From Paramacrobiotus metropolitanus (Eukaryota; Tardigrada; Eutardigrada; Parachela; Macrobiotidae), in NCBI RefSeq assembly GCF_019649055.1, contig NW_026570221.1, positions 868,001 to 932,000 of the forward strand: a stretch of DNA of 64,000 bases, read 5' to 3'. The notes beneath the pieces are model-generated. The model ran no database searches and was not told the DNA's origin. It was given only the letters and a program-made list of their open reading frames with translations. The translations under genes and the position numbers were made by a program. Below are positions 1-64,000 of this stretch, piece by piece (positions within the stretch are counted from its first letter, which is position 1; every line of letters starts with the position of its first letter).

Positions 1-301
1 GCAAACTGTATAAACCATTTGGCTTTGGATGGTCATAAATATAAAGCAAGGCAAAAAGACATTTGAGAGTGGATGAAAGTGCAGTATAAACAGTAAGTAC
101 CTGAATTCGGTACCATGCACCGGATCACTTCTTCTAACGCAAACTGTCCGGTATCGATCCTGATCTTCAAGCAATCGGCCCCACTACACTCAAATCGTCA
201 CACTAGCAACCCTTTCGACTGGGACTGGGAGTTTAGAGGTCACTCATTTCCACGATCCACAGCAAATTGGACCCACTAAATCGTATAGCTGATCGCTAGT
301 T

Positions 302-760
302 TCACAGTAATAAGTAGCTAAACGGGCAAACCGACAACTCACTGACGACTATCCTGCTGACCGACAACTTGCTGGCGACTTTTTGCTGAGCGTCGCAATC
401 ATGACCCGACAGCTTGTTGAAACGACAACTCGGAACGACATCTCGCTGAACGACCTTTTGTGAACACCGAAAACTTGCTGACGACAATCTGCTGCCGTGA
501 CAAAGCCAAGAAACCTAAGAAAACCAAAAACCTAAGAAACCAAGAAAAAAAACGAAAAGTTAGGAAAACTCAAAAATTTGCACATCGAAGCGAAAAGCAA
601 GTTGTCAGTCAGAAGAAATGTTTCAGCAAAACGTCGGTCAACAATTCAGGAGAAATGCAAATTGTTCGTCAAGAATTTGTCGGTCTGCGAGTTGTGTAAG
701 TCAGCAGCATGTCGGTCAGCAAATTGTCGGGTAGCGAGTTGTGGGTCGGCGAATTGACGT
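302..760. repeat. Degenerate minisatellite in inverted arrangement around a purine-rich block
   Basis: From about 318 to 500 the word ACAACTTGCTGACGAC recurs in degenerate form every 18-25 bases. From about 600 to 760 the complementary form (GTCGGTCAGCAAATTGTC and variants) recurs. Between them, 500-590, lies a purine-rich stretch of CCTAAGAAA-like units. The two halves could pair as a long imperfect foldback. A similar CCTAAGAAA-rich block lies at 19130-19400. No gene is supported here; the short open frames in this stretch are low-complexity translations. Confidence 0.6.
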
Positions 761-806
761 GCTACCAACTAGGGATAATCGAGGATTGGGTCGATAAGCA
801 GTTTCC

Positions 807-851
807 AGCTTGAATACTCCCGTTGAACAGCTTTCTTAGCAAAGTGCAAGC
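807..851 (+). repeat. Dispersed repeat, copy 1
   Basis: The segment ending AGCAAAGTGCAAGC matches 7494-7538 with only a few differences over about 45 bases. Both copies are in gene-free sequence several hundred bases from F-box family members. The rest of 852-1594 shows no gene that I can support, apart from the small repeats listed separately. Confidence 0.5.
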
Positions 852-1319
852 AGCAAATATGAAATACCACCACACATTCTAGTCTATTCACCATAATATA
901 CTTGCCAACCTCGTATAGTCAACTAACGAGGATGACAATATCGAGCTTGCCAATAGGCATGAAACACACCTCTTTCAAGAGGCGTGCCCAGGCGAGAATG
1001 AGCGGCAGTGGTGAGTTTAGACGGAATAAATTATTTAAGAGACTGTCTGGACTTAAGAAACGTGAAATCAAAAATTTAATAACTTTTGAGAATCGTGAAT
1101 GACCTTTAGTGCTTTCAGTGCCGGCAACCGTAAACGTGCCTGTACTGATAGCACCGGACCCTTGCGGTTAGGTTCCTTTTTGTGTCCCTACTTATTGATA
1201 TTCGTATTTTCGCGGAATAATCAAATGCAGCCGTACGTCGCAAAAGTGATTATAATAACCGACTTAACCGTAATGTGCGAAATGCCAGGAAATGCCAGCC
1301 CATTCGCACGCCATTGTAT

Positions 1320-1344
1320 GCCATCCGGCCTAGACTCATAAATG
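1320..1344 (+). repeat. Left arm of a perfect 25-bp inverted repeat
   Basis: This segment is the exact reverse complement of 1660-1684, which covers codons 2 to 10 of the F-box family copy at 1655. The arms are separated by 315 bases. It looks like a small inverted duplication of the start of the coding region. Confidence 0.75.
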
Positions 1345-1452
1345 CTGCTTACCAGTCAATTTTACGGACCGCTTGCCGATTAAGCACAGTATAAGGCGAC
1401 TTTTGCGGCAGATTGGACATAAGATGATTGCTGCATATTATAAAACACCAAG

Positions 1453-1497
1453 CACAAGCCCGTTCAACACAAGCCCGTTCAACAAGCCCGTTCAACA
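1453..1497 (+). repeat. Short tandem repeat, about 15-bp unit
   Basis: Three consecutive copies of CAAGCCCGTTCAA occur with 13-15 base spacing. This is a simple minisatellite in sequence without a supported gene. Confidence 0.7.
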
Positions 1498-1654
1498 GTA
1501 GGAACAATCCGACGTACGTACTGGTGTGATAAGAACTTAATAACAACATTGGTGTTGCACGATAAGATAGCCACCTTTAAGCATTCCCTTCTGTTTGATG
1601 GCTGTTTCTCGTTCACGGCAGAATTTCACCGATTGCACCGCGTGTTTAACCATC

Positions 1655-3729
1655 ATGTACATTTATGAGTCTAGGCCGGATGGCTGGCATCCTTTCTGGC
1701 AACCGTCCAAGCGGTTACTGAACGCTTGGAACGCGGTGAACGTGGACGTGGACGGAGTGCTGCAAGTGGGCCACGTCATCGGGCTGGATGACACTACAGG
1801 GGCACTGCCGCGACTGATCATCGATTTTGGATACGCAACGCAGCACTCCTTACTGGTCGAGTACGGAAGAGTGTTTAACTTGTGCGACGCGCATCGTACG
1901 ACAGAGGAAGGGAAGAATGCGTACTGCAGCATCCCGGCCGGGGACGATTATGAAGATGTGCAGGTGCTGTTGCGCAGCCATCCCGATCAGCCCTGGAAAT
2001 GGCATCCCGCCAAAGTCGTTCTGTCCGGCTTCGTGGCTTTGAGTCACTACGCTCTGGTCGAGATCATGGTGGGCGGGGCGCATACACGTGAACTGCTTCC
2101 TGACGAGCAGATGTCTGCACCGCCATCGGGTGAAGACCTCCAGCGACGGATGGTCCGACCAGGTGACTTCGTCATCCGAACGTGCAGCGTGCCTCCAGGC
2201 TATTGGACAACGGCTGAACCGGCAGCGAGAGATTTGTTCCGGCAGAAACTCGAGAACGTGTCCGGACAGGGAAAAAACGCCGGAAAGGGTTTACGAATAG
2301 TGGCGGTTCTCAGTCAGACGATAACCTATCTTCAACGAAGCAGCGAATCCCCGGTGTCAGAAGAAGACGCAGTAAGTTATGGCACAGTATAGCCACAGTT
2401 TTGTCCAAAGAAGTGCGAGCTCTGTTTGGCCTGGGCGTTCTTGCTTCTGCCGATATCGGTGTGTTAGCTTAATGTGAAATATGGTTATCAGTGTGCTGAC
2501 GGTTTCCTTTAAATAATTATACAGGCTGGATTGTGGAATGAAGCAGTGCAAGACGCAAAGCCTAAGGAGACGGAAATAACTGATTTTGTGGAAAAGACTA
2601 AACGGAAGCAGCCCTTGCGAACAGACGAAGTCGGTTACTTAGCTTTGGCGCCGGAGATTGTTGCGGAGATCTTCGAGTCAATGGACACCATGGAGCGCCT
2701 GCGTTGCCGACGCGTCTGTCACCTGTGGAATGAGATTCTGACGTTGGAAGAACTTTGCAAACCAGTCTGCATCTCGCTGGAGAACGATGCGTACGGTAAA
2801 TTGCCGAGCGATTACGCCGCGTATGCTTGCGTCTTCAAGGACATCACGCCCGCCACGCGGACCATCTGCATTCGGGACGCCATTGACGACCTCGAGCGCG
2901 AAGACGGATTTGAACACGAAAGCTCCACTACCGCGGGCGAATTGATCGCACATCGAGAGGGTTTTAAGAGCATCCAATATTCGCATTGACCGTTGATCAT
3001 GTGCAAGCGATCTGTTTCCATGCCAATAGAAGATAACTCTCTCTAGGATTACTTTGCCGGCAGTTACGAAATGTATGCCCAGCTGAAATCTTGTTGTGAG
3101 CGGCTGATTTGGAAGGATTTCTCACTGGCCTTTAGCGACGTTGCGGTAGATGTCAACGGACTCCCTGACATCGAGTTCCACATCCATTTTGCTGTGTTCC
3201 CGCTGAAAACCTTCGATGCGTTAGATTGGTATGATTTCTACGAAAAACATTTGTGTTGGGACGAGCGGGTGAATTTGGACCGGCTGACGCGGGTGACGGC
3301 ACGACTGAATGGAGGATATAAAGGCGACCGTTTCTACGACAGTTTAATTAATGTACTTACCGATTTGTTCCACAAGGCGTAGACTAGGAATGCAGTTGCT
3401 GACTGTTTTCTTCAGTGTTAAGCGGGTTCCTGAATCTCGTACTTGTCTGGGTTAAGGGTTGCTTTTTGATTACTCCTAAATTAATAAACATTTTTGATTA
3501 CTTGCAGGTTTTGGACATGTGCCAGGTTGGCGATCCGCGCCCATCAGCACAGTACACGGACCGAGATTGGTTGTTGGTCAACACGCGCGAGTTGAACTTG
3601 CGCCGTATGAATAAACTTTGCCGGTATGTGCTGTCCCACCACATCGCTGGCCGCACAGATTTGTCTTCGCCAACCAGCGACAGCGCCGAAGGATCGGAGG
3701 ATGAAACAGCAGAAAAGGCTGAAACTTAG
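1655..3729 (+). pseudogene. F-box family copy A, three exons, probably damaged
   Basis: Exon 1 (1655-2371) encodes the N-terminal paired beta-rich region; it contains NAWNAVNVDVDG and QPWKWHPAKVV, both family signatures. It ends at a clear GTAAGT donor. Exon 2 starts at 2525 after TATACAG, in phase 0, and carries the F-box (ALAPEIVAEIFESMD, then RLRCRRVCHLWNEIL) and the motif TPATRTICIRD. In this frame a TGA occurs at 2987-2989, so the first two exons alone would give 393 aa. Family homology continues past it: a short stretch around 2955-2993 fits in another frame, and 3049-3382 returns to the original frame after an in-frame TAG. The last exon (3508-3729, after a TTGCAG acceptor) matches the family C-terminus (GDPRPSAQY). 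The frame changes and stops suggest a decayed copy, but a truncated working protein or an unseen intron cannot be excluded. The start at 1655 is chosen by alignment with copy B; the frame is also open upstream to 1595. Confidence 0.65.
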
Positions 3730-4009
3730 CGCTCGGACAGTTTGCCCCCGAGACTGAGTTTACGATGATAATAATTATTGGTGTTTATCTAAATTGACCA
3801 GCTTTCTGCATAATTCGAACCAGAGACTGAGCCAGCATTTTCATTTTCTCTCTACCAGTATCACATGGAAGAGAATTAACAGAGGTCATCGAACCACCAT
3901 CAGGCAATTGATTCATCCACCATATATTCCTTGAAAAGAAAACAGCGCACTTGCCAAACAGAATTACCTTTAAGTTTTTCCCTTATTATTGTTTTCTTCA
4001 ATCAAAATT

Positions 4010-4600
4010 TCACATTAGGAGCCGCTTCGTAATACAATAAACGGAAGATGGTGATGCTTGAGGCCACTTGTGCATGCAGCGCTAAGGTGTGCAGGCAGGA
4101 TTTCTTCAGCTGGCGCACATCCACCTCGCTCACATTCTCCGCTGTCTACGTGTGGTTTCGATAATATGCCGACTGTCGAGTATCGCAGCTTTGATAATCC
4201 CTCAGAATCTGCAGAATTACTGTCAGTTTCAACGCACTGCTGCAGAGTACACCAGGAAACAACATGCAATGAAGGATGAAATTTATCGAGCACCTGCAGC
4301 CGCAACCCACGTCACAACTCACAAGTATGCTTTAGAACACATTAGACACATACTACAGACATAATCTGTACACGGATACACATACCATACTGTACTTTCT
4401 TCTCATTCCTGGCTTTCTTTGGGCTACCAACCGGACTGGCCATGCAGTGGGCGATGCGTTCCATATCTAACGGGGGCGCATCGCAGTGCAGATGCTGCTC
4501 GAGATGGTGTACAATCTGTGCCTCATCGATACTTTGGAGGGTGACGACAGCAGCGGGACTGCGGAATCCTACCACCGCCTTGCCGTCCTTGTTGATTTAA
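4010..4600 (-). pseudogene. F-box family copy E, 3' fragment
   Basis: Reading down from about 4600, the segment contains DEAQIVHHLEQHL and PPLDMERIAHCMA, which match the end of exon 2 in copy B. It runs to a possible GTACAG donor near 4395. The last exon follows at 4208-4010, after CTGCAG: it begins ILRDYQSCDTRQSAYYRNHT and is then interrupted by a TAG where relatives have tryptophan. Further on it reads SEVDVRQLKKSCLHTL, again family-like. The N-terminal region and the F-box are absent. This is a decayed fragment in opposite orientation to copy A. Confidence 0.7.
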
Positions 4601-4961
4601 AAATAAAGGATATACGCTTTTAGTTGTTCGAAATCATTTAATGCACAAACGAATTTTGTAACAGGATGTTTGAAAGCAATTTCTGAATTATTAACTACTT
4701 TTGTACGTATTAAATAGCAAGCGGAACTGGAATGCATCCTGTGCTGTACACCGGCCTGCCAACGCGCCATTCCGTTAAGCTTCGACTTCGACCACCGCGA
4801 GGAAGTCGCCTGTGCGGTCGCCCCCCGCCCCCCCAAAGGAAAATGTTTAACATAAAGCCTATGGACGTGGCACCACCCAAAGCCAGTACTTAAGGCCCCC
4901 CCCAAAACCGAAATCTCCCTACGCCGCTGATCAGCGGCATCACGACAAGATACACCGTTTC

Positions 4962-5192
4962 ATGAATGACAACACCCAGACGGAACCGGCTGAACAGGTG
5001 AAAGTGCTGGAGGAGGTGGAGCACCGGTGTCGGCAGATGCTAGTGACGGCGGAGTTATTGCTGCCTGGCACCAACTGGACGCGCTGTTTGACGCACAATG
5101 TTTTGGGGAAAGTGCTGCTGGCCAGCGGAAATCCCGATAAGCAGAGAGCGGCAGCAGACCAGTTCGCGCTATCGGTTCCCGGTTTACGGTAA
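4962..5192 (+). CDS. Hypothetical short ORF, possible exon
   Basis: A 76-codon open frame starting at ATG encodes a charged, alanine- and leucine-rich peptide (LEEVEHRCRQMLVTAELLLP, then NVLGKVLLASGNPDKQRAAA). The spacing of small and aromatic residues is loosely like one tetratricopeptide unit, but that is only an impression. It could be an exon, since a GGTAATG donor-like site overlaps its end at about 5187. No partner exon was found nearby, and a chance ORF remains possible. Confidence 0.25.
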   Translation: MNDNTQTEPAEQVKVLEEVEHRCRQMLVTAELLLPGTNWTRCLTHNVLGKVLLASGNPDKQRAAADQFALSVPGLR

Positions 5193-5220
5193 TGCGTTAA
5201 AAATCAGTTATTAAAAAATA

Positions 5221-6475
5221 ATTTATATAATAATCGCGTAAGCCTTAATCTTTGTTGAGTCTGTCAGCTCGACGTACTGATCCAAACTACCGTGACTATG
5301 TATTATTCGATAGCCCTTAAAAGTGTAGATTAGCCATCACAAATTAGTTTTTGAAGAAAAAGATAGGCCTGAAAGAAAACTTTCAAAAACATTAACATAC
5401 AAAGTCTATGGGAAAAGTTAAGAACCCACCACTGCTAAACCGACCAACCCATCACTGTCTCAAAAGCCAACACGCTTTGCTGCAGCTGGATGGAACTTTA
5501 AATTCCATAACAGATAATATTCCATCGCCTTTATGTATATTACTCATCAAAATTTAGTTTTGAAAAAGAAAATAAAACGAAAGAAAGAAGGCAAAATGGC
5601 CGCGAAAATTCTGCGACTGCATACCCGACCCCGCAGTGGTTTAATAACGTAGTTTCCGCTTAACTACGCTGTAAGGTGCCTTCCCGGGCGGGCGCGACTG
5701 CCTTTCTTCAGAACAGCCTGCGAATCTGCGATTTAAGGCAAATTTGTTGCGTTTTCGTTTTCAGTAGATAAGGCAAGGTGGTGTTCGAGAAAGGGAAACG
5801 GGGCAACTTGGGGAACTTCTATATAATATTCGCGTATGCCTTTGAGTTCGCCAGCTCGACGCATTGACCCAAACTACCCTGACCATGTACAGTATTAGTC
5901 GATAGCCCTTAACGTGTAGATTTGCCATCACAAACCGGTTTTTAAAGTTACGTTTGAAAGAAAAGTTTTAAAACTTTAACATACAAATTCAACGGGGAAA
6001 GTTAAGAACCCATCTCAGTTAAACCGACCACCCCATCACTGCCTCAACAACTACACGCTTTTTTGGCAGTTTCGCTGCAGTTGGATCGAATTCTTCACAC
6101 CATGACAGAAAATGTTCCATAATCCGTACCATAATCCATCGTCGTAAGTTTGCATATTTCTCATCAAAATTTAGTTTTGAGAAAGAAAAGAAACGAAGAG
6201 AGAAGACAAAAATGGCCGAGAAGATTCTGTTGACTGTGGGACGGATTTAAAGTCTGTTACAAGTGCCTGACCCCCGCAGTGGTTTATTTGGTTTTCGCTT
6301 AACTATACTGTAAAAAGCCTCCCGGGCGGGCGCAGTTGCGTTTCTTGCTCTACTGTCTGCGACGCAATTGTGAAGTCCATTTTTTTCGAAATTTGCTACT
6401 TTATCGTTTTCAATAGAAAAGGCAAGGTGGTATTGGAGAAAGGCAAGCGGGGCGATTTTGAATGTTTAAGATTTG
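5221..6475 (+). repeat. Tandem duplication of a ~600-bp unit
   Basis: Unit 1 (about 5221-5818) and unit 2 (about 5819-6475) align along their length. Shared landmarks in the same order are CAGCTCGACG, CGATAGCCCTTAA, GTTAAGAACCCA, AAACCGACCA, CATCACTG, CCCGGGCGGGCGC and GGCAAGGTGG. The units have diverged by point changes and small indels, so the duplication is not recent. No conserved ORF longer than about 18 codons spans both. Confidence 0.8.
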
Positions 6476-8050
6476 CTTTGAAGTAAGGCAAGCTGTTAGT
6501 GGCTTATTTACATTTTATTAACGAAATGCGCGATTTATAGTCCAAATATCTATTTTCATGCTTTAGCACAACATTTTGGTGGTATAGGGCAATAGCTTGA
6601 CAGACCGTACGTTAACCACCGAGTGCACACACAAAATTAGCGCTAGGGGACCATATGTTGGGTACCACTTGTTTTAAAGTAAGTATCTGTATTATGTACG
6701 AGTATATATACTTATGTATAATTGCTTGTATACGGTTTAAATTTGCTGCGCTCCTGCCATTCAGAAAACAGCTCAATACTGCTTGCATTGTTTGATGATT
6801 TTATTATCGAATTTTCGAACCGCCCTGTTTACAGAGTACTGCAGCCGCTAAACGAACTTGCACCACAGAGTCTGGTGTACGGAAAAAGGCAGGCCCAGTG
6901 TACACACTTTGCTTCGTGCAAAAATGTTTTTGATATGAATTATTTTCACTCCGATGCTACCGCCGTTTTACATGTCTCGCTGTTCATTGCTAGTTTTTTT
7001 ATTCTTTGCAACGCTAGATAATTATAATAAAAGCACAATGTCAGACTGGTGCAAGTTCCTCTAGCGGCTACATTGCTGCATAGCAATGCTTTTACACTGC
7101 CATTGATTAGCCGTTTTCGCAGCGCGGGGACAAAATCTTGTTTATGATACGGGTATCTTGAGCTTGCGGTATGATAAACGGTTGCGGTAGCAAAAGCGGA
7201 AACCTCCAGAGCTTCTGACCACCCCGAATTTGTGAAAATGACAGTCATTACAAACTGGTTGCGCCGGCATCGCAGTTTACCGTAACTGCTGTGCAGTGTT
7301 AAGGTAGCCGATGTTGCGCGCGAAGAAGATTTCGTGCCGATATAAACACGTCACTTGGCTACGCAATGCCAAAAAGCAAACCAAAAGAGAGTTTGGAAGT
7401 GCACGAAAGTTCCCTTGGAATGTACGTACACGAATTTAGTGCTATGAACTGGGTTACCTCCGTTAATCAGGGCTGTGCGCGATGACCCGTTTTAAGCTTA
7501 AATGCTTCCGTTAACAGCTTTCCTAGCAAAGTGCAAGCTGAAAAACTTCACATTCAGGTCTATTCGTTAAAGTACGAGGATGGAGCAAATAATTATATGC
7601 AAGGGATTAACAAAAATTTAGCGAGAATAAGGCATCACCGTCTACGTTTAGCGGACTCGAGCCATCCACCAAGATTGGCGGTCAGTAAGCGCCAGAACGC
7701 AGAGCATTTCATCTGCCGGTGAATACGGGCGGCGCTGCTACGGTATACGTAACAACGGGGATACGGAAAAATCGCAATAGTAGTGCTGTTATTAAACCCA
7801 CTTCTCGTTTCTAGTGAATCATTTTGAGGATACGGAATAGAGCACGGCTTATAATGAATGTCGTTAATGTGAACAAACTGAAAAATCCAGCGAAACGGTC
7901 TAAACATAAATCGCGCGGGACGGGTTAGCTAGAAAACTAATGAGTTATGAAAACTATCTAAGCGCGCCTCATCTTAAACAGGCGAAATCCGAACAGCTTC
8001 CACACTGTTCTGTCAAAATGGTTAACAATTTATGATAAGCTTGAAAATAT
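6476..8050. other. Gene-free stretch
   Basis: No ORF here has recognisable protein features. The only structure seen is the second copy (7494-7538) of the dispersed repeat found at 807-851, and short A/T-rich runs. The open frames at 6722-7021 and 7635-7907 lack family similarity and splice context. Confidence 0.5.
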
Positions 8051-8168
8051 CTTCAAATTTCACAGTCTTCTATTTCGGATTCAAGGGTTTCAGCGCAATT
8101 AGGGAAGCGTTGGCTGAGGAATCGCTGGACTGAGCAGAGGGCGGATTGCCATCCGCGGATATTGGCCG

Positions 8169-10888
8169 CTATTCCTGCACGTAGCGCCACAAGGCGTGCA
8201 GACACACCCGGTTCAGCTGGCCCACGTCCACCCCGGCTACAGTGTCCAGTGTCCACTCGTGATTTCGGTAATGCGCCGATGGACGCGGATCGCAGGATTG
8301 GTAGTCCTCCAGAATCTGCAGCATGACCGGGCAAATTAGACACATTAGGGTGGTAGTGAAAAATGTGGTGTCTGTCGGTCACCGCCACCTAAAGCACGCA
8401 CACACGGTCAGCATTCTGCCGATTGCACATGCAAATGTGCAATCGGCAGCATTGGGCTCATGCAAACTGTTACGGTCGTCGGACGGTTCCACGCACTACA
8501 CTAATGCGCGGAAGCCGTACAGACTTGCGGCTTATCGAAATTTCCCCGAAATACATATTAATTAGTGCAACATATACAACCGTTGTATCCATGGAATCAC
8601 AGTACTAAAAAACTAATACAGGATACCTTGCCGTATACGGTATACCGGCCAACATGGCGAACAACTGCGTTCCCATCGTCCCCATCACAACTCAGTGGAA
8701 CGACAAATTGGACAAGTGCACTAGAATACAAGTGCCTCTGTGCCTGGAGTGGGCGATCACCATTCACAAATCCCAGGGCATAAAGTCTAACCACGCCGTT
8801 GTACACCTCGGAGCTAGAGAATTTGCCTCAGGTCTAATATATGTTGGGTTTTCCGGGTTAAAACAAGTACTGGCAGTGGCTTAGCAGCTGAGCCTAATGT
8901 TTTCATATAATTTACTGCAAAGCATTAAAACTAAGAAGGCCACCTTGCAGAGAGCGCGTGGACTGGACCGGTTAAAAAGCCTGCAATAATTACATGCCTC
9001 TTTGGCCCACTATTCCGTTGTTTTTGTGCCCGTGTACAAATATAAAACTACCGTCACAGCGGACTTGGGTAACAAATGCGATGTTCGCGCCAATGGGTTG
9101 ACTGATAAAAAATAACGATAAAATTAAAACAACTATGATAAAATTAAGACACGATAAATAGATTTATTTCACTCTCTACCTTACGCTTCGGTCATGCAGT
9201 GCTCGCAAAACGCGAGTGCACTTTCCTAGTTTTACAAAACTTCAGGAGACCGGTCGATGATGGGACAGGTTGGCGTTTAAGTTTTCATGTAATTCAGATG
9301 GCTTTACCAAAGAAGTTCTAAGAAAACCAGCACGCTGCTTTTCAGTGTCACGATAAAGTTGGACTTACCTTCTGAACTTTGGCCATCACATTGTTGTCGG
9401 TCCGATCGGCCATGAACTGGAGAATGCGCTGCACATCCAAGGGCGGTCCCATCCAGCGCAAATGTTGTTCCAGCAGGTCCACAATCTGCGCCTCATCGAC
9501 ATGTCCCAGAACGAAGGTGGCAACGGGAATGCGGAACTCCATCACGGGTACACGGCTCCTGCCTAACAGTGTTATGATATTATCTTTCCAAATTACGCGA
9601 TCGCAGCACGAGAACAGCTTAGCCAATTGCGCGACGATTAGAGTGGAAAGCGCGCTTAACTTCGGTGCATAAAATTCTGATTCTGCCATCGTGATGGATC
9701 GCTGGTGCAATACGAAACGCTCGATGCGGAGGGCGGGGTCCTTTATGACTTCCCTAATTAAGTTCAGCATTTCGACATCCTCTTTCGGGATTCCGTAGGC
9801 CCGCATGCGGACAGGTGTGGACCCCCGAATGCAGATGGTGCGGGTGGCGGGCGTGAGGTACTTGAACAGGCAGGCGTAGAGGGCGTAATTGCGGTCCCAC
9901 TTCGTGGGCGGTGAAGGGCTGGGCTGCTGTCGCCATACACGCATTTCCTGGCACAGCTCCGTCGACGTGAGAAGGGCGTCCCACAGCTGACAAGTGCGGC
10001 GGCAGCGCTGCTGGTCGATGGTGTCCAGGGACAGGAAGATCTCCTTCAGCACATCCAGAGGCACCGTAAAACCGCCTTCACCGACGCTCGACGGTTGCTT
10101 TGGCTCTGGCTCACAATCATCGTCCGTCTGTTCGTTGTTCATGAGCGATTTCTGTCCAAATTCACGCACGACTTTCTTTTTTTCGAACACCAGTCCCTAC
10201 AGTAAGATACTGAGATGATGCCAGATGATAAAAGGTATAATTCAAACGGCAATGTCTAACATAGACTTACAATCAGCACATCTTCACCGGGCAAACTCGA
10301 TCTGTGGCTCTGCCGCAAGTAAAGCACCGTCTGACTTAGAACCTTGACAAATCGCAGGTTCAAATACCGCTCAGTTTGTCGGAGCAGCGACGCTGCTACA
10401 GACGGCTGCAGAGCCCAGTAGCCGTTGGGAAGACTGCAGGTCCGCACAATAAAATGGCCCGCTGCAAGGAGTAATTGCTGCGCGTCTTTTCCAGGTGGCT
10501 TTCGAATCTGTTGGCGGGGTAGCAATTCCCGGTGAGACTGTCCGCCCATCGACACCTCCACCAGCGCCATATTTTCCAGGTGCTTGAATGACCTAATCAG
10601 CACTTTCCCGGGGTACCATTTCCAAGGGCCGTTTCGGCCGGCGTGCAGCAGCACCTCCACTTGCCCGCCAACGCACACGTTATTGGATGAACTGGTGGAG
10701 CAGTCCCAGATCTGCCCATACGGCACCAGCTCTGTCTGCTGACAACCATAGTCGACGATAAGACGCGGCGGGGTGCTGTCGTTCTCTTCCAGACCGATGA
10801 CATGGCCGTGCTGCAGCATACCGTCCATCTCCACGTCCACGGCGTTCCACGCGTAGACAGAGCGTTCAGCAGTCTCGTACAGATGCAT
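8169..10888 (-). CDS. F-box family copy B, intact three-exon gene
   Basis: Exons on the minus strand are 10888-10271, 10196-9369 and 8315-8169, joined in phase 0 at both introns (donors GTAAGT; acceptors CTGTAG and CTGCAG); the product is 530 aa. Residues 12-170 form two beta-rich repeats, one with YAWNAVDVEMDG and ELVPYGQIWD, the other with WKWYPGKVL and RELLPRQQI; their layout suggests paired Agenet/Tudor-like folds (inference). The F-box lies at about residues 246-285 (VPLDVLKEIFLSLDTIDQ, then CRRTCQLWDALL). It is followed by TPATRTICIR and a leucine-rich tail ending DPRPSAHYRNHEW and a helical segment. F-box proteins normally recruit substrates to SCF ubiquitin ligases through Skp1, so this is a plausible nuclear or cytosolic adaptor; the substrate is unknown. 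After the TAG at 8171-8169 the frame stays open for about 32 codons, as in copy C, so the stop may be recent. The second intron holds a helicase remnant and a perfect hairpin. Confidence 0.8.
8416..8449. repeat. Perfect 15-bp-stem hairpin
   Basis: CTGCCGATTGCACAT is followed by the loop GCAA and then the exact reverse complement. It sits in the second intron of F-box copy B, 101 bases upstream, on the minus strand, of the final acceptor. No poly-T tract follows, so it is not a typical terminator. Confidence 0.85.
8630..8884 (+). pseudogene. PIF1/Helitron-type helicase C-terminal remnant
   Basis: The translated frame reads NNCVPIVPITTQW, then VPLCLEWAITIHKSQGI and a segment ending EFASGLIYVGFSGLKQVLAV. 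This corresponds to the last helicase motifs of PIF1-family superfamily 1 helicases, as found in free PIF1 genes and in Helitron transposons. The usual SR in YVALSR is replaced by SG, and nothing of the upstream ATPase motifs is visible. It lies in antisense orientation inside the second intron of F-box copy B. It is a dead fragment; whether it came from a Helitron or a cellular PIF1 paralogue cannot be decided. Confidence 0.8.
8890..9340. other. Intronic sequence of F-box copy B
   Basis: This part of the second intron has no supported gene, only A/T-rich sequence with AAAATTAA-type repeats near 9115-9150. Confidence 0.5.
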
Positions 10889-11035
10889 TCTTGTTTCTCA
10901 GTGGCAAACTGCGTCACTAAGAGGCAGAAATCTACTAAGCTCATGTGACCAAATTTGGGAATATAAACTGGTGGCTGTACAAATCACGTTAGGAACGTAC
11001 AGCAGTTCTCAGCACTTCAAATAAGTGAATTCATC

Positions 11036-11620
11036 TTGCTGTCAAGAAAGTTCTACCAAAGAAAAAATTATCTTCTTCGATGGTTATATCAGGTTAAGGC
11101 GCTTTGTTTTCCGCTTTCGACAAACACACTTGCAGCCGAAACCTGTGTTGTCACACAAACCTTCGTAAAGTCATTGCAGCTGGATAAACTTTTATCTTTC
11201 GTTGTTAGCGGGTGGCAGAACAAAATGGCTGTCTGTTTTGTCAGAGTGCTCTGCTCTCGTCTGACATCTGACTTGCATCATGCTAGTCTCGTTCGAAAAA
11301 CTATGTTTGTTACGGTAAAAGTTGAGCGAAACCAATCTTCTAGAAAGCTTTGAATTTTCAGCAAATTATTGGCTAAGGCTATTTTGCCGCAGATTGCGGT
11401 TCGATAGTTTTTCGTCACTTGGTAACCTATTCAGCCAGCCAGCTTTATTAAGGACTACTACTCTGTTAAAAAGAAGTTTTGTTTAGCGATTTATTTACAC
11501 ACTGAAAAACTTATAGATGTTCTTGCAAGAAAGGTGCTTTTCCAACCGTGATTGAAAAACTTTATTCGCGCATGTTGGCCTATGTGGTAATAATATGTGG
11601 ACCTAATAATATGTGGACCT
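11036..11620. other. Gene-free stretch with one GGCTATTTTGCCGCA copy
   Basis: The open frame at 11036-11353 has no recognisable features. One isolated copy of the short word GGCTATTTTGCCGCA, clustered elsewhere in the window, occurs at 11377-11391. Confidence 0.5.
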
Positions 11621-11960
11621 TTAAAGTACCCATGGCGAAAGCTGCGAATGCTGCGACTATGGGAACATCAGACCCGGCATGCCGTTGTGTATGGGCACAA
11701 AAACTGCCCTTAAGCTTAAAGCACCCTTGGCGAAAGCTGCGAATGCTGCGACTAGGGGAACATCAGACCCGGCATGCCGCTGTGTATGGGTACAAAGACT
11801 GACCCTTAAAGCACCCTTGGCGAACGCTGCGAATATAGAAAAATCAAAACCGGCATATCTAAATTTTACAGTGACCTTAGCAGCCACCTAGGGGAACTGT
11901 AGGTTTGCTGCGAATATGGTAAAATAGTACCTGGCATACCCGCAGAGACTTCAACAGCAG
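11619..11960 (+). repeat. Tandem repeat, 90-95-bp unit, three clear copies
   Basis: The word GGCGAAAGCTGCGAATG begins at 11634 and 11729, and a degenerate form at 11819; each is followed by GGGAACATCAGACC and GGCATGCCG in the first two. A fourth, decayed unit can be traced to about 11960 (GCTGCGAATATGG, CTGGCATACC). Overlapping open frames on both strands through this block are products of the repeat, not genes. Confidence 0.8.
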
Positions 11961-13060
11961 CCTTGGTGGACTATGCAGATACTGCAGAGTCTTGATTAAG
12001 TTAAGGTCTGGCCGCCAAACTCATCTCAGCAGTCCAACTCATCTAAAAAAACTCTTCTCGTGCAACTGGCAAACGCCAGGACTGCCGGCAGCGATTGACA
12101 TTGTTAATGGCTCAGTATAAACCGAAAGACTTATTTACACTGCCACCTATTTTTAGATAAACCCAGATTAGCTCTAAAGATATGCACTGCAGCTAATGCA
12201 AGTTGTGTTTTTAATTGCGTACGTAAATTGCGTACCCTACCTATATGGGGTTACTGATCTCTTTCTTTACCCTTATAAGTAATAATTCTCCATTGGAATG
12301 CCTCAGGCAACAATAATCAGATAAAGCCGTTTCTCCGTTGGTCACATCATTCGCATACTTTGTGCATTATGATGTCAGACCAGGGCAGAAACTAGTCCGA
12401 GTGCATTTTTTGAAGGATATCACACACGCCCAGCCGGTATAAGGAGTTTTTGGGTAGGATAGCCGAGGAGGCGGTGTCAAGTGCCTTAAATTCGTTTTTG
12501 CATGCGATTTAAGCGTCATACTAAATGTTTTTTTAAATCTTTAAAAAAAGGTATACTTTTTGAAAGGGAAAAGGAGAAATTTAAGAGATTATAAAAATCT
12601 GGAAAAAAAGGTGAAGACTTTAAAGTTTTAAATTTAAATAAAAATTTGAAGTTATTCCGCCCCTTAGCCGCTAGAATTCGCAAATAAGGGAGGGCGGACC
12701 ACCTGAAAATCGCAACCTTTTCTTCTTCTTCCCGAATTTTGGTTCTAGGCGCGTCGTTTTCTCCTTCCCTTCGGTTAAAGTCTTCATGCAATGGCCAATG
12801 AGTGTGCTTAGTGCGAATCGTTTTGTCTTTTTTGACAAGTTCCTTGTATACAGTGTTACGCATTATTGTGTACAGTACTTACTATATTCGTAGTTATTTA
12901 GTTATTTACGGTTGCGACTTGGTGAAAACGTTACATAAGGCGATTACGATGTCCCTGCTTTCCTTTTTCCACGGTTTTATTTTGGAAATTTTTCGGAAAT
13001 TAGGTAACTACATATTAATGTGTGTTGGTTTTGGTTTCTTGCAAACAGCCAAAAGAGTAG
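11961..13060. other. Gene-free stretch
   Basis: No supported gene. The minus-strand open frame at 12516-12863 is phenylalanine- and lysine-rich A/T translation without features; it overlaps a plus-strand frame from 12802 that is equally unsupported. Confidence 0.5.
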
Positions 13061-13072
13061 TCCAGCTATCAG

Positions 13073-13215
13073 ACGGCGGCAAAATAGCTGATAAGCTGAA
13101 CACCCGCAGTGTGCGGCAAAATAGCCAACAAGCTAACTGGCCGCAGATGCTGCGGCAAAATAGCAAAAGGCTATTTTGCCGCAAAAACTGCGGCAAAATA
13201 GTCACTCCGCAAATA
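13073..13215. repeat. Cluster of the GGCTATTTTGCCGCA hairpin word
   Basis: Several direct and inverted copies of TGCGGCAAAATAGC occur. One pair forms a perfect 14-bp-stem hairpin, with arms at 13151-13164 and 13170-13183 and loop AAAAG. Related clusters lie at 17473-17645 and 37520-37715. Confidence 0.85.
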
Positions 13216-13337
13216 TTTTCAAAAAATGGCGCGGGCACACCCAAGCGTGTCAGTTATATATCAAACAGGTATCTCAAACGGGCCCACAATATATGACTAC
13301 TTCTGCTGAGCGCAACGCTTCCGTTTCTTAATAAATA

Positions 13338-14252
13338 ATACAAAGGACGTACCAAAAGTAAGTTTCCCTATTTTGCCTCTTCCAGCGCAAATGCCTTTAG
13401 CTTTTATTATCCATGCAGATATAAATGCCGTTCACTAAGGAAAAGAAGTAAAATAAAACTTTGTCTAAGAACAATCAAATGGAGAAGAATTGCCAAAATA
13501 TCCATCGACCACTTTTTCGCACTTTGCCACGGATTTTACCAGGACAGTTTTTGCAATTTTTCTCAAACATCCTGTAAACTTTTTGTAACAATCAAAGCGT
13601 CTACAAGTTACGTATTCTTCTCTCTGCTGATCTCAATTAATAAACAAAAAAATTCACTTATACTGTTTTTCTGGGAAAATAGAAACTATCGATGACCAGG
13701 TGCAAAAAACAAAGAGCGGCCTTACTTCTAGACGGTGAAAAAATCAAAATTTCATGAAAAAAAAATACTGGCCTTGCTGTAACTTAAAGGCCATTGGTAT
13801 CTCAGATGCGCATAACTGCGCATAAAATGTTCTTTTCATTGATGCAAAGAATCTTGAATTCATAGATCCGAGAAGGCTGAACAAGACAAAATTTGGTGTC
13901 GTGAGGAAGGAAATTTTTGATCAAGCCCCTGAACTTCTCAAAAAGATCTGCTACTACAGAAATATTAAGCACACTTTTTGCAGTTAACACTTTTATTTTA
14001 CGGCCAGAAACTGGACTGGAGCGGACGTGATACAAGAATGAATGGGTTTCTAAAAAGTCCGTGGAAATTCTGAAAAAGTGGTACAAGCCATTCTATTTCT
14101 CCTTTCTCCCGTTTCTCATCAAACCATTTGATTCTAATTTTCCTGGGTAGTTTACATAATTGCTTATGTAACAAAAAATATATCAGTTGTGTATTACTTC
14201 AGATGGCGGGGAGGCAAAATAGGGAAACTTACTTTTGGTACGTCCTTTGTAT
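13338..14252. mobile_element. Foldback / inverted-repeat element, ~0.9 kb
   Basis: The outer 42 bases (13338-13379) are the exact reverse complement of 14211-14252. Weaker complementarity continues inward: AATCAAATGG near 13472 pairs with CCATTTGATT near 14125, and CCACTTTTTC near 13509 pairs with a matching segment near 14070. Long terminal inverted repeats around a non-repetitive middle are typical of foldback elements and non-autonomous DNA transposons. Both outer ends stop at ...TAT; no target duplication was recognised. Confidence 0.75.
13802..14086 (-). CDS. Hypothetical ORF inside the foldback element
   Basis: A 94-codon frame with a natural-looking composition (SVLNISVVADLFEKFRGLI, then FCLVQPSRIYEFKILCINE). 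I do not recognise the family. It could be a captured exon or the eroded core of the element that carries it. No flanking splice sites were assigned. Confidence 0.3.
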   Translation of the reverse strand: MYHFFRISTDFLETHSFLYHVRSSPVSGRKIKVLTAKSVLNISVVADLFEKFRGLIKNFLPHDTKFCLVQPSRIYEFKILCINEKNILCAVMRI

Positions 14253-14777
14253 CTTCTCTGAACCAGCAAAATTGATACTAGTAAGCCTAGTAGCACATGC
14301 TTTTGTGGAAGGTTGTGGCACTCTATTGGCGGCAGTAATTTCGCGTTCTGACCTGTTTACGAAGGTGGACGTTAATCAATATTTCCAAAAGTCCCCACCA
14401 GAAGAACAACCATATTATCGGTATTGTTATACGTGAATTGTGTCGGCGCATTACAATATTCTTCAAATAGACAAACTACTGGAAAAACTGGATTCTTTAT
14501 AATAATATTTAGGTTTAGTTAGACTAAACAACACGGGGCTAAAAAAAGTGCAAAAATTGAACAAACGGAAAAATACTGCAGCCGATAATCTTGAATAATG
14601 CAGCTCGCGGGCGTTTCACATTCAGATGAACGAAAAAATAGTGATCATACTCGGCTTTTCATGTGATGGATGGTGGACATTTCCTTTAATGTTCTGTGCA
14701 GCAAGGTCCACAGCGTACAAGTTTAAACACGAAACGTATCGGAGATGTTCCAATATTTCCCCTTTTACTCCTCTCCG

Positions 14778-16310
14778 TCATTCTCGGACTCGGTGCCCGG
14801 TGGAGCTTCCGTATTCGCTGGACTGCACCGCTTTCTCGTCGTTTTCGGCGTTTGCCGGCCACCAGTCCTGAACGCTGCGCCACAAAGCGTACAGGCACAC
14901 CAGGTTCAGTTTACTTACGTCCACGCTCGCTACGTTGTACGACGTCCAGGTGTGATTGCGATAATGCGCTGACGGACGCGGATCGCAGGATTGGTAGTCC
15001 GGAGAATCTGCAGAATTTCTTCTCAGAATAAAACTCATTACTACACCAGAAAAAGTGTTGCGTACAGTCCTCTCTCACGTTGAGATTTTTCATTTGGCTG
15101 TTCTTAGATTGTTCCACCGTTGCAACTCTCTAATGCTAGACTGCTAGTTACAGTTCGATATAAGTGTACCCGATACCGTCCTTATCGCGATGGCATTCCT
15201 GAGCATTAAGAACGAGTTCGGAAGGTGCGGTTACCGTATCCTATCAAATCATGTTCCAGGACTATTATTTTTTTGGGTTCCGGGAGGGGTCACGGTTTCA
15301 AGGTAACCCAGTTTTCGACACGGGGGCTAAATTAAGGGGGAGGTGCTCCAATCATGAGAAGGGACATTAATTCGTAAAATGTGGCCTTTCGGCAAATTAG
15401 CCTCACTGGGAAGAGGATATTGCGCTAGTTTCCAAACGGGAAATTCCATAGGGGCCAGTATGCGCAAGTCGCAGCGATGGCAACAAGAAAGAAGCCAGCA
15501 CGCTGCCTTACAAGGTAAGTATCGTTTTGGGTACCAGTGTGAAATAAGCAAGTGTACGAGGACAGAGCTAGTAGCTTCGGTAGCGCATTCACATTTGCGA
15601 GACTTTGGACACCGTCTTCGTCGTTTGCGAACGCACGATTAACTTAACAGTCGACCGGGAAGGTTGCCAGTCCACGTATGATTTCAGTGTCAGTTAGCAC
15701 ACCCATCCACGGTTGGCGTCTACGTTTATCGTGGATTGTCAGCCTTCCCCGGTCGACTGTTAAATTAATCCTAAGTTCGCACACAACGCACAGTGTTAAG
15801 AGTCGCGCAAATGTGAATGCGCTACCGAAGAGACTAGCTGTGTCCTCGAAGCTTTACAGTGCGCAGATACATCACCAGTCGTATGTCACCGTCGTCCAAG
15901 ACCTCCTGAATAAGCTCCACCGCTTCATCGGGAGCATCGCAATTCCACGGGGAAGGATCGTGCGGTGCGGCATCGCGCAAGCAGATGGTACGGGTGGCGG
16001 GCGTGATGTGCTTGAGGATGCAAGCGCACAAGGCGAAAATGCAGTCCCACTTCGGGTGTAATGGGACGCTGGTTTTCTGTCGCGATATACGCACCACCTG
16101 ACACAGCTCCGTCGGCGTCAGGAGGGCCTCCCACAACTGACAGGTGCGGCGGCAGCGCAGCCGGTCGACGGCATCCAGCAAGTGAAAGATCTCCTTCAGC
16201 AGTTCTAAAGGCAACGTCAAACCGTCTCTACTCAACGATTTCTTGCGCTTTGGCTCCGACTCCGTACCTGAATTTTCGTTTACCTCGAGTGTTTTACAAA
16301 CGCAAAAGCC
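14778..16310 (-). pseudogene. F-box family copy C, disrupted
   Basis: Reading down from about 16310, the copy has a charged linker (ESEPKRKKSL), then the F-box (LPLELLKEIFHLLDAVDR, CRRTCQLWEALL) and TPATRTICLRD. The coding sequence runs to about 15849 and is cut there by a foldback element (15557-15848). The rest of exon 2 is missing beyond it. The terminal exon (about 15014-14778) contains QSCDPRPSAHYRNHTW and has lost one base near its acceptor relative to copy B. No N-terminal exon was found upstream. The tail (SVQDWWPANAENDEKAVQ) is longer than that of copy B, supporting the view that copy B has an early stop. Confidence 0.75.
15557..15848. mobile_element. Foldback element inserted in F-box copy C
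   Basis: Arms of about 110 bases at each end are reverse complements with a few mismatches. Shared landmarks are CGAGGACA, TCGGTAGCGCATTCACATTT and ACAGTCGACCGG in both arms; the loop is about 70 bases. It interrupts the coding frame exactly after the codons for LRG. The far flank is not homologous to the missing exon part, so insertion was accompanied or followed by deletion. Confidence 0.8.
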
Positions 16311-16370
16311 TTCGTCTCGCCACTTTTCAACGAAGAACGCCTATAATAAGGAGCACAGTGGCGCGTTTAA

Positions 16371-16399
16371 GGGGGGGCTCCCGGGGCCAAAGCCCCCCC
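16371..16399. repeat. G-run / C-run hairpin
   Basis: GGGGGGGCT and AGCCCCCCC form a 9-bp stem with an 11-base loop. The surrounding open frames are low-complexity and unsupported. Confidence 0.6.
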
Positions 16400-16849
16400 G
16401 TAAACTACAGATTTGGGTACTTCAAATGCACAAGGGTACCCCCTTTGAAAATTTTACACATATATTTCCCGTTTTCCAACGTACTCCCCCCTCGGTAAAG
16501 CTTTCGTGGTAGCTACAAAACTTGAGAATTCACTGTAAATCGTGTCAGCAGAAGCACTGTGCTTTGAGGGACATAGGAAAGTGCATAAATGTAGCACTTA
16601 ACCGATGAAAGGTGACAGCAGCTGCCGGTGAGTACGGCATCAAGATGCCTGCCAAGGACGTTACATAGTAGGACCAGTAGTAGGCACACCGCCCATTAAT
16701 ACTATTTCATCTCTTGTGCTTTAGTCGTAAACAATCACTACTGTTAGGGATTTGTAGCTAATTTATTTTATCGTTTCCAAACAGTGGCCAAAAAAGAAGC
16801 CAAAAAATTACTAGTTTTGGTTGAATTTCTATTCTTGCAGTAAAACCGA

Positions 16850-17290
16850 GTGCCAGCTTCGCGCTCGGCGCGGAAGTGCATTGCTTTTTACCGTACCCGT
16901 ATATAAATAATAATTATGTAAATGAACTTGAAGTCCCTGCTCGCAATATAACCGATGAACATCAGATTCTCATATTCCACATTACACGCATGTGTGCAAA
17001 TTTTACAGTAACTATCTGTAATTCTATGATAAATCAAGCTCCAAAAAGTGCTCGTGCAAGAATCGTAATACCTCTACTATTTTTTATAGAATTTCTAGTA
17101 AATCACGCACCAAAAACGTGCGTCGGCTTCGCGCTTTGCGCGAAAGTTCACATTTTCTATAAACGTTTTACAGTTTTACTCGTACATGCCTTACTTCTTG
17201 TCCTTCAGCTTTCGCTAGAAGAAAATTTGAATTACGACTTTGGCAGCAAAATAGCTCGTTTGCTTCGCGCTTCGCGCGAAAAATGTCAAC
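16850..17290. repeat. Three spaced copies of a GCGC hairpin repeat
   Basis: CTTCGCGCTNNGCGCG-type palindromes occur near 16857, 17122 and 17258, each followed by AAG or AAAA. Two are preceded by a shared GAATTTCTA segment. The spacing is irregular (about 265 and 136 bases). The open frame at 16876-17298 spans two of them and shows no protein family features. Confidence 0.6.
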
Positions 17291-17472
17291 CGATTTAAAT
17301 TTGAACCGTTAAACCGGCCCGCCTAAGCGAGTTAAGTTCGCCTAAGGTCTGCAATGAGATAAATTCCGAACTTAAACTACCTTTCTTAACGGGATTTTTT
17401 TAATCCAAATAGATTTTAAAAGGCAGAAACAGATGCAAATCGCTTAACGTTATAAGAATATTTTATGGCTAT

Positions 17473-17645
17473 GGCTATTTTGCCGCAGTATAACAATAAG
17501 GGTTGGAATAGCCCTCAGGCTATTTTGCCGCACAGTGCGTCGGGATAGCCAGTTGGCTATTTTGCCGCACTATGGTTGGCGAAATAGCTTGTTGGCTATT
17601 TTGCCGCAGCCTGCGTTGGAATAGCTAGTACGCTATTTTGCCGCA
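17473..17645. repeat. Array of five GGCTATTTTGCCGCA copies
   Basis: The word begins at 17473, 17518, 17555, 17594 and (one base changed) near 17631, spaced 36-46 bases. Between them are decayed inverted versions such as GGAATAGCC and GGGATAGCC. The array therefore consists of imperfect hairpins in series. Confidence 0.85.
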
Positions 17646-17719
17646 GTTTATTTTTAATTTTTCAAACACCTTTCTGTTAGCTAGATTGCTACCGACAAGG
17701 CGACAACTAACTACCCAGG

Positions 17720-17895
17720 GCCCGGTCACCGCCTCCCCCCTCAGAAAAATTTCGTATATTGCTTAAAGACAGGGTAGGTATTGAGAATACTTAAAAAAGT
17801 ATTTTCGTCGGAAATGGTCCAGTAGACGTGGCCAAAAACTAATTTAACTGCCGTATGTATTGTGCTAGTGCACTGGCTGTACATACGGCACTTAA
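17720..17895 (+). repeat. Dispersed repeat with terminal hairpin, copy 1
   Basis: This matches 18715-18885 over about 150 bases (shared GGTCACC, CTCCCCCTCA, TTAAAGACAG, ATACTTNNGTCGG and CGTGGCCAAAAA). Each copy ends in a hairpin; here TGCCGTATGTA (17849-17859) pairs with 17880-17890. Confidence 0.7.
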
Positions 17896-18714
17896 ACTAT
17901 ATTGGCCAATGTACGTATGAAGTATGTATGTATTCTCATTAAACGGTGTTCATCGGACTGGTGAAAACGTCATGGCTGTTTTACTATGCATAGAAGTAGC
18001 AAAGCATTGTGTGCAAGATGACATGGTTCTTTCTCAAATCGGCCTCTCAGTGAATTATCTAGGCGCCTAACAGCCTCGCGAAGAAGTGTTTCTTGGCGTA
18101 CTGTCTTGCAACGAAATGTCGCGCGGCGAGATGACCTTTGCGGCGAGATGTCTGCTACCAAATATACTTCGACTAATTGTACTCGGCAAAATGTCCCGGT
18201 GCCAACTGAGAATCTTGGGACGGCATCCAGTACGAAATCTTCCTTTTACTAGTAGCTGCAAAGTTACAGTTATTTAGCGCTGCATATTTAAAGTAAATGA
18301 GAACGCTCATGGCAGAGGTTAGGCATTCACGGCAGAGTGCTCGATCGCGGCATTAGAAAACAGTAAACAAAGCCTTCCTGACGTTTATGAATTATAGCTG
18401 CCTTTTCGACTTATTGCGTGGAATGCTAAACAAAAGCTAAGAAAACCATAAAAATTAAAAGGTTTCTCTGTGTGAGCCAGCTACTATCTTTTAACAAAAA
18501 TTTTTAATTTTTTAAACTCGCCAACACCGTAGACTATGAGAGATCATGTCACACAGAATGTGTCTCTTCTATGGACAAGCTTTTGCGTTTGACAGCCCAT
18601 GGCATTACTAAAGGATCACACTGTTTAATGAGGCTAGGTATCCAAAAGATCCAGATATTTGATTATGAACTACTCAAAATACTTCTAAAGGGCATGCAAG
18701 TCTTAAATTTAAGA

Positions 18715-18885
18715 GGGACCGGTCACCACCTCCCCCTCATAAAAATTTCATATTTTGTTTAAAGACAGATGTGGCGAACACTTAAGAAATACTTTTGTCG
18801 GCAATGGTTCAGTGGTCGTGGCCAAAAATAAAGTGCCGTATGTATTGTCAGTGTACCGTACATTGTACTGGCAATACATACGGGA
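18715..18885 (+). repeat. Dispersed repeat with terminal hairpin, copy 2
   Basis: Direct repeat of 17720-17895. The terminal hairpin has arms CCGTATGTATTG (18836-18847) and its reverse complement (18872-18883), with CAGTGTAC/GTACTG also able to pair inside. The sequence between the copies (17896-18714) shows no supported gene. Confidence 0.7.
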
Positions 18886-19129
18886 CCGCGATCCGTATTA
18901 CCTGTTATCACTGCATCTGCAAGCTTGCATCTTGACTACTAATTCTTAATTTTGGGTTTTACGACATGCCGTCTTTAAAATCTAACCGGTAGTCGATTCG
19001 ATTTAATTGCACGGCTTATCTCTAAATTCTTCTCTGTGTTGCACCACGCGCGCGATTCTGGCAAGTACAAAGAGTTCACAAAACTTTTACATTCTCAAGC
19101 CAGGCAGTTAAAAATAAAATCTGTTGAAG

Positions 19130-19400
19130 TAAAAATCAAACCAAAAAACGAAATAAAGCTAAGAGAGGTGAAACCTGAGAACACCTAAAAGCTCAACGCA
19201 AACTTAGGAAAACTTAAGAAACCTAAGAGAAACCTAGGAAAGGTTAGAAAACATGAAACGAAGGACAACATAAGAAAGCATACGAAAACAAGAAACACAA
19301 AACAAACCGAAAAAGACGAAAGCATAAACGTATGCAAACTTAAGAAATATAGGAAAACCGAAGAAGAAAACAAAGAAAACTTGAAAGCTATCCGGATCAA
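19130..19400 (+). repeat. Purine-rich degenerate minisatellite (CCTAAGAAA type)
   Basis: Units resembling ACTTAAGAAACCTAAGAGA recur with drift in length. The antisense open frames through this block are phenylalanine/serine/leucine-rich translations of the repeat. A related block lies at 500-590. Confidence 0.6.
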
Positions 19401-19553
19401 TTTGTTTTGCTGTGGATTGCTCGCACCAAGAGATCCCAGAGATGAAATGTTTCAAAGCAATTCGGTCCAAACTGCAAAAAACCGAAATGTCGCAGCTTTC
19501 GTACGTTCCGCGTTGAAGCGTCTTTATGGCAAAAATTCACGCGTCGAATTTAT

Positions 19554-20034
19554 TTGCGGCGACATATTGCACTCCCGGTTGTCCAGTGCCAGTTTAAAAT
19601 GGCTTTTAAGGGAGCTGTTCCAATACCTCTCAGTGAAATGAAATTTGTGAAAGGTCTATCGCTGAAAGATAAGAAGAGGCCGGATGTGATCACCCTCATA
19701 CCGTGGAAGCGCGGAAAACCGCTTGCAGTTGATGTGACCTGCGTGGACACACTGGCGGCCTCCTATATCGAGCGCACTTCCGTGAACGCCGGCGCAGCAG
19801 CCAAACTCGCTGAAAGGAAGAAACTAGCGAAACACGGCTGAATGCAAACAAGATACGATTTCGTTGCTGCAGCCTTCGAAATTTACGGACCTTTTGGAGA
19901 CGGTACTAAAAAGCTAGTAGAAACGGTTGAAAATGGTATAGCGACTTCAACCGGCCAATAGCGGGCGAAAGAGTTTTTTAAACAGCGAATATCTATGCAA
20001 ATCCAACGGGGAAACGCGATTTGTGTAATGGGTA
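19554..20034 (+). pseudogene. 3' end of a LINE-type non-LTR retrotransposon ORF2
   Basis: The frame reads KKRPDVITLIPWKRGKPLAV, then DVTCVDTLAASYI and SVNAGAAAKLAERKKLAK. This is the segment found after the reverse transcriptase in many invertebrate CR1/Nimb-like LINE proteins. After a TGA at 19839-19841 the same frame continues with FEIYGPFGDGTKKLVE, another stop (TAG at 19962), then FFKQRISMQIQRGNAICVMG, which is the usual C-terminal end. The reverse transcriptase itself is absent, as expected for a 5'-truncated insertion. It is dead, with at least two in-frame stops. Confidence 0.8.
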
Positions 20035-21457
20035 CGATCTCCGATCCCTCAGGAAAGCATAGAGAAAGTGTTTCTTTTGTAAACGCCGTTTTGTTCTGGT
20101 GCATAGTTTGCACTCGTACCATGATACTTATAAAGGTTATTATCAAATTTGTGAACAGCGAGAAATATCAGGATTGCTGCCTCGTGGTCAAAGTTATGTT
20201 GTAGTATCGAAGTTATGTTGTAGCGAAAATAGCCATAATAATCGAACAATTAAGTAAAATTTTGAGCCAACTGACCTTTCAATAAATTCCTTTTGAAGTC
20301 GTTAGAGATGTATACAATTTGTATAACGTGAAAATAATAGTGCTCGTTAACGTAGTTTAGCGATTCGGTAGTGGAGAAAGAAACTTGTTATTGTCGTTAC
20401 ACTAGAAGGGGTGCTTCAAATGTGCTGACCTTTGCTGCATTCTTTTGCGGTCGAGAATTTGCGGTTGCTAAGTTCGTGTAAATTGTAAGGAGCACCTATG
20501 ACTGTCGGCAAGAGAACAAACGGACATAGAGCGATACTGCCTTTACCCGGCAAGAAGCTAACGCATTGTGCTCAGACAAAGCTATTTTGAAAGCGCTTTT
20601 AAACCACAAAATAAGTCGGAGCCGTTTCTTGTTACTGATATTACCGCCATAATAATTTGTCATAAATACTAATTGGTTTCGAAGTGTTCGTAAGTGGTAA
20701 CACACTTTCAAAATTTTTTAGGCGGAATGGCCACGATGGTAACTCGTACAAAAAAGGATGAATACGAACTCAATTGCTAGCAAGCGAACTGATGCAGTTT
20801 AGCAAATGTTCTGTATAAAAGTGTTAGAGTAAAAACATAGATAAAGTTGGCAACGCTGTTAATTTCAGTGGCGCAGTATTAGCAGACAGCAAAACACGGA
20901 ACAAACAGTAAAGTAAAATTCCTCAATGGTAAATACGTGAGTGATTAAGGGACAGATTTCTAAGTTTCAACGGGGCAGCTCATGGTATGCTTAAGAAAAA
21001 AGACAAGCTGCATCTCCTCGGGTTTCTTTGGTACACTGGCATGTAGCTCAGAAGCCACAGGATGATGAAACAGTTGCGACGGTAGACGCTTGCGTGAACA
21101 CCAAATCGTTGGATCACTCAATTGGCTCGCCGTTTGCGCAGTTATCTGTAACTAAGAGGATCCGAAATTATTGATCTGTGTCAACAGAATTTTTTAATGG
21201 CTTTGACAGTTTTTAAGTTGTACAAACTTTGAAGGAAAGTAAAGCTTTAAATACGTTTTCGAAGCCTTCCTAATTAAAACCTGTACCGGCACAAACGTTA
21301 TTGCAATAATATCAAAAGTCAACGCGTTTTCTCAAAATAACAGCTAAATTTAGATTTCCTAGCAAGATTATTTACTGTGAGCAACTTTCCAAAAAGACGT
21401 CTCAAAAAAAATTGTACTAGACACTTTTTTAACCAAGAAAAATATATGATCTCTAGT
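20035..21457. other. Gene-free stretch downstream of the MULE gene
   Basis: No supported gene. This stretch should hold the 3' untranslated part and one end of the MULE element. I could not identify a terminal inverted repeat or a 9-base target duplication. Confidence 0.45.
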
Positions 21458-24400
21458 CTAAACTGAATGAAAATTTGCGTAACTTTTATACGGCCTACCA
21501 ACAACTGAGCATTTTTCCGTGCTGCCAATTGAGCACATATCCCCGGTCCTGCAGTATTCGCAAATCCATTTCGGACGCTCCTGTCCTGCACCTTTTTCGC
21601 GGGCCGATACGCACTGTTGGTGAAAATATTTAACGACGCATGACTTATTAGCGCACTTTATCATAAGGTCATTATGGAAACAGTCGGTAAATTCAGAGGG
21701 CATTTTCGGCATGCGACAGTAACAGTAGATTTTGACTGTGGTCGCTGATTCTTGACTACTCCGGATGGTAGAAGTGTACTGACGATCCGGTGCCGAAGGA
21801 AATCCGTGGCCGGCAGCGAATGAACCTGCTTCGAGCCTTTCAACCAAATACTCCCGACATCGTTGAAACGGTTGATCGGTCCTCTGTAAAAGAGCGAAAT
21901 TTACGACAAAGCCTATATTAAGCTCGGCTGATGCACTTGTTTCCATTCACTTCTGTTTATCCCAACGGCAACTACATTTACAATTTTTATATCATCCGTA
22001 TGAAAGGTCAAAAGTGGACCTTATTAAGGAAACACTTTAGTGATGGCCCTGGAAATCGTCGGCAGACTCGGTGCTGTTCCAAAAAGGGCACGGATGCTCA
22101 ATAGAAATAAATGTTGGTTTTGTACAACGGGAGCCGTATCTCAACTTTGGTGCCAGTAGTTCGACTCTGAAGGCATCTATCACCATTGAGGTATTTCAGT
22201 GTACTGACGCTGACGAGCTACAATGATTATAGGTATTTCAGTGTACTGACGCTGACGAGCTACAATGATTATAGGTATTTGAATTCATCACCTTTATCTA
22301 GCTGGTAGGGCTAAGCAAGTTACCCCGTGATGTAGTACTATGAAGTAACACAAACTGAGCTTAGCACGGAAGAAAATTATTAAAGATCGGTGCTGCGTGC
22401 ACGGGCAAACTGTGGCGTCTACTGCGTGCTCGGCGCCCGGCAAGGGTCTTGAATGTGCATGAATGTATGTTGCGCAGGAACGGGATCTGTCTCTGTTCAC
22501 AGAGTCCGGCAACTGGTGCTCGCTTTTAGCACGGGTTTCTGTTCTGGAATAATCGTTATAAGAATACAAACGCAAATGAACCGTCTTGCCGAACGGTATG
22601 GCATGTGTGAGTTATTTGCAAGTGCCAATGAGAGATAAGGTTGCGCTTATGTATAGGATGGAAACTGTCAGCACATGCCCATTCTAAAGCAAGTTGCATA
22701 AGTTTGCATCAATGCAAATCTGGTCTAGGTCGTTTTTGAATTTTACGTTTCAGTGGTAATTTCATCGTTTGTTAAACCGCTTTTTTCCCACTTTATTCAA
22801 CAAACTATTTTTAACAACCGGAATAGGTAAGCGATTTTATGTGAGAAGTAGTTCGAGAGAATCGTTCAGTGCCTTTAGAAGACTCATGAATGACCAAGCA
22901 TTATGTCTAGTTCGAACTTTCGCGTTCCCGGGTAATGGCAGTAAACAAATACGGCGCCCGTTCAGTGGCATCCAGGACGCATTTCCCCCTCACTATTTTC
23001 GAGATTGTCCTCTGATTACATAAACGTTTCAACCTTATCTGATTTCAGCAGATCATTAGCCGCTTCTTTTCTGATGTTATAATGTTTCAACAATATGCTA
23101 CGAGTACAATGATACTGCAAAGTGCTGTCACAAAGAGTGAAAAGTTGCCAGTCCTCCGGCATAATAAAAAAAACATGTATACTACGCCCAGTGACCGTTC
23201 TTCCTGCAGTTTTCAGGTCTCAATAAACAAAATATTTTTCTCTTCAACTGATAACTCTAATGGGTTGCCCTCGGTCACTCTTCAGACACTTAGACAAAAA
23301 ATTAGAAAAATCCATATGCGCAATTTACACCAGCCCGAAAGGAAAGCTGTACATGGGAGCTGGGAGTTACTAACTCACGGACATTCAGTTTTCAACTGCT
23401 GATACTAGCTCCTGAAATAGCTTTGATATGAACAGATTAAAGAGATGAAACGCCGGGCACACAGATAAAGGAAGTATGTGCCGAATGCATTATACAGAGT
23501 CTAAGGTAGTGCACGGGTTGGAAGGTATTGCAAAATTTAAAAGCTGGGAAGGACTTTTCCTTTCCAAAGCCTAGAATACCACCACTGCCAACTGAGCAAA
23601 ATCGGTAAATAAGGGAGCGACCGAATTGCCAACAATGTACCGTCAACTTAATCGCTAGATGAGTGAGCTACAAAGTTTCCAAACCATCCAGCCCTACGTG
23701 GCTCACCGTAGTGCAAATGAAAGAGATTACACAGACTTAGTGCATTTGAAGTATGTAATAAGCGGCGATTCATATGCACTACGGGTTGACCAATTCCCGT
23801 TTAGAATTGTTTGGCAGGCGACATCAACACGCCGACCTGCAGTCCTTCCTTAAGAATTTTCACGTACATAAGCTTTCTCGTCAACCTATAGCAGCCCTAA
23901 TGAAAATCATTTCACAACAAGCTCAATTTTTTTATAATACCTTTTGAATGTCGAACGTGGTGAACGTAGGATCAATGTTCCGGCATAGCTGATCGGAATA
24001 TCCTATTGCGTAAACTCCACAATCTTTTCCGTTGCGCTGCTTTTGCACCATGGGCATAAAAAGCTGGAGTTCCTCAAAAGCCGGGGGAAGTTGAAATACA
24101 GAAGCAATCGCCTGCTCCATTAGAGATGTAATCGACATCATTAGGCTATCAAAAATATTGATGTAATTGTCCGGTCCGCCGTGGATATTGGTCGCGGTAA
24201 CCCAGTGGCAGCTACTCCGGTTAATGATCTGCACTTTTCTGAACTCTGATCGATTATGGTCGAACCATTTTAAAATGGCGTATTCGCGCCACGCATACAC
24301 TAAATTACGTCCCGATTCTTTCCATTTTTCAGATCCCCTTTCGTCATCATCATCCAAACCATGTGTGCGGAAGAAAGCGGTGTTCAAGAAACCGCCGAGG

Positions 24401-27400
24401 TGTGGGTTTTCTTCCTTCAGTAGATTCAAAGCGGCTGTGCACACTTTGTCGTCAAGCCATCCTCTGCCCGTTTGATCCAATATGACGCAACGATCCCATA
24501 GGCCCAGGCTTTGGTCTCCACAGGTAACCCAGCTACAGTCACGAGTTATCGCTATTTCTGCCAAACAAACAAAACTAGGTTAATTGTCGCTTTTAGAGTT
24601 TATACAGCTTCTTTAGTTTATACAGTTTCTTTATTTAGTTTGGTTTGACATGCGATCTGAATGCAATACAAAAATTAATGGTACAGCCTTTTAGTTACTA
24701 AAAACGCACGATCGCAAGAGCATAATCAAGGCTTCTAACGCATTTAGCAGCGTTACAGTGCCGCAGGAAAGAGCGCTGCTACTGTTATTTGAGAATGATC
24801 AGCTGCGAAATATTAAGTTGGTTAACTTCCTGTCAACATCGACAAAGTTAATGTTGGATAGTTGTGCTAGTTACCTGTACCTACCAAGAACAGTAAATTT
24901 GACGTAGGTGATCTGAGCGAGTTGGTAAAAATGCTGAACGACAGTCCAATCCAGCATTCGCCGCGCTTCTGGTGCCAAACGACAAAGCGTGCGAAAAAAA
25001 TTCCTCCAACTGCGAATACTTTTAGGATACTCTACGTCGATACGTAAATGCGCAGTACGCAACATCCCCTTTGTTTGGACACCATTTTCTGGAACTTTGA
25101 TTAACGACCTTATTTGAGTAATTATGTCAGCTGAGAAGATAGAAGCGAGTTGGCAAAGGTCTTCGGCAGTACACCGGTCTTTAGGTTTATCGGTGGAGTC
25201 ACTGATCTGCATATCGCTATCGCATTCGTCCTCCGCTGAACCACGGTCATCGGAATTTTGTTCTTCTCGCGGTGGTGATTCTCGTTGATCTTTTCCAGTG
25301 ACCTGTAAAGTTTAGCCCAGCTTCATTATCAACTTTGATCTTGTAATCAGAAATTATTGGCTCTCACTACAGCAAAAAGCATGCCAGGTTTCTCTAGACA
25401 ATATGCAGCAGTTTTTTCAAAGCAAATGCTAGGGGAAGCCTGCGGTCTTTGTATTGCGACACTGGCTACAGTGACCTTTTTTACAAACGTCTGACCAATC
25501 GGTTGTCGCTTCCAAATTACACGTCGGATAACATCGCCTTTGCCGTCCATTTGCCTTTGCCTTTCAGCTTGCTATTTTCAACTTTTAGTTTACCTTTGCC
25601 TTTGCCGTCGGAAAAGCCTTTAGCATTCCAATTTGCCATTTCCGAACGCCGTCTGTAATAACCTTTGCCGTTTGAAAAACGAATTGCCGTTAGCACATTG
25701 ACATTTCTAAACTTCTTTTGCGCGTTTCCGGTTTCACGGGTTTTCACATTATTTTGCATATGTAAGGAAGGGAGGGTGTATGTTATAGAGAAGTAGTGGA
25801 AATATCAGCAGTAGAAATTCTGCTGCGGTCAGCATAATTGGAGGCAACAAGATGCTGTGGGGACTGTATATCCGCAGTCTGCTACTTTCACTTTTGTTGT
25901 TCGCCTTATTAGGCACAGGTCTACATTGCGTATCACGTTGCTACTTCTCCGAATGTCAGACAATCTTGAAAAGTGTTCATTTAAGGATTGTGTATTGCGT
26001 TAGACCTTGCAGTGCCAACAGTTTTGATCCTTTAAGTATATTTCGAATGAGAATTAAAGTGTACGTCTTGTGCATCTCAAGCTTAATTATGGCGGTGTAT
26101 AGAAAAACAAAATACCAAAAGCTTTAAAACTTTTGCGGACTGTGCACATAACAAAATGCAGAATAGTGTAAAAACCCGTGAAACCGGAAACGCGCAAAAA
26201 AAGGTTAGAAATGGCAATGTGCTAACAGTAATTCGTTTTCGAGCGGCAAAGGCTTTTACAGACGGCGTTCTGAAACGAAAAACTGGAATGATAACAGCTT
26301 TGCTAACGGCAGAGGCAAAGGTAAAGGTAAAGTTGAAAACGGCAGACTGAAACGGCAAAAGCAAATGGACGGCAAAGGCGAAGTTGGCCGACCCGATTTT
26401 AATGTCAGTTGGTGACCTTTGAAAAACTGCCGCATTAGCTGGCCAATACAACTTGAAACGGCAGTAGCACTGCCAGGAGGCTAGACCTCATTGCCGGAAC
26501 GACGTTAGCTGTGTCCGGCATGGGGACATTACTGCTGAATCAAAGTTAGTGGTCTCCGTTATGTGGAACGCTTTGCCGGTCACATACGTCTGCGGCCGTA
26601 CGCACTGCGACCGCTGAGGGTGAGTTGATTTTATAAATACTACTGGCGTTAGATTTTACCGTGAGAGATTCTTCCATTTGTGTTTTCTTCGTTTTCTTGC
26701 TAGGAATGTTGAACTTCGCTTTCCTTTTATCACCTCTCGGTCGTCCTGGCGGTTGCGAAGTCATTGCTGCAAGTTTAAACGGAAGTTGCTTAAGCGGGTC
26801 TACGTCGTGACAGCGGCTGCCGTCTTTCCCGACCGAAGGGGAAGGGCAGTTCGATTTCGTCGGCTTTAAAGCAGCTATAAATAAAAATTCCAAAGTTTGC
26901 AAGGTGACCTGCATCTCTGATTTGTCTATTGGAGAACCGTGTATGGCAGGAGAACCTATAGAAACGTGTACTGCTGTTTTCTACGGCTTTTATGCCGCGT
27001 ATTTTTACCTTTATTGGTTTCCTCTGGTACCTTATCCTCTGTCCCACGGTTATTACTGGCATTCACAGCAGGTTCTGACTGCAGAGCTGGTGGACGTTCG
27101 ATAGTCATGGGATCGAGAACGACTGTTTCGGGCTGTTGCTCTGATACTGCGAGATCAGCTGCGGTATGAACCGATGCCTGAGTTCCGAGAAGTTCCGAAC
27201 TGCTCGTTGTTTTGGGCTGTTCAGCTATCGCGATGACAATGTCTTTGCCAGGAATGCCATCTTTAATGGCTGTTTCTACTTTGTGCAGCAAGTCCATGTA
27301 CTCCGCGTAGCGCCGTCCTGCATACACTGCAATAGCAGAACACATCCGTTTCGCAGTGCCTAGTGCGACGTTGTATCGGGCTTCACGCGGCAGCGCGTGC

Positions 27401-30400
27401 TTGACAACGGCGTCACTGTCCACGTAGTTTTCAATTTCGTCATCATCTAGTCGATGTGCGGCTTGAATCAGTATCGCTGATCGCAAAAAGTCCGAATCAA
27501 CCCCCGAGAAACAACGCTGCCATCGCGTGATCACATCGCTGATTTCTACATACGACCCAGTCAACGATTGTCTTATGTGCATCACATGCCGGCAAGGCAA
27601 CCCAAATCCACAGCTGAAAAAACATGAGCACACGAGCCGGGATACTGGCTTTTCCGGCATTGAACGGTCACAGTCCCCTTTTTCGAATTGTAGGGAGTAC
27701 ATTGCATCTGTTTGTTTGTTGACCAGTGTCCAATTACCACCATCGATTTCTTGCACTTCGTAATGTATCTGTTCACCTCGCAGCTTTCTTATTTGAATGT
27801 AAATTAGACGCACGGCACTTTCCGTCAAAACTTGTCCCGCCTGTTGCAAAGTAGATCCAAATTCCTCGCAGTTGACGTACGTGATCTTAGCGAGGTTTGC
27901 AAATTCAGAATGCCGGGAAGAAGCATCCGCCATACAAAGATACCGGATCAGCGATGAAACAGCTTCGCTGGTACGCATCGAAGTTCTCTGTACAGATCTG
28001 AAAAATTAATGTTATAGTAGTCGTACTGTTATGCTTTTGCGCGATGTCATACATAACACGGTCTAGCGGCTCGTTAGCCGAAAAACCAATCTTCAACGCC
28101 TCAATACTGAAGGAACGACTTAAGATGTTTCTTTTTTACCGCATAGCGGATCCCCCCAAAATATAGGTTCGCGTACCAAACACCATAGACAAGGTATTCT
28201 TTGAGTTCTTCTACATCAGAGTAGAAAATTATTTTTAGTTGATGTTGCGCATGCGTGTAACGACTTCAATTGGCGATAATATTATCTTCAATATGCTAAC
28301 CACCGCTCAGAGCGCATGAAGTCGCTTGTTATTGTGCACATGACAACATCGGCATGCCGCTGTCGCCGTTGTCCTGCGAAATCACTACACAGAGTCCACA
28401 GCGGACTGAGCGGACGGCACATTCTCTATGGCATCACCACTATGTCACAACAACCTTGTACAAAAGCGCAACCAGTTTCTGAAAAAGTCTGTCATATGAA
28501 AATTAATAGCGCGGAAAATACCGTGGCAGCGGAAAATACCTCACCAAATGCAATAATGACCCGTAATCTTGAATGTAGCTACTCGTGCTGGATGAGATTT
28601 GACATCGTTAAGTGAAAAAGTGTCACTGCTACAACCTTTAGCGCTGTGCAGTCTCCAGTAACAAGAGAAGTAAGGTGAAGTGTGTATACCACTATCAGGG
28701 CTAAAGTACGTGTATTGTATGAATAGCTAATGTCAGAATTTAGATAAGCGCTGAGATACTTTCTGCTTGGTCACCGCCCTATCCACGCACGGTGATCGTT
28801 GGTGCCGACAGGAAATTTTGGCGGTGGCTATATATATAAAGAAATAAAATACCCACAGTACATGTAGCTGGCGGACTCGAACATGAAACATAGTGCTTGC
28901 TTTCGAACGAGTTACCGTGAAGGTGTCTCCATTCACCGATTACTGAAACGCTGATGTCGGTTTCCATATTCAAGAGCCTCGTTGAAAATAACACCGATCT
29001 AAATACGCCTGCTGACCATCACAAAGATCCAGTTAGTTTATGACTGTGTAGGCAAGACTGCACATCACATAATAATGCGCCTGCGCGGGTTTAACACTAA
29101 AAAAAGTGTACTTAATATACCTATGATTAAATTAACTGTGCAGAGGCAAGCATTCGGGAAAAAAATAAGGTGACCACCCCGTACACAACCTTTCGTTGCA
29201 ATTCATTCCGTGCACCACGTTTTTGGGAATTTTCCTTCGGTAGACTACCTTCGACACTACCATTCATTTGGTACACTACCAATTGCACGCTAACTTTCAC
29301 TCACCAGGGCACATATCAGAAAAATCTTATCTTTTGCAAAAACTTCGTATACCATAGTACTATTATTAAAAAAATAATTTCATCTGCCGACAGTCAAAAG
29401 GCGTGGCCAAACAAAATTAATCAGTACGTAATACTGTATTACGAAATACAATCGAATAGCTCGTATAGGCTGTTTGTATAATAGTTTTGATACAGATACA
29501 GCACGAAAGTTTCATACCACCATAATTATTACGATTAGCAAAATAGTTTTGTGTGCAAAGGTTAAGACGACACGCTATAAATCCCATTCGGGGGTTGCGG
29601 TGCAGTGCGCTATTGCAACAGTACAAAACTGTCACAGTGGCGCTGATTTTTAAAGATAACTGTTAAATTATGATTCTATAATCCCTGAAACTAGTTAAAA
29701 ATAAATCTTTACCAGTTGCAAGCAATTAAGTTTTGCATTCAGGCCTGAGTATCCATCGTTTATTTATTCCGCGCAGTTTTGCGCTGGGTCTGCAAGTTAT
29801 TCTACAAAACAGCTTCAAAAGTATTGCGCCAGTGCTTTGAATTCACTATGGAGTATTACGCACGAATAATTCTGTTTGACCTTTGAGCGTCCGCGACCAA
29901 ATTACATATATGTAAAACACTTAATTTTAAGAAAGCGGAAGTCTTAAGGGAATTAGGGTTAAAAACGTTGCTGTTCAACATAAAATTACGGTCAAGATTG
30001 CGCGTTTTATTCTTTGGCGCTCGCGACAGAGATTGCCCTTTGTAGAAAAGCCCGCGCGACAATTTCTTATTCAGCTAGAGACCCACAAAATCGGGTCAAA
30101 AATTCGTTCAAAGGCGGCAATGTTCAAAACCTGTGAAGAAAATCCGGCACACGGGCGCCTAGAATTATTAATTACGCGAATTCGATGTTAGAACTGCCGA
30201 TGCTGCTCGGAATTAAGCAGCAATTACAGCTGTTAATTAGAAAGCGGCAGTTCTAAAAATAACTTAACTGGGAAAAAATAAAAAAAAACTGAGAGTATGC
30301 ACGCAAATAAAGGTAGTACGCAATTGTTATGTACGGAGTAAAGGGTATTGCTGATAAAGATAGTGTATGCCGAATGAAATGAAGCGCAAAAATGCTGAAC

Positions 30401-32593
30401 ATGGAACGAAAGGTGGTGCAAAAAGTTATATACGGAGAAAAGGTAGCGAAGGGTTGTGCTCGGAGTGGTCACCACAAATGAGAGCAACCTTCATTAAGAG
30501 TTATCTCATTCGTCATGCAATCAGACAATAATTCCGGCGACGCATCGATTGTGCATTAACCGGCGATACCGAGAGCATTTTTTACAGATGGAGATGAGCA
30601 GTAAAAATCTTCGGCGGCAGATTCCCTGATGTATACCGAAAGGTTACTGCAGTCGGGAAGAAACTCTTACAACATAGTAGTTACGATAAAAATTCCCATA
30701 CTGATCTACACGCTTTTAGAAGATACGGGACAATGGGTTCGTCTAACTGTTTTACAAGATTGATGAAGACCGTTTTAAGCAGCTTACCGGAGAAGCGATT
30801 TAATCGCACGGTTAAGAGCTTCCACTCGGTTCGTTGTATTGTTGCCAAGCGCGCGCATTTCTTTCCGGTTATAAAATGCCCACATATCCACGCAAGGAAA
30901 CCAGTTGCGAACGCAATACTGATAAAACTCGTCCGTACAGATTTTGGCAAACTGCTGCATTCCAGTCTGATACTCGTTTACTGATTTGGAGTATAAAAGC
31001 AACTGAAAGGCTGCAAACATCGCTTTTTTACGCTCCTGCGTCTCTCCTGATGCAGCCACTTCGAATTTGATACTTTTCAGTACATGGAACCAACACAACA
31101 GTATAGCGACACCCCGGAATTCTTCTCTTAGTGCTGCAATCTCTTTCCGGTCTTTGTCGACAAATACTGCCGAAATGCGATCAATGTTTTCCGCTGTCGT
31201 GGTTTCTTTAAACAGTTTCAGGAAGCCGCCAATCAGATTACTTGTGTCTTTCGTAATAAAACCAACTGCTACCGGTCTCGTATATCCGTTGTTGTCTTGG
31301 GCCGCCAACACATACAACGGGTAACGTTCAGCAGTCACGTTGTACGTTCCATCCATGAATAAAACTTCGGGAAATCTGAAAGTAGGCGTTTTCCATTACT
31401 ATATGTACTTTAGTGACCTTACCCTTCATACTCAAGCAATTAGCGGCTATTTCGTACCACGGTCACTACTACCTAAAATCTTAAACACGCGAAGAAAAGC
31501 GGTTCAACTAAACTAGTAAATTTATTGAAAAAAACTAGCACTTGACTGCAACAACCTTATATTTAATGTACGGCTTTAACAGTTCGGGGTATACCGTAAT
31601 TATCGAATTTGTACCACTGGGCGGCAGATAATTCGAATTACCTGGTGCATGTGCGCTTATTTTGGGTAGTTACGGTTATCATAAGGTGCTACTATTTCTC
31701 AAACAATCGCTTTGGAGTGGGCCATTATTTTTTGAAACAAATCTAAACCGAGCGTTGTAATAGGTGTAATTCTCGCGGCATAAATTCGATAATTATGGTA
31801 CATGGTAAAAAGTTGAGCAAATTTAAACATTTTCTAATTACCTTTTGAACGTCTCCTTCATTTTGCTTGAAACAAGAACTAGCACTTCCAAGTCTCCATG
31901 CGCAGTTGCCATATACTTCACTTCCAGACCAGGGTCAGTTTTTATTGCATTTTGCAGTCCTTCTTGCAATATCTCCTCTTGTGACTTTCCGCCTCGTACA
32001 CTGCATTTGTCTTTGGTACGGATGTTGTGGATATCTTTGGGACGCACTTCCTTACCGGTGTTTTGCTTCATTGACGCAACAATTGCACTTACACCAGTTC
32101 CCATTCGAAGCAACTCCTTCGCTTTCTCGCGATCTTCTGGTGCCAATCTCCGGACAGCAGGGTAGTGAGTATAAGCTGCATCCAGAAGTTCATGATTGTG
32201 TTGCAGCGAACTTTGTGTGCAATGAATGCAAGCGCCCCCTTGGTTGTAGTAAAAAACAAGCCTCACAGGGCAGTCTCTTTTGAAAGTGCTCTGAATTGGA
32301 CGAACTTCCATAGGTTTCCGGGATCCTGTTCTTTTCCCATGAGTACACAGAAGTTCCAGCCTAAGGTACTCGCCTGGCATATCATGTCGAAACTTTGTCC
32401 TTCCTTTACGGAAAACCTGCTTTGTTCTTTCGGAGTAAGACTGAATAAAATTCATCAAATCTTTCGTGCTCGGCCAATTGTCGCCAACTAAGATCAATTC
32501 AGCAGGTTCGGAAACTGAAGCTCGCTGACCAGGATCGCCACAAGGTGCCTGCACAGCGCTTTCAGCGTCTTCGCTCAGTTCGCTGTCTTCCAT
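21458..32593 (-). CDS. Mutator-like (MULE) transposase with SWIM, Ulp1 protease and PHD domains, seven exons
   Basis: Exons on the minus strand: 32593-31836, 31375-30788, 27997-27009, 26874-26588, 25302-24885, 24557-23941 and 21883-21458. All six introns are GT-AG and the phases join without a stop, giving 1360 aa. The start is the first ATG in the frame (AAAATGG context). Order of domains: FAR1/FLYWCH-like zinc finger (LLCTHGK, RDCPVRLVF, LQHNHEL), MULE core with D in FMDGTYN, D in AVFVDKD, CWFH, and E in TTNRVEALN; SWIM finger (CSCFFSCGFGLPCRH); AT-hook-like PPGRPRGDKRK; Ulp1-type C48 protease with H in CHWV, D in IFDS, Q in VQKQ and C in GKDCG; and a C-terminal C4HC3 PHD finger (YCYC to WICEYC). 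MULE transposases cut and paste DNA in the nucleus through the DDE triad; attached Ulp1 domains are known in plant and animal MULEs, with unclear role. All catalytic residues are present, so the gene could be active or domesticated. Exon limits are read from the sequence; transcript data are lacking. Confidence 0.85.
22191..22280 (+). repeat. Tandem duplication, 42-bp unit
   Basis: Two identical copies start at 22191 and 22233 (GTATTTCAGTGTACTGACGC...), followed by the first six bases of a third at 22275. It lies in the sixth intron of the MULE gene. Identity of the copies points to a recent slippage event. Confidence 0.9.
25535..26380. mobile_element. Foldback element in intron 4 of the MULE gene
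   Basis: Arms of about 228 bases (25535-25762 and 26152-26380) are reverse complements with moderate divergence. Both translate to nearly the same peptide start (VKTRETGNAQKK), which is why two mirror-image open frames appear. The arms contain many CCTTTGCC units, so each is internally repetitive; the loop is about 390 bases. No target duplication was recognised. Confidence 0.8.
29170..30472. mobile_element. TIR element (non-autonomous DNA transposon) in intron 2 of the MULE gene
   Basis: The left end (29170-29195, GTGACCACCCCG, ACACAACCTTTCG) is the near-exact reverse complement of the right end (30447-30472). Weaker similarity continues inward (TCCGT...GCACCAC in both). The interior of about 1.25 kb has no supported ORF, so it looks non-autonomous. 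It helps explain why this intron is 2.8 kb. Confidence 0.6.
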
Positions 32594-32659
32594 TTTGCGT
32601 AGCCACGGTATTCCAAATGCCCAAAGACGCAATTTAGGCAAGAATAAAATATTTCAAAA

Positions 32660-33690
32660 TGCAGAATACATGTTTAATAATCTTTTTCCATAGTGGATCG
32701 CTGAAAATCTTCATCCACACTGTTTCTGTGCGAGTGAAATTCGAACAAAATCTTGGTGACCTCGTTTATCTCAGTCAGAAAAGCTCCGGCCATGCATATG
32801 CCGTGCGAATGTTGATTGGTCGCTTTACACCAAGGCGCCATTATTGCTCAACTTTTCTCTAATTTTTGTTCTTGTTATATTGCTTTGCCGGGCATGCAAT
32901 TATATTTGGCACCCGCAAATAATCTGTCGATCACAAAATGTTATCTGGGTAAATAAAAAGAGCTTTTATCCGAATAAACTTGGGTATACAAGTACATACG
33001 CATGTGGCATCACCATGTCCGCGCTTGGGTCGCTCACAATGTCCACACTTTTGTCGCTCACAGCCCCGTATTAAAAAAACCTACAATCAAACATTCATCA
33101 ACTAAAAACGTGGAACATTTTTTTGAGGCGGCGGATGGCTATGCACTGCTAGACGATATAAAAACTACTTGTCACGAGTCGGGAACCGAGTACTATAAGT
33201 TCAGTATATTTTTATTTTTTCGCCATTTACCACTTAGCTGCAGTAAATTGACCGTCTGAAGTTTTGGACAAAATAGCTGTTGTTCGTAAAAATGGTTTTA
33301 GAGAAAAATTCTGTCCAAACGATTTGATTACTTCAACCGCTCGATTTAGTTGCACAGCTGCAAGGCCCGGCCGGTGTGTGCTTTGCTTCGGACACGTTAC
33401 ATCGCGCAGCTTGTGTAAGGCTATGTTGCGCATTCTCATGGAGCGGGAAAATATTCGAATCTATTCTAGAACAATGTGTGCAATCTCATAAAATTATCGA
33501 GTGCGCTGATAGATGGGCGTTGTCGCATCGGTAACTGAAGGAGACCAAAGTTTCTGCAGACCGTAAATACAAACGAAACACGCTCGCTGTAGCGTTTCCC
33601 TTTTCATATTAAGTGGCGATGACCAACGGACGGACACCACCAGTTAACAGCAGTGACTATATAATACATACAATATGGACGATAAATTTA
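32660..33690. other. Gene-free stretch upstream of the MULE gene
   Basis: No supported gene. It should contain the promoter of the MULE transposase; no clear TATA box at a suitable distance from 32593 was chosen. Confidence 0.4.
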
Positions 33691-33699
33691 TGTACAATT

Positions 33700-34390
33700 C
33701 CCCGAGAGTTCGTGCACTGAGCAGCGTAGATGGCTACGCCCTTTACTTACTTCGCGATTTTAATCACTGAACCGTCGTGTAGTAATAGCTCTGTTACGAT
33801 TTGTGAGATTCGTCGCCCATCTACCTAAATACATTTTGTGCGGTGGACAGCGGTGGTATGTTGGTCAGTTAATCACCTAGCGATTTTGTTTACTCTACAG
33901 AGGCGGCAGCTTGGGCACCTCAGCTACCTAACAATTTTGCTCACTGAGCAGTAGCGTAGTAGTGCTGCTAACTTAATCATGACCTGTGAGCTCGGTGACT
34001 CACAAAACTAACGGTTTTGCTAACTGTACAGTCATAGTTGCTCAGTCAACCTAGAGGTATCACGCATTGAAAAGTATTATTAGCTCGGTGCTCCCTCAGG
34101 CTCACTCACTCGCCTTGTTTATGCAATGGTGGTAGCTCGGTGATCTCCGTCACTCACCCAACTAAAGATTTTGTGTACTGGATAGCGGCTGCAGTTTATT
34201 TGCGATTTTGGAAACCAGTTTGCCCGTCACAATGGCGTTAGCTGGCTTACCTATAGATTTCGTGCACTGAAAAGCGGTGGTAGCTCTGTCACTGTCTTGA
34301 TTATCGATTTTGCGCGCTGTGCTGCGATGGCATCTCGGTGACCTCGGTCACAATCCTCTAGTGATTTTGTGCAGTGACCAGTTACCTGGA
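33700..34390 (+). repeat. Diverged minisatellite, unit about 60 bp
   Basis: Around ten units can be followed, each with a core like GATTTTGTGCACTG, then AGCGGTGGTAGCTCGGTGA and TCACTCACCTA. Unit length drifts (about 50-80 bases) and identity is low, so the array is old. There is no ORF through it. Confidence 0.75.
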
Positions 34391-36980
34391 TAGCATTGAT
34401 AACAAATCAATACTTACTGTATTTTCAGATAGTGCGTGGTAGTTTTTTGTTCGCTGGATAGGGGCATGCGGTAGTTTAGCTGTAAATTTGCGCTGTCGAT
34501 TAACCGGAAAACATGGTACGTTCAACATATTTAGCATGATTGATGAATCCAGAAGAGCAGAATTATTGGGATTGTTTCTTGTATTTAAAAATGCGGCTCT
34601 AGAAAAAGTTTGAGAATGTGTTCTAGCAAAATCAAGCACCCCAATAATCTTACAGTACTAGTGCACGTACAATACATGCATCGGCCAGATCTTGTATGGC
34701 TAGCCGGGCTAAGAGCTTCATATACGATGTGTAGTGCAAGCGTGCCGACAAAAAAAGTAAAGAAGCCGTTTTTCGATTAAGTCTAATTACATGTTCAATA
34801 CTTATTTTACGCAGATATGTTGTCTAATATTTTGTCTAGGCAAACTCTTTCCAAGTTTCAAAGTCACCGTAAAATTGGGTTTGACATTTTACGGCATCGC
34901 GCTGCCCGGATTCAGTTCGGACGTATCCAAAAGGCAAAAGGTTATGAACCACGACCGATCTGACTGCGGTCTCAGATTTCTAGATACGCTTTGGGTTAGA
35001 AGGATCTACAGTCTTTGGTGAGGCCGATGATTTTTTTCTAATACGTCTTTGGTGCGCCAACATCTGTTAGCAAAAACAACGCATGTTTGCAGGTAGTGGC
35101 GATCAACAAACAAATTTTACATTTTCTGTGATCGCGGAACATTGAGGACATTCGACTTTTACTTCTATGCATCGGTCGAACCCCGTGCGTAGCCTTTCTG
35201 AAGGAATTGTACCAACGGCTCTGCTCCACTGGTCGTTCATTCAATCAACCCTTTTCAACTTTGAAAATTTTTTGATACGCCGGTGCCTGCACAAATCGGT
35301 TTATCGAATCGTCGTCAAATCTGTAATGACAGAAAGGACAGTAATATTTTTAAAAAACCACGAGAAAGATCTTCAGCTCACGAGTGGTGATAAACTGTGC
35401 ATTTTACATCCTGCGAACCCAGGAGCGAAGCTGTTCAGCGAGCAGTTCCTACACGGTCAATCAATTAGGACCAATCCCGCACATTATAGAAGGGAAAGTT
35501 TTGGCTTTCTAAATTACCAGTTGTGCTAAAAAAGAAGCAAACAATCACAGTTATTTAGACAGACTGATGGCCGGCATCCGGCGATTATTAAAATCTGACA
35601 ATGATCCGCAGCCAACTTTTCAAATTAACACATCTTCGCATACATTTTCCTGTTGGCCATACCATGCTGCAAATGGTACGAATCTAAAATGTATAACAGC
35701 TTTCATCAGTTGTTCCGAGTCATTGTTACGACGAATTTATGGAAAGGAGATGTACAGTGCGGGGTTAACCCGTTGACGGGTATTGGCGTCAGGACGCAAA
35801 ATGGTCTTTTGAATTTTTTTCCCAATGATTGGGAACAGTTAATGAATATCAGTTAGCATAATTAGCAATAAGAGACTTTAAAGCAGCAGTAAAAACATAA
35901 TTCAAACTTATATCTCAAGTGTATTTACAAATGACCGTTGCCCGAAAATGGCTAATTTCGGACTTTTCAAGCTCTCGCAGATCTTGCTAATTAACTAATT
36001 AGTGGATGAATAACTAAACAAGAGATAAATCAAAAAAGGACAACTAACAACGTTCTATTCCAAATCAATTAACACGGGTCTCGTAAGTTGAACCGTAGAA
36101 GACCACAGTCCGTCAAAAATTTGTGTAGCGTGCCAACACCATTGCCCATGAAGGGTCTCGAATACACGGGCGGGTGCAATTTCGACTATTTCTCTTTATC
36201 ACATAATCAGATCAAGTTACTGTCGGTTCGTACGCAAAACATGCGCCACGCGGTTCTGTTGGTCGGAAACTGGCAAAAAACGCTTTTGCGTATCAACACC
36301 CCGGGCGGTCGGCAAAAAGACAAAATCGTCTCTAAATTTTTCGGCTTCCGGAAAACGGAACGCTTAGAGGAACCGAACATGATAGTCCTAATTGTAATTC
36401 TATACCGTCGTTGCAGTAACAATGTAAATGGCGGCACAACACCACGGCGGCCCGTTTCTACATATTAATGTATTGCTTGGGCAAGCTATGCGAGAGCTGC
36501 ATAGCTTTTCAGAAACATGAATTTTGTTCCATCAGTCTCGGGCGGTTAAAAACTACAGTAACTGCTAGTGCTCACTATACGCGTGCACATTGGGGATCTT
36601 GACCTTTGCGGCAGCCTAGCTATTTTCTTCCGGTCGCTAACGCGTTCCCGAAGGTGCTAGTGACCGGTGTCTAATATCTCATTTTGCGCTAATAACCACT
36701 GCAGCTGGACTATCCGCGCCGCCTTTTTGGACAGTGGCACTTGCGGCCATACCAAGGAAAAATGCATATGCGCACTATGCGGGCAGTATAAAGGCGGCTA
36801 GGCGTGCCAGACATTCAAGAAAAGCAATGTTAAACTTCAAAAATGATGCTTCGTGCAGTCTCGTATGAGAGTATAATGAAAGTTATGGGAGAGAAATATC
36901 GTTAGCATCGTTTACTTTCTGTATTCCATCTGTAAATAGTGGTCAAAATACATGGCAACGGGATATGGCAGTTTTTAATT
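34391..36980. other. Gene-free stretch
   Basis: Several ORFs of 70-126 codons occur (for example 35167-35529 and 36088-36468). None shows recognisable motifs, consistent splice sites or similarity to other ORFs in the window. I leave this stretch unannotated. Confidence 0.45.
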
Positions 36981-36990
36981 TTTTGCTGAC

Positions 36991-37014
36991 CAGTGGTCAA
37001 CTTGTTGACCACTG
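36991..37014. repeat. 24-bp near-perfect palindrome
   Basis: CAGTGGTCAAC is followed by TT and GTTGACCACTG, giving an 11-bp stem with a two-base centre. It is isolated in gene-free sequence. Confidence 0.8.
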
Positions 37015-37519
37015 CTATGCTCTTGTTTGGAAGTCCTTTTTTTGTATTATTTAATGGATTTATTACTTTTATTTAATTTCCGTTCGTCTAATTATCACAA
37101 AATTAAACGTTTTATGCTGTAGACCGTCCATGGGCATTGGCGTTGGCAAACACCCTAGTCACCAACGGCTGATCTATGGTCAGCACAAGCTTACAAAAAA
37201 TTCCCATTCTTAATTGATTTTTTTCATCGGGAAATCCCGATTTTCAAAAGGAAACTCGCATTCCTTCGGGTACCGCCCGCTGGAGGGTTAAGAGTCTGTC
37301 CAGGTGACCCCCAAGGTGTATTTGTAACGTCAGTCATCGCTGAAATCAGCCTTTCACTTCCGCCTTTCATAAGTGCCCTGCGCCTCTTGTCGCTCCAGTT
37401 TTCCGGGATAATGATGATCATAAATGGTAGCTGTTTGCCTAAAATGGTTGCATGAATTTGTCACTAAAAGCTGTACAGGCACCAATATTCTGGCACAGCG
37501 CAACAATTAGGATCAGTAC

Positions 37520-37715
37520 TTTTGCCGCACTACTGAATCAGTAGTGCGGCAAAATAGCCTAACGGCTATTGGGCCGACCGTAGTGCGTTTAAATAGCCTA
37601 ATGGCTAATTAAGCGCAGTGTGCGGCAAAATAGTCTAGTGGCTATTGCGCCTACCATAGTGCGGTAAAATAGCCTACTGGCTATTCTGCCGCAAAGACTG
37701 CGGCAAAATAGCCAC
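37520..37715. repeat. Cluster of the GGCTATTTTGCCGCA word with a 17-bp-arm palindrome
   Basis: At 37520-37554 a 17-base arm (TTTTGCCGCACTACTGA) is followed by one base and its exact reverse complement. Downstream to 37715 at least four more direct or inverted versions (GCGGCAAAATAGCC, GCGGTAAAATAGCC, GGCTATTCTGCCGCA) follow at roughly 40-55-base spacing. Confidence 0.85.
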
Positions 37716-37867
37716 TTCGATATTTTATAAAGGGTTCGCTGGCCCACCCGTGAAAAATGTTCTAGACGCGCCACTGAAGGAGCACTTTAACACCCAAGAC
37801 ACTGCAATCAACGACAACGGCTTACTGTACGCTCATCCCACCAAGAATGCTGGCTGGGTCCCCGCAC

Positions 37868-38440
37868 ATAGTGCATCTCCTGACTGAGAACCTTGACGAT
37901 TCGCAGATCGAAAACCTCCTCAACTTTGTTGGTGCAACTGCGCTGATACCGTCGGGTGCAAAGTCCAGTAGACGTTAGGCAGAGGGCACGTCCTCAGCAC
38001 GAAATGGCCCACTGCAAGGTGTCCCGGTCTGGCCACTCTCTCAGGCAGATCGAGAATCTGTCGGTGGGGAAGCAGTTCGCGGCGAGATTGCCCGTCCATC
38101 AATACCTCCACCAGCGCCATATCTCCAAAGTACTTGAACCATCCTGTAATCACTATCCCGGGGTACCACGTCCAACGGCGATCCCGTCCGTCGTGCAGCA
38201 GCACCTCCACGGTGGCTCCTTGGCTCGCGTGGAAGAGACGACGAGTAGAGCAGTTCCAGATCTTCCCGTAGGGCACCAGCTCCGCCTGCTGTGACCGGCA
38301 TCCGAAACCAACGAGCAGACTCTCCTTCTCTCCCAGGCCGATAACGTGGCCGTGTTGCAGCTTCCCATTAATCTCCACATCCACAGCATTCCATGCGTAC
38401 AGACTACAGAGATTGCTCAGCATCTTCGTAAAGATGCATT
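37868..38440 (-). pseudogene. F-box family copy D, N-terminal exon only
   Basis: It contains the family signatures YAWNAVDVEINGKLQHGHVI, ELVPYGKIWNCS, WTWYPGIVI and SRRELLPHRQI, corresponding to exon 1 of copy B. At the 5' end the family start (MHLYEDAEQSL) runs into a stop and the frame changes before YAWNAV. Near the 3' end another one-base shift is needed to reach FDLRIVKVLSQ, after which homology stops abruptly. There is no F-box exon downstream. It is a truncated, frameshifted relic about 1 kb from the LTR of the giant retrotransposon. Confidence 0.8.
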
Positions 38441-38838
38441 CTTGTTGGTCTGCTCGGTAACTCACCAGGCCATTGGCAGGCAGAGGCACCCGTATGTGAT
38501 AGCAGGAAATGCCAAGAATACAAGTAAAAGTAAGAATATTCGAAATCGCTGCCGAACGCTGATCAAGATGGAAAAATTCGAAAACGTACAAGCTCTTCTA
38601 GACCAGAAGATGCTAGCGCAGTTCTCAATGATCTGGTCAAATATGAAGCCAACAGCAGCACTGGATGATGAGCGATAGCTCGCCTCGGCACTGTAACGCA
38701 GCCTCGGCTCGTCAGTGGCCGCACTCTCGCAAAACTCAGCACACTGTAGTCGTAGCGACTTCACTTTGCGAGACCGACACGATGTCTGTACTGCCCCGCA
38801 ATACTGACTTCAAATTTCGTTGAGTCCGATCCGAACTA

Positions 38839-38840
38839 CG

Positions 38841-38876
<36 letters not shown>

Positions 38877-38878
38877 CG
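38839..38878. repeat. AT-dinucleotide microsatellite within a palindrome
   Basis: About 14 TA units are bordered by CGCTAAT on the left and ATTAGCG on the right, so the whole 40 bases are self-complementary. Confidence 0.9.
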
Positions 38879-38879
38879 A

Positions 38880-39418
38880 TTTTGAAAATCATACTCCGAC
38901 CACTCCGATCTGTACTGTACATAATATTTTTTACCAATCTGAGTCCTCAGAAATTGTTTTTGCCTTTGTATTTTAAATTTTTTTAATTCCCGGAAACTTT
39001 AATAATATCATACCTACGCTTCCTGCCACAGCTGGGAACATCTAAAGGCCGCGCACGCCAAATTGTTGCCAAAAGTTATTCAATTCTTAAATCTGTCGAA
39101 CCAGATGAACTTCTATTTAATTTTCACATCCGAATAAGATCTAACTCACTGTACGAAAGGATGCCAAATTGACTCGAGAGTGCAGTATGTGATTGCCGTT
39201 TACATTTCGCATCGTTTGAGCCATTGATTGCCCAAATCCGAGAGCTTTTCAAGTAGTGACAAGTGCAAACCAAAAATCTCGTTATTTTTCCTATCGCCAA
39301 AGTCGCTGTTTTTGGCTTTTGCTTTGTGGGCTTTTACTTCCTGTTGTCCGGTTTTGGCAACAAATCACAGCTATAATGCATATTCTTGACCATGTTTTGA
39401 TCATTTACGGTGAGCCTA
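38880..39418. other. Gene-free stretch before the giant retrotransposon
   Basis: Short A/T-rich sequence with no supported gene. It is the presumed 5' flank of the insertion. Confidence 0.5.
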
Positions 39419-39533
39419 TGTCAGAGGCACATGACTCCGCCTGGTGCATACGGCCCACCATGGACGTATTTGCACTCATGCTTGCCATATCGCCTCTCTC
39501 GCTGTACGTACGTGTGCTGCTGCACTGCACTCG

Positions 39534-39551
39534 TATCCGCTGAAGCGGATA
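39534..39551 (+). promoter_or_regulatory. LTR hairpin with CTGAAG apex
   Basis: TATCCGC, loop TGAA, GCGGATA form a perfect 7-bp stem. Flanking TGCACTGC and GCAGTGCA can extend it after a small bulge (39521-39562). Two further hairpins with the same apex occur in the leader. Confidence 0.6.
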
Positions 39552-39810
39552 TACGCAGTGCACACACTGAGCATACTTGCTCTCTCGTCCCTCTTTCGCA
39601 GTATGACTCAGCGTTCATACGCTCGCGTTGGATCGAGTCCAGTCTGCGCATCAACACACAGCTGATGGCGCACAGCACGTGCTTGCCGCCAGTTGCTTCT
39701 TTCACGCCTTGACGGACGCTCAAGAGCCTTTTTCAGCATACACTTGCTTAGCCATCAGTGCTTTGTTTTGCTTTCCTGCTATTACGCAGCATTGCTCCCC
39801 TTTATTTGTC

Positions 39811-39816
39811 AATAAA
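39811..39816 (+). terminator. LTR polyadenylation signal AATAAA
   Basis: A canonical AATAAA stands 36 bases before the LTR end, in the position expected for the R/U5 polyadenylation signal. Confidence 0.6.
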
Positions 39817-39852
39817 GCATCACTCGTTATCTCCTCGTGCTTGTCTGTTACA

Positions 39853-39863
39853 TGGTAGCAGAT
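39853..39863 (+). promoter_or_regulatory. Primer-binding site, initiator Met-tRNA
   Basis: TGGTAGCAGA is complementary to the 3' end of animal initiator Met-tRNA (which ends TCTGCTACCA). Further on, GGTTTTCGATCC (39872-39883) resembles the complement of the T-arm, so the primer may pair in two blocks. The site directly abuts the LTR end. Confidence 0.75.
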
Positions 39864-41152
39864 TCATACGGTTTTCGATCCCACGGAATCTCTGAGGAGA
39901 CGGTGAAGGCTTCACTTGCGGAGAACTCGTCAGGAACCTGAAAGTCACTGTCAGATTGATTACTGAAGTAATCTCTGCCTTGACTTTGATCAGACTGATC
40001 ACATCGTCTTACAGCTGCGGAGAAACGAGGATCACTGAAGTGATTCTCCCCACAGCTGGTGAGCACAGTCTTCTTTGGCTCTTCCACATTGAAGAGCACA
40101 TTCCCAACAGCACGGACTTTTCCCAACTGACGGATCAGACTCGAACGAGAGTCTGCAGCGCGAACGGATTACTCCAATTATACGGGGACCATCGGTTTGA
40201 ACACCGACCCGCAACTCTAACAGCGGATTTCAGCACGGAAACGACGGATTTCCGACCTCGGACGGAGGAAATCGACCGGAACCGACACCGACACCGACAC
40301 TGGTAAAGTCACGGTTATAGGTCGATTTTAGCCGCAACTAGTTCGGCTTTTTACTTTCTAACGGTAGAAAACTATTTCTAGCCGTAAGTTTAAACTTTTC
40401 ATCGGTTAAAAAGTAATTTCTGACGGAGAAACCGACTCGGAATTTTGCTTTTGGTCGAGAACCGACCTGCTAGGTCAACGAACCTGTCTAGACAGTTAGA
40501 CAAAGGCTAACCGGCAACAGGTCGGAAATTCTCTTCATTTTAATTTCTAACGGTGTTTCGACCACCAGAAAATTTTCTTAATTAATAAAACTAATTTCTA
40601 ACGGTTAAAAACTTCAAAATCCGACTAGATAAACTTTCTAGCCGACCTAAAATAATTTGTTTTTCTAACGGGAAATAGCGCGAAAATTCTCGAACTTCCT
40701 TGTGACGTCATAACGACCGCTTATCAGTACTTTAGAGGCAGCCAATCAGAGTGCAGGGGAAAGTTCCCATAGCCTAACATAGGCGTGATTCATCGTTTTT
40801 TGTAAAATTTGCACACGGCTCGCATTCTGTGACGTAGGCAGAAGTGCAAGACCACTTAACCTGTTACGTCACACTGGTCAGCACAGTAATATAGGACGTA
40901 CTATACTGTACTACTATAACGTACTGTACTGTACCATTGTACTGTATACTAATACCCTGTGTACTGAGTCACCAACAGACACATCAACAACAACAACAAC
41001 ATCTCACCGGACGTTCCTGACCCTCGGAAGTTCCTGAACAAAAAGACGATCCTGACTTTACCGAACATCTTCACACAGAAGATTGTTCGACTTTTCCTTT
41101 CTAACCAATAAAATTCGTAAGGCTCCACCAGAGCCGACCTGACTCGACAACA
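39864..41152 (+). promoter_or_regulatory. Structured 5' leader of the giant element
   Basis: About 1.3 kb separate the primer-binding site from the gag start. It holds hairpins with a CTGAAG apex at 39958-39973 (6-bp stem) and 40027-40048 (9-bp stem), and a perfect GTGAAG-G-CTTCAC palindrome at 39903-39915. About seven copies of TTTCTAACGG-like words lie between 40352 and 40670. A (CAA)n run sits at 40985-41000. Donor-like sites are GGTAAAGT near 40302 and CGTAAGG near 41117. No ORF is supported; this is likely where packaging, dimerisation and translation signals reside. Confidence 0.6.
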
Positions 41153-44100
41153 ATGTCGAATCCTCGAGAAAACGAGTACGCGAGAAAGTTCAACAAGGAC
41201 TACTCTCGGCGTGCGAACATGACCGGAAAGTACTCACTTCGGTACGCCGGTCAGGACACGAGTCAGCCGTCCTCAACCGACTCGACTAAGTCGGCCGAAG
41301 CAAAGGAGAGACGCAACGAACGGATCCTCCTTGCTGACTCGAATCCGACCTCGGACGACAGTTTTGAGGACGCCAGGGATAAAACATTCCTGGACACCCA
41401 AGCTGACGTAGCAGCCCCGTCCCACCCGACAGGGGGGGATGTGGAACAGCTGCAGGCAGAGACCACATTGTCTCATGCCGACCAACAGTCGAGCTCACAA
41501 AGAGCTCAAGACTCGGTAACGGTCACAAAGACCACCGAGCTCGGACGGCAATCACCCAACAGAACGGAAGAAGTGCCGAAGCCGACCTCGCCCAACATGG
41601 ACATACCGACTAACCAAGTCGGGAGGAGATCGCCGACCACACAGGCCGAGCGAAAATCTCCGACCAAGGAAGTCGGTGAACAACAACTGACTAGCCAGGC
41701 CGACCAACAGAAGGTCGACCTTCCACCAGCTCAAGAGGTCGAACAGCCGACCTCGACCGGAATGGAAAAGCTGACAACGGATGCCAGCAAAGTCCAACCG
41801 ACCACACAGGTCGGAAGGATTTCGCCGACCTCGAAAATCGGTCAACAGATACCGACCTCAGAGGTCGGAGAAAAGGAAGTCGGCAACAAGCAACCGACTA
41901 GCCTGGAACGGCAACCAACCGATACAAAGTCGGATGCGGCCGTCCAGCCGACTAAATCACCGACCGGAACGGAAGATTCCGAAGTACCGCCACGGAGCGG
42001 CCCTCACCCAGCCGGATCGCCGACCAGCATACCGGCACCCAACGAACGGATTATTTCACCGTTGAGCCGACCTTCGCCAACTGGAAGCGACTCGACTCGA
42101 GCAACCGGAGCTCAACAAACGGTGAAGTCGACCAAGGCGACACAAAGTCGACCTGTCGACCTGAAGACTAGACCGTCACCACCAATGTTCGAACCTAGCG
42201 AACTTGGTAGCACTCCGTCACCGACAAACGAAGTCTTTGACGCAATAACTGAGTCAAGACCGAGCAGTGCGGACGGATTCTTCGCGACGTCACCGAAGTC
42301 CAACAAGGACGACCTCATCCACCAGGCCAGTGCACTCGGAAATACGGCCAAGAAATGGGTAGCGGCAACACCGCCCGAAAGGATCGTAGACGTCGACCTA
42401 CTCCGCGCGAGATGCCGTAGGCTGATCACTCAGATCGCTTTGGCAGACAGAATTGTCGACTCGGCGGGAAAGTCGCTCCGAAACTCGGAGGATACCCATC
42501 GGCTCGAACGGAGCAAATGGGAACGCGACATGGCGGATGCTAACAAAGGCATCGCTCTCCAACAAAAGGAGATTGATCGGCTAACCGCCATATTGAAGCG
42601 AGCCGACCTACCGTGCCGATACGAAGATGACCAAATCGCCATGCTTAACGGTAAGCTGGATCGGTCAACCGCGGCAGTCTTCGAGATCAAACACGAACTC
42701 GACGAGGCGAACAAAGCACTCGAAGAGACAAAGAAAGAACTGGCCGATGTACAAACAGCATTGGTCGAGTCGGAACAGGCAGCAGGAGCGTTCCACCAAC
42801 AACTTAATCAGGCCAACGAGGAAGCCGAGGTCTATCGCAACGAAGTCGATAGATACGTAACCGAACTCAAGAAGGCCGATAACGAGATCGACCGACTGAC
42901 ACAACGAATTGACGAGCTTGAGTCGGAGATGGAACTCCTCTTCACCAGGATGGGACGTCGGTTCATCGACGCGAACGCTCGGGACATGGGTTTTTCTAAC
43001 CAAAGGACAGCCGATGTCGACCTGGTGGAAGCAAACGCTCAGCTAACCGACCAGGTCTATGGACTGAACCAAGTCCTTAAGGAGGAACAGAAACTCCGAG
43101 CTCAACTGGAGTATAACTTGAACGAGGCTCAAAAGGTAAACGAGGCGCAACACAGCCGCATCCTTTACCTGGAGGCCCGTGAGGTCGAACTATACGACTT
43201 TGGCGAACAAGCCGCCCGCAATCTCACAGAGATGATGCGGCAAATGGACGAGATGGACACGGAAACACGGTGTCTAAGGGAGGAGAAGAAACACCTGGAA
43301 CAAAGCCAGGTCGAACTTCCTTCATACCGGGAACAAAGCCGGGTGGAACCCCCCTCATACCGAACGTCCATGGCACAGGATCAACAGCCATCGCGAACAA
43401 TAAGCGATATCCTGTGGGGAGTCGATCCGGCTCAGGAACTGGCGAAGAAGGAGAACAACACCTCCTACTTCGTTGGAGTCCTAACAACCGACCCGAGTGT
43501 GGGAACAATCCCACAACCACCACCCGTACCAAGTGCTCCGGAACCGGAACACAATACGTCGACCGCGGCACCACGGGTACCAACGTCGAATGTGGCGACA
43601 ACGACGTCGGCCGGTGCATACACTAGCACTTCGTACGCAACGCGCACAACAATGTACGCGCCGGTACCTAACGCCAGAGGAGACCGGACAACGGACGCCG
43701 AACGTCTCCCAGCCCAGCTGCCAAGACTTGGCATGGAGGCATACCGTCCACCACGGACGAACTCTAACCCAAACTTCCTCCGTCAGAATCCGCAGTTCGA
43801 CTTTGAACGCGGACGAGCTCGGTCATTCAACGTGGATGACCAGCGCCAGAACGGACAGAACGGAGAAGATAGCTCCGACCAACAAGGCCGAGCGCCTCCG
43901 AACCGACCTACACAAGGTCGGATGCCGGCTCAGGGAACACAGCCCAACCGGTACGGAAGAGTCTACGACCAACCGAGTGGATTCTATCCACAGGCGCCGA
44001 GACAAAATCGAGCGCCCCCTCCACAACAGTATGGGGGACAATCCCAACAGCCTCGTTACGACGACCAGGCTCAGGCGCCGCATCCGCAACAGGACGGATA

Positions 44101-45748
44101 CGACGATCAGTATGAATCAGCTCACCACCAGCAGGTATATGGGGACCAACAAGGTCATATGCCATATGCCAACCTGCCACCTGCCCCGGCCGTACAACAG
44201 GCTGAGCTGCTGGCACAACTGATCCCTCCGGCACAAGATCCGAAACATGTCGCGATAGTACGTTCCATTGCCCACGGACGTCGGCAACCTATGCCGTCGT
44301 TCGATGGCGACCACACCAAACTACAGGGGTGGCTTAAACAAATCCGAAGCCTGCATCGTCAAGCCCAACAATGGTACGAGGACGATCAGACGTTCATGGC
44401 TGACTTGGTGGCCCAACTGGATGGCCAGGCGGAACACTGGCATACCCTCGAAGCCGCCGGAGAACCACTCGGCGGATGGCCAGTCAACGTATGGCTGACC
44501 AAATTCGAGCAGCGATTCGCCGACAAAAACAAAGAAGTGAACATGATATCCCGGATAAACAAACGGATATTTCGCTTTGGCGAAGAAACGCCCGAGCAGT
44601 ATTACGACGCTATGATGTTCATGAAGTCCCAAGTCCCGACAATGACCGACCAGATGATACTATATCATCTTAAGGAGAACATCCATGAACCCAAACTACG
44701 GGAAGCCCTGGAGATTAAGATGCCGTCGACACCAATTGAACTTCGTGACTACTTACGGAGCTTCGTTAACGGCAAAGAAATGTACGAGGTGCGCAAACAA
44801 CGCGACGGCGACTACGCTAGAGTTCGGGCGGCAACACCTACGCCTGTCCCAGCTCCACCTCCGGCGATACCACAACAGAGTGGATATCAGCCACACATGA
44901 TGCCGGGATACCAAACTCCGACGGCACAGTACGGACAACAGAGTCCGGCGCCGACGCCACCGGTGCAACAGGCACCAGTCCAGCAACAGACCTGGGCAGG
45001 CGCAGCAGCAGCAAACCTGAATTCCCCGGCACCTGGAGTAGAAGCCCCCGGTAACAACTACGGTGGCCCAGGTTACAGCTCGGGCGGTAACCAAAACAAC
45101 ACAGGTTTTGGCTACGGACAGAACTTTAACCAAGGATACTCCGCATACGGACAGTATCCTCCACAAGGATACGGCGGCGGAGGCTATGGTCGCGGCAGAG
45201 GACGCGGCGGCGGGAATCGCGGCCGTGGAAACTTTCCTAACCGCGGCGGAGGCGGCGGCCCACAAGGCAACCGACCTCCCCAAGCACAACAAAGTGCTCG
45301 GCAAGCGTCGACGTACGTCGACAAGATGGAGGCAGCCTTCTTCCAGTGGACGAGGGACAAGACCTTCCGATGCAGGCACTGCATGTTTAACAACCATGAC
45401 GAGTCGCGCTGCATATATGGCTCGGATAACAATCCGAACCTTCGGTGGTACGACGATTGGTACCGCCGATATTCGACAAATGGCCCGGTTGGCTCGGCTA
45501 ACCCCTTCTGGAAGGATGTCGTGCCACCGCCGCGCCAACGCCAACAGGCAGGAGGCTCGGGTAGCCCCGGTAACGGAAACCGGTCACCCGGCCAGGGGAA
45601 TGGCGGAAACCGCAACAATAGCGGCGGGAACCAACAAGGTTCCCCGGCATACAGAGAACCGTTGCCGCCCCGCCAGTCGCTGAACTCGACGCCACCCAAC
45701 AATGGGCCGGCTCGGAGTAACTCCCCGGGAAACGCCCAAGGTCGATGA
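41153..45748 (+). CDS. gag: Gag-like protein, 1531 aa, with large N-terminal extension
   Basis: The Gag polyprotein should form the particle and bind genomic RNA. Visible parts: residues 1-400 are disordered and rich in Pro, Thr, Ser, with repeated TSQ/PTTQVGR spacers; about 420-720 is a long coiled coil (VFEIKHELDEANKALEETKK and following heptads); about 1045-1215 is a retrotransposon Gag domain (LQGWLKQI, WLTKFEQRFADKNKE, TPEQYYDAMM); about 1340-1385 is an RGG/glycine-rich RNA-binding segment; a CX2CX4HX4C zinc knuckle stands at 1407-1420 (C codons at 45371, 45380, H at 45395, C at 45410). Ordinary Gypsy Gags are a few hundred residues long, so about 1000 residues are extra. The start has the context ACAACAATGTC. 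The stop TGA overlaps an ATG at 45745 (ATGA). Confidence 0.85.
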   Translation: MSNPRENEYARKFNKDYSRRANMTGKYSLRYAGQDTSQPSSTDSTKSAEAKERRNERILLADSNPTSDDSFEDARDKTFLDTQADVAAPSHPTGGDVEQLQAETTLSHADQQSSSQRAQDSVTVTKTTELGRQSPNRTEEVPKPTSPNMDIPTNQVGRRSPTTQAERKSPTKEVGEQQLTSQADQQKVDLPPAQEVEQPTSTGMEKLTTDASKVQPTTQVGRISPTSKIGQQIPTSEVGEKEVGNKQPTSLERQPTDTKSDAAVQPTKSPTGTEDSEVPPRSGPHPAGSPTSIPAPNERIISPLSRPSPTGSDSTRATGAQQTVKSTKATQSRPVDLKTRPSPPMFEPSELGSTPSPTNEVFDAITESRPSSADGFFATSPKSNKDDLIHQASALGNTAKKWVAATPPERIVDVDLLRARCRRLITQIALADRIVDSAGKSLRNSEDTHRLERSKWERDMADANKGIALQQKEIDRLTAILKRADLPCRYEDDQIAMLNGKLDRSTAAVFEIKHELDEANKALEETKKELADVQTALVESEQAAGAFHQQLNQANEEAEVYRNEVDRYVTELKKADNEIDRLTQRIDELESEMELLFTRMGRRFIDANARDMGFSNQRTADVDLVEANAQLTDQVYGLNQVLKEEQKLRAQLEYNLNEAQKVNEAQHSRILYLEAREVELYDFGEQAARNLTEMMRQMDEMDTETRCLREEKKHLEQSQVELPSYREQSRVEPPSYRTSMAQDQQPSRTISDILWGVDPAQELAKKENNTSYFVGVLTTDPSVGTIPQPPPVPSAPEPEHNTSTAAPRVPTSNVATTTSAGAYTSTSYATRTTMYAPVPNARGDRTTDAERLPAQLPRLGMEAYRPPRTNSNPNFLRQNPQFDFERGRARSFNVDDQRQNGQNGEDSSDQQGRAPPNRPTQGRMPAQGTQPNRYGRVYDQPSGFYPQAPRQNRAPPPQQYGGQSQQPRYDDQAQAPHPQQDGYDDQYESAHHQQVYGDQQGHMPYANLPPAPAVQQAELLAQLIPPAQDPKHVAIVRSIAHGRRQPMPSFDGDHTKLQGWLKQIRSLHRQAQQWYEDDQTFMADLVAQLDGQAEHWHTLEAAGEPLGGWPVNVWLTKFEQRFADKNKEVNMISRINKRIFRFGEETPEQYYDAMMFMKSQVPTMTDQMILYHLKENIHEPKLREALEIKMPSTPIELRDYLRSFVNGKEMYEVRKQRDGDYARVRAATPTPVPAPPPAIPQQSGYQPHMMPGYQTPTAQYGQQSPAPTPPVQQAPVQQQTWAGAAAANLNSPAPGVEAPGNNYGGPGYSSGGNQNNTGFGYGQNFNQGYSAYGQYPPQGYGGGGYGRGRGRGGGNRGRGNFPNRGGGGGPQGNRPPQAQQSARQASTYVDKMEAAFFQWTRDKTFRCRHCMFNNHDESRCIYGSDNNPNLRWYDDWYRRYSTNGPVGSANPFWKDVVPPPRQRQQAGGSGSPGNGNRSPGQGNGGNRNNSGGNQQGSPAYREPLPPRQSLNSTPPNNGPARSNSPGNAQGR

Positions 45749-46403
45749 GCTCCGGTGACTCATTCGACCTCCAACATCCGACCGAACCACCGGACAAGGA
45801 TAATCCCACTAACCAGCCGCTCACTCCCGGAACGAACCGAACTTTGATCCGTTACAAAAACGGATAGCAACGGTCCTAAACACATTAGGACTGGACTGGA
45901 GCAGTTGCACGGAGGAAGAACTCCTCACGGCACTGTCCGCCCCCACAAAGGAGGCGACGGCCGCCCGAAAGATGGCAGCCGAACTCGGAATCTTCATCAA
46001 CAACGGTGAAATCGAGATCCGGACCGGAACACAAGAAATGGCCGGTCAAAACGACCCAGCGCACCGACAAGACGCTGGAACGACAAAAGCCAAGGAAGGC
46101 CAACAACAGATAGACACTATACTTCAGTTACTCGGACTGAACGAAAACAGTTCCGAGGAGGACTTCGCAAAAGCGATGTCGACCTCCACAAAGGAGGTAG
46201 AGACGGCTCGGAAGTTAGCCGCTCAGCTCGATGTGTACGCCAACAACGGCACCGTCGAAGCCCGGCCCGGGATGCAACAAGCACTCGAGGCAACCGACCC
46301 AGTGCCTCGACTTGGCGCTGGAACGTCAGAGGTCGGAACACCAGGAATTGCCCGACCTAAGCAGCGCAAACAATGCGACCGCGCCGTCCGTCACACAAAG
46401 TGA
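45745..46403 (+). CDS. Short ORFs between gag and protease, with a repeated ~50-aa unit
   Basis: An ATG at 45745 overlaps the gag stop and opens a 40-codon frame that ends at 45865-45867. In the -1 frame an ORF open from about 45811 to 46403 carries two related ~50-residue units: LNTLGLDWSSCTEEELLTAL with ATAARKMAAELGIFINNG, and ILQLLGLNENSSEEDFAKAM with VETARKLAAQLDVYANNG. The element-like composition shows these are real coding segments. How ribosomes reach them is unclear: reinitiation at ATGA plus a -1 shift near TACAAAAACGG, or an indel in this copy. I recognise no family for the unit. Confidence 0.55.
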
Positions 46404-48108
46404 CGTGGCACGGCCCGGCCACGGAAGTTGGACCGGATTGCCGGTGAGGATAAACCCAACCGAGCAGCCCAGACGAGGCCCAAGACGTGGAGGACCGGGA
46501 CGCCGATCCACGCACCGGGGCAACAGAAACTTCCCCAATGTATCATCCGCCCGTACAACGGATAGATACGCTGCAACAATGGCAGCCATCGACCTCACCG
46601 AAGAATCGGAAGGAGAAGTCGAAGAATGGGAAACAGTCCCATTGGAAGCACAGGTACCCGTTTACTCTCGGCCGGGAGAAGCGGACCTCTTCCAGCGAAA
46701 AGAGCAACCAGCTAGAACGGTAGCCGGTTCTCGAACATTCCTCAACCTCGACTATATGTGGTCAAAACTGAGGCCAACGGACGCCAAAGTGGAGGAATGT
46801 AAACGAACGCAGGCACAACGGTTCGGAACCGCCGAAATACCGAAGGACGGAGTCATGAACCGACCTGAGGTACAAGAAGTGGTTGAAGCCGGAGTCGAAC
46901 CTACACAAGGTTCAACTCAACAGCTAACCGACCCCGGACCGGTGTCGCTAATCCCCATCAAACCAACGGTGCGGGAAGTAACCTTTGAAAAAGGAACACA
47001 CAAGAAACCGAAGACAGTTCGAGCTTGGACACACGAAATCCAAGTCGGATCCACGCCCACATTGGCGATGTTGGATACCGGAGCGGAGACTTCGCTCATC
47101 GAACAACGGTTTTGCGAGAGGAATGGTTTAACGATACAACCCCTCGGACATTACACCAAAATACTTGGTGTAGGCGGACAAGTCGCCTTCATAGTGTCTC
47201 ATTGCTGCACGGCACCTGTAACAATGCAGGGCTTTACCAGCCATCACACATTTCACGTCCAGCCGACCGAAGCGGACATCCCAGTGCTACTCGGATGCGA
47301 CTACCTGCATTCGAAGTTCACCTTCATTTTGACGCCGATTCCAACCCCGGAACAGCCAGGAGGAACGGTAGTGCAGTCTATCCCGATACCAGAGGCATCG
47401 GACACGGTAGGAAACGAAGTTCGGATTAGTCGGCTTGATCACCCGGCGAACTCCACACGTAACATCTGCCGCGATTGCCGGGATACGAACCGCACTCTGC
47501 TGGAGGAACTAGCACTCCATAACGTGATAGAGCACTATCAGAAACGGATACGCGACGGTACACTACGACAGGCTAGGACCGTACTGAAGCCTATCCCGAT
47601 ACCAGAGGCACCCGCTGACGCGGATGCCCAGAACCGAGAGGAAGTACGACAGAAGTACCGAACTTGGTTCTCGGGAGTTCGACATTTTCTCGACCAACGG
47701 ACGTCGGAAATGGCGATCACTCTGCAACAGAACGGAGCGATAACCCCCGACCAGATACTGGAAGCACAACAAAGGTGCGAACCAGTAATCGCCCTCATAA
47801 ACGACATAGAGGACGAAGCATGGGAATGGGAAGACGAACGAATTCCGATCCATCGACAGTACATGGAATACGGACTTCCCGTCCCACGGCCTTTGGAAAT
47901 GCCATGCCAAGAATTGGGCTCGCAACTATTCGCCTACATGCAGCGAGTACGATCGCACGGAGAATCGTCGACGACTGCATTTTGGCAACGGTACGGCGAG
48001 GACACCGCTATAACGCGACAAATCCCCGCACCGCTACCACCACTTATGCCGCACACTCCAACCCACGTGACGTTTGTGAGTAGCCGGCGAGATCCCAGGA
48101 AAATGTAA
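46231..48108 (+). CDS. pro: Retropepsin-containing ORF (PR), 625 aa
   Basis: The aspartic protease should cleave the Gag and Pol polyproteins. The catalytic motif is MLDTGAETSLIEQRF at about residue 280, followed by ILGVGGQV and the C-terminal hallmark IPVLLGCDYL. The protease occupies roughly residues 265-375; retropepsins act as dimers. The N-terminal 250 residues are disordered, with an arginine/glycine-rich segment (RRGPRRGGPGRRSTHRG). The C-terminal part has two copies of PIPIPEA and a helical region of unknown role. The ORF overlaps the preceding frame (46231-46403) and its end overlaps the open pol frame (48084-48108), so a -1 shift or an equivalent event is needed to enter pol. The ATG at 46231 may not be the true start. 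Confidence 0.8.
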   Translation: MCTPTTAPSKPGPGCNKHSRQPTQCLDLALERQRSEHQELPDLSSANNATAPSVTQSDVARPGHGSWTGLPVRINPTEQPRRGPRRGGPGRRSTHRGNRNFPNVSSARTTDRYAATMAAIDLTEESEGEVEEWETVPLEAQVPVYSRPGEADLFQRKEQPARTVAGSRTFLNLDYMWSKLRPTDAKVEECKRTQAQRFGTAEIPKDGVMNRPEVQEVVEAGVEPTQGSTQQLTDPGPVSLIPIKPTVREVTFEKGTHKKPKTVRAWTHEIQVGSTPTLAMLDTGAETSLIEQRFCERNGLTIQPLGHYTKILGVGGQVAFIVSHCCTAPVTMQGFTSHHTFHVQPTEADIPVLLGCDYLHSKFTFILTPIPTPEQPGGTVVQSIPIPEASDTVGNEVRISRLDHPANSTRNICRDCRDTNRTLLEELALHNVIEHYQKRIRDGTLRQARTVLKPIPIPEAPADADAQNREEVRQKYRTWFSGVRHFLDQRTSEMAITLQQNGAITPDQILEAQQRCEPVIALINDIEDEAWEWEDERIPIHRQYMEYGLPVPRPLEMPCQELGSQLFAYMQRVRSHGESSTTAFWQRYGEDTAITRQIPAPLPPLMPHTPTHVTFVSSRRDPRKM

Positions 48109-51100
48109 CCCTGGAGGAAACTGATAAACCCTATCGGTGTGCTATCTGTCAAGACAATATTGACGAGGTAGTACGAGCAATAAAGGCTCACCACGACCTA
48201 ACTTGGTCGGACGACAGACCGTCGTCACCGTCGCCTCCGCAACAGGAACGGAAGGTCGATCGTTTTCGGAAGCCCCAACAGTCGAGCATCCGATGGCTGA
48301 GCAACACAAGTCCCCAGCCAACCGACCTTGAGAATCAGGACGGAGTAAGTCGACCTACCCAACCGACGGATAAGGCCGACCAAGCTGAACCGACCACACA
48401 GGTCGAAGTCGGCAACATGCCAGAAGTCGAACCCGAAAACGGATCGGAAGTCGAATTCGAAGATTACCAGTCGGACGACTCGGACATACAAAGTACGAGT
48501 GATTCGGCGGACACAGACTCCGATAACCGACCTTCGGAAGAATCCGAGGAAGAAGACGACGAAGAATTCGATCCGTCGGTCCGACATTGCAAAACGAACA
48601 AGCCGAGCATAAACGACTCGGATGATTCGTCATCGGGAGACGAAGAACCGACCTACGATGTTCGCCTAACAACGGCATTGCGGACTATAGTTCACACAGA
48701 ACTCATAGTCGAACAATCGGAACAAACCCAACAACCTAAGCCGGTCGACTCCGAACAACAGGAGGAACTCGACCAACTTAATACTTTACGGGAATTCGGA
48801 GGAAGTAAACCGGAGGAAGACGATCTCCGACCTCCAACTATCGTCATCCAGCAGTTGTCAACCGAACAACCGACCTTGGCTAACCTGACCGACCAACAGA
48901 AGTCGGAGCAATTCAACACATGGAAGGCACCAGTCGCCAAAGTCACGACGATAGAAGAACTGAACCTGGACAACAAATGCCCAGAAGTTCACCATCTAAA
49001 GCTGGATCCTTATGTAGAGACAAAGGCGTTAGACCGACAAGTTGTCTTCAACAGCGAACGAGTCTCCCTCCCACCATGGTCAACATGTTCGATCAAAGTA
49101 CGGACGGCCAAACCAATGGACCCGAGAAGAAGAATTTACTTCTCTACCCTACAGCGGGTAGTCCGACCTATTCGGCCAATTGAAGCCAAGATCGACATCC
49201 GACCTACCAACGACACGGCTTGGATAAACATCCAGAATACGACCCACCAAACGAAGGTGCTAAAGAAAGGTGTACGACTTGGCCATATGCAATATGCCGA
49301 CGTCTATGAACCGGAGATCAATAATGAATTTGTCGAATGGGAACTCCCACACAAAGTGGCGAAGACTTGGCCCCCGACTAGGGAAGTGAAGCCAAAACCC
49401 CAATTCGAAGTTTTCGAGGCAACAGGAGTTCGAGCCCAACGGAAGGTCAAACTCATCCCTCGAGCCGTAACAATGGTAGAAGTCGTCCTGGACGTACCGG
49501 TATCCAAGGACCAGAAACTTATGTACCTAGGTGAATCCGACCCCAAACGAGACGGAGTCGAATTCATGGACGGCGTAACCAAGCATGACGGGAAACGATT
49601 CACCGTCATGGTGGCAAACCACACTCATCGGGAAGTCACCTTACGCAAAGGTGCCCCGATGGGCCGAGCTGAAGCATTTACGATGATGACGGACGACCAG
49701 AAGGTCGAAGAAGCACGAGTCAGCACGGCTGAAGTTGAGCAGGAAGACGCGGAATCCCAGGAGGAGCGACGGAGAATCATCGACTCCATGAACTTCGGAA
49801 AGAACCTGACCGACGAGCAGCTAGCCAAACTGAAGGCAGTTGCATGGGATTACCGGACCGTATTTCCGACCTCCAAGAAACCCTACGGAGACGTCAAAGG
49901 GGTAACACATACCATTGACGTCCAGGGTGCACAGCCGATCAAGATGAACCCCACCAGGACAAGCTGGAAGGGACGAGAATTCATCCAAAAACACGTGCAG
50001 GAGATGCTCGACCAAGGAGTCATCGAACCGTCATCGGCTGCATGGAGCTTCCCCGTCGTCTTAGCCGCAAAACGAAACGGAGACGGCACGGTAGGAACAC
50101 GCTTCTGCATCAACTATATCAAGTTGAATGCCGTGACAAAGAAGAACAATTACCCACTACCGAACCCGGACGAGCTACTTGACCGATGCGCCGGAATGGA
50201 GTATTACGGCAAGGTAGACTGTCAGTCCGGCTTTTGGCAAATTCCCATGGATGAACAATCCAAGGACTACACGACCTTCGTAACACCCGAAGGCATGTGG
50301 AGATTTAACCGTATGCCGTTTGGAGTCTGCAACGGACCAGCAACTTTCCAAATGCATATGGACAAGATCACAGCATCAGCTCGGAAGAAGGGTGTATTCG
50401 CCTACATTGACGACATCATCTTCTTCGGAAAAACGTTCGAAGACTTCCTTGAGGCTTTCCGAGCGACTCTCGAATGCCTCCGCGACGCTGGATTTACGGT
50501 CAAACCCTCGAAATGCGAGGTCGGAACGGACAGACTGCTGTTCCTTGGACACGTTCTTAGCAAGGATGGAGTCCAGACCGACGATGAGAAAGTGGCCTGT
50601 ATCGCAGAACAAAGCTGCCCGAGAACTGAACGGCAACTCAGGTCGTTCCTCGGACTGGCCAACTACTATCGTAACTTTATCCGAGGATACGCTCAGAAGA
50701 CATCGAAAATGTACGAGCTCCTACGGAAGGACAAAAATATTAAGCTCGATTGGACGGAAGCCCACACGGCTGAGTTCAACGACATCAAGAAGGCGCTAAC
50801 AGAAGCACCTGTACTGGCAAAGTTCGATCCGACCAAAAAGACCGTCATCGAATGTGACGCAAGCGGAGCCGGACTTGGCGCGGTGATCTCACAAGACGAT
50901 CATCCAATCGCCTATGCCAGTCGAGTCCTACGCGGACCGGAACTCAACTATGGAGTTACCGAATGGGAATGCTTGGCCGTGGTATGGGCGGTGCAGAAAT
51001 TCAAGCACTTCATCGACCACGGACCATTCACCGTACGGACGGATCACCGAGCACTGCAGAACCTGCTCCGATGCGAGTCGAACCGACCCGGCATCAACCC

Positions 51101-53555
51101 TCGACTAACGAGATGGGCACTGGCTTTACAAGGACGGGACATAACCATCGAGTATAAGCCAGGTGTTTTCTGCGACAATGCGGATGCCCTGTCGAGATGG
51201 CCACTCGAACGTAGTGACGACAAAGATCCACACGAAGAGTTGGACCAAGTCCCCAACTTCGAGGACTTCAAGGACGAGATCAAGGTCTGTACAATACGGA
51301 CTCTTAGACGTCTGAAGGCGAACGCCTCGAAGAAAAGGAAGAAGGAAAAGGAAAACCCACCGGAAATCCCCCTTCCACCGGTTCTCCCCGGATGCAACGT
51401 CATAACCGACTGGGATGACTTGAGTACCACAGAGGTCCGAGTCATTAATATCCCAGCACCGGAGACACCGGAACCGACCATTCGGACCGTCAACACGGCG
51501 GAGGATGACGAGCTGGAAGCCGAAGAGACGCTCCCACCTCCACCCGAACCGAATTTGGAACTTCGGAAAGCGCAGTTGCGAGACCCGCAGCTACGCAAAA
51601 TCATTGATGAACTGGAGAATCCAGAGAAACTCGACCACAAGTCGAAACATCTGGAACACTACCAGATGGCGCAAGGAGTACTGTACCGACTGAAGACGAT
51701 CAACACAAAGTTGGAACGTTGCTTCGTCGTACCACTCTTTATGCGTAACCAGATCATTCGATCGCTCCACGACGGAAAAACCGGAAACCACTTCGGACGG
51801 GAGAAAACGATCGAAGCGTTGAAGTTACGCTACTTCTGGAACCGCATGAATACCGACGCCATCGCCTACATAGAGAAGTGCCGACAGTGCATCATGGCGA
51901 ACAAGCAACGATGCCCACCACCCGGTAAACTACAAAAGACGGAAGTCGGTGAAGCCTGGTATCGCATCTATGCGGACTTCAAAGGTCCTCTTCCTCGGAC
52001 GGAGACGAAGGGATACCAGTACATCGCAGTGGTAACCGACCAGCTGACGAAATTCACCGTAGCCCGGGCAACAAAGACGAACACCGCGAGGGAATTCGAA
52101 CGGTTTTTCGTCAAAGATGTCCTTTTGAAGTACGGAATGCCGACCTTCATCCACTCGGACAGAGGGACACACTTCACAGCGAAGACGTTCGCTAAGGTCG
52201 CACGGATTTTTGGCATCCAACATACACTCGGAACTGCCCATCATCCGGAAGGACAAGGACAAGTCGAACGGCAAATGCAAACGATATGGGACGGAATAAG
52301 AAAGTTCTGCGATGTGAAAGACGGACACCGATGGCACAGAGCCTTGGATTACGTCGTCTGCGGAATGAACCGAGCCGTCCATGCCGCGACTAAGTTCTCA
52401 CCGTTCTACATGTTGTATGGCCGAGAAATGACCATGCCACAGGACGTAGTGGCCGGAACGAATACACCGGAAACCTTTACGGATAAGGAACACTACATCC
52501 GACGGATACAAGAACGACTTCAGCGCTCGCACGAAATTGCCCGCATCAACATTGACGAAGCATTCGAACGAAATGCCGAGCACTATAATAAGAAGAAGTC
52601 GAATCCGACCTTCAAACCGAGGGATAAGGTAACGGTGGAATTTCCGACCAAGGACCCAACTCGGAAGGAACGTTACGATGGAGTTTGGACGGTCATCAAC
52701 TACGTTGGCCCAAACAACTTACTCCTTCGATGCGAAGACGGACGTGAAGATACGGTAGCCGTCGACCGAGTAAAACATTGCCGAGTCGAGACAAGTCGAC
52801 CAGCAACTCGGTCAACAGGCCCAGTAGCCGACCCGACAGAAGGGAAAGCTACTCGGAAGCCAAAGCAGAAGCCGGAAGAAACCGTCGAAAAACCTTCGGA
52901 TCCGACCAACGAAGCGGATAGAACCGAACCAACAGCGAAGAAGAAACGAGGTCGACCTCGGAAAAAACCTCCGACCGACTTCGAGACACCAGCACTGAAG
53001 GAACTTCAGAAGCAAGATGTGATAGCTGCTGACCCAGCACCGACCTCGGAAGAAGTCGCTAACGATAAAGTTCAGCCGACCACCGAGCAACCGAAGAAGT
53101 CGGATGACAAGTCGGAAACGCCGGTCCAGTCAGCCAACCAACCAGTAGAGGAACCGAAGTCGGCAACAAAGCCAGTTCGGAAAAAGAGGACGGTTAAGAA
53201 AACCGACTCGTCGGCACCGACCACAGAGGCCGTTGTAGCCGACTCGGCAGTCCAACCGACTAAGCCCAAGCGCAAGTATACCAAGCGGAAGGTTGACTCG
53301 GCACCGACCACGGAAGTCGTAGTAGCCGACCAGCCAGTCGAACCGACTAAGCCGAAACGGAAGTATGGAACAGCTAAGAAACCGAAGCTGACGGCACAAC
53401 AGATGCTGGAGGAAACTGAAGTCGCTGAAGACGAAGCCCATAAGGAAATCCTGGAACGGATTACCGAAGGACGGGCAGACTCGGAGAAACCAGTCAACAC
53501 AACAAAACCCAAGACACCTAAAACAGCAGTCATAGCAGAACAGACTCAGTCATAG
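48084..53555 (+). CDS. pol: Pol polyprotein: reverse transcriptase, RNase H, integrase (Ty3/Gypsy order)
   Basis: The frame is open from 48084; the first ATG is at 48417 (1712 aa from there). Upstream of that ATG is a possible C2H2-like segment (CAICQDNIDEVVRAIKAHH). RT: PLPNPDELLDRCAG, KVDCQSGFWQIPM, FGVCNGPATFQ and the catalytic YIDD at 50403-50414. RNase H: VIECDASGAGLGAVI, then RTDHRAL. Integrase: an HHCC zinc motif (H in SLHDGKTGNH, CRQC) and a DD35E core, with D at 51975, D at 52158 and E at 52266, in ADFKG, HSDRGTHF and GQVERQM. RT-RH-IN order with a separate protease marks Ty3/Gypsy (Metaviridae-like). After the integrase a ~240-residue tail carries an AT-hook (KKRGRPRKKPP) and repeated TKPKRKY units, which may bind DNA at the target or in nuclear import. 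No chromodomain was recognised. All catalytic residues are intact. Confidence 0.92.
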   Translation, partial: PARSQENVTLEETDKPYRCAICQDNIDEVVRAIKAHHDLTWSDDRPSSPSPPQQERKVDRFRKPQQSSIRWLSNTSPQPTDLENQDGVSRPTQPTDKADQAEPTTQVEVGNMPEVEPENGSEVEFEDYQSDDSDIQSTSDSADTDSDNRPSEESEEEDDEEFDPSVRHCKTNKPSINDSDDSSSGDEEPTYDVRLTTALRTIVHTELIVEQSEQTQQPKPVDSEQQEELDQLNTLREFGGSKPEEDDLRPPTIVIQQLSTEQPTLANLTDQQKSEQFNTWKAPVAKVTTIEELNLDNKCPEVHHLKLDPYVETKALDRQVVFNSERVSLPPWSTCSIKVRTAKPMDPRRRIYFSTLQRVVRPIRPIEAKIDIRPTNDTAWINIQNTTHQTKVLKKGVRLGHMQYADVYEPEINNEFVEWELPHKVAKTWPPTREVKPKPQFEVFEATGVRAQRKVKLIPRAVTMVEVVLDVPVSKDQKLMYLGESDPKRDGVEFMDGVTKHDGKRFTVMVANHTHREVTLRKGAPMGRAEAFTMMTDDQKVEEARVSTAEVEQEDAESQEERRRIIDSMNFGKNLTDEQLAKLKAVAWDYRTVFPTSKKPYGDVKGVTHTIDVQGAQPIKMNPTRTSWKGREFIQKHVQEMLDQGVIEPSSAAWSFPVVLAAKRNGDGTVGTRFCINYIKLNAVTKKNNYPLPNPDELLDRCAGMEYYGKVDCQSGFWQIPMDEQSKDYTTFVTPEGMWRFNRMPFGVCNGPATFQMHMDKITASARKKGVFAYIDDIIFFGKTFEDFLEAFRATLECLRDAGFTVKPSKCEVGTDRLLFLGHVLSKDGVQTDDEKVACIAEQSCPRTERQLRSFLGLANYYRNFIRGYAQKTSKMYELLRKDKNIKLDWTEAHTAEFNDIKKALTEAPVLAKFDPTKKTVIECDASGAGLGAVISQDDHPIAYASRVLRGPELNYGVTEWECLAVVWAVQKFKHFIDHGPFTVRTDHRALQNLLRCESNRPGINPRLTRWALALQGRDITIEYKPGVFCDNADALSRWPLERSDDKDPHEELDQVPNFEDFKDEIKVCTIRTLRRLKANASKKRKKEKENPPEIPLPPVLPGCNVITDWDDLSTTEVRVINIPAPETPEPTIRTVNTAEDDELEAEETLPPPPEPNLELRKAQLRDPQLRKIIDELENPEKLDHKSKHLEHYQMAQGVLYRLKTINTKLERCFVVPLFMRNQIIRSLHDGKTGNHFGREKTIEALKLRYFWNRMNTDAIAYIEKCRQCIMANKQRCPPPGKLQKTEVGEAWYRIYADFKGPLPRTETKGYQYIAVVTDQLTKFTVARATKTNTAREFERFFVKDVLLKYGMPTFIHSDRGTHFTAKTFAKVARIFGIQHTLGTAHHPEGQGQVERQMQTIWDGIRKFCDVKDGHRWHRALDYVVCGMNRAVHAATKFSPFYMLYGREMTMPQDVVAGTNTPETFTDKEHYIRRIQERLQRSHEIARINIDEAFERNAEHYNKKKSNPTFKPRDKVTVEFPTKDPTRKERYDGVWTVINYVGPNNLLLRCEDGREDTVAVDRVKHCRVETSRPATRSTGPVADPTEGKATRKPKQKPEETVEKPSDPTNEADRTEPTAKKKRGRPRKKPPTDFETPALKELQKQDVIAADPAPTSEEVANDKVQPTTEQPKKSDDKSETPVQSANQPVEEPKSATKPVRKKRTVKKTDSSAPTTEAVVADSAVQPTKPKRKYTKRKVDSAPTTEVVVADQPVEPTKPKRKYGTAKKPKLTAQQMLEETEVAEDEAHKEILERITEGRADSEKPVNTTKPKTPKTAVIAEQTQS

Positions 53556-53731
53556 GGCCATAGGCGTAAAACTTAGAATAAGTTTTAGGTAGCTTAACGG
53601 TAGCTAGGTATAGATGGACCTTTGGTGTCGAAATGGAACCTCTTCAGTTGACCGGAACATCTTCAGTTGAATGTACGGGAGTTGGTAGAATTCGAACGCG
53701 CCGTATTTCCTTTCCTTGACAGCAAGCAACA
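53556..53731 (+). promoter_or_regulatory. Intercistronic spacer with splice-acceptor-like site before ORF4
   Basis: The spacer ends TTTCCTTTCCTTGACAG, then ten bases to the ORF4 ATG. A polypyrimidine tract and CAG at this place look like a 3' splice site for a subgenomic mRNA. A short duplication (CATCTTCAGTTGA type) lies at 53640-53675. The ATG context, CAACAATGTC, is identical to that of gag. Confidence 0.5.
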
Positions 53732-56700
53732 ATGTCAGGCCGTCATCGACACGACCCACCTTCCAGCGGATCGAACAGCGGACGTAGTGGCAGTGGATCG
53801 AACCGATCACAGCCCTACCCGACTTCCTATACCACTCATCGCTCGACATCGCGATCGGATAATTCGCGGTCGGCCACACAGACGCCTTTACCGCAGGTAA
53901 ACAATCCTCAAGCTAACGCAACGGCTAATGTTTTAGCAGGTCTTACGGTCGGGCCCCAACGTGGAACGATACCGCCGCAGATCCTGCCACCGAACACAGC
54001 AGTCGATAATACAGGCTGCTTGTGGAATCTCGGAACCGGCGCGAGTCAGACGACTCCGACAACGGCAGCAGACCCACATGGTCAAATGCCACCGTATCAG
54101 TGGTCGGCACCGACCAGCTCGGCATCGACAATGATGACCGGAGCAGCAGCTTACCCGACACCGACAATGGTGCCAGGGACGGCGAACACACCTGTAACGG
54201 TTTACATGGTGCCCACAATGGCGCCGGGAATGACTAATATGACTAGTCCGATCTATACGACGCCCACATTGGCGCCGAATAGTTTCGCATATAGTGGACC
54301 GCCAGTGCGATTTGTAACAGTTCCGCCTACGTCCGGACTGCCACCTCCACAAATCGCAACGATGAGTATGGTCAACCCAGACGGCACAATCTCGCCACCA
54401 AGGCCAGTATTGCTAACGCCGCCGACCTCGCCGACTCATCTGAGGCCACCCGGACAACAGAACCTCTGGATGGACCCGAATGCGACGACCCATTTAATGA
54501 ACCGGCTGAATCAGCACCGAAATCAGGTCGGAGGGCAGAGCCAACAAGTGCCTGCTTCGACGACGGCCACACAGGCCGCAACGTCGATGCCTCCACCTTA
54601 TGTGGTCGTACAGCAGATCAACACCAACGGTAGAACTGAAGCGGAATTGCGCCAGCAGGCGATCACAGCTCGTGCTCACATAGACACGATCAGCCAAGCA
54701 CTGACGCACACTTCACAAATGGATCCAAACCATACTCCGTTTAGAAGGAACTTGCTGGCCGAACTGGCGTACCATGAGAACCGTCTCAATGAAGCTAACA
54801 ATATGCTTCACGCCAAGGAGCAAAACCACCTCCGGATCTGCCAACAAGCAGTAGCTCGACATGTGGCGCAGAGACTAGGAGACCCGGATCCCGGCCCTCC
54901 AAGTCTGGTCGACATACCGACCTCCCAGCCAACTCCGTCGACCTCGACAGGCCAACAAGTGCCTGGCCGAGCACCTTCACTGGAGATCGGAAAACTCCGC
55001 GTCAGAAAGGAGGACGCCATGAAGGAGGCGGTGAAACTTCGAATGAAGTACTCCAAAATCCCCCACACGGCGGAGAACTATACCGCCGAGATGGGACGGA
55101 TAGACCGAGACGAAACCCGGTGGACCGACACGGCCGCCGACATGGAAAGGAAAATACGAGCTCAAGAACAAAACTTGCGCTCGTCCGGAATCTCGGCACC
55201 GACCACACAGGCGGTGATCGATGAAGAAATTCGATTAGCTCGGTTGGACGCTTTAGCACAAAAGCGCAACGAATACCTCCGCGAGATACAACAGGTGAAG
55301 GAACGCCTGCCCACACTCAATCCGACCGACAAATATCATCAGCAAACCGTCAAAGGCAATTTCGACTTGATTGCTGACTGGACGAAGAAACTGATGGAAA
55401 AGGAGGACGAAATCCGAGCACTCCAGCCGACGACAACCCAACCAGCGGTTGTCTCGACGAGCCAACCCCAACAGATGATAACGGTCAACGTAGGCCAAGG
55501 GTTGCTACCACTCCAGATTCCGGTTTTCCAGACGAACCCGACGCCGCAGGTCCCACAAGGACCACCTGTATTGCCGCTCCCAACACTGCAGGAGCTACGG
55601 GACTTCTTACGGACGGCTGGAATAGTCGTGGAACGAATGGGCGCAGTCCTCGAAGACACGCCGAGAACCGAGGAATCGATGAATATCGATAACGACAGAA
55701 GAGCCATCACCGACTACATGGCCAAACTCCAGTCATACCTGACCGCAGGAATGCCGGCGAATATAGAACAACTGGACGCGATCCGAACAAGGATGCGGAA
55801 TGCCCAGAACCGAATGAATCGGTACCCCCAGCTCCTCCAGAACTTGGACGCAGCTGAACGCCGGTCATCAGACGTACCGATGCCCACATTGGCAGACGTA
55901 CGGTCCGCCATCCAGACAGGAGACCGAATCCTCGACGGATTAAGGATGACACAAGGCGGAGATGTAGTGGCTATTACTAACAGAGCTCGGACGGTGAACG
56001 ACCTCTACCGAAGCCTAAGAGTCGCCCGCCAACTGGCAGAACAACACGGCGGCATAACTACGGATGACCAAGCCATCAGACTGGACATGCATTACCGAAG
56101 GATTCAACAGATAATCCAAAGCTACACAGGTGGAGCCGAACAACGGGTCCCTCAGCTTAGGTATCATGCGATGGCGCTGCAAATCGGTCAGGATGACCAA
56201 ACGACAGAAGTTTGGAAAACCATCCTCGACGGCAAACAAGTTCTCCAGGGAATCTACGGACGCATAGCCGACGGAATCCGAGATCCTACCGACTTAGATC
56301 CAGTTCGGAAAGTTAACGATCTCATAGCCCACATAGGGCTAACTGAAGATCTTACTCGGTACGGCTTACCCACCACAGAGGTGGACAAGCACCGACTCCG
56401 AACAGCTATGGACCAGGTGAAGACGGCCGTTTTGGCGGAGAAACTTCCGACCCAACAGACGGATAACGCCCAACCGACGACGCTACCGTCTGGCGCCGTC
56501 GTGACTTCACCGATATCATCGCCCCCGCCACCGACCACGCAGGTCGACAGCGGAGCGCAACCGCCGAATTCCCAAGTATTCGACCCGGCACGACTCCGGA
56601 CGCTCGAAAGCTTGAAACGGAGGCGGGACGACGCAATCAATCAGTCCAACGCCATTATGGAACGGATGCAGAACCTCCCAACAAGCGGAGCCGACCATCC

Positions 56701-59700
56701 CCAGAAGTTCCAAATCTTGCTGGACCAGTACAAAGAGACGTCCGACCGCCGAATGGAACTCGACAAATTGATTCAAGTCGAGCAACAGATGATCCAGTTA
56801 ACCGCGACACCACGGTCGCCGAGGACCATGCAGGCCTTAGCGACACCAGCAGTGGACGGCGAGAAAACATTCGCCGACGCGAAAGCCGCCCTAGAAGAGG
56901 CGAAGAAAATTCTGGAGAAAATACGCGAACGGTCACGACAAGGACTTGAACGGTTCGCCCTCCAGAAGATAAACGATTTCACAACTCACATAGAGTTGGT
57001 GGAAACCTTAGTCCAGTCCGGACTGCCACAAACGTTGGCACATCAACGGCTAGTACAGCCAGGAGTCGAGTTATTGGCAAAGCTCAACGAAGAGCATCGA
57101 GCCATTTTAACCTCATCGACGACGACCACACAGGCCGTAACGTCGAAACCTCCATCACCCGACAGGACGGTCCGTTACGCCGAACTCGCCATAAAGGAAG
57201 CGGAAACCACTCTAAGGCGGATTCAGCAACGTGCCGAGAAAGGACTCGAGCCGAACGCGCAAAGGATAGCTTCCGAGTTCGACACTCACATACAACTTGT
57301 GAGGAACCTGATACAACCAGGCAAGGTCGAACCAGGAGTACAGTTCCGACTCGCAATGAACAGTATAGGTCAGCTGCGGGAATATGAACGAAGCCAACGC
57401 CGGCCAGCGTCACGGAGTCAACATCGACCAGAGGATTCTGACACGGAAGCTTCGGAGGCACTACCGTCGACCTCATCAGCGGCGGAGATGCACTCGGCGA
57501 TGCGGAAAAACCGCAGAGAAAAGATGTCCTCCATAATCAGTGATGGATGGGACTTACTGGAAGACCTCCAGCGAACTTTTGTGCAGAACACACCAACCGA
57601 CGAAGAAACGTTGCGAGTGGCACGGCAGAAGATGAACGATCTGACGGCCTACCTGAAAAAGGCAGATGATCTCATCCGCAAAGACGAACCGACCGATGTC
57701 GACGAACGACAACTCAGGTCGGTAGTTGAACGGATCACAGAGATCCTCAACAAGGAACCCGAATATACTCGGATTGCCACACCGTCGCCACCTCGCCGAG
57801 CACCACCGACTACAACGGCGGTGATGACTCTAGTCGGCACAACGCCTATGGATAACCTACCGGGCAACTTGGACATAATTACCCAAGCCGGACAGGATCT
57901 AGCCGACATCTACTTCCACCGACTTAGTGGAACTCTAACGGAACAAGAGGAAGCCGACTTGTCCCGAGTTGATCGAGCTCTACGACTCGAACTCGATTGG
58001 GCCGATACCCTAGGCTCATGGGGAACTCCTCCACCAGGCCCGAACCGAGACCGACTAATTGAAGCTTTGCAGTCGGTAATTGACCATGTTAAACAGTATT
58101 TGGCAAACCCGGACAAAGCGGGAGCGCCAGTACCGGCTCGGGAGATAGCACCTTCTCCAGTCCCATCAGTTGGACTCGACGTCGAACTCCCATACGTCGA
58201 CAACGCGGTCGACCAGAAGGAAGTCGACATCGGCGAAGTCGAGAATCAGTACCGAGAAGCGGTCGACGTTATGGAGAAGCTCGGAAAACAACTCCGAGAA
58301 CTTGACCCGAACAACGCCATGGAGAGACAAATGCGCGATGCCTTGGATCAGCAGTACAGTATCTGCTCCAGGCGGGTCGAGGATTTGTGGAAAATCTTAG
58401 AAGCTAACCCACAAAGGGTTCAGCCGACCCCTCCGCAACAACCGCCTCAGCCCACATTGGCTGAGCAACGCGAAGCTCTTAACGAAAAGTTGGCTCGCAC
58501 ACGGAGGATTGCCGAGAGCTTGCAACGTCAAGTCGATTACATGGACGGAACAGATCCGACCATCCGTAACATTCGGACGGCAATTGAAGATCAAATCCGA
58601 GTCTCCCAAATGCACATTCAAGACGTGCAAGTCGACCTCGAAATCTTACGGCAGAAGGAACTCGAAGAATTCCGGAAAGAACAACGTGCATCCGGGTCAC
58701 AACAGCTGACCACTTCGAGCCAGCCGACTTCGACAACAGCTCGGAAACAACCTCAGCCGACCTCAACAGTAGGACCGGCTCAACCGAAACCAATGGAAAT
58801 GCCCGACCGGCCCATGTCTCCGGCGACAGAAGCTCGGATCATGGAAGCCATACCGGATACCGGCGAATTGGCAAGTACGGTTGCACCTCATATCGTTAAA
58901 TTACTGGAGAGGGTAGCCGAACTCATCACAGAGATGAGGGCCCGCAGAAACTTCTGCGTCGATAACAGCCAAGAAGCGAATGACTTGGATCGAGATATCC
59001 TAGCTTGGGGAAACAACGCCCGGTTCATACGACGACTTTGTCACCCGGACGCCCCACAAACGACTAGGGCTCGACAACACCTTATTCGAACTATCTCGTG
59101 GCTGGATACAAGGGTGAACGAGTACGAGGAAGAGAAGGAACGGGACAAGGAGCAGGAATCGACCAACCTGGCAACACATGCCATGGCCGAAGGTCGGCCG
59201 TCTCGGATCACAAAGATCCAGTCGGCTCGGAAACCGAATTTTGACTCTGTCCGACTTCCACCTCCAGCCCCACCAGCCAAACCCGACCTTGAATGGATAA
59301 AGGCAGTTAACACACAGTTGCTGCGGGCGGACGCCGTCATCACTGAACTTCGTAAGATGATGGACGAAACCGACCAACAGAGTCCACAATACTGTCAGAT
59401 CGACATTAACCTCGGACACTTGGAGAACAATACCAAGGAAGCCCGATTTATTCTCCGACCAACAACAGTGTGGTCGGCAAAGAATCAGGAGCGGCTGCAA
59501 ACCTTGACGGCCATGATTCAATCTTTCGTAGATGACTTCTACAAGCGGAAGGAAGCGGAAGAGCAACGTAAGCTCAAGAGGCCGCCCTCCGCCAAGAAGC
59601 CTAAGGTACAACCGGTCAAGCCGACACAGAAAGTCTCACCGGTCGGTCACCAAGACGACCCGATGGGCGATGTACCGGTACCAGGGCTTGAAGGAGAAGA

Positions 59701-60988
59701 CGAACTTATGGATACGTCGGAGGAAGTCGGAACGACGGAAGTTAACCGACCTCCAACCGAACCCAAGCCCCTCGAACGACCTACCACTTTGCCTGGGCTC
59801 TCACAAAGAGAACCCCAGAGCGAACGAATCGAGGAGCACGGACCACGCAGGCGCCTCTTCCCGACGAAGTCGCCATCACCGGTCAGAACCAAGGAACGAC
59901 TCTTGGAAATCTTAAAGGCGACCCCTTCCAACCTACCACCGGCTGAAGAGAAGCCGAGTCCGACACGGAAAGTAATGGGAGCGAAAGCCCTGTTCACTCC
60001 GGCCGTACATAAGAAGTTAGTCGGCCAAGCTAAAACATTGGACCTTCAACGGATCCTTTACGAAGCACAACTTCAAGGAGGAATCCGAGACCGAACTATG
60101 ACCGATGAGCAACAGACTCAGATGGCACGGAAAATCCATGCTACGGTCCAGGATAGAGATAAAGTCCTAAGACGGTTGGTGACTTTAAGATGCGGAAAGC
60201 AGGAGTTACGACAACTCCCGCTGGATTCGACAATGATCCAGACAATTCAACGGCTCCGCAATCCTAGCATCAACCCGGGCGCCTATACACTGGAAATTCA
60301 ACCTCGGCCCGGAGAAGAGGTGACCGAGAAGATTCCGATAACAATGTCGGACAGTAGCGAAGAAGAGGAGAATGCGGACAACAACGACTCCGATGACTCC
60401 ACTAAGCAAAAGGCAGCGGGATCAGCGAAGCGATCTACACCGAAACGCGGTAGATCGCCGGTAAAACAGATTTCACCGACCCGATCGGCATCCCAGCCGA
60501 CCAAGCTGCCGAGCCAACCAGCAATTGAGAAACCACTCAGGTTCTCACCTCGGAATACCCCTACAAAACCGAAGAAAACCCAAGAGGAGATGGACACAAC
60601 ATCCCCTTCAGAAGCGCGAGTCGAAACTACGGTCGTAACGTCACCACAAAGGGACGAACCGACCTCCATCCACTCCGGCCCCCGTCTAACAATTGACGAA
60701 TCTCGGACAAACGAGTCGGCAAATGAGTCGGTTAACATACCGACCAAACGGAGTACGGTGAAGGAGAAACCACCTCAGGACTCGTCGCGCGAATTCCATG
60801 ACGACCTGGCCTTACAACACGTGAAGGACTTGACCAGGTCGGAACAGGATGCCTGCATCGACATGGCATACCCAGAGGATAGGGAACTCTGGCACTCGTT
60901 GAGAATCCGACGTGCCAGTATAGTTGAAACACCACGGAAGCTCGGCGTGACCACGACCGACTTACCGAGAAGATGGCCGACGTTATGA
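53732..60988 (+). CDS. ORF4, 2418-aa modular helical protein of unknown family
   Basis: I do not recognise this protein. No signal peptide, transmembrane segment or envelope-like cysteine pattern is visible, so it is not an obvious env. Residues 1-290 are disordered (Pro/Thr/Ser). Then two kinds of helical module alternate. Type A (~60 aa, helix-Pro-helix) is at about 302-363, 420-482, 500-565, 955-1023, 1502-1558 and 1577-1643. Type B (~75-85 aa, three helices) is at about 620-706, 718-798, 827-905, 1047-1123, 1147-1222, 1266-1340, 1379-1460, 1720-1800 and 1857-1942; compare THIELVETLVQSGLP with THIQLVRNLIQPG. Pro-rich linkers separate them. The C-terminal 450 residues are charged and disordered with a short conserved-looking end (DDLALQHVKDLTRSEQDACI). 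The layout suggests a scaffold or filament (inference). It lies 177 bases after pol and overlaps ORF5 by 16 bases. Confidence 0.8.
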   Translation: MSGRHRHDPPSSGSNSGRSGSGSNRSQPYPTSYTTHRSTSRSDNSRSATQTPLPQVNNPQANATANVLAGLTVGPQRGTIPPQILPPNTAVDNTGCLWNLGTGASQTTPTTAADPHGQMPPYQWSAPTSSASTMMTGAAAYPTPTMVPGTANTPVTVYMVPTMAPGMTNMTSPIYTTPTLAPNSFAYSGPPVRFVTVPPTSGLPPPQIATMSMVNPDGTISPPRPVLLTPPTSPTHLRPPGQQNLWMDPNATTHLMNRLNQHRNQVGGQSQQVPASTTATQAATSMPPPYVVVQQINTNGRTEAELRQQAITARAHIDTISQALTHTSQMDPNHTPFRRNLLAELAYHENRLNEANNMLHAKEQNHLRICQQAVARHVAQRLGDPDPGPPSLVDIPTSQPTPSTSTGQQVPGRAPSLEIGKLRVRKEDAMKEAVKLRMKYSKIPHTAENYTAEMGRIDRDETRWTDTAADMERKIRAQEQNLRSSGISAPTTQAVIDEEIRLARLDALAQKRNEYLREIQQVKERLPTLNPTDKYHQQTVKGNFDLIADWTKKLMEKEDEIRALQPTTTQPAVVSTSQPQQMITVNVGQGLLPLQIPVFQTNPTPQVPQGPPVLPLPTLQELRDFLRTAGIVVERMGAVLEDTPRTEESMNIDNDRRAITDYMAKLQSYLTAGMPANIEQLDAIRTRMRNAQNRMNRYPQLLQNLDAAERRSSDVPMPTLADVRSAIQTGDRILDGLRMTQGGDVVAITNRARTVNDLYRSLRVARQLAEQHGGITTDDQAIRLDMHYRRIQQIIQSYTGGAEQRVPQLRYHAMALQIGQDDQTTEVWKTILDGKQVLQGIYGRIADGIRDPTDLDPVRKVNDLIAHIGLTEDLTRYGLPTTEVDKHRLRTAMDQVKTAVLAEKLPTQQTDNAQPTTLPSGAVVTSPISSPPPPTTQVDSGAQPPNSQVFDPARLRTLESLKRRRDDAINQSNAIMERMQNLPTSGADHPQKFQILLDQYKETSDRRMELDKLIQVEQQMIQLTATPRSPRTMQALATPAVDGEKTFADAKAALEEAKKILEKIRERSRQGLERFALQKINDFTTHIELVETLVQSGLPQTLAHQRLVQPGVELLAKLNEEHRAILTSSTTTTQAVTSKPPSPDRTVRYAELAIKEAETTLRRIQQRAEKGLEPNAQRIASEFDTHIQLVRNLIQPGKVEPGVQFRLAMNSIGQLREYERSQRRPASRSQHRPEDSDTEASEALPSTSSAAEMHSAMRKNRREKMSSIISDGWDLLEDLQRTFVQNTPTDEETLRVARQKMNDLTAYLKKADDLIRKDEPTDVDERQLRSVVERITEILNKEPEYTRIATPSPPRRAPPTTTAVMTLVGTTPMDNLPGNLDIITQAGQDLADIYFHRLSGTLTEQEEADLSRVDRALRLELDWADTLGSWGTPPPGPNRDRLIEALQSVIDHVKQYLANPDKAGAPVPAREIAPSPVPSVGLDVELPYVDNAVDQKEVDIGEVENQYREAVDVMEKLGKQLRELDPNNAMERQMRDALDQQYSICSRRVEDLWKILEANPQRVQPTPPQQPPQPTLAEQREALNEKLARTRRIAESLQRQVDYMDGTDPTIRNIRTAIEDQIRVSQMHIQDVQVDLEILRQKELEEFRKEQRASGSQQLTTSSQPTSTTARKQPQPTSTVGPAQPKPMEMPDRPMSPATEARIMEAIPDTGELASTVAPHIVKLLERVAELITEMRARRNFCVDNSQEANDLDRDILAWGNNARFIRRLCHPDAPQTTRARQHLIRTISWLDTRVNEYEEEKERDKEQESTNLATHAMAEGRPSRITKIQSARKPNFDSVRLPPPAPPAKPDLEWIKAVNTQLLRADAVITELRKMMDETDQQSPQYCQIDINLGHLENNTKEARFILRPTTVWSAKNQERLQTLTAMIQSFVDDFYKRKEAEEQRKLKRPPSAKKPKVQPVKPTQKVSPVGHQDDPMGDVPVPGLEGEDELMDTSEEVGTTEVNRPPTEPKPLERPTTLPGLSQREPQSERIEEHGPRRRLFPTKSPSPVRTKERLLEILKATPSNLPPAEEKPSPTRKVMGAKALFTPAVHKKLVGQAKTLDLQRILYEAQLQGGIRDRTMTDEQQTQMARKIHATVQDRDKVLRRLVTLRCGKQELRQLPLDSTMIQTIQRLRNPSINPGAYTLEIQPRPGEEVTEKIPITMSDSSEEEENADNNDSDDSTKQKAAGSAKRSTPKRGRSPVKQISPTRSASQPTKLPSQPAIEKPLRFSPRNTPTKPKKTQEEMDTTSPSEARVETTVVTSPQRDEPTSIHSGPRLTIDESRTNESANESVNIPTKRSTVKEKPPQDSSREFHDDLALQHVKDLTRSEQDACIDMAYPEDRELWHSLRIRRASIVETPRKLGVTTTDLPRRWPTL

Positions 60989-63888
60989 AACGAATGGGAG
61001 AACATTACCGAGCGGAACGAAGTCGACCTAAAGCCCTACAAGTGGCTACGCCGACTCAACATAAAGTCACCGCTCCGGAACCCAAGTCGACCAAGAAGAC
61101 AGTACAACAACCCGTCAAGATGAAAGTTCCCCCTCCGATCAGACAACCCTCCGTCCAAATCGACGATGATTTCGATGCTCGGGTCATCAACTCGGCTAAC
61201 TCCGCGAAATCCCACAAGGATAAACGGAAAGCCAAGAAGGAAGCAGCGAAACAGTCTGCCAAGCCGCAACCGATGGAAACTCAGAAGAAACCGGTCAAGT
61301 CGGAAGCCAAGGAACCGGCCAAACCGAAGTCGGATTCCACGGTAAAAACGCCGAAGCCCAACCCGGCCAAACGACATAAGTCGTCCGACGACCTGGACAT
61401 CTCGGATGCCGGCCCACAAAGGACCGAGCAGAAAGAGAAGACTCAACAACCGCCCGACAAAGAAGCGGTGGAGCGTAAATTCAAAGAAGTCATGGAGCGA
61501 ACCGGCACAAAGCCGGCTAAGACTTCAGGAGGTCGGCTACGGAAACCGCCGACTCCGACCGAAAAACCTCAGCCCTCCACATCTAAGCAACAGTCTGATG
61601 TGGAATCCGACCATATCTCGGACATCGAGGAAAAGGACTCAATCTCCGACCATGGAGAAGGGGATCCATACGAAGGATTCAAGGGCGACCTGAAAGAAAT
61701 GTTCGACCATGGAGCGGACACTGACGAATCGCAGTGGCCAGCCCCGGACGACGTACGAGAACGCCTTCCGGACGAACAGCCGGACGATCCGGTCGAAACT
61801 TTAATCCGTACCGTAAGAGTACACGTGGAAGTTGTCCGTAGTATCCGAAATGCCAAGGAAAACGGCACGGATATCTATCAGTCCTTAGTCCGAGACCTGT
61901 CCAACAATATCCAGGCAGGAGGTGAAACCGGAACATGGTTGACGCATCAACTCATGATGCAGATCGTCGCCTGGACTCTGGATTTCGGATTGGCAGTAGC
62001 CGTTCACCGACAATGGGGACGGATGGCCGAACTGCTTCCACCGGACCTCATCAAATCACTTAAAAGTGCAGCTGCAAGGAATGCGGACGATACACCGACC
62101 AGAATCGCGCGGTGCATTGGATATATTCGGAACCCTCGTGGATCGACTCTGGTCCAAATTGCCCGTGTATACAACGTGATGTACATGGATAAGAAGGGGA
62201 ACATCGATGAAATTATCAAGTATAGGATAGGCGAACGAATCGCGCTTCTGGTCGAGCAACATACTCTCCAGACGACTAACGCAGAACGCGACGTGCCAGT
62301 TCGGTATACCGTGCCAAACTTCATACCGGAACAACATCGGCGTGAATTCAACCTCCGGATGTCTTACGTCAACACGGACAAGCCTCCGGCGGGCACGGAA
62401 CCGACTGAAGAATACGGCGAATCCAACGAACAACCGTCGGATGATGCAGCCACTTTGCTGCATATAGCTCGTACGGCTGCACAATCGTCACAAAAACGGG
62501 TCCAAGCCTTAACCCGACCTCGAGCACCGCACGAACCGACAACATATGTCGGTACGGCAGCAGCTCCAGCGGGACGAGCAAGTACTGCGAAACCAACCCG
62601 GAGTGCGAAAGGACGGTTCATACCAAAGGATGTACAGTCACTCCCGCCGCCCTCGCCTATGGAAGTTTCGCCGGAACCGGAAGACTTGACCCAACAGAAG
62701 GGAAAGTCGAAGTCGACCAGGACGAAGTCGACCAAGCCGGCCAAGAAGAAAGAACCGAAGTCATCCGAGCTTATCTCGTCGTCTGAAGAAGAAACCGACA
62801 ACGACGATGACGACGACGAAGATTTCCAAACACCTGGGAATGGATCACCAAAGGACGATGACGATGACGACGATGGGAATGGTAAACCTCCACCTCCGTC
62901 AAACTCGGCACCTCAACAGCAGGGCGAGCCGGAAATACCGGACAAACAACCTAAAGAAAAGGATAGCGGTGACAAAGCCGACGATCCTAAAGGCAACGGG
63001 GATGAGGGTGGAGTATACATCCCTCGGAAGTATGGCCAACGGATATCACTGACGCCTGACTCCGACCACCAGCCACTCCGCCTTGACTTCCATGAAGACA
63101 TGATAGAAGTCTTGCCGGACGACATACCTCCACTGGCTAATGTGAGGCTTAAGTATACCGGCATTAAATCAGCCTCAAAACCGAAGCCGAGCGTCTCGGA
63201 ATACGACGCAGGATGGATGTACACGTTCGCTGCTCTAAGGGCTCTTGCGACAAAGGGACCGAAGTTCGCCACGCCGAAGATCGCCTTTAAACTCCTCCAA
63301 CATTGGAAGGTAGACGAAACGGGCGACTGGAGACAGCTAAGTCAGAACAACGTACGCCATTACTGTGACCTGGGATACCACGCAGGGAAAATAATACGTA
63401 CATACACCAGCGGAAAGCGGATGTACTACGAGTTCCCACCGGCTAAAAGAGACCCGGCACCTTCAACATATGAAGGATGGATACACGCCATTGAAGCGTG
63501 CATGGGAATGTCTTGGCATCCGGAAGGATTAACCCGCGGAGAAATTCTCCACCAACTCATAGCACGGTTTGAGTTTGAATGGAAGACGGCGGAACCGCAA
63601 CTAGTCGACCCTAAGTATAAGGCTAAACCAGACCCGACCGCCGGACGGAAGAAATACTCCCTGGAAGACGACCTAGAGTTCGTCCTGGAAAAAGGGCTTG
63701 CCCAACAACGGTTTGCCACAAATACCGATAAAATCCAGGGTGGTCAACGGTTCATCGCCTTAAATCCGTCAACTCACCGTTATGGACATTTACCGAAGGA
63801 ACGATCGACCTCGGCACAAGCGACCGAGCTGGCTGACTCGCACCAAGCAGGTCGGCCAGAGTCGACGGAAGCACCTACTCGGGAATGA
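60973..63888 (+). CDS. ORF5, 971-aa protein with two C-terminal winged-helix-like units, unknown family
   Basis: I recognise no named family. Residues 1-270 are basic and disordered with repeated KPVKSEAKEPAKPK-type runs. About 270-465 is a globular helical region (LIRTVRVHVEVVRSI, WLTHQLMMQIVAWTLDFGLA, IARCIGYIRNP). About 500-700 is acidic/basic linker. At 743-826 a unit reads YTFAALRALATKG, FKLLQHWKV, WRQLSQNNVRHYCDLGYHAG and GKRMYYEFPP; its order of helices, the WxxxxxxNxVRH recognition-helix pattern and the following wing resemble forkhead-type winged helices (inference, not a database result). A second, longer unit (832-932) starts YEGWIHAIEACM and ends GGQRFIALNP. A DNA- or RNA-binding role is plausible. 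The ATG lies inside the end of ORF4 (AGATGGCC), 16 bases before its stop, so translation may be coupled. Confidence 0.75.
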   Translation: MADVMKRMGEHYRAERSRPKALQVATPTQHKVTAPEPKSTKKTVQQPVKMKVPPPIRQPSVQIDDDFDARVINSANSAKSHKDKRKAKKEAAKQSAKPQPMETQKKPVKSEAKEPAKPKSDSTVKTPKPNPAKRHKSSDDLDISDAGPQRTEQKEKTQQPPDKEAVERKFKEVMERTGTKPAKTSGGRLRKPPTPTEKPQPSTSKQQSDVESDHISDIEEKDSISDHGEGDPYEGFKGDLKEMFDHGADTDESQWPAPDDVRERLPDEQPDDPVETLIRTVRVHVEVVRSIRNAKENGTDIYQSLVRDLSNNIQAGGETGTWLTHQLMMQIVAWTLDFGLAVAVHRQWGRMAELLPPDLIKSLKSAAARNADDTPTRIARCIGYIRNPRGSTLVQIARVYNVMYMDKKGNIDEIIKYRIGERIALLVEQHTLQTTNAERDVPVRYTVPNFIPEQHRREFNLRMSYVNTDKPPAGTEPTEEYGESNEQPSDDAATLLHIARTAAQSSQKRVQALTRPRAPHEPTTYVGTAAAPAGRASTAKPTRSAKGRFIPKDVQSLPPPSPMEVSPEPEDLTQQKGKSKSTRTKSTKPAKKKEPKSSELISSSEEETDNDDDDDEDFQTPGNGSPKDDDDDDDGNGKPPPPSNSAPQQQGEPEIPDKQPKEKDSGDKADDPKGNGDEGGVYIPRKYGQRISLTPDSDHQPLRLDFHEDMIEVLPDDIPPLANVRLKYTGIKSASKPKPSVSEYDAGWMYTFAALRALATKGPKFATPKIAFKLLQHWKVDETGDWRQLSQNNVRHYCDLGYHAGKIIRTYTSGKRMYYEFPPAKRDPAPSTYEGWIHAIEACMGMSWHPEGLTRGEILHQLIARFEFEWKTAEPQLVDPKYKAKPDPTAGRKKYSLEDDLEFVLEKGLAQQRFATNTDKIQGGQRFIALNPSTHRYGHLPKERSTSAQATELADSHQAGRPESTEAPTRE

Positions 63889-64000
63889 GGAAACGCAGAA
63901 AGCGTTAGAGGAGTGGCATAACCGACCTTCCTCCATTGACACCACACAGGCGTCACCGACCAACAGAAGTCGACCTACCTCATAGACGACCACAAAGGCG
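63889..64000 (+). other. Sequence after ORF5, still inside the element
   Basis: A frame open from 63782 continues past the ORF5 stop to 63985 with element-like composition (EEWHNRPS, TTQASPTNRSRPT), so another frame change or a further ORF may begin here. The window ends before this can be judged. Confidence 0.35.

What the first reader, a model, noticed from the sequence alone, without database searches (positions are those of the whole stretch)
39419..64000. Giant Gypsy-class retrotransposon with more accessory than core coding capacity
Seen: one orientation, one composition, intact gag, protease and pol, followed by 2418- and 971-aa ORFs, and no 3' LTR within 24.5 kb. Known: most animal Ty3/Gypsy elements are 5-10 kb; planarian Burro elements and plant Ogre elements are giant exceptions. 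Inference: this is a giant lineage with its own structural proteins, possibly assembling an unusual particle.
Basis: partly seen in the sequence, partly recalled or inferred. Interest (0 to 1): 0.92.

Follow-up and report, generated by a model that had tools for sequence, protein, structure and literature searches.

The report
Giant spliced tardigrade LTR retrotransposon
A tardigrade genome carries many copies of a roughly 30-kilobase virus-like jumping gene with more extra protein-coding sequence than copying machinery, part of it apparently made by RNA splicing, as in complex retroviruses.

Summary
The element runs from the 5' LTR (39419) to a 435-base 3' LTR ending 6,092 bases past the window: 30,674 bp, inside 29.8 kb. 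Four other copies of 28.8-30.4 kb have exact 4-bp target duplications, so the size belongs to the family and is not a misjoin. This copy is not intact: PR and pol, and ORF4 and ORF5, are each one frame in sister copies examined; its two LTRs differ at 13 positions and it lacks a target duplication. A further conserved gene, ORF6, lies beyond the window. Accessory ORFs show dN/dS of about 0.08-0.30. A 10.2-kb intron joins a 55-residue ORF4 leader to ORF6: two genomic copies lack exactly this intron at nucleotide level, as reverse-transcribed spliced RNA would. A second acceptor-like site lies 9 nt before the ORF4 start codon. No membrane segment was found in any ORF. ORF5 and ORF6 found no relatives outside this species; ORF4 was not searched that way. 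It is a giant Ty3/Gypsy-type lineage with retrovirus-like splicing and orphan accessory proteins. The 'unusual particle' remains untested.

The parts
39419..39852 (+). 5' LTR, 434 nt, TG...CA, with AATAAA at LTR position 393; the partner 3' LTR lies outside the window at 69658-70092
39853..39863 (+). likely primer-binding site: 11 nt complementary to the 3' end (with CCA) of two host tRNA-Met(CAT) genes; 7 of 10 copies compared have an extra base that interrupts the pairing
40062..40063 (+). candidate leader 5' splice site CAGCTG|GTGAGC; the CTGGTGAGC motif is also in the leader pieces of C205, C186 and C37 (splice inferred)
41153..45748 (+). ORF1, gag-like, 1531 aa: coiled-coil-like stretch, one CCHC knuckle at residue 1407
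45721..45745 (+). 25-nt overlap of gag with the -1 frame, holding GGGAAAC at 45727 in slippery phase (candidate -1 frameshift; this -1 frame is interrupted downstream in this copy; C205 has no strict slippery heptamer here)
46231..48108 (+). ORF2, aspartic protease, 625 aa (one frame with pol in C37)
48417..53555 (+). ORF3, RT-RNase H-integrase, 1712 aa
53704..53722 (+). 3' splice-site-like TATTTCCTTTCCTTGACAG, 9 nt before the ORF4 ATG; found with little change in 8 of 11 pieces compared, window included (the script located no ORF4 start in C6, C163 and C27)
53732..60988 (+). ORF4, 2418 aa, diverged repeats; in sister copies continuous with ORF5
53732..53896 (+). 55-codon leader exon of ORF4, shared with ORF6 by splicing
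53897..64000 (+). intron 2: donor CCGCAG|GTAAAC at 53897; acceptor ends at 64104, outside the window (10,208 nt); joins to ORF6 (outside the window, to 66285)
60973..63888 (+). ORF5, 971 aa, the C-terminal part of the fused ORF4-5 in sister copies

Best explanation
This is one damaged and probably recombinant copy of a multicopy, recently mobile Ty3/Gypsy-type LTR retrotransposon of P. metropolitanus, about 29-30.5 kb long with LTRs of about 435 nt. Inferred expression: one LTR-driven transcript, probably primed for reverse transcription by tRNA-Met, encodes gag and, through a -1 frameshift, PR-pol. A singly spliced RNA (leader to the acceptor at 53722) encodes a giant ORF4-5 protein of about 3.1-3.4 thousand aa. 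A second splice (53897 to 64104) joins the 55-aa ORF4 leader to ORF6 and gives a protein of about 781 aa. The accessory proteins show no membrane segment, so they are most likely internal factors (scaffold, assembly or trafficking) rather than an envelope. Shown: LTRs, target duplications, copy number, selection, and exact absence of intron 2 in two genomic copies. Inferred: intron 1, the frameshift, the primer and the protein functions.
For: Eleven LTR pairs examined, 8 with exact 4-bp duplications; C3, C98, C41 and C10 are 28.8-30.4 kb long. ORF5: 48 genomic matches, 31 covering residues 1-971, 22 of those 31 without an in-frame stop (my count). dN/dS against sister copies: ORF4 0.17-0.30 over the five copies holding most of it, ORF5 0.08-0.16, ORF6 0.10-0.19 (0.06 on a 191-codon fragment in C37), pol 0.08-0.10. 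C163 and C176 lack intron 2 exactly at CAG|GT...AG; C152 is intronless at protein level; the NCBI model P0128 has the same junction. The window's PBS pairs with 11 nt of host tRNA-Met.
Against: No RNA was examined, and whether P0128 rests on RNA is not known to me. The donor of intron 1 and the frameshift rest on motifs only, and C205 lacks a strict slippery heptamer. Seven of 10 copies have an extra base in the tRNA-pairing stretch. No fold or homology gives the accessory proteins a function. The window copy lacks a target duplication. C41 has ORF4 and ORF6 matches inside its LTRs but no ORF5 row there among the 47 scored. C176 was seen at nucleotide level over 70 bases only.
Confidence: 0.82

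Rival explanations
1. The 30-kb structure is an assembly misjoin or several elements side by side.
For: The window copy has no target duplication and its two LTRs differ at 13 positions plus 7 gap columns.
Against: Four other copies of 28.8-30.4 kb have exact target duplications; in C3, C98 and C41 the LTR pairs differ at 0, 1 and 1 positions.
Confidence: 0.05
2. ORF4-6 are captured host genes or passengers carried by an ordinary Gypsy element.
For: No viral homology; some copies lack most of them (C133, C37).
Against: They are kept across copies of different subfamilies (ORF5 60-72% and ORF6 63-69% identical in C6 and C58) under purifying selection, share splice sites with the element, and the protein search found ORF5 and ORF6 relatives only in this species.
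Confidence: 0.1
3. It is an endogenous retrovirus whose ORF4-6 include an envelope.
For: Retrovirus-like layout and splicing, with genes downstream of pol.
Against: No segment above Kyte-Doolittle 1.6 over 19 residues in any ORF; the maximum in ORF4-6 is 1.49. No env family hit.
Confidence: 0.07
4. The intronless copies arose by DNA deletion, not by splicing.
For: Other copies have internal deletions that do not fit the named splice sites (C133, C37).
Against: In C163 and C176 the joins fall exactly on CAG|GT and AG| boundaries, and the NCBI model uses the same join.
Confidence: 0.03

Closest known systems
Burro (planarian giant Gypsy elements; PMC6431247, passages read)
   Same: Gypsy-type, over 30 kb in total, multicopy, large excess coding capacity in an animal
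   Different: Burro: internal region up to 25 kb, a 4,873-aa ORF1 polyprotein with MATH, BIR, BCL2, ankyrin and Env-like regions. Here: internal region 28.1-29.8 kb in C41, C98, C3 and the window copy, LTRs of about 435 nt, gag, pol and accessory ORFs separate, none of those domains found in the five window ORFs, splicing. No direct sequence comparison was possible.
Ogre (plant; same passages)
   Same: Giant Gypsy element with extra ORFs
   Different: Ogre size owes much to LTRs of 1.9-6.5 kb; here the LTRs are 0.43 kb.
Env-bearing gypsy/errantiviruses (recalled)
   Same: Gene downstream of pol thought to be expressed from a spliced RNA
   Different: No membrane protein found here; about 4,100 aa of orphan accessory sequence; two acceptors; a shared leader exon.
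Complex retroviruses (recalled)
   Same: Frameshift plus alternative splicing of one long transcript is the working model here
   Different: pol is nearest to Gypsy-type elements in the search; no envelope found; far longer element.

Membership tests
Ty3/Gypsy (Metaviridae) LTR retrotransposons | Domain order PR-RT-RNase H-IN | tested here: met
Ty3/Gypsy (Metaviridae) LTR retrotransposons | TG...CA LTRs with a short target duplication | tested here: met
   8 of 11 pairs with exact 4 bp; not met by the window copy itself, C38 or C69
Ty3/Gypsy (Metaviridae) LTR retrotransposons | tRNA primer-binding site next to the 5' LTR | tested here: inconclusive
   window: 11 nt pair with host tRNA-Met; 7 of 10 copies have an extra base that interrupts it
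Ty3/Gypsy (Metaviridae) LTR retrotransposons | gag with a CCHC knuckle | tested here: met
   no curated gag family reached its cut-off
Ty3/Gypsy (Metaviridae) LTR retrotransposons | Polymerase groups with named Metaviridae clades | tested here: inconclusive
   54-row RT-RNase H tree: a P. metropolitanus-only clade on a long stem; no reference clades available
Burro | Single giant polyprotein with MATH/BIR/BCL2/ankyrin/Env-like regions | tested here: not met
   separate ORFs; no such Pfam hits in the five window ORFs or in ORF6
Burro | Sequence kinship to Burro polymerase | not testable with these tools
   no planarian name among the 120 listed hits (1,781 hits in all)
Ogre | LTRs of several kb | tested here: not met
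   433-438 nt in the ten copies
Env-bearing errantivirus-like elements | Transmembrane envelope protein | tested here: not met
   hydropathy only

The most novel reading that the evidence does not exclude
A new Metaviridae lineage has independently evolved complex-retrovirus-like expression (frameshift, at least two splice acceptors, a shared leader exon) to make non-envelope accessory proteins, including one of over 3,000 aa, that form or modify an unusual intracellular particle able to package a 30-kb RNA.
Probability: 0.3. Interest if true: 0.87.

Novelty: new variant of a known kind. Interest (0 to 1): 0.72.

Why it matters
By internal length (29.6 kb in C3) it exceeds the 25 kb that the 2019 review gives for Burro (passages), in a different phylum and with short LTRs, and it seems recently mobile (LTR pairs with 0-1 mismatches in C3, C98, C41, C186, C37 and C133). 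The same review notes that retrotransposon length limits were traditionally put near 10 kb; this family is a test of that limit. Some 30 copies with full-length ORF5 matches offer material for learning what orphan accessory proteins do. Spliced genomic copies give DNA evidence of splicing in an element of this size.

Tried and rejected
Rejected: (1) C205 and C186 (22 kb) as reverse-transcribed gag-to-ORF4 spliced RNA. C205 continues past gag into the PR region, so its loss of about 8 kb lies further on; its junction was not located, and for C186 I saw only the leader and gag. (2) A forkhead-like fold at the ORF5 C-terminus, suggested by eye: no Pfam or PDB support. (3) A mosaic confined to the window copy: pol is more alike than ORF4-6 also between C13 and C10. 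(4) An initiator-tRNA pattern for its 5' half: none, one hit in a stretch with no tRNA; the 3' half gave six matches, three of which were checked and are tRNA-Met. (5) ORF4 repeats: seeds were chosen by eye, so only extra hits count; type B one extra window hit at 2.2e-5 against a best shuffle of 0.10; type A extra hits at 1.4e-8 and 1.7e-6 in C58 and 0.0017 in the window, best shuffle 0.024. Self-BLAST of ORF4 printed no repeat. Not done: structure predictions (never accepted); the 5' LTR of C13 was not found in the fetched piece; the C94 LTR pair (about 36.5 kb apart) was not examined. An ungapped comparison of the C10 LTRs (55 differences in 411) is not usable, probably because of an indel offset, so no LTR divergence is given for C10.
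Full report
WHAT IS THERE. The window is C1:868001-932000 of a 169.8-Mb assembly. The contig length 4,484,719 equals that of the contig holding two proteins named Paramacrobiotus metropolitanus, so the host is that tardigrade. The 3' LTR lies past the window: 435 nt, ending at window-coordinate 70092, 95% identical to the 5' LTR over 437 columns. The element is 30,674 bp and its inside 29,805 bp.

IS IT A REAL ELEMENT? LTR pairs were examined in 11 copies. Ten are: the window, three copies found through pol (C3, C37, C133), and six taken from the 40 scored LTR matches as same-contig, same-strand pairs about 21.6-30.1 kb apart; a C94 pair about 36.5 kb apart was left out. Exact 4-bp target duplications are present in 8 of 11: C98, C41, C205, C186, C3, C37, C133, C10. 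Seven of ten by chance would have a probability near 2e-15. Four of the eight are 28.8-30.4 kb long (C10, C41, C98, C3); C37 (20.0 kb), C133 (16.0 kb), C205 and C186 (about 22 kb) are shorter. C3, C98 and C10 have ORF4, ORF5 and ORF6 matches; C41 has ORF4 and ORF6 matches but no ORF5 row there among those scored. The three without a duplication (window, C38, C69) are full length and have 13, 8 and 9 LTR mismatches, against 0-5 in the seven pairs with duplications that were compared. In the window copy the LTR differences crowd into the first 85 or so bases; the 5' LTR is 99% identical to the two C98 LTRs and 95% to the window's own 3' LTR. Recombination between copies is the simplest reading, but an assembly chimera of this one copy is not excluded.

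COPY NUMBER. Matches in the genome: pol 29 (27 of 3,051 candidates scored), ORF5 48 (47 of 1,173 scored), ORF4 43 rows (20 of 1,087 scored), leader-plus-ORF6 59 (58 of 790 scored), LTR 40 (40 of 419 scored). All are lower bounds. For ORF5, 31 of 48 rows cover residues 1-971 and 22 of those 31 have no in-frame stop (my count).

THIS COPY IS DAMAGED. In C37 one frame is open across the PR and pol region held; in the window copy PR and pol are in different frames. At the ORF4-ORF5 junction the two are one open frame in C13, C10, C3, C58 and C6 (5 of 5) and only the window copy differs. Genome-wide rows give the same open-frame length for ORF4 and ORF5 in three copies: 3,227 aa (C3, second copy), 3,302 aa (C69) and 3,066 aa (C478), so these hold both. 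Other copies carry damage of their own: ORF4 of C13, C10 and C3 changes frame, C13 has its own PR-pol frame change and C133 has two stops in the PR-pol frame.

SELECTION. Against sister copies, Nei-Gojobori dN/dS is 0.17-0.30 for ORF4 in the five copies that hold most of it (0.14 and 0.23 on fragments in C133 and C37), 0.08-0.16 for ORF5, 0.10-0.19 for ORF6 (0.06 on a 191-codon fragment), 0.08-0.10 for pol and 0.19-0.25 for the C-terminal part of the PR ORF. Synonymous divergence is 0.24-0.27 in pol but 0.52-0.72 in ORF4-6 for C13 and C10, and nucleotide identity shows the same regional contrast between C13 and C10. Recombination homogenising pol, or constraint on its synonymous sites, could explain it; I cannot separate them.

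EXPRESSION. (a) The 11 nt after the 5' LTR pair with the 3' end, with CCA, of two host tRNA-Met(CAT) genes. Against this, 7 of 10 copies have an extra base there. (b) gag overlaps the -1 frame by 25 nt both here and in C205; the window has GGGAAAC there in slippery phase, C205 has no strict heptamer. (c) A pyrimidine tract and AG end at 53722, 9 nt before the ORF4 ATG, and recur in 8 of 11 pieces compared, window included; the script located no ORF4 start in C6, C163 and C27. The element has 16% T against 27.6% in the flank; 11 of 1,985 AG sites have as many T upstream as this acceptor, and 3 of 1,985 as many as the acceptor at 64104, each counting itself. (d) The NCBI model P0128 begins with the ORF4 leader and continues into ORF6. 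The donor CAG|GTA is present in the window and in C13, C10, C3, C58, C6, C37, C133 and C64; C163 has the leader joined to ORF6; C27 has no leader match. The C163 join falls exactly on the C6 donor and acceptor, the flanking exons being 91% and 88% identical; C163 has pol upstream and an LTR downstream. C176 shows the same exact join in the 70 bases seen. C176 and C152 are the only rows (2 of 59) that span residues 1-780. These copies are what reverse transcription of spliced RNA would leave. (e) Poly(A) hexamers in the window's ORFs are 1 against 5.6 +/- 1.9 under synonymous shuffling (one copy only, z about -2.4), while the LTR holds AATAAA.

PROTEINS. ORF1 has a coiled-coil-like stretch and one CCHC knuckle. 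ORF4 carries diverged repeats of two kinds. ORF4-6 have no Pfam hit above a curated cut-off, no useful PDB relative by profile for ORF5 and ORF6 (best E 0.61 and 2), and no membrane segment by hydropathy. In a database of 5.8 billion proteins, ORF5 found two proteins and ORF6 one, all P. metropolitanus (only 8,000 candidates each were scored, so distant relatives may be missed). ORF4 was not searched there.

RELATIONSHIP. The RT-RNase H tree (54 rows) puts the window copy with the C37 copy and three other P. metropolitanus proteins on a long stem (support 100/100); its deeper place is open, and six other RT rows of the same genome fall elsewhere. The review in PMC6431247 (passages) gives Burro an internal region up to 25 kb. 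Here C3 has 29,551 bp inside and the family differs in ORF layout and domains. PMC11071193 (passages) lists Gypsy among tardigrade repeats; the words giant and Paramacrobiotus do not occur in its main text. Searches for giant Gypsy or LTR elements, for tardigrade or Paramacrobiotus retroelements and for splicing in Gypsy elements showed no listing that names this element; apart from the two papers above I saw listings only, and subscription journals are mostly not held.

HOW IT PROBABLY WORKS. One long transcript makes gag and, by frameshift, the enzymes; splicing makes ORF4-5 and ORF6. As these lack membrane segments and are repeat-rich or orphan, I favour internal scaffold, assembly or trafficking roles (about 0.35) over regulation (about 0.3); neither is shown.

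Noticed in passing
window 23935-24564 (-) and 30787-31356 (-): Ulp1/C48 protease-like ORF and a MULE/ZSWIM transposase-like ORF about 6 kb apart on one strand: possibly a Mutator-like element with a captured protease.
   Followed up: no
window 2531-2986 (+) and 9351-10190 (-): Two ORFs with F-box domains.
   Followed up: no
window 13076-13201, 17518-17645, 37541-37713: Dispersed tandem arrays of a related unit of about 37-39 bp; units include GCGGCAAAATAGCC or a near complement.
   Followed up: no
L031 (C27) positions 1321-4128: Downstream of pol this copy shows many short overlapping matches to the C163 3' region, suggesting a repeat array before the LTR.
   Followed up: no
window 39853-64000: Strong depletion of T on the coding strand (16% against 27.6% in the flank), also at third codon positions.
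   Followed up: partly
P0006 and P0007 (NCBI protein models): Public gene models annotate pieces of this element as host genes, one as 'titin homolog'.
   Followed up: partly
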